Virus record (IMG/VR): IMGVR_UViG_3300025112_000041
Span: 1-43,025 of that record
From: a virus
Direction: 5' to 3' (one strand)
DNA: 43,025 bases
This document shows, piece after piece, positions 1-43,025 of this stretch. The notes beneath the pieces were generated by a model that had not been told where the DNA came from, did no database searches, and was given only the letters and a program-made list of their open reading frames with translations. A program made the position numbers and the translations under genes. Positions within the stretch are counted from its first letter, which is position 1. Each line of letters begins with the position of its first letter.

Positions 1-3000
1 ACGTACCCTTCTTAATACGATCCATCATCTTACTACGCACACGCTTGCTGTACTTCTTCAGTAACGTAGGATCATGCTTGGCCATTACGTCAACAGCAGC
101 AGCAAACTCTTCTGGCTTGACGGGTTGAGTGCGGATGTCACTCTCATCCCTTAACGCATACTTTTCCCAACTCTCTGGCCCTTTGTCTACTTCACTTTTA
201 AGTTTAGCTGTAAGCCTTCTTACTTCATCCCAACGCTGTTCACCTATTGCTACAGCTAAATCTCTAGCATCTGTCTGCGCTTCATTATGTGTTTGCAGCT
301 TTCTGTGTGCGTTAGCATACACAGCAAGTGCATCATCAACGCTCTTCTGGTGATCTTCTACTGATACACCTTGGCCCTTTGCATTATTAACTGCATTTTC
401 TCTTGCTTCTTTTTCAAAACCATAAGGATTATTTAAAGTACGATCAAGAAGGTCTAGCTTTTCTTGCATATATGTATGACCTGCGTGATACCGACCACCA
501 CCTTGAGCCATTCTATGAGTTAAGTCACCGCCGTGTTCTGCCACCACGCCAAGCACACCACCACCAGAAGCCTTGTGAATCTTTAGCATAGCAAATTCAG
601 GGTTGCCTCGCTGTGCATTAGCAAGAGCGGCGGTGCGTTCTTTGAAAGTACCTTCTACCACCTGACCTCTTATATCCCCGCCTTCATCATACTCACCAGC
701 TCTCCTATACTCGTATCCAGCTCTCAAAAAAGACTCACCAGTTGCTATAACTGTGCCGTCTTCCGCTTCGTACATTGAGTCATAAACCGAATCTTTTTTC
801 GTCCTCTTTCCTAAAACAGCAAAATCGTCCTTTGCTTCTCTCTTCGTGTTATAAGGCCCACCAACTACCCCCTCATCCATCCGGTTAACGTACCACTTTT
901 TATTCTGAAAACCTTCCACCGCCTGACCTCTTATGTCTTCCGCTGGCGCAGCCTTTGGCTTAAACTCTTCCGGTACATCTATAGGAGTTTTCCTAGTAGT
1001 ATCAAACTTGTTAATCTCGTCGGCTGTTATAACCTTGGATGCAATTATTTCGTCTGACAATACTGGTTCATCTTTAGTCAACCATCGACCAAACGCCCCA
1101 AGTTTTTCTGACAGAGAACCACCTTCATCTTCTTTCCATGTTTTAGGATTAGCTTTGTGAGCTACAATAGAAATCTTACCACCACCCCACTCTTTGTTCT
1201 TCTCCCAATCCATAAACTGCGCCCATTTAACAGCATCAGTATAGCTTTCAAAAGTATAAATACCTCCAGAGCCATACCTTGTTTTATCAGCTTTAACGTA
1301 GTTAGTACGGCCTACTGCCATTGAAGAAATTATACCTTTTTTCTTTATGGAATCTATGTCTTTAGTTAAGGCGACATGATAATAAACCTTATCTGCTGGC
1401 GCTTCCTTAACAGGAGCAGCCTTTGGTTTCTTGGCCTCCTCATCTTTAGCCGCAACCCCTTCCTCGGTCAGAAGATCATCAGCATATCTCTTACCTCCTG
1501 ACAACGGCCCAAAGTCATCTAACGGAGAGCGGACAGCTAAATCACCCAGCATCTTTGTCAGTTGCGTAGGCTGCAAGGCTGGCTGACGTTCACCGCGCAT
1601 TGCCACCCAATCAGCTATACGTTGAAAATGCGCGTCAGTTAGCTCGCCCTCTTTTACAGGAAATCCTTTACGCGCTTCTCGCTCTAAGCGCCAGTCATCC
1701 ATCCAACGTTGAAGCTTATCAGTCCAACCCTTTGGCGGATTGTTCATACGCTCCATCAAAGCCACCCCAGAACTCTCTGTAATACGCTCTTCTGCCCATA
1801 GCTTACGCCGAGCGGTGCTTTCCAACTCTTTCCATCTCGGCGAATCTTTAAACAAATCATTCTCAAACATCTCAATCAGACCGCTATGCTTCCTGTCTGG
1901 TGAGCGCTTTAGCACTTGATATAAACCATGCACGTATTCATGGAAAGGCGTATCAGCTTCCGCCCGTAAACTGTCTAACGTTATTGAATGTTCTTTTACA
2001 TTGTACTTACCGCGCAAGTCTACCTTCTCGCCCTTCTCGCCCATCGCATATAGCTTAGGAATAGCCTTATGCCAAGTAATACCCAAACGAGCTGCAAGAG
2101 TTTGTGCAGATTTTAGAAGGTTGTCAGGTACAGGCTTAGGTTCTGTGCCATCTATAGCAGCCTTGCGCCGCGAGTGTCTTTCCCAATGAGCGCTTGCATC
2201 AAGCTCCCTAGCCGCACGTTCTTTACGCATGCGAACACGCTCTTCTTTAGCTTTGGTATAAGCGTTATTAGCTTCATCTAATGCAGCTTTCTTCTCAGCA
2301 ACTAGCTTACGTTGTCTAGCCACAAATGGCGTATCATTAAGGTCGGGCGGAAGGTTGTTTAAATCATTCTCAGCCTTCGCTAACTCACCATGAGCCTTCA
2401 TCCTAGCAGTATCCGTTTCGTCTATATCACGACTGACCTGCTTCTCGGCGTCAGCTTCCCGCTCCCCTGTAGGCTCTGTGCGTCTAGCCTCAGCAGCGTC
2501 AGCTTTAACTTCAGCTTCAGTTGACTTCACAACCTCCGCAGCATCAGAGTCTTTATCAACCTTCTCTGCAGCTTCTCTTAAAGACCTCTGGTGTCTGGCT
2601 GCAATCTCTGCGTTCTCTGCGATAGCTTCAGTTTCCGTAAGCGGTCGAAGCATACCAGTACGTTCTAAGAACTGTTTAGATGTTTCACCTCTGCGAGCTA
2701 CTGTTGCACCTACCTTACCAAAGGCTCTTGTAGGCTCAGTAAACAAACCGCCTAACAAGCCAGCGGTTCCTATGCGGCCCCAATCCATGTCCTCGCCACG
2801 GAGCGCTTGCCCACCCGCTTCTATACCGGCCTCAAGGCCACCACCAAAGCCTGAGCTAGCTAGCGCATAACGTTGCATAGCAGTCTGCGAGCGAGTGGGA
2901 GCGTTTATAAACGCTTTAGGGATGTTGCGTATGGTAGTAAGCGAAGGTCTTGCAGCTACCAACGAAGGGGCAAACTGACCAGCTAGCGTCAAGTAAGGGT

Positions 3001-3352
3001 GCTTCTCTAGTGCAACCTGACGTTTAAGGGCGAGAGCCTGCTCTTCTGCATCATCTAAGGCTGCATCTTCTATACCTCGTTGGGCAGCACCTCCAGCAAA
3101 ACCGCCACCGAAACCACCAACCAAGCCGCCTGCTAGAATACCAAGTGGCCCAAGAGGCGCTCCAAGAGCCGCTCCAGCAGCAGCACCACCCAAACCTCCA
3201 ACACCTGCACCAACAAATTCACCCGCGCCCGTTAAGAACGCGCCCCCGCGAGTTGTCTCTTCGTAAGCTTTTTCTTCGGCAGTACGATAGCGATACTGCG
3301 TAGGGTCTAACCCCATCGCTATCAAACGACGACGGCGTTCTTCCTCGGTCAT
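1..3352 (-). CDS. Large polyvalent virion protein (partial; C-terminus beyond window)
   Basis: Open from ATG at 3352 to the window edge, about 1117 codons. The start overlaps the stop of the preceding gene (ATGA at 3349-3352). Residues about 30-75 are a Gly/Ala-rich stretch resembling a glycine-zipper membrane segment. Residues about 250-400 are charged and helical. At residue 471 there is HEYVH, an HExxH zinc-metalloprotease-like motif preceded by TPF, followed by an acidic helical region. At about 650-800 a domain beginning VYYHVALTKDIDSIKKKGI and containing GIYTFESYTDAVKWA resembles the ART-like domains found in phage polyvalent proteins. This build is typical of proteins packaged in the capsid and injected with DNA. 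Neighbours are other virion genes, which fits an ejection role. Motif reading only; enzymatic activity is unproven and the C-terminal domains cannot be seen. Confidence 0.75.
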   Translation of the reverse strand, partial: MTEEERRRRLIAMGLDPTQYRYRTAEEKAYEETTRGGAFLTGAGEFVGAGVGGLGGAAAGAALGAPLGPLGILAGGLVGGFGGGFAGGAAQRGIEDAALDDAEEQALALKRQVALEKHPYLTLAGQFAPSLVAARPSLTTIRNIPKAFINAPTRSQTAMQRYALASSGFGGGLEAGIEAGGQALRGEDMDWGRIGTAGLLGGLFTEPTRAFGKVGATVARRGETSKQFLERTGMLRPLTETEAIAENAEIAARHQRSLREAAEKVDKDSDAAEVVKSTEAEVKADAAEARRTEPTGEREADAEKQVSRDIDETDTARMKAHGELAKAENDLNNLPPDLNDTPFVARQRKLVAEKKAALDEANNAYTKAKEERVRMRKERAARELDASAHWERHSRRKAAIDGTEPKPVPDNLLKSAQTLAARLGITWHKAIPKLYAMGEKGEKVDLRGKYNVKEHSITLDSLRAEADTPFHEYVHGLYQVLKRSPDRKHSGLIEMFENDLFKDSPRWKELESTARRKLWAEERITESSGVALMERMNNPPKGWTDKLQRWMDDWRLEREARKGFPVKEGELTDAHFQRIADWVAMRGERQPALQPTQLTKMLGDLAVRSPLDDFGPLSGGKRYADDLLTEEGVAAKDEEAKKPKAAPVKEAPADKVYYHVALTKDIDSIKKKGIISSMAVGRTNYVKADKTRYGSGGIYTFESYTDAVKWAQFMDWEKNKEWGGGKISIVAHKANPKTWKEDEGGSLSEKLGAFGRWLTKDEPVLSDEIIASKVITADEINKFDTTRKTPIDVPEEFKPKAAPAEDIRGQAVEGFQNKKWYVNRMDEGVVGGPYNTKREAKDDFAVLGKRTKKDSVYDSMYEAEDGTVIATGESFLRAGYEYRRAGEYDEGGDIRGQVVEGTFKERTAALANAQRGNPEFAMLKIHKASGGGVLGVVAEHGGDLTHRMAQGGGRYHAGHTYMQEKLDLLDRTLNNPYGFEKEARENAVNNAKGQGVSVEDHQKSVDDALAVYANAHRKLQTHNEAQTDARDLAVAIGEQRWDEVRRLTAKLKSEVDKGPESWEKYALRDESDIRTQPVKPEEFAAAVDVMAKHDPTLLKKYSKRVRSKMMDRIKKGT

Positions 3353-4326
3353 TCTTGTGTCGCTCTTGTCGGGCTGTAGCGTTCTGCGGAACTACGTAAA
3401 AGTTGCTTTCTTTCTTGCAGCTCTTTTAGACCTGCTCTAGCTTCTGCAATTTGATTAGGAGTAGCTTCTTCTACTGAAACAGAATCTTTGGACGGTGTAA
3501 AATCTCCACCCATACGCCACTTTGTTTTTGTTATCATACCCGTATCTACAATCTTCTGAAGCTCTGCAATCTTTTCATCATCATTAGCTTGACTCATTTC
3601 TGTGGGTGTCATATCAGCTATACTGCCTAGTTTAGTAAGCGTATCTTTTGACCACATTGTATCATCACTAGCAGGCGCTCCCGGCGGTGGTGATTCACCA
3701 CGCTCTCTACGAACAGCATCGTCACCACCACCAGCGTCTATGCTACCTTCTTGCGCATCTTCTTGCGCCCATTGCGACCAAGGTGGAGCAATACCATTAC
3801 CACCTCGCCGCAACGCCTCCGCTTTATAAAACTCTTTAAGACTCTCTAAAGCTTTAGGATCATCTCCGCTCATTGCTCTACGCTGCAGTTCTTTTATTGC
3901 GGCATCTTGTTGTAACGAACTTGTTCGCGCTTGATTGTATTGTTGTTCTGATTGATTTTTCAGAGCATTCTCCAAATACTCACGGTTCATCTGATTAGCT
4001 GCGTCTGCTCTGCCGGGACGAAATATCTTGTCTAGCATACTGTGGGCAGGTCTTATTATACCGGGAGTCTGTGCAATAGCCTGTGACTTTGGATCAACGT
4101 ACGCAGGCGCTAATACTTCGCGGCCTTGGTTAGCTGCAGGCCGTTCGTTGCCTAGCGGTGTGACGTATTGAGGATGGTCTGGGCCTCTAGCACCCACACT
4201 TCGCGTAGGTAATGGTGGCGCAGGTTGGCCAGCTTGTTGAGCGGCCATCGCCCTGATAATCCAGTCTTTCTGCTCAGGCGTTAGCTGTACGCTTCTTCTA
4301 CGTCTTTGTTCATCTTCGTATGCCAT
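3349..4326 (-). CDS. Hypothetical virion-associated protein, 325 aa
   Basis: A 325-aa hydrophilic protein with no recognised domain. The N-terminus is very charged (MAYEDEQRRRRSVQLTPEQK). A Pro/Gln-rich segment follows, then helical stretches rich in Gln, Lys and Glu (about residues 110-170 and 235-320). There is no signal peptide or membrane segment. It lies between the 354-aa Gly/Gln-rich protein and the large polyvalent protein and is translationally coupled to the latter by an ATGA overlap. That position suggests an internal or ejected virion protein, but this is inference from context only. Confidence 0.7.
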   Translation of the reverse strand: MAYEDEQRRRRSVQLTPEQKDWIIRAMAAQQAGQPAPPLPTRSVGARGPDHPQYVTPLGNERPAANQGREVLAPAYVDPKSQAIAQTPGIIRPAHSMLDKIFRPGRADAANQMNREYLENALKNQSEQQYNQARTSSLQQDAAIKELQRRAMSGDDPKALESLKEFYKAEALRRGGNGIAPPWSQWAQEDAQEGSIDAGGGDDAVRRERGESPPPGAPASDDTMWSKDTLTKLGSIADMTPTEMSQANDDEKIAELQKIVDTGMITKTKWRMGGDFTPSKDSVSVEEATPNQIAEARAGLKELQERKQLLRSSAERYSPTRATQE

Positions 4327-4343
4327 CGTTCTTATAAGTTAAA

Positions 4344-4410
4344 AGTCAGTCGCAGCTAGACCACCGTTTTGGAACCCCGATTCATAACACCATACCATCT
4401 GCGACTGACT
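4344..4410 (-). repeat. 12-bp perfect inverted repeat in intergenic gap (terminator-like or structured RNA)
   Basis: AGTCAGTCGCAG (4344-4355) and CTGCGACTGACT (4399-4410) are exact reverse complements separated by 43 nt, filling the only sizeable gap between two late genes. On the minus-strand transcript the second arm runs into TTTT, so a weak long-loop terminator or a processing or pausing hairpin is possible. The loop contains no ORF. Confidence 0.6.
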
Positions 4411-4415
4411 AAATT

Positions 4416-5480
4416 CTACCAACCCAACTTACCTATGTTTTGCAAAACACCAACACCTTGACCTAGACGATCAAGCATTGTAGGTGCGTTAGCTGCAAAT
4501 GATGCAGACTGTCCAGCAGCACCAAACGTATTATTTAAAAAGTTACCAGATTGTGCTGCTGTGTTTGTTTGCAAATTAGGCTGGCTAAATTGTTGTGCGC
4601 CAAACTGCTGTGACGGACGACCGAGTGCAACCTGCAAAGGATCAAAGCCGCTACGAGATGCAGGAAGAAATGAGGTAGCTTGTCCAAGTGCGCGGCCCAA
4701 AGCATCACGCCGATTTTGCACACCTTGGCCGAATGTCATTGCATCAGCGACAACATCTGTCATAGCACGTGGGCCAGATAACCCGCCAGTACGTGCAGCT
4801 TGCTGATTTAATGAGCGTTGTATCTCTTCACGTTCACCACCACTTAACGCACCAGTAAAGTAACCACCGGGGCGGTTTGGATCGTACATGGGGTTTTCTA
4901 CGAGAGGAACAACCCGCCCGTCAGCATCACGACCACCACCAGTGTATTGTTGCTGCGTACGTGGATCAGCAAAGCTACGCAGCAAATCACCTAGCATACC
5001 ACCCGCTGCAGCACGCTGCTGATAGAAAGGCTGATCTACTTGTTGCGCTTTAGCGTAAGCCTCATCTATAAGCTCCCCTCCCGGCCCACGCAAAACGTCT
5101 ACCTGCGTTCCTGACCTTCGCAGCGCTTCACGGTATGCTTCATCACTTGCAAGCTGTCCATACTGAGGGATGAACGCTTTTGCTAGGCCAAGCTCCTGCT
5201 CTGCAGCATCCTGCCCGTAACGATTAACAAGCTCTAGTTGAGCGGCCAGATCACGCCCAGTCTCATCACGCATTATCTGCGCGTAGCCGGGTTTTGCCGC
5301 TCCTGCTTTTATGAGATCAACATCTTGTGTAGGATAGTAGTCTTGATACGCCTGAAACGCCTCTTGTGTCGTTTTTCCCGCTGATGGCGTAGGCCCACGA
5401 CCGCCAAGCTGCGACAATCCATAAATCGTGCCAATGCCGCCTAACAAACCACCTAAATCACCTAACCATCCGTTACCCAT
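4416..5480 (-). CDS. Gly/Gln-rich putative internal virion protein, 354 aa
   Basis: The N-terminus is a glycine-rich hydrophobic segment (GWLGDLGGLLGGIGTIYGL, about residues 4-22) that could insert in or lie on a membrane. The rest is Gln/Ala/Gly-rich and low in Lys, with a region resembling a helical bundle (residues 40-160) and a disordered, Asn/Gln-rich C-terminus. The start is supported by AAGGAG shortly upstream of ATG at 5480. Size, composition and position next to the polyvalent protein are those of small-tailed-phage internal or DNA-ejection proteins. No enzymatic motif was seen; the assignment is by context. Confidence 0.65.
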   Translation of the reverse strand: MGNGWLGDLGGLLGGIGTIYGLSQLGGRGPTPSAGKTTQEAFQAYQDYYPTQDVDLIKAGAAKPGYAQIMRDETGRDLAAQLELVNRYGQDAAEQELGLAKAFIPQYGQLASDEAYREALRRSGTQVDVLRGPGGELIDEAYAKAQQVDQPFYQQRAAAGGMLGDLLRSFADPRTQQQYTGGGRDADGRVVPLVENPMYDPNRPGGYFTGALSGGEREEIQRSLNQQAARTGGLSGPRAMTDVVADAMTFGQGVQNRRDALGRALGQATSFLPASRSGFDPLQVALGRPSQQFGAQQFSQPNLQTNTAAQSGNFLNNTFGAAGQSASFAANAPTMLDRLGQGVGVLQNIGKLGW

Positions 5481-5492
5481 AATCTTATCTCC

Positions 5493-5825
5493 TTAACTGC
5501 TAGCCATTATACCAGCTTGTTCTAGCTGGTACGTTAAATAGTTTATTTTTTCTGCAAGAATAATGAACGCCGCTTTATTGCCAGCATCCGTAGAAAAATC
5601 TAATGTACCTATCGTCAGTTGATCTGCCGCAGCACTTCCTGAGTCAACAGATGTGCCGTCTATTGCTGTCATATCCGCAACGTGTGTACATTTCTTAACA
5701 GTTCCTTGGTAGCCCGTGCTAGCGTATGGTACTGTCAAGGAATTGCGCCATGTATTTGCTGCGTCCTTCGATGCAAACAATACGTCGGTATCTGAAAAAG
5801 ATGTGCTAGTAATACTAGTTGCCAT
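5493..5825 (-). CDS. Hypothetical small structural protein, 110 aa
   Basis: A Thr/Ser-rich N-terminal half with predicted beta character (MATSITSTSFSDTDVLFAS) and a helical C-terminus (KAAFIILAEKINYLTYQLEQ). There is no signal peptide. It overlaps the end of the 746-aa tail protein by 11 nt, so the two are probably translationally coupled. Position within the tail gene block suggests a minor virion component. Family not recognised. Confidence 0.65.
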   Translation of the reverse strand: MATSITSTSFSDTDVLFASKDAANTWRNSLTVPYASTGYQGTVKKCTHVADMTAIDGTSVDSGSAAADQLTIGTLDFSTDAGNKAAFIILAEKINYLTYQLEQAGIMASS

Positions 5826-8055
5826 AAGCTTGTGTCATTAAAGAATTTTTTGGTGTTATGTCTTGTGTATCTATGTTAATCATAGATAAAGCTGCTCCCG
5901 TATCCCAGTCAATTGTATAACTTAACTTCCACCCATTACGCCCTTGTTGGAAGTTAAACAAGAAATTTTGAACCTTGTTTTCACTGCCCCACATGATAGG
6001 ATATTTATCACCATATTTAACTGCGTTTTCTGTAGGTGCTGTGATAGGCTTGCTAACAGTACCGGGAATTTCTGACTTTCTGCCGTTGGCTAATAACGAG
6101 GCTTTTATAGTACCACTACCATCACGTATTAAGAAACCTTTAGTGGGGTATGCGTCTTCACTATAAGTACCAGCTTGTCCATCAATCGGTGTTTGGTATG
6201 ATGCGCTCGTAAAAGTACCTGTAAGATCATTAACTACTGAAAATGTCCACAAAGCTTCTTCTGTTAAAGTAAATATACCCGTACCACCAGATAACGTTGA
6301 CGGCACATTAGATATACGAATCTTAGTACCTACAGGAAGATCATGTGGCAATGGTGTAAAACTATAAGGGCCGCGCACAACTACTATAGTCATAGGATCA
6401 CTTGTCATCATAGTTCCTGTAGCTGAATGAAAAGTGTTAATACCATTAGGGCTTAGATAGCCCATCGCGCCGCCGCCCTCAGCAGCAGCCACATACGTCG
6501 CGAAACGAAACCAATCAACCTCCAACGGTTCATTAGCAGTGGTTAGAACACGAAGTTGCATGGGTTTCTGCTCTAATCGTGCATCTCCCGTACTGTAAGC
6601 CCTAGTCTGTACAAAACTCTTACTCCAATTATTACCACTGTACAGTTTTACAAAACGACCATCCGTGGTTGACGCATAAAGATCGTGTGTAGTACCACTA
6701 TCAACTTTTGTAAACTGCGTAATACCACCGATAGCGTCATTCTGCCCTGATGTAGTACCAAAACCTGTATATTTATTCTCAGCTAAGTTATCAAAAGAAA
6801 CAAACTTCTGTAATGTTATATCATAAACAAGAATACCATTACCGTAAACAGTCTTGCAAGCAAAATACGCATAATTATCAAACTCAATCGCAGCTGAAGA
6901 ATCTTCGTCTTGTGCAATACCTTCAAACAATTTAGCAACCTTCAGCGAGAACGCACTGTTACGTCCTTCATTACGTAACTGCTGAACAGCGTTAAACGAG
7001 CGTAGTCCTTCTGCATCTATAAAAGCAAAATCCCCAAGAATATCTATAAACGAAAACTGATTAACAACTGATGCACTAAATAAATATTTCTTACTAAACA
7101 TTGGCTCACCAAACACTGTTCGTGTGTAGTCTGGCGTAATAGCATACGATGATGTGCGTGTGCTAACAAAAAAACTATCCGTGTTAAGTGGTGATATGCA
7201 AGTAATAGGCTCGTAGCTTACAGCGTAACTAACAGCATCTGCGCCGTGATCCGCTTCCACAGAAGAAATTTTGTTACCGTCAGTACCAATCGCAACAACA
7301 AAGTCAAGCGGCCTACCACTTACGCTGTGGTATATAGATTTACCGTCAGCACTAACAATATACAACTTCCCATTAAAGTACATCATCTGCTTGCCAATAG
7401 GCACATACTCACGCCAGACTACTCCATCTATTGTAGTTCCATGCTCCGCAAAAGTCCTAGCTTTACGAACAGTAATTGTAGCAGATACATCTGTAGAAGA
7501 AAATGTTATAACGTTGGGTTGGTTTATACCATCCTGCACAATAATAGCTGCCACAGTCTTTGTTAGCTTTGCCGCACTCGTGTCTAATACTATATCTTCA
7601 GTTGAGCTAACAGCTTTATAAGCAAAAGTGCTAGTGCCGGGAGGAACCGCTTGAACGTAAACAAATTTAACGTCTGCGTTTAAACGCATGGTGGGATTTG
7701 TGCTAGCATCCCACAAATCTATCCATTTATTAGACGCTCTAGGTGGGTCTAAATTTGGATTGTCTATAACCAGATCTCCAGTATGCGCTAAACGATGCAG
7801 CAACTTTGCATTACCTCGCTGAAATACAAAAACGTAATCACCTACAGTATAAATACCCTGTAACCTGTTTTTAGCAGCGGAACCAACAGTTCCGCTAAAA
7901 CCTATATCAATAGAATTTGGTGTACGCACAGGACGTAGATCACCGAAGCGGTTACGTACATTAAAAGCTAGCCGATACTCGTCATCAGCAAGACGAGAGT
8001 CATCAACTGCCATGTTCATTCCACCTAGGAACGATGTCTGTGAGTAGCTAGCCAT
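5815..8055 (-). CDS. Tail-hub/stabilization-like protein, 746 aa
   Basis: A large, beta-rich protein without membrane segments. The N-terminus (FLGGMNMAVDDSRLADDEYR, then NVRNRFGDLRPVR) matches the pattern I associate with phage stabilization or tail tubular B-like proteins of short-tailed phages, which form the distal tail tube or nozzle as a beta-propeller. The start overlaps the upstream tail gene by 31 nt. The C-terminal half has repeated short beta segments such as DWFRFATYV and GTKIRISNVP. It should assemble under the portal together with the 340-aa upstream product. Assignment is from an N-terminal pattern and context, not alignment. Confidence 0.65.
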   Translation of the reverse strand: MASYSQTSFLGGMNMAVDDSRLADDEYRLAFNVRNRFGDLRPVRTPNSIDIGFSGTVGSAAKNRLQGIYTVGDYVFVFQRGNAKLLHRLAHTGDLVIDNPNLDPPRASNKWIDLWDASTNPTMRLNADVKFVYVQAVPPGTSTFAYKAVSSTEDIVLDTSAAKLTKTVAAIIVQDGINQPNVITFSSTDVSATITVRKARTFAEHGTTIDGVVWREYVPIGKQMMYFNGKLYIVSADGKSIYHSVSGRPLDFVVAIGTDGNKISSVEADHGADAVSYAVSYEPITCISPLNTDSFFVSTRTSSYAITPDYTRTVFGEPMFSKKYLFSASVVNQFSFIDILGDFAFIDAEGLRSFNAVQQLRNEGRNSAFSLKVAKLFEGIAQDEDSSAAIEFDNYAYFACKTVYGNGILVYDITLQKFVSFDNLAENKYTGFGTTSGQNDAIGGITQFTKVDSGTTHDLYASTTDGRFVKLYSGNNWSKSFVQTRAYSTGDARLEQKPMQLRVLTTANEPLEVDWFRFATYVAAAEGGGAMGYLSPNGINTFHSATGTMMTSDPMTIVVVRGPYSFTPLPHDLPVGTKIRISNVPSTLSGGTGIFTLTEEALWTFSVVNDLTGTFTSASYQTPIDGQAGTYSEDAYPTKGFLIRDGSGTIKASLLANGRKSEIPGTVSKPITAPTENAVKYGDKYPIMWGSENKVQNFLFNFQQGRNGWKLSYTIDWDTGAALSMINIDTQDITPKNSLMTQAYGN

Positions 8056-9047
8056 GCTAGTTTATCGTGATTGTGCCTTTTGAAAACAGCCTTCTGCTCC
8101 TGTCCGCGTTCTAGATCAGCTTGCCTACGTGCAAGAGAACGTGTAGCTTTTCTGTCATGCAGTATCGCTTCTTCTATCTTACCCTGCTCTTCAAGGAATA
8201 ACTCCATACACTTGCTAACAAGTATGTTGTCGTAGCCAACAGCAGGAAATTCATCAACGTCATTCTGCAAACGCGGAAGCGCTTTCTTATAAAGTATCTG
8301 TAATGTATGTGAGTCATCTGAAGCGGCAGATGACGAGAACGGAAACTCACTTACATCCACAATAAGATAACGTGACTCCATACTGTTCGACGGTATCTCA
8401 GCATAGACGATATCGTTATCTGTATAGTCAATTAACTGCGCCACACCTATAGTTGCTGTTGGTTTGTTTGTCCGTGTGAAGCTGACAACATCTGTAACAA
8501 TTATAGCATTGCTAGGAGCAAGTGTAACGTTTGTTGACGAGGCGGCACTTGCCACAGCAGGGCCAGCTACACTTACAAGAAGAGCTTCACTATACGGAGT
8601 CTTTACTACAACTTCATAATCATCGTCTGTCGTTGTAACACCATAAGCACGAACGATAAGTTTATCTGTGCTGTTAGCTGCTTCTGTAATAGACGTAGGC
8701 AATGACACTTTCAACGGACTGTAGCCCTTCACGCGAAACTTGGCGTGATTCGTGTCCCAGTTATTCTCGCGGTAACGTGCCGTAAGAGCCTCTGTATCCC
8801 ACATCGCGTTGTTACCTGCCTTCTCGCGTATGCTACGAACAGCATAAACATCCGCTGGCAACGCAACAGTCTTGTCTCCTTGCACATAGAACTCAGCTTC
8901 TTCCAAACATCCCGGCATATCAGACTGTTCGTAAAGCTCTTGCGCCGCTTCATTAAGGTAGTCAAGCAATAAAGCACGCTGGTCGGTATCACTAGGAGAC
9001 ATACCAACCTTCTTGCCGAAGCGATCTAAAATGTATTCTACACTCAT
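8025..9047 (-). CDS. Tail tubular A-like / head-to-tail connector protein, 340 aa
   Basis: It begins MSVEYILDRFGKKVGMSP, then LLDYLNEAAQELYEQSDMPG. This helical N-terminus is typical of gatekeeper or tail tubular A proteins, which sit between portal and nozzle. The middle part is a beta domain (residues about 45-230) and the C-terminus a charged helical tail (ATRSLARRQADLERGQEQKA). The start ATG overlaps the stop of a 32-aa basic peptide gene (ATGA). The following 746-aa gene begins 31 nt before this one ends. Gene order (A-like followed by B-like) supports the call. Confidence 0.6.
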   Translation of the reverse strand: MSVEYILDRFGKKVGMSPSDTDQRALLLDYLNEAAQELYEQSDMPGCLEEAEFYVQGDKTVALPADVYAVRSIREKAGNNAMWDTEALTARYRENNWDTNHAKFRVKGYSPLKVSLPTSITEAANSTDKLIVRAYGVTTTDDDYEVVVKTPYSEALLVSVAGPAVASAASSTNVTLAPSNAIIVTDVVSFTRTNKPTATIGVAQLIDYTDNDIVYAEIPSNSMESRYLIVDVSEFPFSSSAASDDSHTLQILYKKALPRLQNDVDEFPAVGYDNILVSKCMELFLEEQGKIEEAILHDRKATRSLARRQADLERGQEQKAVFKRHNHDKLAWLATHRHRS

Positions 9048-9142
9048 CTTTTAACCAGTGCTGTAACAGCAGCTTTAGCACGCTTCGTAAGTGCGGACTT
9101 TGCTTTCGTAGGTGTTACCTTAACTATTGCAGACGTTGCCAT
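9044..9142 (-). CDS. Very small basic peptide, 32 aa
   Basis: ORF of 32 codons, MATSAIVKVTPTKAKSALTK then RAKAAVTALVKR, Lys/Arg/Ala-rich and probably an amphipathic helix. It bridges two genes perfectly: its ATG overlaps the upstream stop (TAATG at 9140-9144) and its stop overlaps the downstream start (ATGA at 9044-9047). This double coupling is the main reason to believe it is translated. Function unknown; it is one of several tiny basic proteins in this cluster. Confidence 0.55.
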   Translation of the reverse strand: MATSAIVKVTPTKAKSALTKRAKAAVTALVKR

Positions 9143-9321
9143 TACTTCCTCTCCAACTCGTACTCAAGCTCGTTTATTGTTTTTAGCGCTTCTTTTACGA
9201 ACTCTGGGGATGCGTACGCTGCCCTTCTGAACCCCGGATGCTCCATCAGTCTTTCGCTGTTGTTCAGGTTTACGCTTACGCAACCCGTCAACAACAGCAT
9301 CAACGGCAGCGTCTTTAGCAT
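9142..9321 (-). CDS. Small lipoprotein, 59 aa, embedded out of frame (o-spanin candidate)
   Basis: Starting at the internal ATG 9321, the product begins MLKTLPLMLLLTGC, a short signal peptide with lipobox LTG-Cys14, followed by a short mature protein ending in a helix (EALKTINELEYELERK). A longer start at 9411 would bury the signal sequence and is unlikely. Most of it lies inside the 87-aa gene 9164-9427 in another frame. Nested lipoprotein plus companion gene is the classic Rz/Rz1 arrangement, and outer-membrane spanins are short lipoproteins like this. However, the companion is not a textbook inner-membrane spanin, so the role is inferred. If correct, the host is Gram-negative. Confidence 0.6.
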   Translation of the reverse strand: MLKTLPLMLLLTGCVSVNLNNSERLMEHPGFRRAAYASPEFVKEALKTINELEYELERK

Positions 9322-9427
9322 CACGCCGACTTGTTGCTTTTGATTCTTTAGCAACTCCGAAGAACTTATCCAGAATCTTCTGAAGGGCGGGTATGGCTTT
9401 AGCGATTGCATACAGGAGTTTTATCAC
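9164..9427 (-). CDS. Amphipathic small protein, 87 aa, overlapping a lipoprotein gene
   Basis: GTG start at 9427 overlaps the stop of the preceding 31-aa gene (GTGA). The N-terminus MIKLLYAIAKAIPALQKILD then KFFGV is hydrophobic or amphipathic and could associate with the inner membrane. The remainder is highly basic (RRDAKDAAVDAVVDGLRKRK). The 59-aa lipoprotein gene lies within and slightly beyond it in another frame. It might be the inner partner of a spanin-like pair, although a clear single membrane span plus periplasmic coiled coil is lacking. Family not assigned. Confidence 0.55.
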   Translation of the reverse strand: MIKLLYAIAKAIPALQKILDKFFGVAKESKATSRRDAKDAAVDAVVDGLRKRKPEQQRKTDGASGVQKGSVRIPRVRKRSAKNNKRA

Positions 9428-9519
9428 TTTTTCTTTTTCTTACGTAATACGCGGCGTACGGCAAGATTGCCAACAGCTACGTACTTCCAGTTAGGATCGT
9501 TAGTTTTTGGAACACTCAT
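9424..9519 (-). CDS. Tiny basic protein, 31 aa
   Basis: MSVPKTNDPNWKYVAVGNLA then VRRVLRKKKKK: a short hydrophobic middle and a poly-basic C-terminus. Its ATG overlaps the stop of the Lys-rich 259-aa gene (9516-9519), and its stop overlaps the GTG of the next gene. The two 4-nt overlaps are the evidence that it is a gene. Function unknown. Confidence 0.5.
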   Translation of the reverse strand: MSVPKTNDPNWKYVAVGNLAVRRVLRKKKKK

Positions 9520-10295
9520 TTCGGCATACGTCGTTGGGTTTTTTTCAGCTTACTAAAAGCAGACTTAGGTTTTCCGTAATCCGCAGCCTTCTTAAGTATG
9601 TTACTTAAGAATTTAGACGGCCCACTTTTTCTTTTGGGTTTTTTCTTTTTAGGCGTTTTTTTACCAAGACCGCTTGTACGAGATGCCGCAGATGCAGCAC
9701 GTGTGCTACCAATACCAGCAGATGTACCACCTGTTTTACCAGAAGCTAAGTCTTTAGCCTTCTTTACTTTATGCATCTTATGCATCTTTAAGGCAGCAGC
9801 AGTAAGTGCAGCACCTACACCAGCCTTAATTAAACCACCACCAGAACCAGACTCCATAGCACGTGCCATAGCATCTTGCTCTTTTTTACCTAACTCTGGT
9901 ATTTTGAACTCAGAACCATACCTCATACCAGCGCTTTTTTTCCGAAGCGTTTTCTGCTCTGCTAGTAACTTTTCCTTAGCAGCAGCACGTTGAGCTGGAG
10001 TACGCGTTGGTTTGCGCTTTGTAGTGCTTTTGCCCGGAGTAATGTCCTTTGATATTACTCTACCATGTGGCTTACGCGTTTTTGTGGCAGAACTTTTACT
10101 GCCTACTGGTATACGCGCACCAAACTCTTTGGCTTGCGCTGGCGATTTACGTTTAGCTACTGGCATAACGGTAACGTACTTTTTGCCGCCAACCCTTTTA
10201 GCCTTTGCAGCACGCTTTGCTTGCCCTCGCGCTCGGCTTTTCTTTGCCAACTCCATCAAACGTTGGCCACCCTTCTTTCGTCTACCGTATGCCAT
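9516..10295 (-). CDS. Lys/Arg-rich basic protein, 259 aa
   Basis: The start is placed at ATG 10295 (MAYGRRKKGGQRLMELAKKS) because the preceding gene stops at 10297. A longer frame from 10346 would overlap it and adds an unlike N-terminus. The protein is very rich in Lys/Arg with Ala/Gly, with a small hydrophobic stretch (GGGLIKAGVGAALTAAALKM). It shares two blocks with the 132-aa gene 10606-11004: an RKKGGQ-L-L start and (K/E)FGARIP-G-KSS. The two look like diverged paralogues. Such composition suggests binding to nucleic acid or a charged surface; a packaged DNA-binding protein is possible but unproven. Confidence 0.65.
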   Translation of the reverse strand: MAYGRRKKGGQRLMELAKKSRARGQAKRAAKAKRVGGKKYVTVMPVAKRKSPAQAKEFGARIPVGSKSSATKTRKPHGRVISKDITPGKSTTKRKPTRTPAQRAAAKEKLLAEQKTLRKKSAGMRYGSEFKIPELGKKEQDAMARAMESGSGGGLIKAGVGAALTAAALKMHKMHKVKKAKDLASGKTGGTSAGIGSTRAASAASRTSGLGKKTPKKKKPKRKSGPSKFLSNILKKAADYGKPKSAFSKLKKTQRRMPK

Positions 10296-10296
10296 A

Positions 10297-10473
10297 TCAA
10301 GTGTTCCCTGTATCTTTCTTAATCCCCTTACGCAGGAAAAGTGCAAGTAGTGCCGTAATAACGATGTTCATCATCACGCCTATTTCTATATCTCCGCTAA
10401 GGTACGCCCCTACGGCTGCGAGAACTCCCCCAACCGCCGTCATATATGTCTTCTTACCTTGTAGTCCTTTCAT
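10297..10473 (-). CDS. Small membrane protein, 58 aa (holin-like)
   Basis: MKGLQGKKTYMTAVGGVLAA then VGAYLSGD, followed by IGVMMNIVITALLALFLRKG. This gives two short hydrophobic segments (about residues 11-26 and 32-47) flanked by basic residues, a class II holin-like layout. Short KTY-start two-helix membrane proteins are common in tailed phages near lysis or virion genes. It stops 1 nt before the next gene. No endolysin is recognised in the window, so holin function is inference. Confidence 0.6.
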   Translation of the reverse strand: MKGLQGKKTYMTAVGGVLAAVGAYLSGDIEIGVMMNIVITALLALFLRKGIKKDTGNT

Positions 10474-10476
10474 AAG

Positions 10477-10593
10477 TTAATAACGTTTCTTGTTCTTCTT
10501 TTTGTTTTTCTTCTTCTGCCGCCTTGCAGCAGCTTTAGCTCTCTTTATACCTGTTTCAGTGTATGGATAATGTTTTCCTCCAACCTTTGACAT
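10477..10593 (-). CDS. Small basic protein, 38 aa (MSKVGGKHY type)
   Basis: Begins MSKVGGKHYPYTETGIKRAK and ends in a poly-Lys/Arg tail. An N-terminus of this form (KVGGKHxxYTxxG) recurs in small proteins of other short-tailed phages, as far as I recall. It lies between the holin-like gene and the 132-aa basic gene. No RNA feature explains this stretch. Function unknown; possibly a virion-associated basic peptide. Confidence 0.6.
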   Translation of the reverse strand: MSKVGGKHYPYTETGIKRAKAAARRQKKKNKKKNKKRY

Positions 10594-10605
10594 CTTAATA
10601 TGTTC

Positions 10606-11004
10606 TTATTTGCGAGGGCCTTTTCTACGTGACCTAATTTCTGCGGCTGCACCAAACGGAGAAAGTAACATACTTGTATCTATCTCAGAACTTTTAGCGC
10701 CTCTTGGTATACGCGCACCAAACTGTTTAGGTTGAATACCTAACCGTTTAGTACTCGGCACTATGACTGGCGGGAGGTTACGCTTGCGAGGTCTTAATCG
10801 ACCTTCATTATCCGGTGGCCCAAAAGGCCCCGGGCTTCTTATAATCTCATCAGGAGGTCTGCTGGGGCTTATAACACGTGGGCCGCCAGTACGTTTTCCA
10901 CGTGACGGAAGCGGAGTACGATAGTGCGGAGTCAAGTCTACCTTGATCTTCGGCTTCCTTTTGCTCAAGTCTTTTAACTTTTGTCCACCTTTCTTTCTAG
11001 CCAT
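10606..11004 (-). CDS. Basic protein, 132 aa, paralogue of the 259-aa protein
   Basis: MARKKGGQKLKDLSKRKPKI start and KQFGARIPRGAKSSEIDTSM near residue 100. Both segments correspond to blocks in the 259-aa gene 9516-10295. Between them is a Pro/Arg-rich, probably disordered region. There is no signal peptide or membrane segment. The pair probably arose by duplication within the cluster, with the small membrane gene and the 38-aa gene between them. Function unknown. Confidence 0.65.
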   Translation of the reverse strand: MARKKGGQKLKDLSKRKPKIKVDLTPHYRTPLPSRGKRTGGPRVISPSRPPDEIIRSPGPFGPPDNEGRLRPRKRNLPPVIVPSTKRLGIQPKQFGARIPRGAKSSEIDTSMLLSPFGAAAEIRSRRKGPRK

Positions 11005-11005
11005 C

Positions 11006-11161
11006 TTATTTACCTTTCTTAAGTTGTTCTTTTATCTTCAACACAATGTAAAACAACGTCGCTGCTGATATACCTATCTTCAATATAACGTCTATCTGCA
11101 AAAGCCAGTTTCCAAGACCTGTAACAGACGCAATTCCAACTTTAATATCATCTAAACTCAT
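11006..11161 (-). CDS. Small single-pass membrane protein, 51 aa (holin-like)
   Basis: MSLDDIKVGIASVTGLGNWL then LQIDVILKIGISAATLFYIV and a basic tail KIKEQLKKGK. One hydrophobic helix at about residues 24-42. ATG at 11161 overlaps the stop of the lipoprotein-like gene upstream (ATGA). Short proteins of this kind occur in phage lysis or virion clusters and may be holins or antiholins; no functional residue can be named. Confidence 0.6.
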   Translation of the reverse strand: MSLDDIKVGIASVTGLGNWLLQIDVILKIGISAATLFYIVLKIKEQLKKGK

Positions 11162-11295
11162 TCAGTCGTTTTATCTTCATACTCTATATCAATAAAGGGC
11201 GTGTCAATCTCTAGCTTCCCCGGTAGTGACTTACACCCCGCACCGATCCAGATGATCGCCGCACTAATAATTGTAATCATTAAAAACCGCTTCAT
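11158..11295 (-). CDS. Putative small lipoprotein, 45 aa
   Basis: MKRFLMITIISAAIIWIGAG then Cys21, followed by a short acidic mature part (KSLPGKLEIDTPFIDIEYED). A basic n-region, a hydrophobic stretch and a cysteine suggest export and lipidation, although the residue at -3 is Gly rather than the usual Leu. The start overlaps the stop of the MscS-like gene and the stop overlaps the next start, both by 4 nt. It may be a second o-spanin-like or superinfection-related lipoprotein. Role unknown. Confidence 0.55.
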   Translation of the reverse strand: MKRFLMITIISAAIIWIGAGCKSLPGKLEIDTPFIDIEYEDKTTE

Positions 11296-11681
11296 TCGTC
11301 TTCGATCAGTTCTACCTTTGTTGCGCTCAACTCACTGCCTTTCGGCAAATAACAATCGCCCCCGTTTATGGGCAGTCGCCGCTCAATGGTGAGTTCCTTC
11401 AACTGACAGTTTGGAACCACCATCGTCGAGGAACGATCACTCATCTGAAAGGTTGTTGAAGTGATTCCCATTCTAATCACCCGCGCCTGTCTTCCGCTGA
11501 TATAGAGGATTTCGTCATTACGAAAACTGCTCCCCCAGAACACCAGTAAACCGGCGATAAACTTGGCCAACACATCCTTGCCCATCAACGCCACGAACGC
11601 CGCAATCAACAGCCAACCGTAGTGGCCAACCGCTTGCTCGGCTACCCTCTCCAAATACGCTGCGTCTATGCTGTTTGTCAT
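11292..11681 (-). CDS. Mini MscS-like mechanosensitive channel protein, 129 aa
   Basis: Residues 22-50 (hydrophobic, with GKDVLAKFIAGLLVFW) resemble the pore-lining TM3 helix of MscS. They are followed directly by a segment like the MscS beta domain: FRNDEILYISGRQARVIRMG, TSTTFQMSDRSSTMVVPNCQ, with the typical F-x-x-x-E-I, central G-V-I and PN (90-91). In MscS the equivalent is FRVGD-I-G-V-T-PN. Full-length MscS has about 286 residues and three helices plus an alpha/beta vestibule; only the core is present here. It sits with lipoproteins and holin-like genes, so a membrane role at lysis or infection is plausible. Codon and word use differ from neighbours (no CTAG), suggesting recent acquisition. 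Confidence 0.65.
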   Translation of the reverse strand: MTNSIDAAYLERVAEQAVGHYGWLLIAAFVALMGKDVLAKFIAGLLVFWGSSFRNDEILYISGRQARVIRMGITSTTFQMSDRSSTMVVPNCQLKELTIERRLPINGGDCYLPKGSELSATKVELIEDE

Positions 11682-11701
11682 TCACGTTGACAGTCTACAT
11701 T

Positions 11702-11938
11702 CTATTCAGCGGATGCTTCCTTCTGTTCGGGTTCCGCTTTCGCCTCCAGACTCGCCGTCAGCAAAGCCATAAAATGACTCCTGCCGCCGTGCGCCTGTTC
11801 CAAGTTGAAGCTGATCTGTCGAATCTTGTTCTCAAGATCAGCAACGTGGTTCAGCAACACAACTTGTTCTTGTGACAAGTCCGCTGCGTTATGTTCTGCA
11901 CCGTTGATAATAACGGTCTTTTCTTTTTCTTCGGCCAT
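11702..11938 (-). CDS. Small coiled-coil protein, 78 aa, next to the tail fibre gene
   Basis: MAEEKEKTVIINGAEHNAAD then a heptad-like helix (LSQEQVVLLNHVADLENKIR onward). Small proteins of the form x-VxINGxEYxxxDLS followed by a coiled coil are frequent next to fibre genes in marine and freshwater phages, as far as I recall. The ATG is 3 nt downstream of the S74 fibre stop, so the two are probably co-translated. It may be a fibre-associated or assembly factor; function not established. Confidence 0.6.
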   Translation of the reverse strand: MAEEKEKTVIINGAEHNAADLSQEQVVLLNHVADLENKIRQISFNLEQAHGGRSHFMALLTASLEAKAEPEQKEASAE

Positions 11939-11941
11939 AAA

Positions 11942-14900
11942 TCATCCCTCAAGCGTCTTCACCCTCGCGCTTAACTCCTGCACCGCCTTAATCAGCGGCA
12001 TCACCAAGTTGCCATACTTCAACGACAACTTCCCGTTGGGCGACTCGTTCACCAGATCGAACTCAACACCCGCTTCAGCCATCGCGCTCTGCACATCCTG
12101 CGCTATCAAGCCGAGCCGCACGGTGTCATCATCGTCTGGCCGATCATCCGCTGGCACGGTGACTGTCTCGTAAACTGCATCTTTTGCCTCGATGGCAGCA
12201 CTCACCAATCGGCGTTCAGTGATCTCTTCACGCGCCGGTTCAGCCGGTCTTGTGATGTGCGTCTCTGTCCACTCGGCGGCAGCTTCTTGTTGGATGTAGT
12301 CTTCCAGTACCGGAATACAGTGCTTTTCTACGCACTTCGTCCCGTCCTCGTTGTACAGATCGCATTCCTCATACAGCGGCGTGCGTTCGGTGCGCGTCAC
12401 TTCTTCTGAAATCTGCTTCTTCACCCACTTGCCGTCCTCTTCGACGATCTCTTCGCGGGTGACAGTCTCGGTGACTTCCTTCTCGTCGTGCTTGTGACGC
12501 TGACCGACGATCTCCTCAACGGCTGGATGAACTTCCTCGCGGGTTTCTTCTTCAGTCGCCGGTCGCGCTTCTTGGACAACGTAGTCTTCCCACACCTCGT
12601 CAGCCGCTTTGACTGCTGGGGTGACGAGTTGTTCGCGGGTCTGTTCGTTGTAGCTACCAACTGAAAGTTCCGCTGGATAATCGGCGGGGTTAACCGATTT
12701 GTAAGTGACAGGTTGCAACTTCTCAACGAAGTCCAGACCAAGATCAGAGTTGGCAATATCACGCTTGATTCGGCGGTCAGAAAAAGCAGCGAAATCTACC
12801 TGACCTTCAATCGAACCAATCTGTGTGTCTCCCAACACAATCGAATTTGCACCGCCACCAATTGCGTTGAAGCCGATAACAATTTCGTTGTCAGCGTTAG
12901 TCGCGTGAACTCCCCTTGCATTGTTACCAATGTAAATGCTGTCAATCGCCTTGGTCATTGCGGTGTCACTACCACCAGAGTTGTAGTAACGACCGGCGTC
13001 TTTACCAACGGCTACGTTACCGTCAGCATCTGCGTGATTAAGCGAATAAAACGCATTAACACCGATTGCCGTATTATCGGTCATTGCAGTAGCGGCAGAA
13101 CTCATCGAATACGCACCTACTGCCGTATTGTAACCTCCACTAATCGCATTGTTCATGCAGTTAGAACCAAGGGCCGTGTTGTAATTGCCTGCCGTTGATG
13201 CTAGCAGCGCATTGTAGCCAAGCGCGGTGCATTCATTGTCATCCGCAATCGCATTCCCCGCTTCGTAGCCGATCAGCACGTTCTTTGTGCCGCTGTCGAT
13301 TGCGTAACCCGCACTAGCACCAATCGCTAAATTGATCGCAGAGTTATCATTCTGTGTTGCCAACGCGCTATCACCAATCGCAAGACAGTTTGATGCCAAA
13401 TCTTCCGTGCCTAACGCATTCCTGCCAATGGCGATGTTCTTGTCAGAGTTGCCAGCTAACGCATCAGCAGCTTGATACCCAATGGCCACGTTGTAATCGC
13501 CGGTGGTCATATTCACACCAGCAGACATGCCGATCAACACGTTGGAAGCACCCGAAGTGAGGTCGTAGCCAGCCGATCTACCAACGACCACATTGTTTGC
13601 ACCAGTTACGACTCCACCGCCGCCAGCAAACATTCCAACATACACACCGTTGGACACACTTGTTGCGTTCAGACACGCAGAACGGCCAACAACCGTATTG
13701 TCATTACCAGTAATCACACCAACACCACCGGCCAGATAACCCACATACACGCTGTCTGTGCCGGTGGATAGATTATCCGCAGCATAATATCCAACTGCCG
13801 TGTTGTTAGCAGATGCGATGCTTTGGGAGTTAAGTGCGTTCGTACCAATTGCTACGATACCGTCAGCACCAGTTGCCTCTGTGGCCAGCGCGTTTCTGCC
13901 AACCACAACGCAATCATCACCGCGAGTTCCTCCACCGCTAGTTCCAGCAGCGGCAAGCATCGCACCGTCGCCTATCGCGATATTGCCAATGCCTTCTTTA
14001 GTTCCCCCGGCAGCATTGTGTCCAATGGCGATATTCATTGTTCCCACAGTACACGCATCCAGCGCGTAGTTGCCTATGGCAATGTTTTGGTTGCCGGTGG
14101 CGTTCGCGCCGGCTCCGGCATTAAGTGCGGCGTAACCAATGGCAATACAATCGTCTGTGCTAGTTGCATAAGTACCAGCGTTAGAACCAAGAAAAGTGTT
14201 TCTGTTGCCAGTTGTCGCGTAACCAGCTTCACGACCAACAGCCGTATTGATCGTGCCGGAAGAAACCGTTTGTAAAGCACTAGCACCAACAGCAGTGTTG
14301 TAACCACCGTTACAAGCAGTCAAAGCACTTGCGCCAACCGCCGTACAGCTAGTAGCAGTTTCGATAGCACCTAAAGCATTTGTACCGATGGCAGTTAAAC
14401 TGGCAGCACTCGTCGCTGCATCTGCTGCACCACTACCTATGGCTGTTGCGTTGCTGCCTGTGAATGCGTTGAGTGCTGATTTACCAACCCCAGTATTATC
14501 GTCACCGCAATTTGAACCAAGCGCACCATAACCAAGTGCCGAGTTGTTATTGCCGTCATCTGTCATTGCAGACGCACGACCAACTCCCGTGTTGTACTGT
14601 CCGCTGGTGATATTTGACCCAGCATTGTATCCGACAGCGGTATTGGCATCTGCGGTATTGTTGTTTAGCGCAGTTAATGCGTTCTTGCCTATGGCGGTGT
14701 TTTCAATGGCAGTTGTTGCAGAAGCATTTGCGTCCAGCGCATCCATACCAACCGCTGTACTTGCGTTGTCGCCATTCGCACCGTGGCCAATGTCCAGCGA
14801 GCCGATTGTGATTGTACCGGCCATCGAGGTTACGCCAGTGCTAGAAACCTGCAAGCCAGTATAGTGAATACTGTATGCTTGCGACGAAACCGTTTGGCTT

Positions 14901-15274
14901 GTCGTAACTGTAATAGAGGTGTTGCTGGCTCTTGCTGTTATCGCACCAGAATTTGTGCCATCAGCATAAATAAACTGACTGCCGATCATTGCGGCTGTCC
15001 AAGTCGTACCACTACCAGTAACAGTCGTACCAGATTGTGCCGCTGTTCCCGTGCTGTACCGTGCTGGGGAGACAGACATTATCGAAGCTGGTGTATGCAC
15101 CCCTACACCCAAGTTCAATACGCCTCCCTGTTCTTTTATAAAAACACCATTTGCTGTACCGTCTGACGGTTGCCATTGCATCACCTCGCCGGTTCCATCC
15201 GACTTGATGATGGGTTCGTTTTCGTAGGACGTACCCGTTGTGTGAATCGAACTCTGTTGTGTTATTCTAGCCAT
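11942..15274 (-). CDS. Tail fibre with NTAVG-type beta-helix repeats and S74 self-cleaving chaperone domain, 1110 aa
   Basis: The N-terminal 160 residues probably attach to the tail. Residues about 165-800 hold tens of imperfect repeats of the type NTAVGYNA or IAIGxxAL, as in trimeric YadA-like or beta-prism fibres. The C-terminus starts with SDRRIKRDI at residue 832 and ends with GLIAQDV (about 1054) and LMPLIKAVQEL-like coiled coil. This is the peptidase S74 intramolecular chaperone, which trimerises the fibre and is released by autocleavage at the Ser-Asp site. Between PVTYK and GLIAQDV there is a charged insert of roughly 190 residues. The 3' part of the gene and the genes after it lack CTAG words, unlike the rest. 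Probable host-recognition protein. Confidence 0.85.
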   Translation of the reverse strand: MARITQQSSIHTTGTSYENEPIIKSDGTGEVMQWQPSDGTANGVFIKEQGGVLNLGVGVHTPASIMSVSPARYSTGTAAQSGTTVTGSGTTWTAAMIGSQFIYADGTNSGAITARASNTSITVTTSQTVSSQAYSIHYTGLQVSSTGVTSMAGTITIGSLDIGHGANGDNASTAVGMDALDANASATTAIENTAIGKNALTALNNNTADANTAVGYNAGSNITSGQYNTGVGRASAMTDDGNNNSALGYGALGSNCGDDNTGVGKSALNAFTGSNATAIGSGAADAATSAASLTAIGTNALGAIETATSCTAVGASALTACNGGYNTAVGASALQTVSSGTINTAVGREAGYATTGNRNTFLGSNAGTYATSTDDCIAIGYAALNAGAGANATGNQNIAIGNYALDACTVGTMNIAIGHNAAGGTKEGIGNIAIGDGAMLAAAGTSGGGTRGDDCVVVGRNALATEATGADGIVAIGTNALNSQSIASANNTAVGYYAADNLSTGTDSVYVGYLAGGVGVITGNDNTVVGRSACLNATSVSNGVYVGMFAGGGGVVTGANNVVVGRSAGYDLTSGASNVLIGMSAGVNMTTGDYNVAIGYQAADALAGNSDKNIAIGRNALGTEDLASNCLAIGDSALATQNDNSAINLAIGASAGYAIDSGTKNVLIGYEAGNAIADDNECTALGYNALLASTAGNYNTALGSNCMNNAISGGYNTAVGAYSMSSAATAMTDNTAIGVNAFYSLNHADADGNVAVGKDAGRYYNSGGSDTAMTKAIDSIYIGNNARGVHATNADNEIVIGFNAIGGGANSIVLGDTQIGSIEGQVDFAAFSDRRIKRDIANSDLGLDFVEKLQPVTYKSVNPADYPAELSVGSYNEQTREQLVTPAVKAADEVWEDYVVQEARPATEEETREEVHPAVEEIVGQRHKHDEKEVTETVTREEIVEEDGKWVKKQISEEVTRTERTPLYEECDLYNEDGTKCVEKHCIPVLEDYIQQEAAAEWTETHITRPAEPAREEITERRLVSAAIEAKDAVYETVTVPADDRPDDDDTVRLGLIAQDVQSAMAEAGVEFDLVNESPNGKLSLKYGNLVMPLIKAVQELSARVKTLEG

Positions 15275-15277
15275 GAC

Positions 15278-15634
15278 TTATGTTCCGTATGCTGTTCCCG
15301 GCGTGTGACTGCTATCATTAACCTGTACACTAAAGACTACAGCAGTAGATGTTACTGCACCATCACCACAAGCTGTCACATCTACGTAAGAAGCATCATT
15401 AATCTCCGCTTGCGACATTGGAGAAAGCTTAACGTGATAAACAGCAGACGTAGCTGTTCCACCTACAAGAATACAGATATTGTTACTGCCAACATTTTGC
15501 ACAAGTGCGGTGCTGTATCTATAACGACCGTCCAGCAACTTAACCGACTCCGTTGTTACAGGCACGGTAAGTATAGAAGGCGTATTAACTGTACCATTCT
15601 CAGCAAGACCTAAGGGTAATTTAACTGTAGCCAT
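15278..15634 (-). CDS. Small beta-rich structural protein, 118 aa (decoration candidate)
   Basis: A soluble, Thr/Val/Ser-rich protein (MATVKLPLGLAENGTVNTPS, then alternating beta-like segments), without signal or membrane parts. It is the first gene after the capsid gene and its hairpin terminator, and is followed 3 nt later by the fibre gene. The start lies in the same leader string TAAAATATTATGGCTA as the capsid gene, with no Shine-Dalgarno. A capsid decoration or head-fibre protein is plausible from size and place, but the fold is not recognised. Confidence 0.6.
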   Translation of the reverse strand: MATVKLPLGLAENGTVNTPSILTVPVTTESVKLLDGRYRYSTALVQNVGSNNICILVGGTATSAVYHVKLSPMSQAEINDASYVDVTACGDGAVTSTAVVFSVQVNDSSHTPGTAYGT

Positions 15635-15656
15635 AATATTTTAAAAGAAAGTAATT

Positions 15657-15694
15657 GTAGGGTAGGTGGCCCAAGCACAAACCACCTACCCTAC
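15657..15694 (-). terminator. 13-bp hairpin terminator after the capsid gene
   Basis: GTAGGGTAGGTGG (15657-15669) and CCACCTACCCTAC (15682-15694) are perfect complements with a 12-nt loop. On the minus transcript the stem lies just after the capsid stop codon and is followed by an A/T-rich tract (AATTACTTTCTTTT). It probably stops most capsid messages and lets some pass to the fibre and tail genes. Confidence 0.75.
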
Positions 15695-15701
15695 GTGTTG
15701 T

Positions 15702-17165
15702 TTACGACGTGCGACGCCGCTTGTATATGATCGGCAAGCAATACCGAACATCACCAGCAATACCACCAATAACAGCCTGAGAGATAAACTTCAGGTAGTC
15801 ACCGTAGACGTTAAGCTCTGTACCCGGTGTGGCACTTATAGCAGTGCCACTTGTCGGAACCAAGAACTGATCCGTCAACGTAACTTCACCATTCCACTTC
15901 ATAGAATAGAACTTCTTAGCGTTCATGTTCTTCGATGCAAACTCTTTTGGCGGTGGGCCAACGTTGATTGCTTTGAAGGCATCTGCGCCGACGAGGAACG
16001 CTATCTCGTAAGAAGCGTTACCTGCGTCATTCTCAGAACCATCACTATCGAAGCCAGTATCACCGTCACCGATTGCTGTATAAGCTGGATTCGGGACGAC
16101 TTTACCACCGCTTTCCTTTTGCGGTACAACGAAAGTACCGTTATGGTCAAACCGCATTGGATACGGATCGAACTTAGCTGTGACCTTGCCAAACAAGTCA
16201 CCCGCAAAACCATCCTGTAGAAGGTTTAGATTTGCAGGAGCAAGCGTAGTTGTTCTCACAGTTGCCGCTGCACCAGACGTAGCAGCAGAACTAGTAGCAG
16301 TCCGCAAGCTATCATCCCACAACAGCGAAGCCCATGCTTCTGTAGAACAGATAAGCAAGTATTTACCCTTAACCATCTCTGAGGTTTTAGGCACGTTATA
16401 CAAGCGATCAAACGTAGGAGCTTGAATATCTTCCTGCAATACAAGCATTGCCTTGAAGATTTCCTTCAACGTTAGCGCACTAGAAGGTACGTCACCGTCA
16501 TCAGAACCACCAGCAGAACCATCAGTGCAATCTTGGCGGAACTGATCTCCACTAGACTTAGCTATCGCTTCCGTTGTAGCTCCTTGAGTATCAAGGCCAT
16601 TCTCAATATCGCGAATGTTATCTTGAGTGAGCGATGTTTTCTTGATACCGCTAGCGTGACCAATCTGAGAACTCAAACCTTGTCCCACGATATAAGCATC
16701 TGGAGCTTGATAGTACATAAGCGTACGAATGAACGTATTGTTCGCATTCTGAATCTGACGAACAATGTCAGACTGAGCGTAGCTTAGGTGATCTCTCCAG
16801 AACGACTCAAAGTTTGAGAGGAAGCGGAAACGATTAGACTCAAATCGGTGCATACCGAGTTTGGCGTCTTCCGTGCGCTCACCAACCGTGAACTGATCCT
16901 TCTTCGGGAAAGCCGTAAGAATTTCAGGCATGAAGGTCGTACGAAGTACAGGAGAGGGCGTTGGAGTTGTCCCAGTTAGGGTACTCCCCATATTAGGTTG
17001 CCATTTAATCGAACCGAAGAGTTGATCGTAGATGTTCCACTTCGGGTAAAGGGCAACCTCGTTTTTTGCCAGATAAAAATCGAGCTGCTTAAAAGCAGAC
17101 CCAGTCTTATCAACGGCACTGTTAAGTGCATTAACAACTGATGCAGCAGTTACTGAACTAGCCAT
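15702..17165 (-). CDS. Major capsid protein, 487 aa
   Basis: The product starts MASSVTAASVVNALNSAVDK and ends with a basic RYCLPIIYKRRRTS. Length, absence of membrane parts, and a mixed alpha/beta composition with helical FESFWRDHLSYAQSDIVRQI and later beta segments (TAKFDPYPMRFDHNGTFVVP) fit an HK97-fold capsid subunit; it may belong with the N4-gp56-like group. Context is strong: portal, then scaffold, then this gene, which has its own sigma54-type promoter upstream and a strong hairpin downstream, as expected of the most abundant protein. The start has no Shine-Dalgarno but an A/T-rich leader (CTAAAATATT). Confidence 0.8.
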   Translation of the reverse strand: MASSVTAASVVNALNSAVDKTGSAFKQLDFYLAKNEVALYPKWNIYDQLFGSIKWQPNMGSTLTGTTPTPSPVLRTTFMPEILTAFPKKDQFTVGERTEDAKLGMHRFESNRFRFLSNFESFWRDHLSYAQSDIVRQIQNANNTFIRTLMYYQAPDAYIVGQGLSSQIGHASGIKKTSLTQDNIRDIENGLDTQGATTEAIAKSSGDQFRQDCTDGSAGGSDDGDVPSSALTLKEIFKAMLVLQEDIQAPTFDRLYNVPKTSEMVKGKYLLICSTEAWASLLWDDSLRTATSSAATSGAAATVRTTTLAPANLNLLQDGFAGDLFGKVTAKFDPYPMRFDHNGTFVVPQKESGGKVVPNPAYTAIGDGDTGFDSDGSENDAGNASYEIAFLVGADAFKAINVGPPPKEFASKNMNAKKFYSMKWNGEVTLTDQFLVPTSGTAISATPGTELNVYGDYLKFISQAVIGGIAGDVRYCLPIIYKRRRTS

Positions 17166-17319
17166 AATATTTTAGTATTTATATGTTAAAAACAAAAAAG
17201 ACGAAGAACAACCAGCGCGTTCCTCTTACGCTGCGATGCCCTTCGCCCAGTAGCAATAACAACACTAAAAACCAGTGCAGGGGTATGCCCTTACCCTATT
17301 GAAGCATATATACTAGTAA

Positions 17320-17336
17320 AGCAAGAATCGTGCCAA
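17320..17336 (-). promoter_or_regulatory. Sigma54-type promoter of the capsid operon
   Basis: Minus strand TTGGCACGATTCTTGCT: GG of the -24 element at 17334-17333 and GC of the -12 element at 17322-17321, with the exact 10-nt spacing between GG and GC. It matches the consensus TGGCACG-N4-TTGCW fully. Start of transcription expected near 17309, giving a leader of about 145 nt with a GC hairpin (GGGTA-AGGGCA-TACCC). TAGAAGAC lies 7 nt upstream (17344-17351). Confidence 0.85.
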
Positions 17337-17348
17337 GTTGGCTGTCTT

Positions 17349-18482
17349 CTAAAGATTCATCCAATCTGGCACACTAAGCTCATCTTCCGAATCTGCACCT
17401 GCGCTAGAAGATTTCCTGCGCGCTTTCGGTTCTTTGCGCTTTGCTTCTTTTGCTTTAGCGCTTTCAGAAGATGAATGTGCAGCCTGTAGCTGCAACGTTA
17501 CAAATAAATTAGAAGCAAGTTCCGCCATAGGGTGTTTGCGGAAGGTTTTAGGCAACGCCTCCGTAAAACCATCTTTTAGCTCTTGTATAGTTGTCGCGCC
17601 TGCATTGGGTACAACGATCTTTTCTTTCGCTACTTTCTCATCTGTTAGCCACGCAAAGTTCGCATTCTGTTCACGCTCAAGTAGCGTAACTGCATCGTTG
17701 TAGCTGCTTTTGTGTGTGTCGCTTACGCCGTTAAGATCATCTGTGAACTTGCGGCCAAGACCAACAGCTTCTTGTAACGCCATCTCCACATCTATCTCTG
17801 CTTGTTGCGTTGGCTTGAAAGAATTTTTTTGCATAACGAGCTGTCCCTTGTCGTTATAGCCTTCGATGTTTTGCCATGCGTCACCGTTGCGGATCTTTAA
17901 AAGCTGACTGCGCCAGTGTTGCTGCTCTTGTTGTGCTTGCGATAATTTACCGTAGATTTCTTTATAGTCTTCGCTTAGGATGTAACTATCAGGGTGGTCA
18001 GCAGTAATACGCTCTTTGTCACTTGTGCTATCTAGCTTCTGCTGAAGAGCGGCAGTCTCTTCTGTTCTTTTTGCAAAATGCTCAAATGCCTCATTCGACA
18101 TTTGCTTGAGGTACTTTGCATCTTCTGTGTTGAAGCGACTATAATCTCGTGCCTTAACAACTCTATCCGTAGCCTTCTTTAGAGTTGAAGACAAATCTTC
18201 ACTATCTTCAGCAGCCTCCTCTGCGTCCTCGCCATCCTCAGATTCTCCCTCTTCGTCAGCTTCCTCTTCTTCGAGATCTCCTTCAGGCAGTGCAACCTCT
18301 TCTGAAAGCTCTCCATCTGAATCTCCATCTGACTCTTCACTTTCGTTGTCTGCAACCACTCCTTCATCATCGTCTACAAGACTACCTTCTAGTGGGTTGA
18401 GTGTTGCTGTTGTTTGCTCTTCCTCGTTGGCTTGTTTGGTCAACGATTCCTCTACTTCCGTATTCTGCAATACTGTCGGCAT
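17349..18482 (-). CDS. Scaffolding protein, 377 aa
   Basis: An acidic, mostly helical protein: Glu/Asp-rich N-terminus (residues about 35-100, long D/E runs), coiled-coil middle, and a Lys/Arg-containing C-terminus (KAKEAKRKEPKARRKSSSAG) ending in SVPDWMNL. Scaffolds of portal-scaffold-capsid modules have this charge pattern, with the basic end binding the capsid. It lies between portal and capsid genes, as expected. Its stop codon TAG is part of the TAGAAGAC box upstream of the capsid promoter. No protease triad seen. Confidence 0.75.
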   Translation of the reverse strand: MPTVLQNTEVEESLTKQANEEEQTTATLNPLEGSLVDDDEGVVADNESEESDGDSDGELSEEVALPEGDLEEEEADEEGESEDGEDAEEAAEDSEDLSSTLKKATDRVVKARDYSRFNTEDAKYLKQMSNEAFEHFAKRTEETAALQQKLDSTSDKERITADHPDSYILSEDYKEIYGKLSQAQQEQQHWRSQLLKIRNGDAWQNIEGYNDKGQLVMQKNSFKPTQQAEIDVEMALQEAVGLGRKFTDDLNGVSDTHKSSYNDAVTLLEREQNANFAWLTDEKVAKEKIVVPNAGATTIQELKDGFTEALPKTFRKHPMAELASNLFVTLQLQAAHSSSESAKAKEAKRKEPKARRKSSSAGADSEDELSVPDWMNL

Positions 18483-18699
18483 CTTTAATGTGTGTTATGA
18501 TTTCGTCTAATTGTATAAGTTTCGCTACAAGACGCACAGTAATCTCTGGATTATCATGCTTTTGCGTAGCAAATTTTATTTCATTTAAGAGCTTTTCACG
18601 CTTCTCGTCAATAAACTCTAAAAAAATTCTTGTCTGTTGGCTATGCTGCCAACTTTCAACCTGTTGGCGCAGGAGTTCTCGGCTGCTGTTGCTGTGCAT
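18382..18699 (-). CDS. Small helical protein, 105 aa, overlapping portal and scaffold ends
   Basis: It fills the 173-nt gap between the portal stop (18656) and scaffold start (18482) and overlaps both. The central residues (about 8-75, ELLRQQVESWQHSQQTRIFL, EIKFATQKHDNPEITVRLVA) look like a real amphipathic helical protein. The last 33 residues are read from scaffold DNA and are low in complexity. No Shine-Dalgarno and no known family; possibly a connector or assembly helper. The gap would otherwise be noncoding, which is unusual here. Confidence 0.55.
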   Translation of the reverse strand: MHSNSSRELLRQQVESWQHSQQTRIFLEFIDEKREKLLNEIKFATQKHDNPEITVRLVAKLIQLDEIITHIKDADSIAEYGSRGIVDQTSQRGRANNSNTQPTRR

Positions 18700-20377
18700 T
18701 TTGTTGGCTTTGTCCTAGAATGTCTGCTACTTGCGCTTGTAGCATTTTTATCTGTTGCTCAAACGGCTGCGCTTCTTCAGTAAGCTGCCCTGTCTGCTGA
18801 TCGACAACTAGCGAGTTTACAACTTGCAACAATTGCTGTAGGAGCTGGTCTTTCTCGTTGCCTACTTGCAGCATCTTAGCGTAAGACTCACCTTCATCAG
18901 GAAACATAAGGCGCATCATGTTCTGTAAGAAGACGGGTGCAAGAGGGGTTTGCGACACAACTTGCCACGCCATCATCATCTTCTGTGACTTCTCTTGACG
19001 TTCGATAACGTCTACATCGCCAGCAGGTTTAATGTTAAATTCGTGATTAAGGAAAAGGTCAAGAGATGCGGCTGGGCGAAGTGCGCCTGCAACAACGCGA
19101 GACTGGTAGATACGCCAACACCACTCGTAGACATCCTTGAGAGCTATACTAAAGAGCGAAACTTGCGTAGACGATAGTTGCTGTGCTTCACTAGATGCTG
19201 CTTGAATCTCTGTTGCGGTCTTGCGACTATCCTTGCGGTTCATTGCCGCGTAGTTTATCTGCGACTGCTCCTGAGCATTCTGCGACATAAGTGACTGTAT
19301 TGCCGCTACCATAGATGTGTCAGGCGGTGTAAGCTGAAACTGTTTGATGTTCGCGTCGATTAACGCTCCCGGCTGAAAACGTACAGATGTTTGTACATTC
19401 GTATTGTTTGGGTCTTCGTTCTCTTTCGCAAAGTAGAAGTTTGCGGCGCGACGATGGGCAGTTACGAACGAAGACATCAGCGAGGTGATTGTCTCCTGTA
19501 CTGTGCGATCTGAGAAAGCGCGGCCTGTTGCGTTCTGTATAGCGCTGTCTTCCAGAATCATGTACGGGAATATAACATACGGGTAGTCTATCTCGTCTTG
19601 CAATGTCTCACCGTCGCGCCTGCCCAAGTACAAAGGCCGAGGCTCACGTAGCCAATCGTCACACTTTGTACAACATGACCATGCTACGAAGACTTTGTTC
19701 TCATGCTTGAACATTACCTTCTCTATTTCGTAAAGAGACTCTACATCCACGTAGTTTGCACTACTGCTGTCAGGGTTGTCGCCTAAAAGTATATCAACAA
19801 CATCTTCATTGAAGTCGTCGTTGTCAACCATGTCACGTAGCTGTAACGCTGTGAAGTAATGTCGGTGAGCAATCATCTCACACGCTTGTATATCTCGCGT
19901 GTCTGCAGGAAATCCAAAGTCTTCGTAGTTGACTGCTTCTACAGCAAAATGCCCAGACTTATCTTCGTCAAACTGCACTTCTGCAATACTGTAACCATGC
20001 AACTGCATACCGTCAATGATCTTAAACAACGGCACTTGCCAGCCGGAGTAACGTGTTTTGTCAGTGAAGTCACGCTCAAGCTCGCCTGTTGCAGTCGTTG
20101 GCTCTGTTATAGAGGTGAAGATTGCGCTGCGCCTGCTGCCGGTTATGTACGCTACATACTTAGACTGCTCGCGGCGGATGTTCGTGTCGATGATGTGCGC
20201 CGGGACAAGAAACTCGTCCTCATCAAGGTGGCCGTCCGAACGCTCCGCTTCAACATTAATGTCTAGTTTGCGCGAGTTGCGGTTTTCTGATGCTGTACTT
20301 CCTAACGTACCAATGACATCCAGCAACTCACGTATTTGCGTGGTTGCGTCCTCGTATTTTGTGAAATCCTTATCCAC
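18656..20377 (-). CDS. Portal protein, 573 aa
   Basis: A soluble protein of portal size, rich in helices, with MDKDFTKYEDATTQIRELLD at the N-terminus, a central region (YRYSGWQVPLFKIIDGMQLHGYSIAEVQF-like, residues about 105-135) typical of P22/N4-type portals, and a Gln-rich C-terminus (QSQQNAQQQQPRTPAPTG). It follows the large terminase gene (8-nt overlap) and precedes scaffold and capsid, the standard packaging order. It forms the dodecameric ring through which DNA enters and leaves and to which the tail hub attaches. Confidence 0.8.
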   Translation of the reverse strand: MDKDFTKYEDATTQIRELLDVIGTLGSTASENRNSRKLDINVEAERSDGHLDEDEFLVPAHIIDTNIRREQSKYVAYITGSRRSAIFTSITEPTTATGELERDFTDKTRYSGWQVPLFKIIDGMQLHGYSIAEVQFDEDKSGHFAVEAVNYEDFGFPADTRDIQACEMIAHRHYFTALQLRDMVDNDDFNEDVVDILLGDNPDSSSANYVDVESLYEIEKVMFKHENKVFVAWSCCTKCDDWLREPRPLYLGRRDGETLQDEIDYPYVIFPYMILEDSAIQNATGRAFSDRTVQETITSLMSSFVTAHRRAANFYFAKENEDPNNTNVQTSVRFQPGALIDANIKQFQLTPPDTSMVAAIQSLMSQNAQEQSQINYAAMNRKDSRKTATEIQAASSEAQQLSSTQVSLFSIALKDVYEWCWRIYQSRVVAGALRPAASLDLFLNHEFNIKPAGDVDVIERQEKSQKMMMAWQVVSQTPLAPVFLQNMMRLMFPDEGESYAKMLQVGNEKDQLLQQLLQVVNSLVVDQQTGQLTEEAQPFEQQIKMLQAQVADILGQSQQNAQQQQPRTPAPTG

Positions 20378-21917
20378 TTGCAGCTAATCTTTCGTTTAAT
20401 TGTTCTACTTCTTCAATAATCTCATCACTCCAGCCAGTAGATTTGAAGTACGGCTGAAAATCACGACGCAAACGAGATTCTAACGTAGGGTTGCGGTCAG
20501 GTTCTGGCTCGCTTATCTCATTTAGTTTGTACTGCACAACAAGCTCACGTGCAGCCATACGGCTAGGCAATATGCCACGGTAATCAGCGAAGGCAAGAAC
20601 AAAAGCATCAGCACGGTCAGGAGAGGCATGGCCTTTAGACTTTGCTTGACGTTTGCTTTCTAGTTGTATTTTGTTCTGCGGCGTAACTGTGTAATAACGC
20701 GATGCTAGCTGCTTGCGTAACGTAACGTCTGTGGGAATTATGATTTCGGCATTCTCTATGTGCCGCGCAATGCTGTACCACAACTCCGCACCTCTGTTAA
20801 GGTACGCCAGTTTGTTATAAGGCGCTGCTTGGTTCAGTACGTAGTTTACGTTCCAACCATCCCTGTTAAGTTGATCCAGTATGGGCTTGCCTAGTCCTCC
20901 AGCGTCACCGTATATGACGCTTTGTACATTGTCCAAGTCGTACTTATAAAAGACTTCCGCGAGTTTTTCTATGAGGATTGTTGTGTCATGGAACTTGAAT
21001 GCCTCAACACCTATAACCTTGTTTCCGTTACGTACGACAACGACTTGCTCGTCACCACCAGCAGAAAGATCAAGGCCAGCTATATTGTATGGCTCTTCAA
21101 CGTGTTCTATTTCGTACTTGTCAAGTTCTGCAATCGTCGAGAAGTTTATGACAACCTGCTCTTCCATGCCGCCAAACTCAGCCATTACCATAGAGCGATA
21201 GAGGGCGGAGTTCTCGCCGTACGTGTCGCGTATATCTGTTATATAGTCTTCGCTGAGATGTGGGCAGTCGAAAGCTGTTACGTGGTGCTGTTTCCAGATG
21301 CCGCCAACACAAGAGTTATAGAAATGTCCTGTAGGCAAGCCGGGGCTGCTTACGTCAATGCGTTTGGTGAAGCCTGTACAACGCGCAAGGGCCATAAATA
21401 TATCGTCAGGTATGGACTTTGCCTCACTAACTAGTATTGCAAACTGACCTTCTGGCACGGGCGGATGCCAACCCTCGGCACGGCCAGCTTCATCCGTCAC
21501 GAACATCTCTATCGCGGAACCATTGACAAGGTTCTCGTAGCGCCGATAGTTTTGCTTCCAAATCTGCGCCCCGAACATTTTGTTCTGCGCCGTTGTCAGT
21601 TGCTTGATGTACTTGTCCGTTTGCCGGTCTAGCTGGTTGCCAGAAGCGGACGTAACGACAGACAACGAGTTTTCATAGCGCAGTGAGAGCCATACCGCAC
21701 ATGGCGCAACGATGAAGTTATCCTTGCCAGAGCCATTGGCAGCGCGAACAACAGACTTATACGGTTTGTTTGACGTAGATGGCTTTGCGAAGTCGCGTAA
21801 TATCTCTACTTGCCAAGGATGCAATTTAACGTGGCCATCTAACAACGTATCGTCACACACAAGAAGCATCTCATGTGGATCAGCAAACTTAATTACGTTT
21901 TTCTCGTAGCTTAACAT
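20370..21917 (-). CDS. terL: Terminase large subunit (TerL), 515 aa
   Basis: ATPase plus nuclease that packages DNA through the portal. The N-terminal ATPase has a Walker A-like AANGSGKD (59-66) and ILVSEAKSI (161-169) in the Walker B position, with Glu165 as likely catalytic carboxylate. The C-terminal RNase H-like nuclease shows GLDLSAGGDE (Asp283), IYGDAGGLG (Asp338) and SPDRADAFVLA (Asp434/437), the three acidic positions expected for two-metal cleavage. Length is normal. It overlaps the putative small subunit upstream by 7 nt and the portal downstream by 8 nt. Confidence 0.92.
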   Translation of the reverse strand: MLSYEKNVIKFADPHEMLLVCDDTLLDGHVKLHPWQVEILRDFAKPSTSNKPYKSVVRAANGSGKDNFIVAPCAVWLSLRYENSLSVVTSASGNQLDRQTDKYIKQLTTAQNKMFGAQIWKQNYRRYENLVNGSAIEMFVTDEAGRAEGWHPPVPEGQFAILVSEAKSIPDDIFMALARCTGFTKRIDVSSPGLPTGHFYNSCVGGIWKQHHVTAFDCPHLSEDYITDIRDTYGENSALYRSMVMAEFGGMEEQVVINFSTIAELDKYEIEHVEEPYNIAGLDLSAGGDEQVVVVRNGNKVIGVEAFKFHDTTILIEKLAEVFYKYDLDNVQSVIYGDAGGLGKPILDQLNRDGWNVNYVLNQAAPYNKLAYLNRGAELWYSIARHIENAEIIIPTDVTLRKQLASRYYTVTPQNKIQLESKRQAKSKGHASPDRADAFVLAFADYRGILPSRMAARELVVQYKLNEISEPEPDRNPTLESRLRRDFQPYFKSTGWSDEIIEEVEQLNERLAASG

Positions 21918-22273
21918 GATAACGTAGCAGCTTGACCGTTGTTAATAACCTCTTGCGCCCGTTGCATCCGCTCCGTGAAGTCTGAGAAGTTTATACTGTG
22001 CTTCGTCTTCTCCTTATCGTACTGCAAACCAGCAAGGAACTTAGCTGCGTCATTACGCACACGCTCGTTCTCTGCATAGTTCATTAGTTCTATAAGAACG
22101 CGGACAGCGCTATCACCAAGGTCTTCCAACTTGTCGATAGCTTGGCTTGCGGAAGCAACTTCTGGTGAGACAAGATCAACAACTTCCTTATCGTAGCGTA
22201 GGTCTTCAGCGACTTCCTCATTAGAGAAGCCCATACGCTTTAACTGATATATCTGTTCGTTAGCTGCGCTCAT
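21911..22273 (-). CDS. Putative terminase small subunit, 120 aa
   Basis: A helical 120-aa protein, MSAANEQIYQLKRMGFSNEE then VAEDLRYDKEVVDL, that reads as a helix-turn-helix in the first 35 residues, then a helical oligomerisation region (residues 40-90). Position directly before TerL, with an overlap of 7 nt, is where the DNA-recognising small subunit normally lies. Motif support is limited, so this rests mainly on synteny. Confidence 0.6.
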   Translation of the reverse strand: MSAANEQIYQLKRMGFSNEEVAEDLRYDKEVVDLVSPEVASASQAIDKLEDLGDSAVRVLIELMNYAENERVRNDAAKFLAGLQYDKEKTKHSINFSDFTERMQRAQEVINNGQAATLSC

Positions 22274-25200
22274 GGCTCCGGCCCATCTCCATAATCTCTT
22301 ACAAGTCTACCACTTTCATCACGAATAAAATTACCATACTCATCCCGCGCCCACTTAAATGCTTGACCTTCTGCATCCAATTCTTCCAGGGTAACACCCA
22401 ACATTTCTCTATCAACATCAAAGTCTTTTTCTGAGAACTTAGAGTTAAAGTATTCATCTAATGATTCTTGTTTTGCATCTTTTAAACCTTCCAACTTAAT
22501 TCCCATACGATCTAGTATATCAATATTTTCCAAATCTAATCTACCTTCAATTTTATCACCAACACTCTCCTTAATAGTAAATTCCATAGCAAAATCACGA
22601 AGCATTTCTGGTAAAACATCACGCATCTTCTTCTGCGCTTCTGCGCTACGTTGTACATTATCATTATTAAGCCATGCCCTGTACAAAGCTTCCATAACAG
22701 AAATATTCGGATTCCTGTCTCTAGCAATTTTAAGTTGACGATTCAATGATTCTTTAATCTGATCTTTTGAAGCCCATGATCCCCAAACTTCAATCATTGT
22801 ATCAGAAAACTTGTCTACAAGTTTTTCCTCAATCTCTTTTGTTTTTTCGATATGTTCTTCTGGTGTTGGTACTGTTGGTAGCTTGGTTGTAAATGGCTTA
22901 TCTGGCGGTAGTACCGTTATCGGCGGTATCCAATCGACTGTCTCGTCAACGTCAGGTCTTGGGCCTTTGTAATCATCACCTTGCTCTTCTACCCACGCAT
23001 CAACCTCTTCTTTTGTCCATGTCTTGCCTGTCGGCGGTTCTGGTTCTCCTATTACGAAAGGAGTCTCACCTTTAGGTGCTTCACCCGTTGGTAATTCTAC
23101 CATTGGTAATTCTACCACAGTTGTGGGAATATCAGTTACTGGCTCACCAGTAATCGGTTCACCTTGTTGTAATGACTTCAAATAATCTTGTACTTCTGCT
23201 TCTGGTATAATTAGCCCAGCACTAAGCTCTTGTTTACCGATAGGAGTTTCTGAACCTGTATAGAAGTTTTCGCCACCCTTGTCGGGAAGATCGCTCTTTC
23301 TAACCTTTCCTTCTGTTAATGTACCTTCTCCTGTAGGTTCATAACCAGACGTAGGTATATGCTCAGGTAGTCGCCCATGTCTGCTCAGGAACGCATCCAT
23401 CGACACTTCCTGCTGTGCGTCACCAGCACCACCTTCTTCTGGATAAAGCTTTTTACGCCACCACTCTGCTGTCTGTCCGTGGAGTTTTTCAAAGCCCTCC
23501 TTCTCCTGTCCGACAAGTGATTGTAGCCTCTCTTTAATGCTTGCGTCTTTTGGAGGATTTTTGTCCATCTTATTAAGCGTGACGTTTAATAACGGTTTGA
23601 CAAAAGGACGCAAAACATTACCCGTAAATTCCGTAGCATTTTTTCTTATCCAACCAAGCTTAGTCGGATCAGCTTTGTTATACTCAGGGTGGTTATACCC
23701 AGATACGTTTATAGCGTCTTTAAGGAAATCGTTCAGTTCATTTACGGCTTGCAATCCAAGTATGGGCGGAAACTCAGCTGCAAGAAGAAGTGCAGGAAGT
23801 TGTATATCGCCATAGCCTTGTCTATCAAGCTCTTTAAAATCTAACGTTAGTACGTTTATAAGTGCTTGTGCATAACCTTTTATAGATAACCCAAACTCAT
23901 CACCCTCTGTAACAGAGCCTCGCCCACCCTTTCTTTCGGTAAAGCGTGTTAACTCGTCAACTACTCCATTAAGGATTTTACCAGAAGCAGACAACACACC
24001 ACCTACAGTTTCTCCAGCACTTCTGAGAAAGCCCTTTATCTTTCCAAGACCTGTTGTAACATTAGCAACTACGCCGGGATGTTTATAAAAAAGAAAGTTT
24101 CCTTCTGCATCTTCTGGAAATGGCCCGTAGATACCAGTTTGAGCTAAACCTGCACCTTCTTGAGATTCTCCAGATGCAGGGTCTTCACCTTTCCATTCAA
24201 AAGCGGGGCCAAAACCTCTGTGAACATCTGTCCAAAACGCTTCAGCGTCCTGCATCATTTCGTCTGTGCGGTCTTCTTGTAAGTCCATGTAATGTTCTTG
24301 CACATCATCGAAAAGGTTGTCTACATCAATTTCAAGTATCTCTGGTGTTATGTCAACATACGAAGGTGTACGTCGGCGATAAGGTTCTTCTGGCTTTGCT
24401 ATTTCTATACCACCTAAAACGTCTTCTGGTATCGTAGGGAAGTTTGCACCGAAGTAGTATTTAGATTCCGCAGGTTTTCCTAACCGTTGCCAAAGAACTT
24501 CTGGGCCGGTAAATACGTCTGCACCGCCCAGAAGTTCTTGCCGCACATCTGCATAACCTTGTGGGCCGCTGATATTAAAAGCATCTCCACTGCCTTGCAA
24601 ATACTTATTTGCCATATTAGATGTAGTAGATACTAGCGGCCTCGAAGTGACTAACCCTTGTGCAGGTTTTTTGTAAGCAAAAGGAGCCCAAGGAAAGTCA
24701 CTCAGTGGTGGATCGCTTACAGCTTCTTCTTCAGATGTGCTAAAAATTTCTTCACCAGCGATGTCATTTATAAAACCTTTTATTGCTATTTCTTCTGGGT
24801 CGATCAACTCGCCTGTTACGGTACTTACTGGTGGGTCTTCCGAGGAAGGTTGGTCGGCAACACTCTCTGGGTCTAAGATATTAACTCCCAACAGATCACC
24901 CGCTGTCGTTGTAATTACGCCAGCCGCAGGTGATGGTTGTGATGTTAGTTGTTCTTGCTTTGCTTCCTGTATTTTTTGCTTTGCTTCCTCTGCCTGCTGA
25001 GCAGCTAGCTTTTCTGCTTTTTCTACGCGAAGGCGTTCTTCTTCCTTCTCTTCAGCAATACGAATACGCTCTGCCTTTTCTTCTGCTTCAGCCTCTCGTT
25101 TACGTTTCTCTGCTTCTGCAGCTTGTTGGTCGGCTATCTTTTGTAGCCGACGAGCTTCTTCCTCTGCTTCGCGTTTAGCATTTGCCTCCGTTATTTTACG

Positions 25201-27015
25201 CGCAGCCTCTTGCGCCTCCGCAGCTTTGCGAGCATCTTCCTCCGCTTTTTCTTTTGCTATGCGAGCCTCTTCTTGTTTTTGCCGTGCAGCTTCAGCAGCT
25301 TCTTGTTGTCGTTTTTCTTCTGCTCGCTGAGCTGCTTCTACACGTAAACGCTCTTCCTCTGCATCTTGGTTAGCAATGTATTGTCCTTGGCGAGCTTTTT
25401 CACGTGCGTGGTAATCTGCGATAGCTTTTTCTTGTTTGGCTCGCGCAGCAGCTTCAGCCCTTTCAGTATCTTCTCTTTGCTTTGCAACTTGTGTTTTTGC
25501 CCATGCGTCCTGCTTTGCTGTCAACGCATCCTGCTCCGCTTGCCAAGCCGCGTCTTGTTCTGCTTGCCAAGCCGCTAGTTTATCAGCTTCAGCCTTTTGC
25601 CTAGCTTGCTCTGCGGCTTGTTCTGTGGCTAGTCTGTCAGCGTCAGCCTTCTGCTGTTTTGCATTTTCAGCTTCTTGTTCTTGTATAGCCTCGACATTAA
25701 GCTGCGTAAGCGTTTGCTGTAAAATTGGATCGTAAGCAGACCACTTTTGCCCCCAAGGACTTTCAATCGTTTCTGTTTCGTGACTAATAATATTACCAAA
25801 CGCATCTCTGGATATGTTTTCAGAAAATGATGGCCCTTGTGCATGTAAGTATTGAGCTACATTAGGTTTTGTAACCAGACGACCTTCACCGGGATTGCGT
25901 AACTCAGCGTCAGCACCTTCTCCACTTACAGTGTAATTTCTGCCTAGAGCTTCATCAGGCTGCGTATAACCAGCAGGGGCTACACCAGCTTCGTTAAGAT
26001 TTTTTGCAAGAGTTTCTAGCCCTTGTTTACCGTAGCCACTCAATTCCGTAAGTGCAGTTATGTAAGCTCCCACGTCAAAAGATGTCGGCGCTGCAGAAGT
26101 AGCGGTAGTTGGTGTTACACCGTATTTTGTATATTCGTTTGCAGCATAGTTTGGATCAAGCCATTCAGGAGAAATACGCCTACCACCAGCACTAACTTTA
26201 CCAGAAGCTAGATTCATTGGAAAAGGAATAGGTTCACCAGCAGCATAGGGGCCACGTGCGCTTTCTGCTGTAAGCCATAAAACGTTATTTAGTTCTTCTG
26301 TTGATATATGTGAAAGATCTGGAATGGCGCTTTTTGGTGCTTGTTGATAACGATAACCTTTTAACCAAAGATCGGGCGCTTCTGGTAAAGATTTCCATTC
26401 GTCAGTAATACGCCCTGGGCTGCCGGGTGTTATTACTCTGTACTCTTCCATAGGCGCTGCTGGCGTTGCTTCAGGAAAAACATCAGTACCTATCGTAGAC
26501 CCTGTAATATCTAGTGCTGAAATCGGAGAGCTGCTTGTTGTAATTGTTGGCGTTTCGGTGTTACTTGCTTGCTGCGCAGCTTGTCGAGCAACTTCTGCAT
26601 CATACGCTACTGTTCCTTTTTGTAGTGGCTGTGACTTTAGTTCAGTTGTAGGACGCCATTGATCGCTACCGAAACCACTACCAAAGCCACTACCACTGTA
26701 GCTTGTTTGCACAGGCGGCTTAGGTGTTAGTACGTTAGTAAGCGCAGGCCACATTGCTTCGTAACTAGCACGTTTGCCTGCCATGTTCGGCGCTTGTTGC
26801 GCGTAACGAACATCTGACTCAGTTAGCGGAAACCATTGCCTTTGATTTGCGGTAGGTTCCCAGCTTGTAGCTCGAAAGCCTTTATCTCCAAGAGATTGAA
26901 AATTTGCGTCTGGAAATTGCTGACCTAGCTCCGCCGTTAGCGCTTCATAGCCACCCGCTGCGGGAAGCTTTGTAAGCGCTTCTATAAAAGCATCAACCGT
27001 ATATGGCTCTGGCAT
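22270..27015 (-). CDS. Very large protein with long Ala/Glu/Lys/Gln coiled coil, 1581 aa
   Basis: First large gene of the operon driven by the 27,137 promoter. Residues 1-430 are mixed and contain Pro/Thr-rich linkers. Residues about 435-690 form an extended coiled coil rich in EEARRKAEE-like heptads. The rest includes an amphipathic segment (GFLRSAGETVGGVLSASGKI) and several Pro/Glu-rich stretches. No enzyme motif was found. Its ATG follows directly on the stop of a 34-aa ORF (TAG ATG). Size suggests a virion or internal protein, but position ahead of terminase is unusual for ejection proteins, which lie at the other end here. Function unknown. Confidence 0.7.
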   Translation of the reverse strand: MPEPYTVDAFIEALTKLPAAGGYEALTAELGQQFPDANFQSLGDKGFRATSWEPTANQRQWFPLTESDVRYAQQAPNMAGKRASYEAMWPALTNVLTPKPPVQTSYSGSGFGSGFGSDQWRPTTELKSQPLQKGTVAYDAEVARQAAQQASNTETPTITTSSSPISALDITGSTIGTDVFPEATPAAPMEEYRVITPGSPGRITDEWKSLPEAPDLWLKGYRYQQAPKSAIPDLSHISTEELNNVLWLTAESARGPYAAGEPIPFPMNLASGKVSAGGRRISPEWLDPNYAANEYTKYGVTPTTATSAAPTSFDVGAYITALTELSGYGKQGLETLAKNLNEAGVAPAGYTQPDEALGRNYTVSGEGADAELRNPGEGRLVTKPNVAQYLHAQGPSFSENISRDAFGNIISHETETIESPWGQKWSAYDPILQQTLTQLNVEAIQEQEAENAKQQKADADRLATEQAAEQARQKAEADKLAAWQAEQDAAWQAEQDALTAKQDAWAKTQVAKQREDTERAEAAARAKQEKAIADYHAREKARQGQYIANQDAEEERLRVEAAQRAEEKRQQEAAEAARQKQEEARIAKEKAEEDARKAAEAQEAARKITEANAKREAEEEARRLQKIADQQAAEAEKRKREAEAEEKAERIRIAEEKEEERLRVEKAEKLAAQQAEEAKQKIQEAKQEQLTSQPSPAAGVITTTAGDLLGVNILDPESVADQPSSEDPPVSTVTGELIDPEEIAIKGFINDIAGEEIFSTSEEEAVSDPPLSDFPWAPFAYKKPAQGLVTSRPLVSTTSNMANKYLQGSGDAFNISGPQGYADVRQELLGGADVFTGPEVLWQRLGKPAESKYYFGANFPTIPEDVLGGIEIAKPEEPYRRRTPSYVDITPEILEIDVDNLFDDVQEHYMDLQEDRTDEMMQDAEAFWTDVHRGFGPAFEWKGEDPASGESQEGAGLAQTGIYGPFPEDAEGNFLFYKHPGVVANVTTGLGKIKGFLRSAGETVGGVLSASGKILNGVVDELTRFTERKGGRGSVTEGDEFGLSIKGYAQALINVLTLDFKELDRQGYGDIQLPALLLAAEFPPILGLQAVNELNDFLKDAINVSGYNHPEYNKADPTKLGWIRKNATEFTGNVLRPFVKPLLNVTLNKMDKNPPKDASIKERLQSLVGQEKEGFEKLHGQTAEWWRKKLYPEEGGAGDAQQEVSMDAFLSRHGRLPEHIPTSGYEPTGEGTLTEGKVRKSDLPDKGGENFYTGSETPIGKQELSAGLIIPEAEVQDYLKSLQQGEPITGEPVTDIPTTVVELPMVELPTGEAPKGETPFVIGEPEPPTGKTWTKEEVDAWVEEQGDDYKGPRPDVDETVDWIPPITVLPPDKPFTTKLPTVPTPEEHIEKTKEIEEKLVDKFSDTMIEVWGSWASKDQIKESLNRQLKIARDRNPNISVMEALYRAWLNNDNVQRSAEAQKKMRDVLPEMLRDFAMEFTIKESVGDKIEGRLDLENIDILDRMGIKLEGLKDAKQESLDEYFNSKFSEKDFDVDREMLGVTLEELDAEGQAFKWARDEYGNFIRDESGRLVRDYGDGPEP

Positions 27016-27120
27016 CTAGTCAGCTTTTTGCTGCGCGGCCCAGTAGCGCATGAGCGGAGTTGCATCACATATATCCAGCGTTTCTTGCGAAAAGCCCCCT
27101 TGTCTACCATCAACCGTCAT
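27016..27120 (-). CDS. Possible 34-aa leader peptide at the start of the late transcript
   Basis: MTVDGRQGGFSQETLDICDA then TPLMRYWAAQQKAD. The stop TAG abuts the ATG of the 1581-aa gene. The predicted sigma54 transcription start (about 27125) leaves only about 5 nt before its ATG, so translation would be nearly leaderless. It has no Shine-Dalgarno. The downstream gene also lacks one and could depend on coupling to this ORF. Equally, it may be an untranslated leader. Confidence 0.35.
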   Translation of the reverse strand: MTVDGRQGGFSQETLDICDATPLMRYWAAQQKAD

Positions 27121-27135
27121 AGCATCTTACTATAT

Positions 27136-27152
27136 AGCAAGAATCGTGCCAA
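27136..27152 (-). promoter_or_regulatory. Sigma54-type promoter of the 1581-aa/terminase/portal/scaffold operon
   Basis: Minus strand TTGGCACGATTCTTGCT, identical over 17 nt to the capsid promoter. -24 GG at 27150-27149, -12 GC at 27138-27137. TAGAAGAC lies 7 nt upstream (27160-27167), as at the capsid promoter, and TATATAGTAAGATG follows. Expected start near 27125. Between this box and the terminator at 27339 no gene is visible; the gap holds a small CGGGG-TCATA-CCCCG hairpin (27276-27290). Confidence 0.88.
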
Positions 27153-27338
27153 CTCTCGCGTCTTCTACTGCTGTGTATTTTTTAGCTTATGAACTTTCAC
27201 AATTCTAGAAGATACCTAAAAACATTTAGAGGTCATAATTTCAGAGGAGGTTATAGTTCTGCAGTGCTTTACATTCGGGGTCATACCCCGACAAACTAGA
27301 TCGAGCGCAGCGAGACAAATTTTTTGTGTCTAGCGTAG

Positions 27339-27367
27339 AAAAAAGCCCAGCGCATGAAACGCTGGAC
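27339..27367 (-). terminator. Rho-independent terminator of the two-gene minus operon
   Basis: On the minus strand GTCCAGCG-TTTCATG-CGCTGGGC (27367-27345), an 8-bp stem with one G-T pair, is followed by TTTTTT (27344-27339). It lies 22 nt after the stop of the 90-aa gene and separates that operon from the late sigma54 operon. Confidence 0.85.
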
Positions 27368-27388
27368 CTGATAAGATCGAGCGGTGGG

Positions 27389-27661
27389 TTAGTCGTTTGG
27401 CTCAAGTTTCAACTCGACGGCCAGACGCCACGTGTGATCCGCCTGGCTGTTTATATTGTTGAACGCTATTTGTAACGCGCAAGTTTTGCACGCTAGCCGT
27501 TCGCGTAGCAATGAGACTTCAAGGGATAGCTCGGCAAGTTCCCGCAAGCTGCTGCCTACATGTCCGCTTGCTACATGGCCTGCTATCAGACTCTCGATGC
27601 GCCGTGCGCTTGGTTTGCGCTGACGTAGTGTGCGTTCTCTGTCTGCGTCTTGCTTGCTCAT
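27389..27661 (-). CDS. Hypothetical protein, 90 aa
   Basis: MSKQDADRERTLRQRKPSAR then a helical, Leu/Glu-rich stretch (residues 35-60) with a C-K-T-C pair at about 59-62 (ERLACKTCALQIAF). Charged and soluble. Its ATG overlaps the stop of the 163-aa gene (ATGA), and it is the last gene before the terminator. Transcribed away from the early plus-strand genes, from the same control region. No family recognised. Confidence 0.65.
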   Translation of the reverse strand: MSKQDADRERTLRQRKPSARRIESLIAGHVASGHVGSSLRELAELSLEVSLLRERLACKTCALQIAFNNINSQADHTWRLAVELKLEPND

Positions 27662-28149
27662 GCCATTGCCTCCGCCATTGCTGCGGTTATCTCAGCGACT
27701 TTCGCCGTATCGTTGTTCTTCTGCGCTAGCTTTAACGCAGCAACAAGCTCTTTCATGCTAGCCATAGTCTTTTTGTTCTGGCTAGCCTCCGACTCCTGAA
27801 CGGTGAATAGCTTGGCTACCCATGCGTTGAATGCCTTGCGCTTTGCGTCCTTGTCGAGCGTATCCTTGCGGCTAGTCTCGGACTTGTCTTGCGTCGTCTG
27901 CGCTGTCTTGGCTAGCGTAGCGTAAGCTTTGACAATCCGCCCGGTGTAGTCGTCAGCTTTACCACGTAGCGTAGCGAGTGTGCCGACAAGTTCGATCGCA
28001 TCGCTTGGAATAATCAGGTACTCGATCGCCGATGCCCCCGCTTTGGGGGTAGTTTTTACCAGCTCTGCAGCATTACAAATGCTGTTGACTGTATCTTTTA
28101 TCTCCGCATCAATTTGAGCGGCCGTTTTTGGTTTATCTTCTGTTTTCAT
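27658..28149 (-). CDS. Hypothetical helical protein, 163 aa
   Basis: Lys/Ala-rich, almost wholly helical and without membrane parts: MKTEDKPKTAAQIDAEIKDT, then a long series of helices ending AKVAEITAAMAEAMA. First gene of a two-gene minus operon that leaves the 28,150-28,703 control region; weak ribosome-binding bases CAGGGCG precede it. Divergence from the early operon and its own terminator suggest early expression. No function inferred. Confidence 0.65.
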   Translation of the reverse strand: MKTEDKPKTAAQIDAEIKDTVNSICNAAELVKTTPKAGASAIEYLIIPSDAIELVGTLATLRGKADDYTGRIVKAYATLAKTAQTTQDKSETSRKDTLDKDAKRKAFNAWVAKLFTVQESEASQNKKTMASMKELVAALKLAQKNNDTAKVAEITAAMAEAMA

Positions 28150-28703
28150 AATACGCCCTGAGGCGATTCACAAACTACCAGAACACGCCGCGCAATCAAG
28201 TCTTTTATCATAATTACTGAAAATACTTTTTCTTATAATCCTAGCCTAGCGTCGCTTCGTACATAGTAGTTAACCGTACAACGTAGTTAAGCACGATAAC
28301 AGATGACCGCATCTATGTAACCTGTCATCCTACGCTGTGCAAAAGAGCGTGTGTGTGAGGATGGGCGAAAGTGTATAGAAAGAACCATATGTGTGGTAAT
28401 GTGTTAAAACGCTAGTGTTTATGTATGTAATGATATATATGTGTATATATTTATACACCTTGGCTAGAAAACGACAACTACCACATACACCCACATACAC
28501 GCACAAACCCCCGGATGATAGGATACGTAGATGGCGTTAACTGTTATCGATACACTACCAACAAACCCCCTACGCTCCACAACAATCAGCCTACGCTAGT
28601 CGAAAGTTCTTGACAAGCTAGGGGAAATCTGCTAGTGTACACGCAGGTCGTTGGTTCGGGCTAGCGTAGCTTGAGGCGGCCTAGCATAAGAAAGGAAGCT
28701 AAC
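28150..28703. promoter_or_regulatory. Divergent control region (no gene)
   Basis: 554 nt without a credible ORF between two outward-facing operons. Left part: GTAGTTAA repeated directly at 28266-28273 and 28283-28290 around a weak minus -10 (TACTAT, 28268-28263). Centre: A/T-rich runs (ATATATGTGTATATATTTATAC, read around 28434-28456) and CACATACAC repeats (around 28482-28501). Right: a sigma70-like promoter at 28610. It could also hold an origin or operators, but I see no iteron array. Confidence 0.5.
28610..28638 (+). promoter_or_regulatory. Early sigma70 promoter (extended -10)
   Basis: TTGACA (28610-28615), 17-nt spacer, TAGTGT (28633-28638), with TG at 28630-28631 making an extended -10. 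It precedes the first plus-strand gene (ATG 28704). Spacing and TG-n element match the second promoter at 31804. Confidence 0.65.
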
Positions 28704-28913
28704 ATGAAAGTAACTTGTAACAAATGCGGTAGCGTAAGCACTACAGATTGTGAGTACGCTATAGAACGTGGATGGAATACGGTAAAGCAATGCCTATGCT
28801 GCAATCCGCGCATGGCAAAACAACTCGACGATGCGCTACGCGCTGCAGATCTACCTGCTGCGAAGCTGCCTACGCTAAGTGACTGCGTACCCAGTTGGAG
28901 GAGGCTAGCATGA
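28704..28913 (+). CDS. Small zinc-ribbon-like protein, 69 aa
   Basis: MKVTCNKCGSVSTTDCEYAI followed by CLCCNP: a Cys-x2-Cys and a Cys-x-Cys-Cys group about 20 residues apart, the pattern of a small treble-clef or zinc ribbon. The start is ATG 28704, with AAAGGAAG in ribosome-binding position, rather than TTG 28671. First gene of the early operon. Possibly a nucleic-acid or host-protein binder; target unknown. Confidence 0.65.
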   Translation: MKVTCNKCGSVSTTDCEYAIERGWNTVKQCLCCNPRMAKQLDDALRAADLPAAKLPTLSDCVPSWRRLA

Positions 28914-29155
28914 CATACGATGATATTAAGAATCACGAGTATCATACGCTAACGCCTGCGTATGGTAAAGATTACACCAGCAAAGATAGCGTAGAGGAAG
29001 CCTTGCGTAGCGGTAAGGACTTCGTTATCCACGTGCTGGGAGGTAGAACGTATTGTAGCATACGTGACTTCCGCGCAAACGATGCGCTAAATGTACACTA
29101 CAACAAACGAACCGAGCTAGCAGCATTTACGCTAACAGAGGACGGGAAAATATGA
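28910..29155 (+). CDS. Hypothetical early protein, 81 aa
   Basis: ATG at 28910 overlaps the stop of the zinc-ribbon gene; a strong GGAGGAGG lies upstream. MTYDDIKNHEYHTLTPAYGK, then alternating helix and strand (DFVIHVLGGRTYCSIRDFRA). Soluble, with a pattern suggesting a small alpha/beta fold. No family recognised. Confidence 0.65.
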   Translation: MTYDDIKNHEYHTLTPAYGKDYTSKDSVEEALRSGKDFVIHVLGGRTYCSIRDFRANDALNVHYNKRTELAAFTLTEDGKI

Positions 29156-29253
29156 TAGACGAACTCCGCAAGCTACACCGTCAAGCAACGCTAGCGTCCT
29201 TAGTGGCGCTAGCGGTCTTTGCTTTCGTAACACTACTTTTAATTCTAACATAA
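29152..29253 (+). CDS. 33-aa single-pass membrane peptide
   Basis: MIDELRKLHRQATLASLVAL then AVFAFVTLLLILT: a charged N-terminus and one C-terminal hydrophobic helix ending at the stop codon. Start overlaps the previous stop by 4 nt. Translated early with small host-takeover-type genes; role unknown. Confidence 0.5.
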   Translation: MIDELRKLHRQATLASLVALAVFAFVTLLLILT

Positions 29254-29261
29254 GAGACAAC

Positions 29262-29705
29262 ATGATTACACTAGATGAAAGATTGTTCGCTAGAATGGTC
29301 ATCGGTAGCAAAACATATGTTATCGTAGATCAAGAAACAAAGGATGCTATCGACAACAGCGACTACGGTAGCAAGGAGATGGTATGCGAGAACGACCCCG
29401 ATACGGTAGGCTGGGCGGGGCCAGCATTAGGTCAGGTGCATAGCGTAGGTGATGGGTTGTATCGTCTGTGGATGCGTAGCGAGTGGGTGCTTGTCGGCAA
29501 CCTAGCGCGAGATCGTGGCGCAGAGCGAGATCGCAAGTGCGCGGCGGCGGATGCTAGCAAAGCAGCAAAGATAGCAGCAGAGCAGAAGGCTGTCGACGAT
29601 CTGAAAACTACGCTACGCAAGCAAGGTATCAAGGAAGAAATCATAACGAAATTTTTCTCTAGCATGAAAGCGGATGAAATCCGCAGTATGCTAGGGCTAA
29701 CATAA
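29262..29705 (+). CDS. Hypothetical early protein, 147 aa
   Basis: The N-terminal 80 residues are an alpha/beta-like domain (MITLDERLFARMVIGSKTYV), followed by a charged coiled-coil helix (ERDRKCAAADASKAAKIAAE) and a short C-terminal helical unit (IKEEIITKFFSSMKADEIRS). Soluble. The start lies just 8 nt after the membrane peptide gene, without a clear Shine-Dalgarno. No family recognised. Confidence 0.65.
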   Translation: MITLDERLFARMVIGSKTYVIVDQETKDAIDNSDYGSKEMVCENDPDTVGWAGPALGQVHSVGDGLYRLWMRSEWVLVGNLARDRGAERDRKCAAADASKAAKIAAEQKAVDDLKTTLRKQGIKEEIITKFFSSMKADEIRSMLGLT

Positions 29706-29717
29706 CAAACAAGCACA

Positions 29718-29999
29718 ATGCAAAACATAACAACATATAGCGTATGCACCGACTGTTACATGCTAGAAGCAACGGGAGATGCTACGTTCCTAGATTACTA
29801 CTACGGCATCGACAAAGCTAAGGATTGCTTAGATGCTATTGAAATAGGATACAAACGTATCATTAATGCAGGAGGATACGGAAAAGGCAACGGCTACGTT
29901 ATAGCTGGAGAACTATTGTATACGTTCGACAAACAACCTTGCGAATGCTGCATTAGTCAACTGCATGGCCCACGCTATACATTACACCACTTAGCATAA
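29718..29999 (+). CDS. Small Cys-rich protein, 93 aa (CxCC-LxGxR type)
   Basis: The N-terminus has SVCTDCYM (C-x-x-C) and the C-terminus PCECCISQLHGPRYTLHHLA. A C-terminal motif of Ser/Lys-x-PC-x-CC-x5-G-x-R with His is familiar from small proteins of many phages and mycobacteriophage-like genomes and probably binds metal. The leader CATAACAAACAAGCAC (29701-29716) is repeated before the next gene. Function unknown. Confidence 0.65.
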   Translation: MQNITTYSVCTDCYMLEATGDATFLDYYYGIDKAKDCLDAIEIGYKRIINAGGYGKGNGYVIAGELLYTFDKQPCECCISQLHGPRYTLHHLA

Positions 30000-30011
30000 C
30001 AAACAAGCACT

Positions 30012-31535
30012 ATGAAACTACCTACAGATGATAACACCGTTGTTACGCTAAAGGAATTTGCTTTCCAAACTAGCGCATCGGCGGAACTAACCGACAAGCT
30101 ACGCACCAACCAAGGCGCATTGCTACAGGGCGGCACAGGCACAGGCAAGACGTATATCGTAGCGCAAACGCTACAAGACATTTTGCCGGAGTTAATGAAA
30201 GACGATGAGCTAGGCAAGGGGCCGATCCCTATCTTATGGATTGCCCCTGCCGCAACCATTGTTCAAACACAGCGCGTGCTTAAAGCATACGGACTGACGG
30301 CTAAGGTAATGGTCATGTCCTACTCTGCACTTACATCGCCTAAGACAGGCGGCACAATGTTCTACACTACGAAGACAGAGGTAGTGTGGGGTCAGGAGCA
30401 TACCGTATACAAATGGTCGGAGTTTATGCTACCGCGTCTCGTAGTGTTTGATGAGTGTCAGGCGTTGAAGAACGACGGTAGCTCCCGCACTAGCATAGCA
30501 CGGCATCTACCACCAAAGAACGTCAAACGTTTGTTTGTCTCCGCTACGCCATACCAGCGTGTATGCGAGGCGCGGACGGTGATGACAGGTGTGGGTATGC
30601 GCTCACGCTACAACGTCTTGCCCCTAACAGAGGGAACAGCACCTAGCGTACTCCGCTCTCTTGCAACATACGGTAACACCTCAGCATACAGCCCCCGCGC
30701 TATGGAAAAGATCAAGGATGTTATGGGGCCGTATACCGTAGCGCTTAAGAACATACGCTTCAAGTTTAAGGCGCGTACGGAATGTGTTCTGATAGATTTC
30801 CGCAACGATAAGGAAAGAGATGCATACAATAACGCTTACGAGGAATACCTAGAGTATCTGTATAGGCTACGCGGACAGACAGGGCATGGGATTGTAGCTG
30901 CTAGGCTAGTGGCTATGATGAAGTTTCGGCAAAAGGCAGAAGAGATCCGCTCTCCGCTAGTAGCTGCCCGTGCGCGTAATGCAGTCGTGGAAGGCTCGCA
31001 AGCTATCATCGCTAGCAACTTCAAAGGTATGCTACGTGGTGTGTGGCTAGCGTTGACGAAAACCTACGGCATAGACGAAGATAAGATAGGCTATGTCACG
31101 GGCGGTCAAACGCCAGAGGCAAGGCAACGTAGCGTAGATGCCTTTCAGCGTGGCGAGAAAGATTATATGCTACTGACGGTAGCAGCAGGTGGCGTAGGCA
31201 TTAGCTTGCATCACGAAACAGAAAAGGCTAGGCCACGGCATATCATACTGCCGCCCACTTGGTCTGCAATAGACCTCATCCAATGCGTAGGGCGGTCGCA
31301 TCGCATAACCTCCATGTCTAACACATTGCAGGAAGTCCTATGGTACAGGAACACTATTGAAGAACGTGTCGCCGCTGTGGTAAAGAACAAGGTCAGTTGC
31401 ATAAACAAAGCTGTATCTGCTAAGGAACAATGGGCTAGCCTGTTTGCTCCTGACGTAGGCGACGACCTCGGCAACGTAGACAAGGATGCCGACGATGAGA
31501 TAGACTATGGCGTAGACGAAGGGATGCTGGAATGA
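30012..31535 (+). CDS. Superfamily 2 DNA/RNA helicase (Snf2/DEAD-like), 507 aa
   Basis: Two RecA-like domains. Domain 1: Walker A GGTGTGKT (40-47), motif Ia IAPAATIVQTQ, motif II DECQ (147-150), motif III SATP (177-180). Domain 2: LTVAAGGVGISLHHE and VGRSHRI near the C-terminus, the Snf2-type motif V/VI with arginine finger. ATP-dependent translocase or helicase, possibly for replication fork repair or displacing host proteins. The leader repeats the SD-less CATAACAAACAAGCAC of the preceding gene. It overlaps the next gene by ATGA. It is expressed early, ahead of and separate from the polymerase module. Confidence 0.88.
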   Translation: MKLPTDDNTVVTLKEFAFQTSASAELTDKLRTNQGALLQGGTGTGKTYIVAQTLQDILPELMKDDELGKGPIPILWIAPAATIVQTQRVLKAYGLTAKVMVMSYSALTSPKTGGTMFYTTKTEVVWGQEHTVYKWSEFMLPRLVVFDECQALKNDGSSRTSIARHLPPKNVKRLFVSATPYQRVCEARTVMTGVGMRSRYNVLPLTEGTAPSVLRSLATYGNTSAYSPRAMEKIKDVMGPYTVALKNIRFKFKARTECVLIDFRNDKERDAYNNAYEEYLEYLYRLRGQTGHGIVAARLVAMMKFRQKAEEIRSPLVAARARNAVVEGSQAIIASNFKGMLRGVWLALTKTYGIDEDKIGYVTGGQTPEARQRSVDAFQRGEKDYMLLTVAAGGVGISLHHETEKARPRHIILPPTWSAIDLIQCVGRSHRITSMSNTLQEVLWYRNTIEERVAAVVKNKVSCINKAVSAKEQWASLFAPDVGDDLGNVDKDADDEIDYGVDEGMLE

Positions 31536-31774
31536 GAAACTATGAGCTAGAACATCTGTGGGATACGCTAGAATATCTCGGTAGCTTAGATCCGTGGAGT
31601 GAGTTTGCACACACGCGCCACGGCTGGCATGATCGTAGCGTAGCTGAATGCTCACAACGTACCGCAGGCCACGATGACTACGGTATCGTACACGACCCGT
31701 GCGTGGTACACCTAAAGAAGTACGAGAGCGTAGCCATGTGGCTATGGCAGGAGGGCAACGATTGGAAATGCTAG
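31532..31774 (+). CDS. Hypothetical early protein, 80 aa
   Basis: MRNYELEHLWDTLEYLGSLD, then acidic and His-rich segments (HTRHGWHDRSVAECSQRTAG) and a Trp-rich end (VAMWLWQEGNDWKC). Translationally coupled to the helicase stop. Soluble; the His/Cys content could bind metal. Family unknown. Confidence 0.6.
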   Translation: MRNYELEHLWDTLEYLGSLDPWSEFAHTRHGWHDRSVAECSQRTAGHDDYGIVHDPCVVHLKKYESVAMWLWQEGNDWKC

Positions 31775-31803
31775 GACTATCGCCTACGCAAGTGCGAAAG
31801 GTG

Positions 31804-31832
31804 TTGACAACTAGGAGCAGCTATGCTACTAT
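31804..31832 (+). promoter_or_regulatory. Early sigma70 promoter (extended -10)
   Basis: TTGACA (31804-31809), 17-nt spacer, TACTAT (31827-31832) with TG at 31824-31825. Sits in the gap before the gene starting at 31905, between two operon parts. Expected start about 31839. Confidence 0.7.
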
Positions 31833-31904
31833 GTTACCAGATTTTAGGTGCGGCATAGGCAAAGGGTCTATGCTAGCCTGACAACAAATGAAAGGAAAAC
31901 CAGT

Positions 31905-32126
31905 ATGATACTAAACGAAGCTATCATAGATTACGAGAAAGCACACAGCGTACGCATAGACTACGCCAGACCACAAGAATGGTTTAACGCTGTGTTAGCT
32001 GCGAAAGTTAACATAAACCCACAAGAATACGTATGGGTTTACGACGGCGGCCTGTTCGGCAAGCCGCTACACAAGGACACTATCATAGCAGACTACTACG
32101 TACGTAGAGAGGAGCTTGAGCTATGA
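31905..32126 (+). CDS. Hypothetical early protein, 73 aa
   Basis: Start chosen at ATG 31905, with AAAGGAAAA upstream and a promoter at 31804; a longer frame from 31848 would begin only about 10 nt after the predicted transcription start. MILNEAIIDYEKAHSVRIDY, then EWFNAVLAAKV and alternating aromatic/charged residues (WVYDGGLFGKPLHKDTIIAD). A small alpha/beta protein. Coupled by ATGA to the next gene. Function unknown. Confidence 0.65.
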   Translation: MILNEAIIDYEKAHSVRIDYARPQEWFNAVLAAKVNINPQEYVWVYDGGLFGKPLHKDTIIADYYVRREELEL

Positions 32127-32479
32127 CAAAAGACGAACAAAAAGCAATACAGCCTCTGCTAGATGAGGTTAATAGCCTAAGCAAACGAAAGGCATTCAGA
32201 ATGGCAAACGATACCAACAATCCAATATCTAACGTAGACGTAGGCTTCAACGTAATGTTCCCTAACGAATGGGAAGTTAGCGTACGTTGGAGCAAGCATC
32301 ACCAATGCGACGGCGGTAAGACTACCGTAGAGGTTGCGGTCTTCGACCCGGACGACAACTGGTACACGCTAGACGATGATGATAAGCTATGCACAAACCA
32401 AGAACGTGACTCAGACGTTATGGGCTACGTTACACCAGAAACACTTACTAGAATATTACAGGAGGTAGTAAAGCAATGA
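32123..32479 (+). CDS. Hypothetical early protein, 118 aa
   Basis: A helical start (MTKDEQKAIQPLLDEVNSLS), then a beta-rich half (NVMFPNEWEVSVRWSKHHQC, TVEVAVFDPDDNWYTLDDDD). Acidic and soluble. Overlaps both neighbours by 4 nt, so it is part of a tightly coupled early cluster. No family recognised. Confidence 0.65.
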   Translation: MTKDEQKAIQPLLDEVNSLSKRKAFRMANDTNNPISNVDVGFNVMFPNEWEVSVRWSKHHQCDGGKTTVEVAVFDPDDNWYTLDDDDKLCTNQERDSDVMGYVTPETLTRILQEVVKQ

Positions 32480-32694
32480 ACGATAACGAACGAGAACTAT
32501 GGGTGCATAACGACGAAGGACTATACGCTATGTGGCAAGCATCTAGGCTAGGTATGCGTAGATTCATACGTATGCACAGAACAATAATAGACAACTACAT
32601 AAGCCAGAGTTTAGCTTGTAAACATGACATACAACCTGCTTGCAAGCTATACGCACAATACTATAACCTAACATATCATGAGAAAAATAACTAG
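32476..32694 (+). CDS. Hypothetical early protein, 72 aa
   Basis: MNDNERELWVHNDEGLYAMW, then helical residues rich in Arg, Met and Tyr with Cys at about 57 and 64. AGGAGG lies 10 nt upstream. Its 3' end overlaps the next gene by 17 nt. Soluble and unassigned. Confidence 0.6.
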   Translation: MNDNERELWVHNDEGLYAMWQASRLGMRRFIRMHRTIIDNYISQSLACKHDIQPACKLYAQYYNLTYHEKNN

Positions 32695-33070
32695 ACTAGC
32701 CGCTCGCGCTTTCATAGAAGGGCGAAGGTTTCGCAGAGACAACACGTTCGTTACGGTCAGCGAGTATCATATCAAGTTTGAAGGCAGATCAAAAGAAGAA
32801 ATTCTTGCTATACTTGAACGATACAGCACAACTGTACATAGCCAACGGATGTGGCTACATGGCAACCTAATAGCAGAGAACACTAGTGCTAAAGGGCTAC
32901 GCATCACGCTAGCAGGTTGGCCTACAACTACCACACGTGAGCGTTTGAACGGCTTGCTAACGGAGCTAGGCAAACGTGAGGGTATCTGGCAACGTAACCA
33001 CGAGCAATACTACGGCACACACGACGATAACAGAGTCATAGACTCTAGCGAATGGATAACAGTATCATGA
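32678..33070 (+). CDS. Hypothetical early protein, 130 aa
   Basis: MRKITRLAARAFIEGRRFRR at the N-terminus is strongly basic; the middle has beta strands (NTFVTVSEYHIKFEG) and helical SKEEILAILERY, and the C-terminal half a repeat of strand-helix (LRITLAGWPTTTTRERLNGL). This alternation could be a ferredoxin-like or small nucleic-acid-binding fold. No known motif. Ends in an ATGA overlap with the next gene. Confidence 0.6.
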   Translation: MRKITRLAARAFIEGRRFRRDNTFVTVSEYHIKFEGRSKEEILAILERYSTTVHSQRMWLHGNLIAENTSAKGLRITLAGWPTTTTRERLNGLLTELGKREGIWQRNHEQYYGTHDDNRVIDSSEWITVS

Positions 33071-33441
33071 CAAATAAAACAACAATAAAGGAGGACTTAG
33101 CGTGGCTGATGGATAACAGTCTAAAGCAACGGTTTAGCGATAGCAGTCTTGCGAGATCGCGTAAGCCAAGCGCCTATAATAGCGAGAGTTGCCCTCAGAT
33201 AGCGTTGCTTGCCCCTCGCACACACGCGGCACAGCCATATAATGAGCGCGAAGTTATCCTCACGAACGAGCCTGCATACGTTACAGTTAAGCTGAGTGAA
33301 GGTTGGGAAGCTATGCTAAAGACACACTACGATGAGCGCATACTGCTTGACAAGGGGCCGGTGCATAGGTACAATGGCTGGGTGCGTAAGATAGTCGAAC
33401 CTATCTACGCTGCTGTTCGCAGACAACGAAGGAAATACTAA
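33067..33441 (+). CDS. Hypothetical early protein, 124 aa
   Basis: Start at 33067 overlaps the previous stop (ATGA), preferred over 33052. MTNKTTIKEDLAWLMDNSLK, a Ser/Arg-rich middle, and a C-terminus (GWEAMLKTHYDERILLDKGP then VRRQRRKY) that is basic. The 3' part contains a consensus-like sigma70 promoter for the activator gene that follows with a TAATG overlap. Function unknown. Confidence 0.6.
   Translation: MTNKTTIKEDLAWLMDNSLKQRFSDSSLARSRKPSAYNSESCPQIALLAPRTHAAQPYNEREVILTNEPAYVTVKLSEGWEAMLKTHYDERILLDKGPVHRYNGWVRKIVEPIYAAVRRQRRKY
33347..33375 (+). promoter_or_regulatory. Sigma70 promoter ahead of the sigma54-activator gene
   Basis: TTGACA (33347-33352), exactly 17 nt, TACAAT (33370-33375): 11 of 12 consensus bases. 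It lies inside the previous coding region, about 66 nt before the activator ATG, so the activator can be made from its own early transcript. Confidence 0.7.
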
Positions 33442-34175
33442 TGGCTACCAGCACAGAAGTTAATAGGCTTAACAAACGCCTAGCTGCCTACCGTACCATC
33501 GACGACTACATGAAGCAGTTGTTAAAGAACACTATCACGTTGTCGTTTCGTAGTGAACCCGTGCTTATCACAGGCGCTACCGGCACAGGTAAGGAGATAA
33601 TAGCTAGCCTGCTGCACGGCACGCAGCTAAAAGATATAGTTACCGTAAACACAACAGCCGTAACAAACACGCTCTTCGAGTCTGAGCTATTCGGCCACAT
33701 AAAGGGTAGCTTCACAGGTGCGATTCGTGACCGCAAAGGCTTGGTAGATGTCGCTAAGAACGGTACGCTATTCCTAGATGAGGTAGGTGATATGCCGCTA
33801 GACTTACAAGCTAAGATACTACGCCTCGTACAGTTCGGAACGTACCGTCCTATAGGAGATAACGTAACGCGCAACACAAACTGCCGTATCGTAGCAGCAA
33901 CCTGCAAACCTATAAACAAACTCATCGCAGAAGGTAAGTTCCGTGACGATTTATACTACCGTCTGGCAGCGTTCCGCCTACACATCACTCCGCTATCAGA
34001 ACGTCGCCACGATGCGAAGCATTTTCTTGTAACACATCCGCTCTGGCATAAGATACCAAGCGATCATAAAGAAAAGTTCCTAACGTACGTTAACAACGAC
34101 CCTATGAACGGCAATTACCGTGAGCTAGAACAACTAATGTTACGATATGAAGTTCTAGAACAACTACCCGGCTGA
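33441..34175 (+). CDS. Stand-alone sigma54-dependent transcription activator (NtrC-type AAA+ domain), 244 aa
   Basis: Remodels sigma54-RNA polymerase by ATP hydrolysis to open -24/-12 promoters. Key elements are in canonical order: Walker A GATGTGKE (45-52), ESELFGH (80-86), the sigma54-contact loop GSFTGA (89-94, consensus GAFTGA), Walker B TLFLDE (109-114), sensor I AATC (152-155, usually AATN), arginine fingers R168 and R174 in GKFRDDLYYRL, and sensor II GNYREL (224-229). It has neither the N-terminal receiver/GAF domain nor the C-terminal Fis-type helix-turn-helix; the chain ends 15 residues after sensor II. It is thus likely constitutive and may work from solution or with another DNA-binding protein. 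It ends the early operon and is followed within 45 nt by a sigma54-type promoter. Confidence 0.93.
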   Translation: MATSTEVNRLNKRLAAYRTIDDYMKQLLKNTITLSFRSEPVLITGATGTGKEIIASLLHGTQLKDIVTVNTTAVTNTLFESELFGHIKGSFTGAIRDRKGLVDVAKNGTLFLDEVGDMPLDLQAKILRLVQFGTYRPIGDNVTRNTNCRIVAATCKPINKLIAEGKFRDDLYYRLAAFRLHITPLSERRHDAKHFLVTHPLWHKIPSDHKEKFLTYVNNDPMNGNYRELEQLMLRYEVLEQLPG

Positions 34176-34216
34176 CTTCATGTGCTAGAAAATAAAAAAC
34201 ACAAAAGATAACAAAT

Positions 34217-34233
34217 CTGGCACGATTCCTGCT
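34217..34233 (+). promoter_or_regulatory. Sigma54-type promoter of the 135-aa gene / replication module
   Basis: CTGGCACGATTCCTGCT: -24 GG at 34219-34220, -12 GC at 34231-34232, correct spacing, one deviation (C for T at the first T of TTGC). CAAAAGAT, related to TAGAAGAC, lies 7 nt upstream (34202-34209). TTATATAAGATG follows, as at 27,137. Expected start about 34244; a GCCCC-AATC-GGGG hairpin (34250-34262) begins the leader. Confidence 0.83.
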
Positions 34234-34303
34234 TTATATAAGATGTCCGGCCCCAATCGGGGGCTTTAGAAGATAAGTTGGAACCTAACATAACATAATA
34301 CCT

Positions 34304-34711
34304 ATGGCACAATACACAGAACAAGAGTACAAGGACGGTGACTGGAAGGGATTCAAGTTTACCGTGAAGCAGTTCGATAGCACAGCGGAAGCCGTTGATT
34401 CTATCGGAGAAGACAACATCCTATCGTTAGTGAATCAGCAGTTCGCTAGCCGCATTCGCGCTAAGGTAAAGAACTCTTTACCGAAGGGCTTGAGCGGTGA
34501 AGATCTGACTGCATCACAGCAACGCCTGACAGATAAGCACGTCGATGGTTTGCTATTCTCGCAGGAGGATGTCGATAAGTGGCGACCTGACCAGCGTGAG
34601 CTTACGCCTACTGCGCTATTCAAGATGGCGAAGGAAGCGTTCAAGGCTAACGATAACGTCAAGGGCGCTGAGTTGCTAACCAAGATGCAAGAGCTTTTAG
34701 AAGCTGCATAG
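34304..34711 (+). CDS. Hypothetical, probably abundant protein, 135 aa
   Basis: Between a sigma54-type promoter and a strong terminator, so transcribed largely as a single-gene message, in the same arrangement as the capsid gene. MAQYTEQEYKDGDWKGFKFT, a charged alpha/beta start, followed by helices (ASRIRAKVKNSLPKGLSGED; TALFKMAKEAFKANDNVKGA). Soluble. Not a recognisable SSB, scaffold or kinase. The leader CCTAACATAACATAATA lacks Shine-Dalgarno and resembles that of the DUF669-like gene at 38204. Strong regulation suggests need in large amounts for replication or gene control; function unknown. Confidence 0.7.
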   Translation: MAQYTEQEYKDGDWKGFKFTVKQFDSTAEAVDSIGEDNILSLVNQQFASRIRAKVKNSLPKGLSGEDLTASQQRLTDKHVDGLLFSQEDVDKWRPDQRELTPTALFKMAKEAFKANDNVKGAELLTKMQELLEAA

Positions 34712-34726
34712 GATAGCAAGTGCATT

Positions 34727-34760
34727 GTAAGGTAGGCTAGCAATGGCCTACCTTACTTTT
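34727..34760 (+). terminator. Rho-independent terminator after the 135-aa gene
   Basis: GTAAGGTAGGC (34727-34737) and GCCTACCTTAC (34746-34756), an 11-bp perfect stem with 8-nt loop, then TTTT. The stem resembles that after the capsid gene (GTAGGGTAGG). Genes after it need readthrough or a promoter I did not find. Confidence 0.85.
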
Positions 34761-34786
34761 GCATCTTTTACGATAACACCGTTAAC

Positions 34787-35359
34787 ATGACAGATGACAT
34801 TGACATCGTAGTAGGTAAGTTAAAACGTTCAGAAGTTACGGCCAAGCCTAAAGCAAACCGTAGCAGCTATAATAAGAACAGCGCAGAGATGATACGGCCC
34901 ATCATAGACAAACTCTTAGACGAAACAAAAGATGTGTTTGTGCCGTGCGCCGACACAGGCTACAGCGCTGGTACGTTATACGTTAAGCTGAATGACGGAC
35001 TACTATGGCTCATGCACAACGACAAGAGCGAACGTAACACAGACTACCGCTACTTGCGTACACAAATATCCATGCGTAAGCTAACTGAAGGTGTTCTTAT
35101 ATACTTCAAGGAAGCGATACGTACCGTGCGGCAGAAGACGTTAGACGGGCGCACGTTAAAAGTTGCCACAAGTGATAGCATAAAGTGGCGGCACGACATA
35201 CTCACATGGCTACAGTCTGCACAAGACGGTGAGCTATTCTCACGTGAGGATATAGGTATAACAGAAGCAGATAAGCAATGGGTACATGATACGATAGCTA
35301 CCCAAGCACCTGACGCAGAAGTTATTTTCTCAGACACAGGACTTCGTATGATACGTTAA
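34787..35359 (+). CDS. Hypothetical protein, 190 aa, first of the replication block
   Basis: A mixed alpha/beta soluble protein, MTDDIDIVVGKLKRSEVTAK with a basic early region (KPKANRSSYNKNS), then VPCADTGYSAGTLYVKLNDG and a helical RTQISMRKLTEGVLIYFKEA. The basic charge and position before nuclease, recombinase and polymerase genes suggest DNA metabolism, but no motif identifies it. Confidence 0.65.
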   Translation: MTDDIDIVVGKLKRSEVTAKPKANRSSYNKNSAEMIRPIIDKLLDETKDVFVPCADTGYSAGTLYVKLNDGLLWLMHNDKSERNTDYRYLRTQISMRKLTEGVLIYFKEAIRTVRQKTLDGRTLKVATSDSIKWRHDILTWLQSAQDGELFSREDIGITEADKQWVHDTIATQAPDAEVIFSDTGLRMIR

Positions 35360-35360
35360 C

Positions 35361-35444
35361 ATGGAAGCAGATTCAATCGGCCCCTTGCTATACATAGGGG
35401 CATTTATAATATTCTACTTACGATACACTAGACAACGACGGTGA
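35361..35444 (+). CDS. 27-aa membrane peptide
   Basis: MEADSIGPLLYIGAFIIFYL then RYTRQRR: one hydrophobic helix and a basic end. It starts 1 nt after the previous stop and its stop overlaps the GTG of the next gene, filling an otherwise empty gap. Tiny and unassigned. Confidence 0.45.
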   Translation: MEADSIGPLLYIGAFIIFYLRYTRQRR

Positions 35445-35713
35445 CAATAGAAGAACTACTTAACTGCGATGTTACATCGCTAGAGGCTATGGCAGACGAT
35501 GAGTTGTTGGAACATTTCAAACCATATCTTATCGTCTGCCAGCCACCGTTAGACGACAACGTGAAGGTAGTTAAAGGGCCAAAACGTAAACGTAAGACAT
35601 CCATATCAGTTAGAGAGAAGCGTACGTTAGAAGAGCAGATGCACGAGCTAGCTGACCTGCATAACGTAGAACTAGATGAAGGCGCAGATTTATTACCACC
35701 AAACTTAAAATGA
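35441..35713 (+). CDS. Hypothetical acidic protein, 90 aa
   Basis: GTG start overlapping the previous stop (GTGA). MTIEELLNCDVTSLEAMADD, then a basic patch (KGPKRKRKTSISVREKRTLE) and an acidic end. Overlaps the nuclease gene by 4 nt. May assist the nuclease; no family recognised. Confidence 0.6.
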   Translation: MTIEELLNCDVTSLEAMADDELLEHFKPYLIVCQPPLDDNVKVVKGPKRKRKTSISVREKRTLEEQMHELADLHNVELDEGADLLPPNLK

Positions 35714-36642
35714 CTACAACCTTGCACAAAACAAATGACGGTCGTTACATAATTAAGATAGACGCATCGCTCTACAATCAGAGCGCCTGTCCACGGCGCT
35801 TGTGGTACATGGGCGGCAGAGGTTTAACTTATGATACGAAGTCACACAAAATGGAGTACGGCACAGCGTTTCACAAGGCGCTGCAAGAATACTACACAAC
35901 GGGCAATACTAAGAAAGCTCTTGCCGTAGCTATCGAACATTACGAACAGCCAGACATCTACGTACCAGACAATGACTTCCGTGACATAGGACATCTGGCT
36001 GCTACGTTACAGCAGTATTTCATGGCGTACGAAAAGCTGGACGGCTTCAAGCCAGACATGGGCGAAGAAGGCCCATTGTTAGAACAACGCTTTGCTATAC
36101 CATACGACACAGATGGTGAGCGTATTGACGTTGTGTTGTGCGGTACGATAGACATGATAGGTAGATTCAACGGCATGCCTGTGCTAGTAGATCACAAGAC
36201 TACAGCACTCATGCAAGTCGAGAAGTATCTTGAAGGCTACCAAAACTCTCCACAGATGATGATGTACACTATGATATACAAGCACTTGTTTCCTGACGAA
36301 AGCAGAGGCGTAGTTATCAACGGCATCTTCATATCACGTAGCGGCAAGAGCAAGTTTCGACGCTCAACAATCATTACGTTCCCCGATCATGTGCTAACAG
36401 AGTTCGAGAATCACTTGCGAGAGACAGCACAGTTCTTCATGAGCGGCTTGCGGCGTGTGTTAGATGAGGGCGCTTACGCAGAAGATGTCTTCCTACCTAA
36501 CTTCACTTGCTGCCAGACAAAGTTTGGCGAGTGTAACTTCTCGCCTGTATGCACCACGCCACGTGCAGATGATCGTGAGATTATCATAGGCTCGCTCTTC
36601 TCCACAACGAACACCTACGATCCACTAAACTTTCAAAAATGA
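35710..36642 (+). CDS. PD-(D/E)XK nuclease with Cas4/AddB-like Fe-S cysteines, 310 aa
   Basis: RecB-family exonuclease. Signature: YNQSACPRRLW (Cys27), GTAFH (His55), GTIDM (Asp148), VDHKTT (Asp161, Lys163), and the QxxxY motif PQMMMYTMIY (Gln182, Tyr186). Cys267/268, Cys275 and Cys281 together with Cys27 fit the iron-sulfur staple of Cas4 and AddB, which holds the N- and C-terminal parts together. Lies upstream of the Sak4-like ATPase; in phages these act together in recombination and DNA end processing. Length is normal; all catalytic residues are visible. Confidence 0.87.
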   Translation: MTTTLHKTNDGRYIIKIDASLYNQSACPRRLWYMGGRGLTYDTKSHKMEYGTAFHKALQEYYTTGNTKKALAVAIEHYEQPDIYVPDNDFRDIGHLAATLQQYFMAYEKLDGFKPDMGEEGPLLEQRFAIPYDTDGERIDVVLCGTIDMIGRFNGMPVLVDHKTTALMQVEKYLEGYQNSPQMMMYTMIYKHLFPDESRGVVINGIFISRSGKSKFRRSTIITFPDHVLTEFENHLRETAQFFMSGLRRVLDEGAYAEDVFLPNFTCCQTKFGECNFSPVCTTPRADDREIIIGSLFSTTNTYDPLNFQK

Positions 36643-36905
36643 CAGACCAAGAGATACGCGACGCAGCTTTACGTGAGTTTAAAATACTTGCACCGCGCAA
36701 GTTCAACGCTGGCATAGCAGAACACAATCCTGATGGTACAAAAGGAATGTGGCTTATGACTTCAGAGCAACTTGTAGATAGCGCGGAGGAAGAAGTAATA
36801 GATCTTTGGCACTACATACAGGTGCTTAAAGCAAAAATAAAAGAGCAAGACGCTCTCATACTACAACTAAAACGAACGATAGCAAACAAGAACAATGAAA
36901 GATGA
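36639..36905 (+). CDS. Hypothetical helical protein, 88 aa
   Basis: MTDQEIRDAALREFKILAPR, then KGMWLMTSEQLVDSAEEEVI and a C-terminal coiled coil (LKAKIKEQDALILQLKRTIA). The EE-x2-DLWxYI helix resembles those of MazG-type proteins, but the rest does not fit, so no enzymatic call is made. ATGA-coupled to the nuclease. Confidence 0.6.
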   Translation: MTDQEIRDAALREFKILAPRKFNAGIAEHNPDGTKGMWLMTSEQLVDSAEEEVIDLWHYIQVLKAKIKEQDALILQLKRTIANKNNER

Positions 36906-37119
36906 ACAAGTATTAGCAATAGTAGATGCTATAAAAGATATAGGATACACTCTAAGCCACACGCTTGGGGATAGTGAAACAGGAAAGAATAACGGTAACG
37001 TAGGTAACATTATGTTTTCTATGGATAGGATGAGTGACAACATAGCGGAAATAAATGAACGCCTAAAAGTCCTCGATGACTCTGTTATTGCCGTAGCACA
37101 AACCATACACGACAAATGA
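36895..37119 (+). CDS. Hypothetical protein, 74 aa
   Basis: MKDEQVLAIVDAIKDIGYTL, then helical, coiled-coil-like sequence (MDRMSDNIAEINERLKVLDD). Overlaps the previous gene by 11 nt and the following by 4 nt. Small soluble accessory of the recombination operon; no function inferred. Confidence 0.55.
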   Translation: MKDEQVLAIVDAIKDIGYTLSHTLGDSETGKNNGNVGNIMFSMDRMSDNIAEINERLKVLDDSVIAVAQTIHDK

Positions 37120-37769
37120 GCAAAGCAATAATAGGTATCGTAGGTGGTAGCGGCACGGGTAAGTCCACGTCGCTACGCAACCTACCACCAGAGAAAACAT
37201 ACATAATAGATCTTGAGCGTAAGGGTATGCCCTTTCCCAAGAAGTTCCCCTACATAGCATCCTGCTCATACACTACAGAGTTCGATGCTGCGCTGAAGAC
37301 TGCCCTAGCAGACGAAAGCTGCGAGGTTATAGTTATTGAGTCGTTCACGAAGTACGTTGAGATACTTCACACACTAGCAGATAAGTCTTTCAAAGGCTTT
37401 GATATATGGAACTACTACAATAAGGAGATTCGTACTATGCTAGACAAGGTTAAGAACGATCATGCTGTTGTGATATTCACAGCAATTGATGAGATAGTGG
37501 AGCTAGTACAGCCCAGCGGTAGCACGTCTAACGTGCGCCGCATTAAGGTGCAAGGCAAGCAACACGCAGGTTGCGTAGAGAAAGAGTTCCTTATGGTACT
37601 GTTCACAGAAGTCAGGCGCGACAAAGATGGTAACACACGCTACGTCTTCCAGACTAACAGCGACGGTATCACCTCCGCTAAGACTCCGATGGGTATGTTT
37701 GATGAAGCATACATAGACAACGACATTAACGCAGTCATAGAGGCTGCAAAAAACTATTACGACAAATGA
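37116..37769 (+). CDS. Sak4-like RecA-fold recombinase ATPase, 217 aa
   Basis: P-loop GGSGTGKS (10-17), a Walker B-like VIVIES (71-76) and a RecA-core fold ending in a beta strand VFQTNSDGITSAKTPMGMFD. Single-domain RecA-like proteins of this length with an AAA_24-type core (Sak4) anneal or exchange strands in phage recombination. The neighbouring DUF669-like protein (38204) and the upstream Cas4-like nuclease are its usual companions. No AAA+ sigma54 loop is present, so it is distinct from the activator. Confidence 0.8.
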   Translation: MSKAIIGIVGGSGTGKSTSLRNLPPEKTYIIDLERKGMPFPKKFPYIASCSYTTEFDAALKTALADESCEVIVIESFTKYVEILHTLADKSFKGFDIWNYYNKEIRTMLDKVKNDHAVVIFTAIDEIVELVQPSGSTSNVRRIKVQGKQHAGCVEKEFLMVLFTEVRRDKDGNTRYVFQTNSDGITSAKTPMGMFDEAYIDNDINAVIEAAKNYYDK

Positions 37770-37954
37770 AATGGCCAACAGACGGACTATACATTGACGA
37801 ACTGATCGACAAGCTGTTGAAGAAGTTCAAAAAACCACGTAGCGGATACCAAGATAATATGAAATCTAAGCTGCTAAAGCTAAAGCAAGCATCAGCAGAC
37901 GCTAACATAACAACAATCGATGACTTAACAGACTACTTACATGAGCGATACTAA
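37766..37954 (+). CDS. Hypothetical protein, 62 aa
   Basis: MKWPTDGLYIDELIDKLLKK, then basic (FKKPRSGYQDNMKSKLLKLK) and a helical end. Coupled to the Sak4-like gene by ATGA and overlapping the next gene by 14 nt. Small, basic, soluble; perhaps nucleic-acid binding. Confidence 0.55.
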   Translation: MKWPTDGLYIDELIDKLLKKFKKPRSGYQDNMKSKLLKLKQASADANITTIDDLTDYLHERY

Positions 37955-38183
37955 AATGAATGATACTCAAAAAGAGTACGCAGAGATGACTGTATCATTA
38001 GCAGAAGCCGCTAATATGCAGATTAAGAACATAGCAACAAAGCTAAAGATCAAATATTCTGATGCAGCTAGGTTGTTTCAAATTGTAACTGAAGACAAGT
38101 TAGTATATATGCTAACTCAAATGACTTCTCCTGATGGCAATAGGAGTGCGGCCCCAGAAGAATCCAAACAAGACACTCCCTAA
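37941..38183 (+). CDS. Hypothetical protein, 80 aa
   Basis: MSDTKMNDTQKEYAEMTVSL, then AEAANMQIKNIATKLKIKYS. It reads as helices with a helix-turn-helix-like stretch (residues 21-45), but confidence in the fold is low. It precedes the DUF669-like gene within the recombination operon. Confidence 0.55.
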   Translation: MSDTKMNDTQKEYAEMTVSLAEAANMQIKNIATKLKIKYSDAARLFQIVTEDKLVYMLTQMTSPDGNRSAAPEESKQDTP

Positions 38184-38203
38184 CATAAACATAAATACAT
38201 AAT

Positions 38204-38686
38204 ATGGCAATCATCAACTTAGATGAGATCGCAGATAGCGTAAGACCCTATCTGAAGAAGGACACGTATGCGGCAAGAATACTTAGTGCCGAGTTTACGC
38301 AAAGCAAGGCCGGTGCGCCTATGATAGTAATGCAGTGGGAGGTAGTAGCTCCTGAAGCAGTTGAAGACAACGACGGCAAGCTCATACGAATTGCAGGTTT
38401 GCAGTTCCGTGACTATCTGTCGTTTAGCGAGAAGGCTATGGATATAACCATGCGCCGTATCAAGGGTTTGCACAAGGCGTTAGAACTCCCTCCAGAGTTC
38501 GACGACGAAGACCCTGACGTAGACCAGTACAGTGGCCTAGCTGCTGACGTTACGATAGAGACTGAGCAGCAAGCACAGAAAACAGAGGATGGCTCGCCTG
38601 TCCTCAATGGTGACGGCGATCCTGTCATGAACAATAACTACCGTTTGAAGCGAGTGTTGCGGTTGAACGAAGAGCATACGTTATAG
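38204..38686 (+). CDS. DUF669-like single-strand-binding partner of Sak4, 160 aa
   Basis: MAIINLDEIADSVRPYLKKD, then a beta-rich OB-like half (TYAARILSAEFTQSKAGAPM, IVMQWEVVAPE) and an acidic tail with LDEDP-like stretches and RLKRVLRLNEEHTL. Proteins of the DUF669 family are usually found beside Sak4 ATPases and polymerases and are believed to bind ssDNA. The leader CCTAACATAAACATAAATAC has no Shine-Dalgarno. Length fits. Call rests on context plus fold pattern. Confidence 0.7.
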   Translation: MAIINLDEIADSVRPYLKKDTYAARILSAEFTQSKAGAPMIVMQWEVVAPEAVEDNDGKLIRIAGLQFRDYLSFSEKAMDITMRRIKGLHKALELPPEFDDEDPDVDQYSGLAADVTIETEQQAQKTEDGSPVLNGDGDPVMNNNYRLKRVLRLNEEHTL

Positions 38687-38711
38687 TCAGAACGCTTCTA
38701 GACTATATGTG

Positions 38712-38793
38712 GAACGTAGTGGTACACAGCGGCTATTAAGATGCTGCGGGAGTCTGTTAGGTATTTCACTCCTCATTGATCGCCACTACGTTC
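38712..38793 (+). ncRNA. Structured RNA element in the leader of the polymerase gene
   Basis: GAACGTAGTGG (38712-38722) pairs with CCACTACGTTC (38783-38793); inside are two smaller stems (CAGC 38727/GCTG 38743 and GGAGT 38749/ACTCC 38768), so a three-way junction is possible. It lies in the only sizeable gap of the operon, before polA. Could be a regulatory leader, small RNA or processing site. Confidence 0.5.
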
Positions 38794-38808
38794 TCTTTGA
38801 ATTTTTAG

Positions 38809-38885
38809 CTAGGCTAGGTAAACTGTTTCTATTGGTTTGTGGTTTTTTATGCGGTTGGTTGTCCGTGACTAGCCTAGTGTTTTTT
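38809..38885 (+). terminator. Terminator-like inverted repeat before the polymerase gene
   Basis: CTAGGCTAG (38809-38817) and CTAGCCTAG (38869-38877), 51-nt loop, then TGTTTTTT (38878-38885). It could attenuate the message into polA; the long loop makes a strong terminator less likely. Confidence 0.45.
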
Positions 38886-38892
38886 AAAGGAG

Positions 38893-41289
38893 ATGCCAGA
38901 AACAATAAGACATACGTTAGCACAGTTGCCGTACAGGGATTTAACTGTTGTGCTGGGCAAGCCGTCCCGCTTTGACCGCGCACAACTACTCAGCGGCTAC
39001 GCTGGGCAGATATTCTACAACGCACTCCAGCCCATTCCTCGACAGGCGGTTGACGTTGTGCTAGCCGATGCCCTCGATAAGGGCGAAGTTAACATACGCG
39101 AAGGTACGAAAGTTGTACTGCTGCTAGGACAAGATGCCCTTGATATGTTCAAGCGCGGAGTTACGATAGACGAACAACGTGGCTGCCCATTTGTAGAAGA
39201 CGGCGTTACGTACGTAGCAACGTACGAACCACAAGAAGCCGTTGACCGCATGGCATACTTCAACCCGAACGATGTAGGAGATGGGAAGGGCGGCGATGAT
39301 AAGGGATGGCACGGCAAGACGCGACGGCCCAATCGTAAGTTCTGGCTTGGGCGAGATGTCAAGAAAGCTGTAGCGTATCTCAAAGTGCCGCCCGTTATAA
39401 CCGTTGCCGAGCATATCTTATGGCCCCGCGCTGATGAAGTTATCAAGCTGCTTGCATCTGCGAAAGGCAAGACACTTTACTTTGACGTAGAAACTAACCG
39501 TGAGCTAGAGATGACTTGCTTTGGTTTCTCGTTTGATGCAGAGCGTGCGTGGTGCGTGCCTATGGTAACGTCACCTTGGGCAGGTTATTATTACGAAGAC
39601 ACAGCACGTATCTTACGCGCCTTAGCTATAGCATTCCGCGACAACACCGTAGTCATCCACAACGCCCTCTTTGATCTCTTCGTCCTCGCGTACAAGTACG
39701 GCATCCCTGCACCGCCCAGCGTATACGATACCATGCTAGCACACCACCGGCTCTTTCCAGAGGTTGAGAAGTCTCTCGGCCATTGCCTAGCACTGTACAC
39801 AGATCAGCCCTATCACAAGAACGAAGGCGTGTTCGAGCCTAAGAACGCTAGCCAACAGCAACAGCTTTATGAGTACAACGCAAAGGATGTCATCAGTCTA
39901 GCGTTACTCAAGCCGCAAATAGATGAGACTGCCAAGAACTTTAAAGCCGTCGATAGCATCCGTCAAGTTAACGCTAGCGTTGTGCCGTATCTAACTGCCA
40001 TGTTGCAAGGCATACGCTATGACGACGACAAGCTACATGACATCGTAACGCACAACGACCGTTACCAGAATGAACTGCTACGCTTCTTGCGTCTGCTAAC
40101 GGGCGGCGATCTTAATCCCAATAGCCCGAAGCAAGTCGCTAACTACTTGTATGGGCGCTTAGGCTACCAACGCCCTGACAAAGATGTCACTAGTGAAAGG
40201 GTTCTGTTGCAGCTACGCTTGAAGCATCCTGAGAATCCTATCATCAGCATCATACTGCGCTACCGCGCAACTGCAAAAGAAAGCGGCCAGCTAAAGTTCC
40301 CGCCGTGGGAGCCACAAGATCACAAGCGTATCACAACCTCCTACAACCTAGCTGGCACAACCTCCTACCGGCTAGCTTCACGGCGCTTGCTGAACAAGTG
40401 GGGTACTAACGTACAAAATTTCCCCAAAAAATTACGCAAGCTGTTCGTAGCTGATCCCGGCAACGTGTTCGTGCAAGCTGACCAAGCTGGTGCGGAAGCA
40501 CTTGTTGTAAGCTACCTCTGTACTACAGGCAACTTCCGCAGGTTGTTTGATAACGGTGTGAAGTCTCATGTGTATGTTGCCCTGCGTCTGTTTGAGGATG
40601 TCTGGTCTTCTGAGATGGGCGAGAGCATGAAGCCATATATAGAAGCACCTGTGCATGAGCTAGTGAAGATGCCGCGCTGGAAAGAGCTACGTGATCTTAT
40701 AGCCAGCAGTGACAACTGGAGCGCGAACAAGCGTTACTACTTCATGGCAAAGATGATATGCCACGCCAGCAACTACGGTATGAAAGCACCGACGTTCCGT
40801 GTGAATGTCTTACAGAAGTCACAGGGCGCAGTCAACCTAGCACACAAGCAAGCAGCCTTCTTTCTTGAAACCTACCACACGTTGTTCCCTGAGATACGCA
40901 AGTGGCACAACGATACTATAACAGAACTCAAGCGCACACGTATGCTACGCAACTTGTTCGGATACCCTCGTATGTTTACACAAACCATAGAGCCATCCAT
41001 GTACAAAGAAGCGTTCGCATTTGTGCCGCAGTCTACAGTAGGCTGCATCACTAATCTCGCATTCACAGACTTGTATAACAACCCACGCATCCGCGAGTTA
41101 GGGGCGGATGTAATGCAAAACAATCACGACAGTGTTCTACTGCAATGTGACTCACGCTATGCTAAAGAGGTTGCATCTATGGCCTGCGATGCGCTCAACC
41201 GAGAGATGCTTTCTCCGCACGGCGAACCTTTTCAGATGCGATCTGAAGCTATGATAGGGCCAAGCTGGGGGGAGATGGCAGATGTATGA
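38893..41289 (+). CDS. polA: Family A DNA polymerase with 3'-5' exonuclease and degenerate UDG-like N-domain, 798 aa
   Basis: Replicates the phage genome. Residues 1-165 resemble family 4 uracil-DNA glycosylase: GYAGQIFYNALQP, VVLLLGQDALDMF and TIDEQRG-x-YVATYEP, in place of GRAGQLL, P-x-GN and TYHP; the catalytic residues seem lost. Exonuclease: FDVETN (Asp198, Glu200), HNALFD (Asp261), YNAKD (Asp332). Polymerase: motif A QADQAGAE (Asp530, Glu535), motif B FMAKMICHASNYGM (Lys620, Tyr628; His at the usual Phe position 624), motif C NNHDSV. No 5' nuclease. The AAAGGAG directly before ATG leaves no spacer, so translation initiation is unusual. Confidence 0.9.
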   Translation: MPETIRHTLAQLPYRDLTVVLGKPSRFDRAQLLSGYAGQIFYNALQPIPRQAVDVVLADALDKGEVNIREGTKVVLLLGQDALDMFKRGVTIDEQRGCPFVEDGVTYVATYEPQEAVDRMAYFNPNDVGDGKGGDDKGWHGKTRRPNRKFWLGRDVKKAVAYLKVPPVITVAEHILWPRADEVIKLLASAKGKTLYFDVETNRELEMTCFGFSFDAERAWCVPMVTSPWAGYYYEDTARILRALAIAFRDNTVVIHNALFDLFVLAYKYGIPAPPSVYDTMLAHHRLFPEVEKSLGHCLALYTDQPYHKNEGVFEPKNASQQQQLYEYNAKDVISLALLKPQIDETAKNFKAVDSIRQVNASVVPYLTAMLQGIRYDDDKLHDIVTHNDRYQNELLRFLRLLTGGDLNPNSPKQVANYLYGRLGYQRPDKDVTSERVLLQLRLKHPENPIISIILRYRATAKESGQLKFPPWEPQDHKRITTSYNLAGTTSYRLASRRLLNKWGTNVQNFPKKLRKLFVADPGNVFVQADQAGAEALVVSYLCTTGNFRRLFDNGVKSHVYVALRLFEDVWSSEMGESMKPYIEAPVHELVKMPRWKELRDLIASSDNWSANKRYYFMAKMICHASNYGMKAPTFRVNVLQKSQGAVNLAHKQAAFFLETYHTLFPEIRKWHNDTITELKRTRMLRNLFGYPRMFTQTIEPSMYKEAFAFVPQSTVGCITNLAFTDLYNNPRIRELGADVMQNNHDSVLLQCDSRYAKEVASMACDALNREMLSPHGEPFQMRSEAMIGPSWGEMADV

Positions 41290-41292
41290 ACA

Positions 41293-42540
41293 ATGATAAA
41301 CATAGAAAAATGGCGAGGATATTTAAAAGATTTAGAGTCACCCAACCTGTTCATAGATTGGGGCTTTTACAGCATGATAGCGACAGCACTACAACGCCGC
41401 GTTTGGTTATACCCTGACACGTTCACGTTATACCCTAACCTGTTCGCGCTACTGGTCGGCCCACCGGCAGCAGGTAAGTCGCGTGTCATAGCGCAGGTGA
41501 GTGAGTTCGTTAAGCACCCGTCGCTCATCAAGCGTGTGCCGAAGAAGAAGTCTAACGAGGTAGACATCAAGCCGTTCTACCCTATCAGCGCGGATACGAT
41601 AACACAGGAAGGTCTTGTGCGGTTCATCGTTGAAGAGTGTGCGCGTGACTTCTTCTACAAGAACGGCGAGAACAAGAAGATCCGCTCTTCGCACTTCTCC
41701 GTGGGGTTTATGATAGAAGAGCTGGGCGTTTTGCTACGCAAGAACACAGACAACATTGTCAATATGCTGAACCAGTTTTACGATAGTCGTGACTACACGT
41801 ACAAGACAAAGCACCACGGCACAGACATTATCAAGAACGTATGCGTTAACATACTGGGCGGCGCAACGCCCTCTTTCATACGCACGGCGTTCAGTGATAA
41901 GATCATATCGCAAGGCTTTACGTCACGTGTCATTATGATATTCGGTGACGGCCCTCGCTTCTTACGGCAGTTCCCCGGCATAGACGATAAGCAGAAAGCT
42001 CTGAAGAAAGACCTTGTAGGACATTTGAAAAAGTTGTGTGATGTAGCTGGGCCGGTGAAGTTTACAGACGAAGCAGAAGCATACCATAAAGAAGTCTACG
42101 AGAGCGGCCAGCTAACACAAGATGTTGTCAACAAAGATTACAGGCTTGAGACTTACTACGGCAGGAAGAACGTACACCTGCTAAAGTTGTCTATGATAAT
42201 GCACTTCGCAGATACCATAGACAGCATGATTATAGAGAAGTCTACAGTCGAGCGAGCCATGCGGTTCCTTGCACATACGGAAGCGCGGATGCACGAAGCC
42301 TACGTTACTGCTGGGCGCAATGTACTTGCCGAGATTCAACGACGCATACTACAGCACATCATAAACGAAGGGGCCGTCGTAACATACAAGAAACTTTTGC
42401 TCACGTTCTGCGATGACCTCGCAAAAGACGAACTTGAACAATGTCTAGCTTTTCTACTTGCAACTGACCAGATTAAGAAAAGTGCAGGTGGATATGTAGC
42501 ACTCGTAGACAAACCTGCGGATGCGTTTAGTTACCTATAA
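41293..42540 (+). CDS. DUF3987-like replicative helicase ATPase, 415 aa
   Basis: P-loop GPPAAGKS (56-63), Walker B-like VGFMIEEL (137-144), and a sensor region LGGATPSFIRTA followed by GFTSRVIMIFGDGPR, the order seen in phage-plasmid helicases of the YfjI/DUF3987 type, which unwind DNA at the fork. It follows the polymerase by 3 nt and replaces DnaB-type helicase here. There is no primase domain N-terminal to it; the first 50 residues are helical. Confidence 0.8.
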   Translation: MINIEKWRGYLKDLESPNLFIDWGFYSMIATALQRRVWLYPDTFTLYPNLFALLVGPPAAGKSRVIAQVSEFVKHPSLIKRVPKKKSNEVDIKPFYPISADTITQEGLVRFIVEECARDFFYKNGENKKIRSSHFSVGFMIEELGVLLRKNTDNIVNMLNQFYDSRDYTYKTKHHGTDIIKNVCVNILGGATPSFIRTAFSDKIISQGFTSRVIMIFGDGPRFLRQFPGIDDKQKALKKDLVGHLKKLCDVAGPVKFTDEAEAYHKEVYESGQLTQDVVNKDYRLETYYGRKNVHLLKLSMIMHFADTIDSMIIEKSTVERAMRFLAHTEARMHEAYVTAGRNVLAEIQRRILQHIINEGAVVTYKKLLLTFCDDLAKDELEQCLAFLLATDQIKKSAGGYVALVDKPADAFSYL

Positions 42541-42545
42541 GCACT

Positions 42546-42854
42546 ATGTATAGAAAAGATATGTTTGAAGTAACCATACCATTAGACAATAGTGAAGAAG
42601 TCTTTACTAATGTTTATTATACAGAGGACAGTATCGTCGTTTATAATTGTCAAATTATGGGCGAGTCTGGTACTGATGAGGGCGCTCACACAGAAGTGAG
42701 CGTAGTAGACGAAGAGATAACATACGAAGATGAAGATGGCAACACAGTTATACCGTCTGAAAAAGACGCAAATCGCGGACGTGAACGTGCTTTCGCTAAT
42801 ACCGAAGAACGCGCACACGAAAAAGCTTGGGAAAAACGTTATGAAGACAGGTAA
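42546..42854 (+). CDS. Hypothetical acidic protein, 102 aa
   Basis: MYRKDMFEVTIPLDNSEEVF, beta-rich start, then Glu/Asp-rich (VVDEEITYEDEDGNTVIPSE) and a basic, charged C-terminus. Starts 5 nt after the helicase gene; the stop lies 14 nt inside the next frame. No family recognised; possibly a DNA-mimic or accessory of the helicase, which is inference from charge alone. Confidence 0.6.
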   Translation: MYRKDMFEVTIPLDNSEEVFTNVYYTEDSIVVYNCQIMGESGTDEGAHTEVSVVDEEITYEDEDGNTVIPSEKDANRGRERAFANTEERAHEKAWEKRYEDR

Positions 42855-43025
42855 AAGAATAAAGTTGGGGCGATTATTCGTCGTCGTTAATAAGAACAAA
42901 CACATAATGGCTAACAAGGAGTACATACATACGTACTTGCAGGGCGGAAGCGGTAGTCCTGTACCGTATATGTTTACTGAAAGTCAGCTTAAAGATGCAC
43001 GCGAACGTGCAGCCAAAAACTTTGA
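42841..43025 (+). CDS. Small protein, partial (61 codons visible)
   Basis: ATG at 42841 begins MKTGKRIKLGRLFVVVNKNK, followed by an FTESQLKDARERAAKNF-type helix, and the frame is open to the window edge. A strand-rich start plus FT-x-SQL-x-DA-x-R-x-AAKN helix is common among small phage proteins. Overlaps the previous gene by 14 nt. Function unknown; C-terminus missing. Confidence 0.6.
   Translation, partial: MKTGKRIKLGRLFVVVNKNKHIMANKEYIHTYLQGGSGSPVPYMFTESQLKDARERAAKNF

Follow-up and report, generated by a model that had tools for sequence, protein, structure and literature searches.

A minimal MscS core encoded by phages is paired with a small lipoprotein gene, and its place appears open to a coiled-coil-like protein

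The stretch of viral DNA analyzed here, which we call the window, comprises 43,025 nt of IMG/VR record IMGVR_UViG_3300025112_000041. On its minus strand lies a run of small genes that includes a 129-aa protein resembling the core of the mechanosensitive channel MscS, hereafter mini-MscS. The features of this region are as follows.

11702..11938, minus strand: upstream 78-aa protein, matching phrog_21153 (unknown function)
11681..11292, minus strand: mini-MscS gene, 129 aa, ATG start and TGA stop, with a PF00924 match and a fold match
Mini-MscS residues about 2-50: N-terminal segment and TM3-like helix
Mini-MscS residues about 52-102: MscS beta-domain
Mini-MscS residues 103-115: conserved tail motif LPxNGGxxYLPKG
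11158..11295, minus strand: the 45-aa partner lipoprotein, with lipobox GAGC and a mature part of 25 residues, the Cys included
11006..11161, minus strand: tm1, a 51-aa small membrane protein, holin-like by size and hydropathy alone
10297..10473, minus strand: tm2, a 58-aa hydrophobic protein with weak similarity to a holin PHROG
9164..9427, minus strand: ORF of 87 aa, overlapped in a different frame by a lipoprotein ORF and Rz-like in its arrangement only
9142..9411, minus strand: second lipoprotein ORF, Rz1-like by arrangement, with a likely internal start at MLKTLPLMLLLTGC

In the window, the mini-MscS and partner lipoprotein genes share 4 nt (ATGA) where the first stops and the second starts, and the lipoprotein and tm1 genes likewise overlap by 4 nt, which suggests that translation of the three is coupled. 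We clustered the ORFs of 65 loci, including the window, and found the lipoprotein (median 50 aa) in every one; with six further loci (L091-L096, 6/6) it stands beside mini-MscS in 71/71 loci of its own clade. The small membrane protein tm1 (about 51 aa) was present in 65/65 clustered loci and in five of the six others, being missing from L093, while tm2 (about 58 aa) was found in 62/65 and the overlapping ORF pair with the second lipoprotein (window 9142-9427, minus strand) in 42/65. The phrog_21153 protein, which stops 20 nt ahead of the mini-MscS start, occurs in 23/65 loci and is thus no fixed partner. The partner lipoprotein is very short, with a median of 25 mature residues, and carries Lys at position +2 in 52 of the 65 loci that could be scored, the lipobox detector having missed six of 71. 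By lipoprotein sorting rules, Lys at this position favors the outer membrane.

We searched these neighbors for similarity to known lysis proteins. There was no family match for tm1 or for the overlapping ORF pair, and tm2 resembled phrog_3428 weakly (E 0.055, and E 0.018 for another member). At L102, the gene occupying the position behind tm1 has a holin-family match (phrog_9987, E 1.7e-8); within the window cassette, no protein firmly matches a lysis family. The endolysin-type families PF01510, PF08291, PF00959 and PF01464 were absent from 13/13 records, which are possibly fragments. Where the first-pass annotation had placed the gene among holin-like and lipoprotein genes, the lipoprotein and the small membrane genes are present, while similarity to named holin families is weak. 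A conserved protein of 108-111 aa with a signal-peptide-like start also follows tm1 at L165 (1755-2090) and at L163, L166 and L096.

The wider surroundings of mini-MscS are those of a structural (late) block, with a large terminase (phrog_2), an SU10-like portal (match under the Pfam cut-off) and an adaptor (match above it); the same window encodes a tail spike of 1110 aa that carries an S74 chaperone. In phage isolates, the terminase has distant relatives only, Akkermansia phages being foremost at 31% identity, and therefore no host can be named. No relatives of tm1, the adaptor, the second lipoprotein or a 746-aa structural protein were found in phage isolates. Elsewhere in the window, the plus strand encodes a 244-aa AAA+ protein with a sigma-54 activator domain (33441-34175; PF00158, E 1.1e-52), a type of protein that is unusual in a phage replication block, as well as a 130-aa protein (32678-33070) with a match at E 1.1e-12 to PF23790, the Kyanoviridae Gp96 family, whose name derives from cyanophage-like viruses.

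Residues 36-97 of mini-MscS match PF00924, the MscS beta-domain (E 7.7e-6; 26.4 bits, the curated cut-off being 20.2 bits), with the aligned stretch spanning positions 1-61 of the 68-position model. Among the viral records searched, 22/23 (13/13 and 9/10) exceeded this cut-off with a single match each, the remaining record, G015, scoring 18.9 bits. The Pfam search of mini-MscS returned nothing besides PF00924, and hence no holin or spanin family; the protein may nonetheless have a holin-like action. PHROG searches up to E 1 gave no match, and phmmer against PDB sequences gave weak matches with MscS-family channels on top (best E 0.053). In an alignment of 30 rows, G44 and P90 were kept in all 30, N40 in 27 and N91 in 26, the window protein having K at position 40 instead of N; we take these four positions to align with the conserved TM3b and PN positions of MscS. 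The tail carrying LPxNGGxxYLPKG (residues 100-129; window 11292-11384, minus strand) is conserved too, although the MscS sequence matches do not extend to it and it falls outside the confidently modeled part.

An AlphaFold2 model built with 25 relatives, of modest confidence (mean pLDDT 65), consists of one long helix (residues 2-50) followed by strands at 58-61, 64-71, 75-80, 86-90 and 99-102 and a helix at 91-96, residues 104-129 being unreliable. The order of the strands and the short helix are those of the MscS beta-domain. A second model with 30 relatives had nearly identical elements at a lower pLDDT of 58.5. When the single-chain model was compared to the PDB with Foldseek, 46 of the 50 matches listed bore MscS, MscK, YnaI, MSL or Flycatcher titles, and the other four bore the title "a membrane protein" only; E-values reached 7.2e-4. 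VIA-align comparisons, among them the Trypanosoma cruzi TcMscS chains 9bgq, 9bgt and 9bgu, gave Z up to 8.0 with an rmsd of 6.6 over 101 residues, a middling value when taken alone. In a viral structure library, two close folds without names (104 aa at E 3.6e-6, 129 aa at E 2.6e-5) were followed by MscS-like proteins of eukaryotic viruses. The likeness of mini-MscS to MscS exceeds chance, and an MscS core fold is well supported.

Relative to canonical MscS, the C-terminal alpha/beta vestibule and beta-barrel are absent: beyond the beta-domain only about 30 residues remain, so the vestibule is missing. At the other end, we compared 64 relatives for upstream stops. Of these, 62 were full length (127-138 aa). 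In 55 of the 62 the ATG directly follows a stop codon, and the remaining seven have a stop 3-4 codons ahead of it, which means that TM1 and TM2 cannot be encoded in frame. The first-pass annotation had described an MscS core, with a TM3-like helix and beta-domain in 129 aa and with the first two helices and vestibule removed, and had called for a predicted structure resembling MscS; the domain match, the fold search and the stop codons agree with all of this, and its coordinates (11292-11681) were right, to which the minus strand can now be added. The truncated protein is also strongly conserved, with 56 invariant residues across 63 sequences (window included), a lowest pairwise identity of 62% and a median dN/dS of 0.067 (from 30 usable pairs of 253, 199 pairs being saturated). 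The stretch YISGR of the ring domain is fixed in 13 diverse phage members, which suggests self-assembly.

Profile scans of IMG/VR identified 70 loci. A scan with L096, the most divergent kind among those 70, gave 46 loci, 44 of them on new contigs, and a scan with L211 gave 29 loci, six on new contigs. Counting from the listed contig names in IMG/VR, at least 120 viral contigs, reaching 144 kb in size, encode relatives of mini-MscS. Every readable relative shares one plan and has 127-208 aa when measured from the first start codon; L224 (wrong frame) and L221-L223 (start codon not found) were left out of the protein reading for the L096 scan. With tblastn over 50,697 phage records, no relative of the window protein, L182 or L211 was found, and the trimmed L096 protein, searched to E 10, gave chance-level matches only (E 3 or worse), an annotated bacterial MscS gene among them. 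Two pattern-based scans of genome collections, reaching close relatives only, yielded no cellular or prophage relative at E 1e-3. MscS-family genes were present in 14/14 control cellular genomes.

The pairing with a lipoprotein extends to a second clade. In the set L179-L197 (L179 and L180 lie on the contigs of L096 and L095, respectively), a lipoprotein was found at the mini-MscS stop in 19/19 loci, 12 by the generic lipobox and 13 by similarity, which together cover all 19. In the three large-phage members with a PhoH-like neighbor that were examined (L182, L183 and L197), the two-gene unit lies beside that gene and not beside a lysis cassette; the PhoH match was confirmed for L197. In two other sets, no lipoprotein followed mini-MscS in any locus examined (0/9 in L198-L210, four left out; 0/13 in L211-L224, one left out), and none was found by similarity. 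Mini-MscS and the lipoprotein thus seem to travel together, and mini-MscS also occurs by itself. The stand-alone copies and the PhoH-adjacent units indicate that a role in lysis may not be general.

To sample related phages we used tm1, as a terminase scan gave a single locus. The tm1 scan produced 253 loci, and we analyzed the best 80 of these. Mini-MscS preceded tm1 in 19 of the best 80, a coiled-coil protein took its place in 22, neither was present in 37, and two ended too early to tell, showing the lipoprotein at the contig end. The lipoprotein was found in 19/19 mini-MscS loci and 22/22 coiled-coil loci and in 0/37 loci without either partner, 26 of which have at least 900 nt of upstream sequence. 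The two partners occurred together in none of the best 80. A generic lipobox detector gave a consistent picture at poor sensitivity, finding 11/19 and 7/21 lipoproteins where the profile method detects them and 0/35 in the partnerless loci, two of the 37 having too little upstream sequence; a Fisher value obtained alongside takes no account of relatedness and is given no weight here. The alternative occupant, found at 711-1007 in L099 and in 21 more tm1 loci, has about 98-100 aa, one hydrophobic stretch and a coiled-coil-like tail, is without MscS similarity, and matches phrog_18771 (unknown function, E 4.7e-10). Its lipoprotein neighbor is nevertheless the same: 19 of 25 mature residues are identical, by eye, between L099 and the window. 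On a tm1 tree, there are at least six changes between the mini-MscS and coiled-coil states, although this tree is built on 147 nt, is noisy and omits two loci. Because the partner is swapped while the lipoprotein stays constant, the inner-membrane partner appears to be exchangeable. A weak relative of the coiled-coil protein (30% identity, E 8e-3) was also seen in Methylophilales phage Melnitz-3 (L178, 5995-6342), where it directly precedes phage-encoded curli export genes, CsgF and CsgG.

Absence from related phages with frequent decay would, according to the first-pass annotation, have counted against its proposal. This objection does not apply, as relatives are numerous and intact; the gene is, however, optional in related phages, being present in 19/80 among the best 80 of 253 tm1 loci.

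What might such a protein do? Tentatively, we consider the most likely role to be that of a lysis-phase inner-membrane pore working with the lipoprotein, since the gene sits within the structural block and has small hydrophobic and spanin-like neighbors. Mini-MscS would be a minimal MscS-type pore subunit, with one TM3-equivalent helix and a beta-domain ring under the pore, and several copies, probably seven, would assemble in the host inner membrane with the N-terminus outside and the ring inside. By analogy with microsporidian MscS2 and TcMscS, a ring with a TM3 pore should be expected. With neither TM1/TM2 paddles nor a vestibule filter, the opening would be small and poorly selective. The protein would be translated together with the short lipoprotein, and the pair would act as a unit, made late in the window's phage group, with small genes of holin-like and spanin-like character adjoining it; towards the close of infection it may permeabilize or depolarize the inner membrane, helping to trigger or time lysis. 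We infer the oligomer, topology, conduction, gating, late expression and lysis role alike. Against this reading stand the modest confidence of the model, the absence of a firm lysis-family match in the window cassette and of the four endolysin-type families in 13/13 records, and the report that E. coli MscS stripped of both vestibule domains fails to insert into membranes (PMC11262690, citing others). Among the functions proposed in the first-pass annotation, a role in lysis is plausible and one in osmotic response possible. More broadly, the data could reflect a two-component envelope system, in which an inner-membrane oligomer, either a stripped MscS or a coiled-coil protein, works with a tiny lipoprotein, and in which the MscS version is a pore used in lysis; taken as a whole, this proposal is somewhat doubtful.

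Alternatively, the pore may serve the infected cell rather than end it, venting ions or small solutes as envelope tension or internal osmolarity increases so that the virocell stays intact until virions are ready, with the mechanism of bacterial MscS and its gating pared down. The stand-alone copies in other phage clades, distant from lysis-like genes, would fit this, as would TcMscS, which retains mechanosensitivity with no more than TM2, TM3 and the beta-domain (PMC12334622). We nonetheless find it rather unlikely: mini-MscS is without any sensor paddles, the obligatory lipoprotein and the coiled-coil replacement are left unexplained, and the control cellular genomes (14/14) already have MscS-family genes of their own.

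The partner swap with a conserved lipoprotein would be accommodated if the oligomer were a platform for an outer-membrane lipoprotein that modifies the envelope or excludes superinfecting phages, its pore function having been lost and the coiled-coil protein being an equivalent platform through another fold. In some phages, lipoproteins adjoining tail-spike or receptor genes act in exclusion, and both the shortness of the lipoprotein here and its frequent Lys at +2 (52/65 scored) agree with this explanation. It is unlikely, however, since the strong conservation of pore-helix and beta-domain positions, with 56 residues invariant over the 63 protein sequences, fits an assembled ring or pore better than a mere anchor.

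Subunits could also co-assemble with host MscS, as the first-pass annotation had suggested, either blocking or unlocking the channel in a dominant-negative manner. The TM3/beta-domain core forms inter-subunit contacts in MscS, and mini-MscS retains this core. Co-assembly is nevertheless disfavored, to the point of being very improbable, because a non-MscS protein fills the slot in 22 loci with the lipoprotein partner unchanged; furthermore, no cellular relative was detected at E 1e-3 in the two scans reaching close relatives only, and YISGR is fixed in the 13 diverse phage members. Finally, a decayed host-channel fragment or chance ORF, to which the shortness of the protein and its cuts at both ends relative to MscS might point, is rejected on the conservation data, since at least 120 contigs carry one architecture throughout with a fixed start and a low median dN/dS, indicating a gene that is maintained and not in decay.

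Work on minimal MscS proteins seeks to learn what a channel must retain in order to assemble and to sense force, and the natural set on at least 120 phage contigs, with one membrane helix before the ring domain, would constitute a strong test bed. If the pore does act in lysis, it would be a new pore fold among phage lysis proteins and would tie mechanosensitive channels to lysis timing; if the two-component proposal is true, phages have made a lysis pore, among the smallest of the MscS type, out of the central part of a bacterial safety valve. The partner swap provides a direct genetic handle on the job of the lipoprotein unit.

Several known systems resemble the phage proteins in part. E. 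coli MscS has 286 residues, three membrane helices, an alpha/beta vestibule and a beta-barrel; its TM3, beta-domain and PN motif (2oau, 2vv5 and others) align with mini-MscS, whereas its TM1, TM2 and vestibule have no counterpart there. Holins and two-gene spanins are likewise small late membrane proteins, and spanins combine an inner-membrane protein and a lipoprotein from overlapping genes. Inner spanins have a periplasmic coiled coil. The folded domain of mini-MscS differs from this in being an MscS ring, probably cytoplasmic, and its model has a beta-domain and no coiled coil, the topology being taken from homology alone; a spanin reading of mini-MscS was set aside, as the gene arrangement with its overlapping lipoprotein fits and the predicted fold does not. 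Giant-virus MscS-like genes (Aureococcus anophagefferens virus, Sylvanvirus) are also virus-encoded relatives of MscS, although their proteins are larger (261 and 651 aa) and their hosts eukaryotic. MscS-like genes have been reported from large viruses of eukaryotes (PMC6163359, which in the text consulted names mechanosensitive channels from large DNA viruses only), and MscL genes from Caudoviricetes (PMC13288924). In a literature search of one open-licence collection, no paper describing an MscS core in phages turned up.

The closest parallel in plan comes from microsporidia. As described in PMC11262690, MscS2 of Nematocida displodere consists of a TM3-like helix and beta-domain only, as does mini-MscS, with at least two of three membrane helices gone and the vestibule partly lost, and it forms heptamers by cryo-EM. 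The same text states that E. coli MscS without both vestibule domains is not inserted into membranes (PMC11262690, citing others), and that the N-terminal truncation is, to its authors' knowledge, unique to microsporidia; on that statement, the phage proteins are a second case. Unlike mini-MscS, MscS2 belongs to a eukaryotic parasite, with a gene of bacterial origin, and no lipoprotein partner is reported for it in the consulted text of PMC11262690. TcMscS, as described in PMC12334622, is a miniature core without TM1 and the C-terminal part, has a short N helix, and is a demonstrated mechanosensitive channel; it keeps TM2, whereas the mini-MscS model has one helix ahead of the beta-domain. Together, TcMscS and MscS2 show that minimal MscS proteins can form heptamers (PMC12334622, PMC11262690). 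The PF00924 domain family and an equal truncation in microsporidia are therefore already known, and what is new here is the pairing of mini-MscS with a small lipoprotein gene and the apparent exchange of the membrane partner beside that lipoprotein.

Follow-up and report, generated by a model that had tools for sequence, protein, structure and literature searches.

What is the short sequence box that stands at one fixed distance ahead of three sigma54-type promoters in the virus genome examined here, and what might read it? The original prediction held that such spacing points to a bound factor or a polymerase-contacting element rather than a classic distant enhancer. Phages usually redirect transcription with a polymerase of their own, a new sigma or anti-sigma factor, or an antiterminator. 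The window, by which we mean the whole stretch of DNA that was analysed, is a 43,025-base uncultivated virus record, and its family is described as marine phages.

Three promoters and their upstream box

The window is laid out as two outward transcription blocks, one on the plus strand for replication and one on the minus strand for virion genes. Exactly three sites in it score ≥18.5 with a sigma54 matrix, and these are the promoters referred to here as A, B, and C; first-order random sequence with the same dinucleotide make-up as the window is expected to contain 0.30 such sites by chance at ≥18.5 and 0.09 at ≥19.5. The YTGGCAC-N5-TTGC core of sigma54 promoters is found in the window and also at every C locus readable in the family (77 loci, many of them near-identical). 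Promoter-like words are not the only ground for the sigma54 reading, since the gene for a sigma54 activator ATPase ends just before C. The genes for replication, packaging, and the capsid would be switched on via the sigma54 polymerase of a host that, we infer, has sigma54. The promoters, their boxes, and the genes around them are as follows.

15702..17165, minus strand: putative major capsid protein, 487 aa, assigned by position as the first gene after promoter A
17321..17336, minus strand: sigma54 -24/-12 element A, TTGGCACGATTCTTGC, 0 mismatches, before the putative major capsid gene
17344..17351, minus strand: box A, TAGAAGAC, 7 nt from element A, about -42 to -35
17405..17412, plus strand: extra copy of the box, inverted, 76 nt ahead of TTGGCAC of A, within the upstream gene
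20370..21917, minus strand: terminase large subunit, in the operon behind promoter B, identified by tblastn to annotated phage terminases
27137..27152, minus strand: sigma54 -24/-12 element B, TTGGCACGATTCTTGC, before the packaging/virion operon
27160..27167, minus strand: box B, TAGAAGAC, 7 nt from element B
27206..27213, plus strand: extra copy of the box, inverted, reading ATCTTCTA on the promoter strand, 61 nt ahead of TTGGCAC of B
33347..33375, plus strand: sigma70-like promoter TTGACA-17-TACAAT, before the bEBP gene, within coding sequence
34186..34201, plus strand: A-rich tract and weak second box (TAGAAAAT), upstream of box C
34202..34209, plus strand: box C, CAAAAGAT, degenerate, 7 nt from element C
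34217..34232, plus strand: sigma54 -24/-12 element C, CTGGCACGATTCCTGC, before the replication operon
34304..34711, plus strand: 135-aa protein, first gene behind promoter C, conserved across the family

The putative capsid protein gave no family match, and no relative of it was found among named phages. The operon behind promoter B closes with the terminase and portal genes; the first 500 residues of another of its products (22270-27015) had no match in viral contigs. The first protein of the C operon has no relative in 84,980 bacterial and archaeal genomes. The sigma70-like promoter ahead of the ATPase gene scores 10-11/12 in close relatives and is lost in L020 and G018.

The coordinates given for the box proved exact. 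It starts precisely 15 nt ahead of TTGGCAC at A and B, leaving the 7-nt gap, and CAAAAGAT, identical to TAGAAGAC at 5/8 positions, has the same spacing at C; its placement at about -42 to -35 counts the GG of the -24 element as -25/-24. Box A does contain a stop codon, as had been claimed: its TAG ends the upstream gene 17349-18482. A further claim, that related TATATA/AAGATG bases follow the -12 element, held in part and weakly. TAAGATG is present in B and C, but at offsets one base apart, and conservation of the columns after -12 is confined to orthologous C promoters.

In the window taken alone, the best agreement of A, B, and C over 8 columns at equal offset falls at the box, and random rotation of the stretches upstream equalled it in 20/5,000 cases, so that by itself this agreement is suggestive only. 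The extra inverted copies near A and B are putative sites, and the one near A, which lies in coding sequence, may be incidental.

Sharing of the box among related phages

To gather relatives, viral contigs were searched with four proteins: the activator, the capsid protein, the terminase, and the first product of the C operon. In the resulting family each of the three promoters keeps its place. Measured from the start of the terminase gene, A is about 4.4-4.6 kb downstream and B about 3.2-5.2 kb ahead, while C stands before the ortholog of the 34304 gene. In clades 1 and 2 the box starts 15 nt, sometimes 14-16 nt, before the Y of YTGGCAC.

Clade 1 is that of the window. Three of its members (G008, G018, and L149) have TAGAAGAT or TAGAAGAC at A, B, and C, and in the close relatives G008 and G018 it is TAGAAGAT/C that is common to all three promoters. 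The orthologous A boxes read TAGAAGAT in these three phages, CAGAAGTT in G006, and TAGAAGTT, one base further out, in L034. At B the orthologous boxes are TAGAAGAT/C in the same three, the flipped form AACTTCTA in G006 and L020, and YAACTGTT in clade 2; at C, many relatives have TAGAAGAT or TAGAAGTT. The subgroup of G006 and L020 carries TAGAAGTT at C with its reverse complement, AACTTCTA, at B, and further box copies lie 20 and 22 bp upstream of the flipped B box. The C promoters of clade 2 have YAACTGTT or CAACAGTT, and the same word stands at B (in summary form, YAACWGTT), with a second copy 20-22 bp upstream. The further copies, at least 20-22 bp upstream, make the box the proximal member of a small array at some promoters. 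At the box offset, 43/43 clade-1 C loci fit [TC]A[AG]A[AG][AG]NN, and 21/21 clade-2 C loci fit AACNNTT; merging loci >90% identical reduces these to 13 and 11 sequences, respectively.

Box, spacing, and -24/-12 element co-vary in these two clades, and in clade 2, whose capsid leader has lost promoter A, that leader has no box either. The expectation that relatives keeping the promoters would also keep the box holds for clades 1 and 2 but fails beyond them. In clade 3 (G015 and G016), TCTYATAAAAT is common to A and B, while C has CTACCCCC, and a clade 3 genome by itself is not significant (252/5,000 rotations). The distant members G001, G003, G005, and L127-L130 keep their sigma54 sites with no common box evident. 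Since relatives outside clades 1 and 2 keep the promoters without a common box, the box is not a universal part of the system. It is therefore an addition to the family's use of sigma54 and not a condition of it, or else is too diverged in these phages to be seen. The activator can apparently do without it, given that neither the clade 3 C promoters nor the distant members share it.

Across nine related genomes, 0/5,000 rotations reached the observed sharing as a maximum over all offsets, and the result was again 0/5,000 for the eight genomes other than the window. Within each of these nine phages, the box offset is the only one at which the promoters have an 8-mer in common. Identity between non-orthologous promoters of one genome is 0.61-1.00 at -14 to -8 before TTGGCAC and about 0.25 elsewhere upstream, but between clades identity in the central columns, -13 to -11, is just 0.10-0.28. 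From this peak and its low value between clades it follows that the box is common within a phage and different between lineages. Nine clade-1 A and B promoters, counted with the flipped B sites of G006 and L020 excluded, carry 0.8-1.8 bits in columns -14 to -8, like the -24/-12 core, and about 0 bits in the 7-nt spacer.

A distant enhancer would have a flexible position about 100-150 bp upstream; the box lies 14-16 nt before YTGGCAC. This fixed offset, the sharing within genomes, the change between lineages, and the joint loss of promoter A and its box make it very probable, on sequence comparison, that the original prediction was right to favor a factor bound near the polymerase.

The activator ATPase and candidate readers

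Two plus-strand genes are of concern here.

33441..34175, plus strand: sigma54 activator ATPase (bEBP), 244 aa, AAA+ only (Pfam PF00158 Sigma54_activat, 1.1e-52, residues 22-180)
34787..35359, plus strand: conserved 190-aa protein, predicted HTH/winged-helix-like, weak candidate box reader

The ATPase of the window has a Walker A motif (GATGTGKE), a GAFTGA-type loop with A changed to S (GSFTGA), a Walker B motif (LFLDE), and an R finger (FRDDLYYR). Its C-terminal end is 70 aa past the R finger, and in alignment with NtrC, AtoC, and ZraR it stops before the HTH. A PF00158 gene is present in the window and in 19/24 related records, several of which are fragments. Twenty-two copies were compared: all have the Walker A, the loop (GSFTGA, GSYTGA, or similar), the Walker B, and the R finger, one Walker A being missed by a simple pattern, and all end 64-84 aa past the R finger. 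The receiver or regulatory domain and the C-terminal HTH of cellular NtrC and AtoC are absent from 22/22 copies. With its full AAA+ motif set and neither R nor D domain, the protein has the make-up of the FleT-like class. Searches with tblastn against named phages gave matches below 60% identity, many in records resembling bacterial contigs; in five such records that were inspected, ordinary bacterial genes surround the match.

The product of 34787-35359 is the only universally conserved uncharacterised protein with DNA-binding-like features. Its AlphaFold models are winged-helix-like at moderate confidence (pLDDT 74 and 70). They have no significant fold match in the PDB or among viral models, although several of the many non-significant PDB matches are, judged by name, winged-helix proteins; no sequence relative was found in the PDB. 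One segment, TGYSAGTLYVKL, weakly resembles the C-terminal HTH of NtrC (pairwise, P 0.011, probability 3.8). The predicted HTH helix is nearly unchanged across clades whose sequences at the box position are quite different, and because it does not track the box we do not claim this protein as the reader: it is a lead and not an identification. No match to an HTH family came from the uncharacterised small genes of the early region and the replication operon, or from those near promoters B and C. The gene 33052-33441, which overlaps the start of the ATPase gene, was considered and set aside, being confined to clade 1 and not HTH-like by eye.

What may read the box

The box is strongly supported as a real cis element at a fixed position, and a mechanism in which the usual enhancer-binding protein is split in two is moderately supported. 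In that mechanism a sequence- and lineage-specific protein, most probably encoded by the phage, would sit on the box, always on the same face of the DNA and directly upstream of sigma54-RNA polymerase, and would tether or assist the activator ATPase, which itself has no DNA-binding domain; the DNA site would thus lie beside the polymerase and not 100-150 bp off. The ATPase, made from the early operon, would then open C (replication), B (packaging and virion), and A (capsid). We assign a probability of roughly 0.5 to the reading that a lineage-specific, probably phage-encoded protein binds the box beside the sigma54 polymerase and tethers or assists the ATPase, judging from the pattern of the sequences. 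A spacing so nearly constant speaks for contact over a short and fixed distance, and the copies that are flipped, or repeated two turns apart, speak for a protein on duplex DNA; boxes two helical turns apart fit a protein on one DNA face. The tether would not be strictly required, since in vitro the AAA+ domain of PspF works even in the absence of the DNA-binding domain (PMC9770992).

The same lineage-specific sharing and fixed position would be explained equally well if the box were the operator of a phage repressor or timing switch, with a regulator made during infection that keeps A, B, and C down or turns them off. The winged-helix-like candidate is encoded behind promoter C, as is often the case for feedback regulators, but the box is clear of the -24/-12 element, whereas the core or the start site would be the more usual target of a repressor, and a simple repressor does not need spacing held within one base; we consider this reading unlikely. 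Slightly less probable still is a host factor or the host polymerase itself, reading the box through alpha C-terminal domains or an UP-like contact, with lineages differing as their hosts differ. The box does stand where upstream polymerase contacts fall, and an A-tract is kept at -28 to -20 before TTGGCAC at the C promoters of clades 1 and 2 only; this separate tract could be an UP element or alpha-CTD site. The A and B promoters are without it, however, and the box is no A/T-rich tract lacking sequence specificity, as an UP element would be, but a specific mixed sequence whose columns depend on lineage and change as a unit between related phages.

That the activator ATPase might read the box, via its AAA+ domain or a short N-terminal tail, is an attractive thought in that it is the sole regulator common to the whole family and must be near the promoter. 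We regard it as improbable, as a DNA-binding domain is found in 0/22 copies and the known DNA contact of the AAA+ domain is at -11/-12, by the GAFTGA loop (PMC7175178). Action at another level, for example within a readthrough RNA, as a signal for replication or packaging, or through a constraint on coding, is very unlikely, even though a stop codon lies within box A and box C of some relatives falls at the 3' end of the ATPase gene: the B boxes are non-coding, flipped copies suit duplex DNA better than RNA, and in G006 the stop codon has moved about 20 nt upstream while the box kept its distance from the promoter, which rules out the box as a mere stop codon. Coincidence, or inherited similarity without function, is scarcely credible. 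The agreement within the window is only moderate, but the rotation result for the eight other genomes and the orthologous C promoters, which keep the box while the adjacent spacer varies, both speak against it.

Returning to the reading that a phage protein on the box assists the ATPase, one of the closest likenesses is to FleQ/FleT of Rhodobacter (Cereibacter) sphaeroides. FleT is described as the only known bEBP that has neither a regulatory nor a DNA-binding domain (PMC7175178), and it forms a complex with a second activator, FleQ (PMC7277832, PMC9542535). The phage ATPase and FleT are alike in domain make-up, but FleQ is itself a sigma54 activator, and a second sigma54 activator was not found in the phage window; the targets are virion and replication genes in the phage and flagellar genes for FleQ/FleT. 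The group 5 bEBPs FlgR (Helicobacter) and CtcC (Chlamydia) likewise activate sigma54 polymerase without a DNA-binding domain (PMC7175178), but they retain a receiver domain and two-component control. FlgR is termed enhancer-independent in a title cited in PMC3844500, whereas the phages retain a fixed-distance box. Classic sites of the NtrC/PspF type work through DNA looping from about 100-150 bp upstream (PMC7057263, PMC9770992). Like these, the phage boxes are short, lie upstream of -24/-12, are in some cases palindromic or repeated, and serve a single regulon's promoters; they differ in their nearly constant position at -42 to -35.

Class II activator sites of sigma70 promoters are centred near -40, abut the polymerase, and have strict spacing. 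The phage box may be likened to them in position, while the sigma factor and the activation chemistry differ; a class II-like arrangement for sigma54 was not met in the literature found. On a tentative view, which we hold with less than even confidence, the system would be a viral split EBP: a domain-stripped ATPase and a fast-evolving adaptor at a polymerase-touching site, with class-II-like activation and a lineage-private regulon. Among the open-licence papers listed by full-text searches on phage-encoded sigma54 activators or sigma54-dependent phage promoters, none reports this arrangement, and in that literature there appears to be no description of phages that combine host sigma54 with a stripped-down activator of their own to drive their gene programme. 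The fixed box would bear on how an activator without a DNA-binding domain stays confined to its own promoters, and the natural box variants of related phages offer ready-made specificity swaps. If true, a split EBP would make each phage regulon private to its lineage.

Hairpins in the capsid leader

The leader between promoter A, the sigma54 site serving the putative major capsid gene, and that gene contains the following feature in the window.

17228-17310, minus strand: two small hairpins with the common loop AGGGCA

The hairpins are GGGUA-AGGGCA-UACCC and GCGA-AGGGCA-UCGC, and they are followed by GCGU...ACGC. In clade 3, a group of related phages, the stems are GCCA/UGGC and GUGA/UCAC and the loop is identical; because these stems differ but still pair around a constant AGGGCA, the stem pairs covary. 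Clade 2 phages retain the leader despite having lost promoter A. No match to the hairpins was found in Rfam; they may be an RNA-protein site controlling capsid expression.

Surroundings of promoters B and C

Two terminator-like hairpins lie near the promoters of the packaging/virion operon (B) and the replication operon (C).

27343-27369, minus strand: directly upstream of promoter B
34727-34756, plus strand: between genes 1 and 2 behind promoter C

The latter would lower expression of the remaining genes of its operon. Also upstream of promoter B, a CTATAACCYTCTCTGRAAAAATGACC-like block (about 27220-27265, minus strand) is conserved in clades 1 (the window's own lineage), 2, and 3, unlike the remaining upstream sequence. 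The distant relative L127 has no TAGAAGAY box, the word preceding sigma54 sites of the window and its closest relatives, yet carries a perfect inverted repeat, TTGTGAATTGAC-AG-GTCAATTCACAA, immediately upstream of its promoter B sigma54 site, some 3.85 kb ahead of the point where its terminase gene begins.

Bacterial-looking records among phage entries

Several INPHARED records labeled as phages (AGRM01000002, AFYI01000005, CAKLQH020000012, and similar ones) appear to be bacterial contigs; they carry NtrC, AtoC, and neighboring genes. Such records raise the apparent number of phage sigma54 activators.

Follow-up and report, generated by a model that had tools for sequence, protein, structure and literature searches.

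The known phage late switches work through phage polymerases, sigma factors, antiterminators and sigma-70 co-activators. With T4 gp45/gp55, Ogr/Delta, Mor/C and lambda Q, a phage-made factor steers the host polymerase to later genes; to our knowledge, none of these involves sigma-54 or an AAA+ ATPase activator. Among the bacterial activators of sigma-54 (bEBPs), PspF, NtrC1 and FleQ carry an HTH domain, to which NtrC1 and FleQ add a regulatory domain, both being absent from the phage activator described here. Helicobacter pylori FlgR is an enhancer-independent bEBP, cellular and equipped with an N-terminal receiver domain. In the laboratory, sigma-54 promoters in Salmonella respond without enhancers to DctD250, an engineered protein reduced to its AAA+ domain (PMC3844500). 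In nature, FleT of Rhodobacter sphaeroides has been singled out as the sole bEBP known to lack both outer domains (PMC7175178), and it acts in a complex with FleQ (PMC7277832). The window, i.e. the whole stretch of 43,025 nt of viral DNA analysed here, encodes a protein of comparable economy. Like DctD250, a fragment of Sinorhizobium DctD, it consists of the AAA+ domain alone, the regulatory and DNA-binding domains being absent; DctD250 is man-made, whereas the phage protein is natural, is linked to its own promoters and has a predicted activity. DctD250 acts enhancer-free on many sigma-54 promoters, and we propose the same for the phage activator. FleT is likewise a natural bEBP without regulatory and DNA-binding domains, but it is a cellular flagellar regulator, complexed with FleQ, and not a phage gene. 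The AAA+ domains of PspF, NtrC1 and FleQ have their fold, Walker motifs and GAFTGA-type loop in common with the phage activator. Among open-licence papers, no phage using sigma-54 with its own activator was found; the nearest mentions were, for Pectobacterium phage Q19, a weak HHpred match to a 'sigma-54 factor' and, for vB_Eco_slurp01, a 'sigma-54 modulation protein'. The sigma-54 machinery is known; what appears to be new is that a phage employs it to switch genes.

We propose, with a probability of about 0.88, that this AAA+-only activator and the host sigma-54 polymerase together fire three promoters of the window, termed A, T and C (Table 1). The process would begin with the early plus-strand operon, read by the host sigma-70 polymerase and yielding the activator, which would accumulate and form a ring. 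Lacking a DNA-binding domain, the activator would act from solution once abundant, spending ATP, without an enhancer, on the opening of host RNA polymerase-sigma-54 that would already be parked, inactive, at A, T and C. Opening at A would start transcription of ORF135 and the replication cassette at ~34244(+); opening at T, that of the large ORF, terminase, portal and scaffold at 27125(-); and opening at C, that of the capsid candidate at 17309(-). The closed complexes would constitute a tight off-state, with the timing set by the build-up of activator. Since sigma-54 promoters and an activator gene are found in one virus, the lineage appears to switch its replication, packaging and capsid genes via host sigma-54. 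Host activators could fire A, T and C as well, and readthrough from 27125 into the capsid-candidate gene could occur.

Table 1. Features of the window that bear on the proposed switch, in order of position
Feature	Positions	Strand	Basis and context
Major capsid protein candidate, 487 aa	15702..17165	-	Synteny only
Hairpin 2, GCGA-AGGGCA-TCGC	17233..17246	-	Capsid leader
Hairpin 1, GGGTA-AGGGCA-TACCC	17281..17296	-	Capsid leader
Sigma-54 promoter C, TTGGCACGATTCTTGCT	17320..17336	-	Predicted start 17309; 5' of the capsid-candidate gene; position conserved
Scaffold candidate, 377 aa	17349..18482	-	Position and acidic N-terminal half
Portal protein	18656..20377	-	SU10_portal E=3e-6, just below the Pfam cut-off; gene order
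Terminase large subunit	20370..21917	-	phrog_2, E=2e-26
1581-aa ORF	22270..27015	-	First gene past promoter T
Sigma-54 promoter T, TTGGCACGATTCTTGCT	27136..27152	-	Predicted start 27125; 5' of the 1581-aa ORF heading the terminase/portal operon
Intrinsic-terminator-like hairpin	27343..27369	-	Separates the upstream minus-strand genes from promoter T
Candidate sigma-70-like promoter, TTGACA-17-TACAAT	33347..33375	+	Upstream of the activator gene
Sigma-54 activator, 244 aa, AAA+ only	33441..34175	+	PF00158 E=1.1e-52, sequence, AlphaFold2 and PDB matches
Sigma-54 promoter A, CTGGCACGATTCCTGCT	34217..34233	+	Predicted start 34244; immediately follows the activator gene and precedes ORF135 with the replication cassette
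ORF135	34304..34711	+	First gene past promoter A; conserved, no function assigned
Replication cassette	34787..42540	+	PD-(D/E)XK nuclease, Sak4-like annealing protein, SSB-like protein, DNA polymerase A, primase/helicase

The class of the three sites follows from the comparison with the published sigma-54 (RpoN) -24/-12 consensus, TGGCAC-N5-TTGCT (PMC12316311), of which both minus-strand copies are perfect examples and promoter A one with a single difference in the -12 element. The GG and GC elements stand at the fixed spacing of sigma-54 promoters, and the sites share the other attributes expected of such promoters, being intergenic, directed at a gene and kept in relatives. By sequence, all three are sigma-54 (-24/-12) promoters and not sigma-70 promoters. 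The two copies of TTGGCACGATTCTTGCT, at 17320-17336 and 27136-27152, are 17/17 identical; the sequence and the ORF positions confirm the preliminary description in placing both on the minus strand and outside genes, the first flanked by ORFs 15702-17165(-) and 17349-18482(-), the second by ORFs 22270-27015(-) and 27389-27661(-). The third copy, CTGGCACGATTCCTGCT at 34217-34233(+), has 2 mismatches to TTGGCACGATTCTTGCT and is also intergenic. The reference point for the predicted starts was the C within the -12 GC; for promoter C it is position 17321, and the geometry leads to exactly the start at 17,309 named earlier. The same description had offered selection, beside recent duplication, as the reason for the identity of these promoter copies; selection is well supported by the conserved position of the sites in relatives whose flanks vary. 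It had also given the capsid gene a start of its own, which the conserved upstream site in relatives supports well for the capsid candidate; that its dosage is thereby uncoupled from the terminase/portal message is plausible. What it had missed was the sigma-54 class, the activator gene, the third promoter and the capsid-leader hairpins.

On the plus strand, an early-looking block comprising a helicase and small genes ends with the activator gene, and promoter A follows 41 nt further on. The minus strand carries, in order, the terminator-like hairpin, promoter T, the 1581-aa ORF, terminase, portal, the scaffold-like gene, promoter C and the capsid candidate. Terminase, portal, small ORF, scaffold and major head protein follow one another as in Escherichia phage SU10 (Kuravirus), but the SU10 capsid has no detectable similarity to the capsid candidate of the window. 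When the window was examined for SU10-like genes, the adaptor matched above the cut-off, the portal fell below it and the capsid gave no match; on the evidence here, the phage would not be placed in the SU10 lineage. The capsid candidate found no match in PHROGs, among PDB sequences or in a profile comparison with the phiM5 and SU10 capsids, and its AF2 model (pLDDT 38) gave no identity from structure, so that synteny alone makes the 487-aa protein a candidate capsid. The source is a virulent-looking tailed phage. Shine-Dalgarno-like words before ATG are slightly above background in the window and its relatives, with gene starts crudely assigned; this weak signal perhaps points to the kind of host.

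The activator contains the bEBP core, namely a PF00158 AAA+ domain with Walker A (GATGTGKE) and Walker B (TLFLDE) motifs, a GAFTGA-type loop (GSFTGA) and an arginine-finger region; its sequence also includes FRDDLYYRL. Its AlphaFold2 model (pLDDT 89) matches NtrC1, FleQ, FlrC, ZraR and PspF in Foldseek. The AAA+ match begins at residue 22, and the N-terminal regulatory domain that is usual, if not universal, in bEBPs is absent; in a second group of relatives, whose ~50-kb genomes have the same plan and a homologous capsid candidate, the activators carry up to about 80 unassigned N-terminal residues. At the other end, all 52 activator proteins stop 50-82 aa past the Pfam match, which leaves room for the lid and is too short for a further HTH domain. 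No HTH family is among the 25 families listed for 20 activator members, and the C-terminal HTH domain, again usual but not universal in bEBPs, is missing from the activator. Phage-encoded sigma-54 (PF04552) was found in 0/15 genomes; the sigma factor must therefore come from the host. The candidate sigma-70-like promoter upstream of the activator gene is nearly intact in the closest relatives and barely above background in the wider set; as a conserved element across relatives, a sigma-70 promoter in this place is at most weakly enriched and was set aside.

Since FleT works with FleQ, the main rival to this reading is a partner protein: the activator might join a host bEBP or a phage protein with a DNA-binding domain in a mixed ring, the promoters remaining sigma-54 promoters. 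FleT, itself devoid of regulatory and DNA-binding domains, provides the precedent, and TAGAAGAC is present 7 nt upstream of both minus-strand promoters, at 17344-17351(-) and 27160-27167(-). However, the 10 nt upstream of the site contain no conserved motif in 34 relatives, and DctD250 demonstrates that an AAA+ domain alone suffices; we consider a mixed ring unlikely.

The reading of the sites as sigma-54 promoters of the phage is corroborated by the relatives, which were gathered via the activator, the terminase and the capsid candidate. They are metagenomic contigs and partly redundant, and nominal P-values consequently overstate their independence. The place of promoter A is occupied in 16/16 genomes examined, that of promoter T, upstream of the terminase operon, in 13/14 relatives, and that of promoter C in 10/16 genomes, with all losses within one clade. 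A site scoring at least 11/13 lies within 400 nt upstream of the capsid candidate in 48/61 loci, against 66/2200 control windows (3%), giving a nominal binomial P of 4e-61 for partly redundant loci; four other capsid-candidate loci, beyond the clade without promoter C, score only 10/13. An unsupervised word scan recovered TGGC-N8-TGCT in 35/38 non-redundant capsid leaders, the best word in shuffled leaders reaching 5. Across IMG/VR, the pattern TTGGCAYGATTCYTGCT occurs in at least 119 stretches, against 4 for the reversed control.

The activator and the sites also travel together. PF00158 was detected in 28/33 and 26/34 records, and the activator gene is present in every capsid-lineage record that reaches 36 kb. 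This association bears on the possibility that the activator mainly targets the host sigma-54 regulon, the phage promoters being left to host activators that respond to nitrogen or stress state. An AAA+-only activator should indeed be promiscuous on host promoters (PMC3844500). Nevertheless, the activator gene adjoins a phage promoter, with a site at most 700 nt downstream, in 44/52 activator loci, and long relatives carry activator and sites together, which makes such a takeover of the host regulon improbable as the main function. Some viral contigs display clusters of sigma-54-like sites with no activator detected: an 82-kb contig without PF00158 (L148, G033) bears at its end (78021-81639) fourteen sites forming seven divergent pairs, mostly 42 nt apart, a 42.8-kb contig (L174/L244, G045) has 10 clustered sites, and G034, G040, G041 and G050 are similar. 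G045 and the latter four are perhaps phages that rely on host activators.

Returning to the sites as sigma-54 promoters of the phage, their nature is further defined by their distribution and sequence. The capsid-upstream sites of 34 relatives carry their information mainly at the positions of the sigma-54 signature. A promoter scan rates 27152-27124 as a 9/12 match to an ordinary sigma-70 promoter, with TTGGCA as the -35 box; a -10 box (TATAAT, 16-18 nt from the -35) is, however, correctly placed in 3/34 relatives, as in the slid controls (1-3), and the conserved block is that of -24/-12, so that we give the sigma-70 reading very little credence. The fetched genomes contain 40 intergenic sites scoring at least 12/13 and 3 coding ones, and the density of good sites is about 78-fold higher in intergenic DNA than within genes. 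Being intergenic and repeated, the sites might serve another phage or host protein in packaging, recombination or repression, but sites scoring at least 12/13 aim at a gene within 300 nt in 34 cases and the wrong way in 1, and this bias, the sigma-54 consensus with its spacing and the presence of the activator in the same genomes render that explanation equally hard to sustain. Weakest of all is the recent duplication of a regulatory unit suggested in the preliminary description, or a chance repeat: the 17/17 identity of the two copies speaks for it, but in the 120 nt on each side of the core the three sites agree at only 23-30% of positions, which is the chance level and means that the 17/17 identity is no remnant of recent duplication, 3 matches with at most 3 mismatches were observed against 0.09 expected from dinucleotide shuffles, and equivalent sites are kept independently in relatives, which leaves this explanation practically no weight.

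A second level of control may lie in the capsid leader. An unsupervised scan found AAGGGCAT in 35/38 non-redundant capsid leaders. It forms the loop, together with its closing pair, of small hairpins, of which a leader usually has two; these tandem hairpins carry the invariant AAGGGCAU. Across 30 distinct hairpins, variation is seen in 4/5 stem pairs, double changes number 76 and 96% of cells are paired, and the closing A-U is invariant; the 30 were chosen among hairpins with at least 3 pairs, which biases the pairing count upward. The outer stem pairs, which lie outside this selection, covary too. The covariation score is 1.09, compared with 0.17 when shuffled and at most 0.21 when slid. When the whole 144-nt leader is folded for minimum energy, the hairpins do not appear as drawn, and they consequently rest on covariation and not on energy. 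Within the genomes searched, the hairpins are found in capsid leaders and almost nowhere else, and the clade without promoter C keeps them. No Rfam family scored above its gathering threshold for the capsid leader. The hairpins are probably a new RNA element; as a guess, they might bind a protein or an RNA and so control how the capsid message is translated, processed or kept stable. It seems rather more probable than otherwise that this uncultured lineage, with about 60 loci found, combines a self-sufficient, enhancer-free activator acting on host sigma-54 with a second capsid control via the AAGGGCAU hairpins.

No isolated phage relative of the lineage was found: INPHARED gave 0 matches for capsid candidates from two groups, and the best terminase matches in the isolate search reached ~31% identity. 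Activator matches remained below 60% identity; many carried the annotation of a bacterial regulator, and many came from records without annotation. In MT121960, whose activator is 34% similar, no site reaches 11/13. In a scan of genome contigs, the sole match was a phage contig in an archaeal MAG. This lineage contig (L297, JACTVG010000014.1), which has a capsid-upstream sigma-54 site, is binned in the MAG of a Methanoregulaceae archaeon, and the same assembly contains an activator gene on a 23.6-kb contig; the lineage contig is probably mis-binned.

The phage appears to supply only the ATPase that opens a host sigma-54 polymerase known for its strict silence before activation. If this is true, one small protein would explain the timing of the switch, infection would depend on host rpoN, and a natural minimal sigma-54 activator would become available to biochemistry. 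The activator gene and the -24/-12 sites would likewise form a genome signature by which such phages could be spotted in metagenomes. The capsid-leader hairpins would be a further, RNA-based control element that can be tested. Two more sequence features were noted: the window as a whole holds 8 copies of TAGAAGAY, against 2.6 expected, and a GC-rich hairpin, GGCCCCAATCGGGGGC, at 34248-34266(+), just past the predicted start of promoter A, is kept in close relatives. Finally, the activator is matched by phrog_7998 (E=6e-36), a PHROGs family of unknown function, so that PHROGs may already contain further sigma-54 activators of phage origin that lack an annotation.
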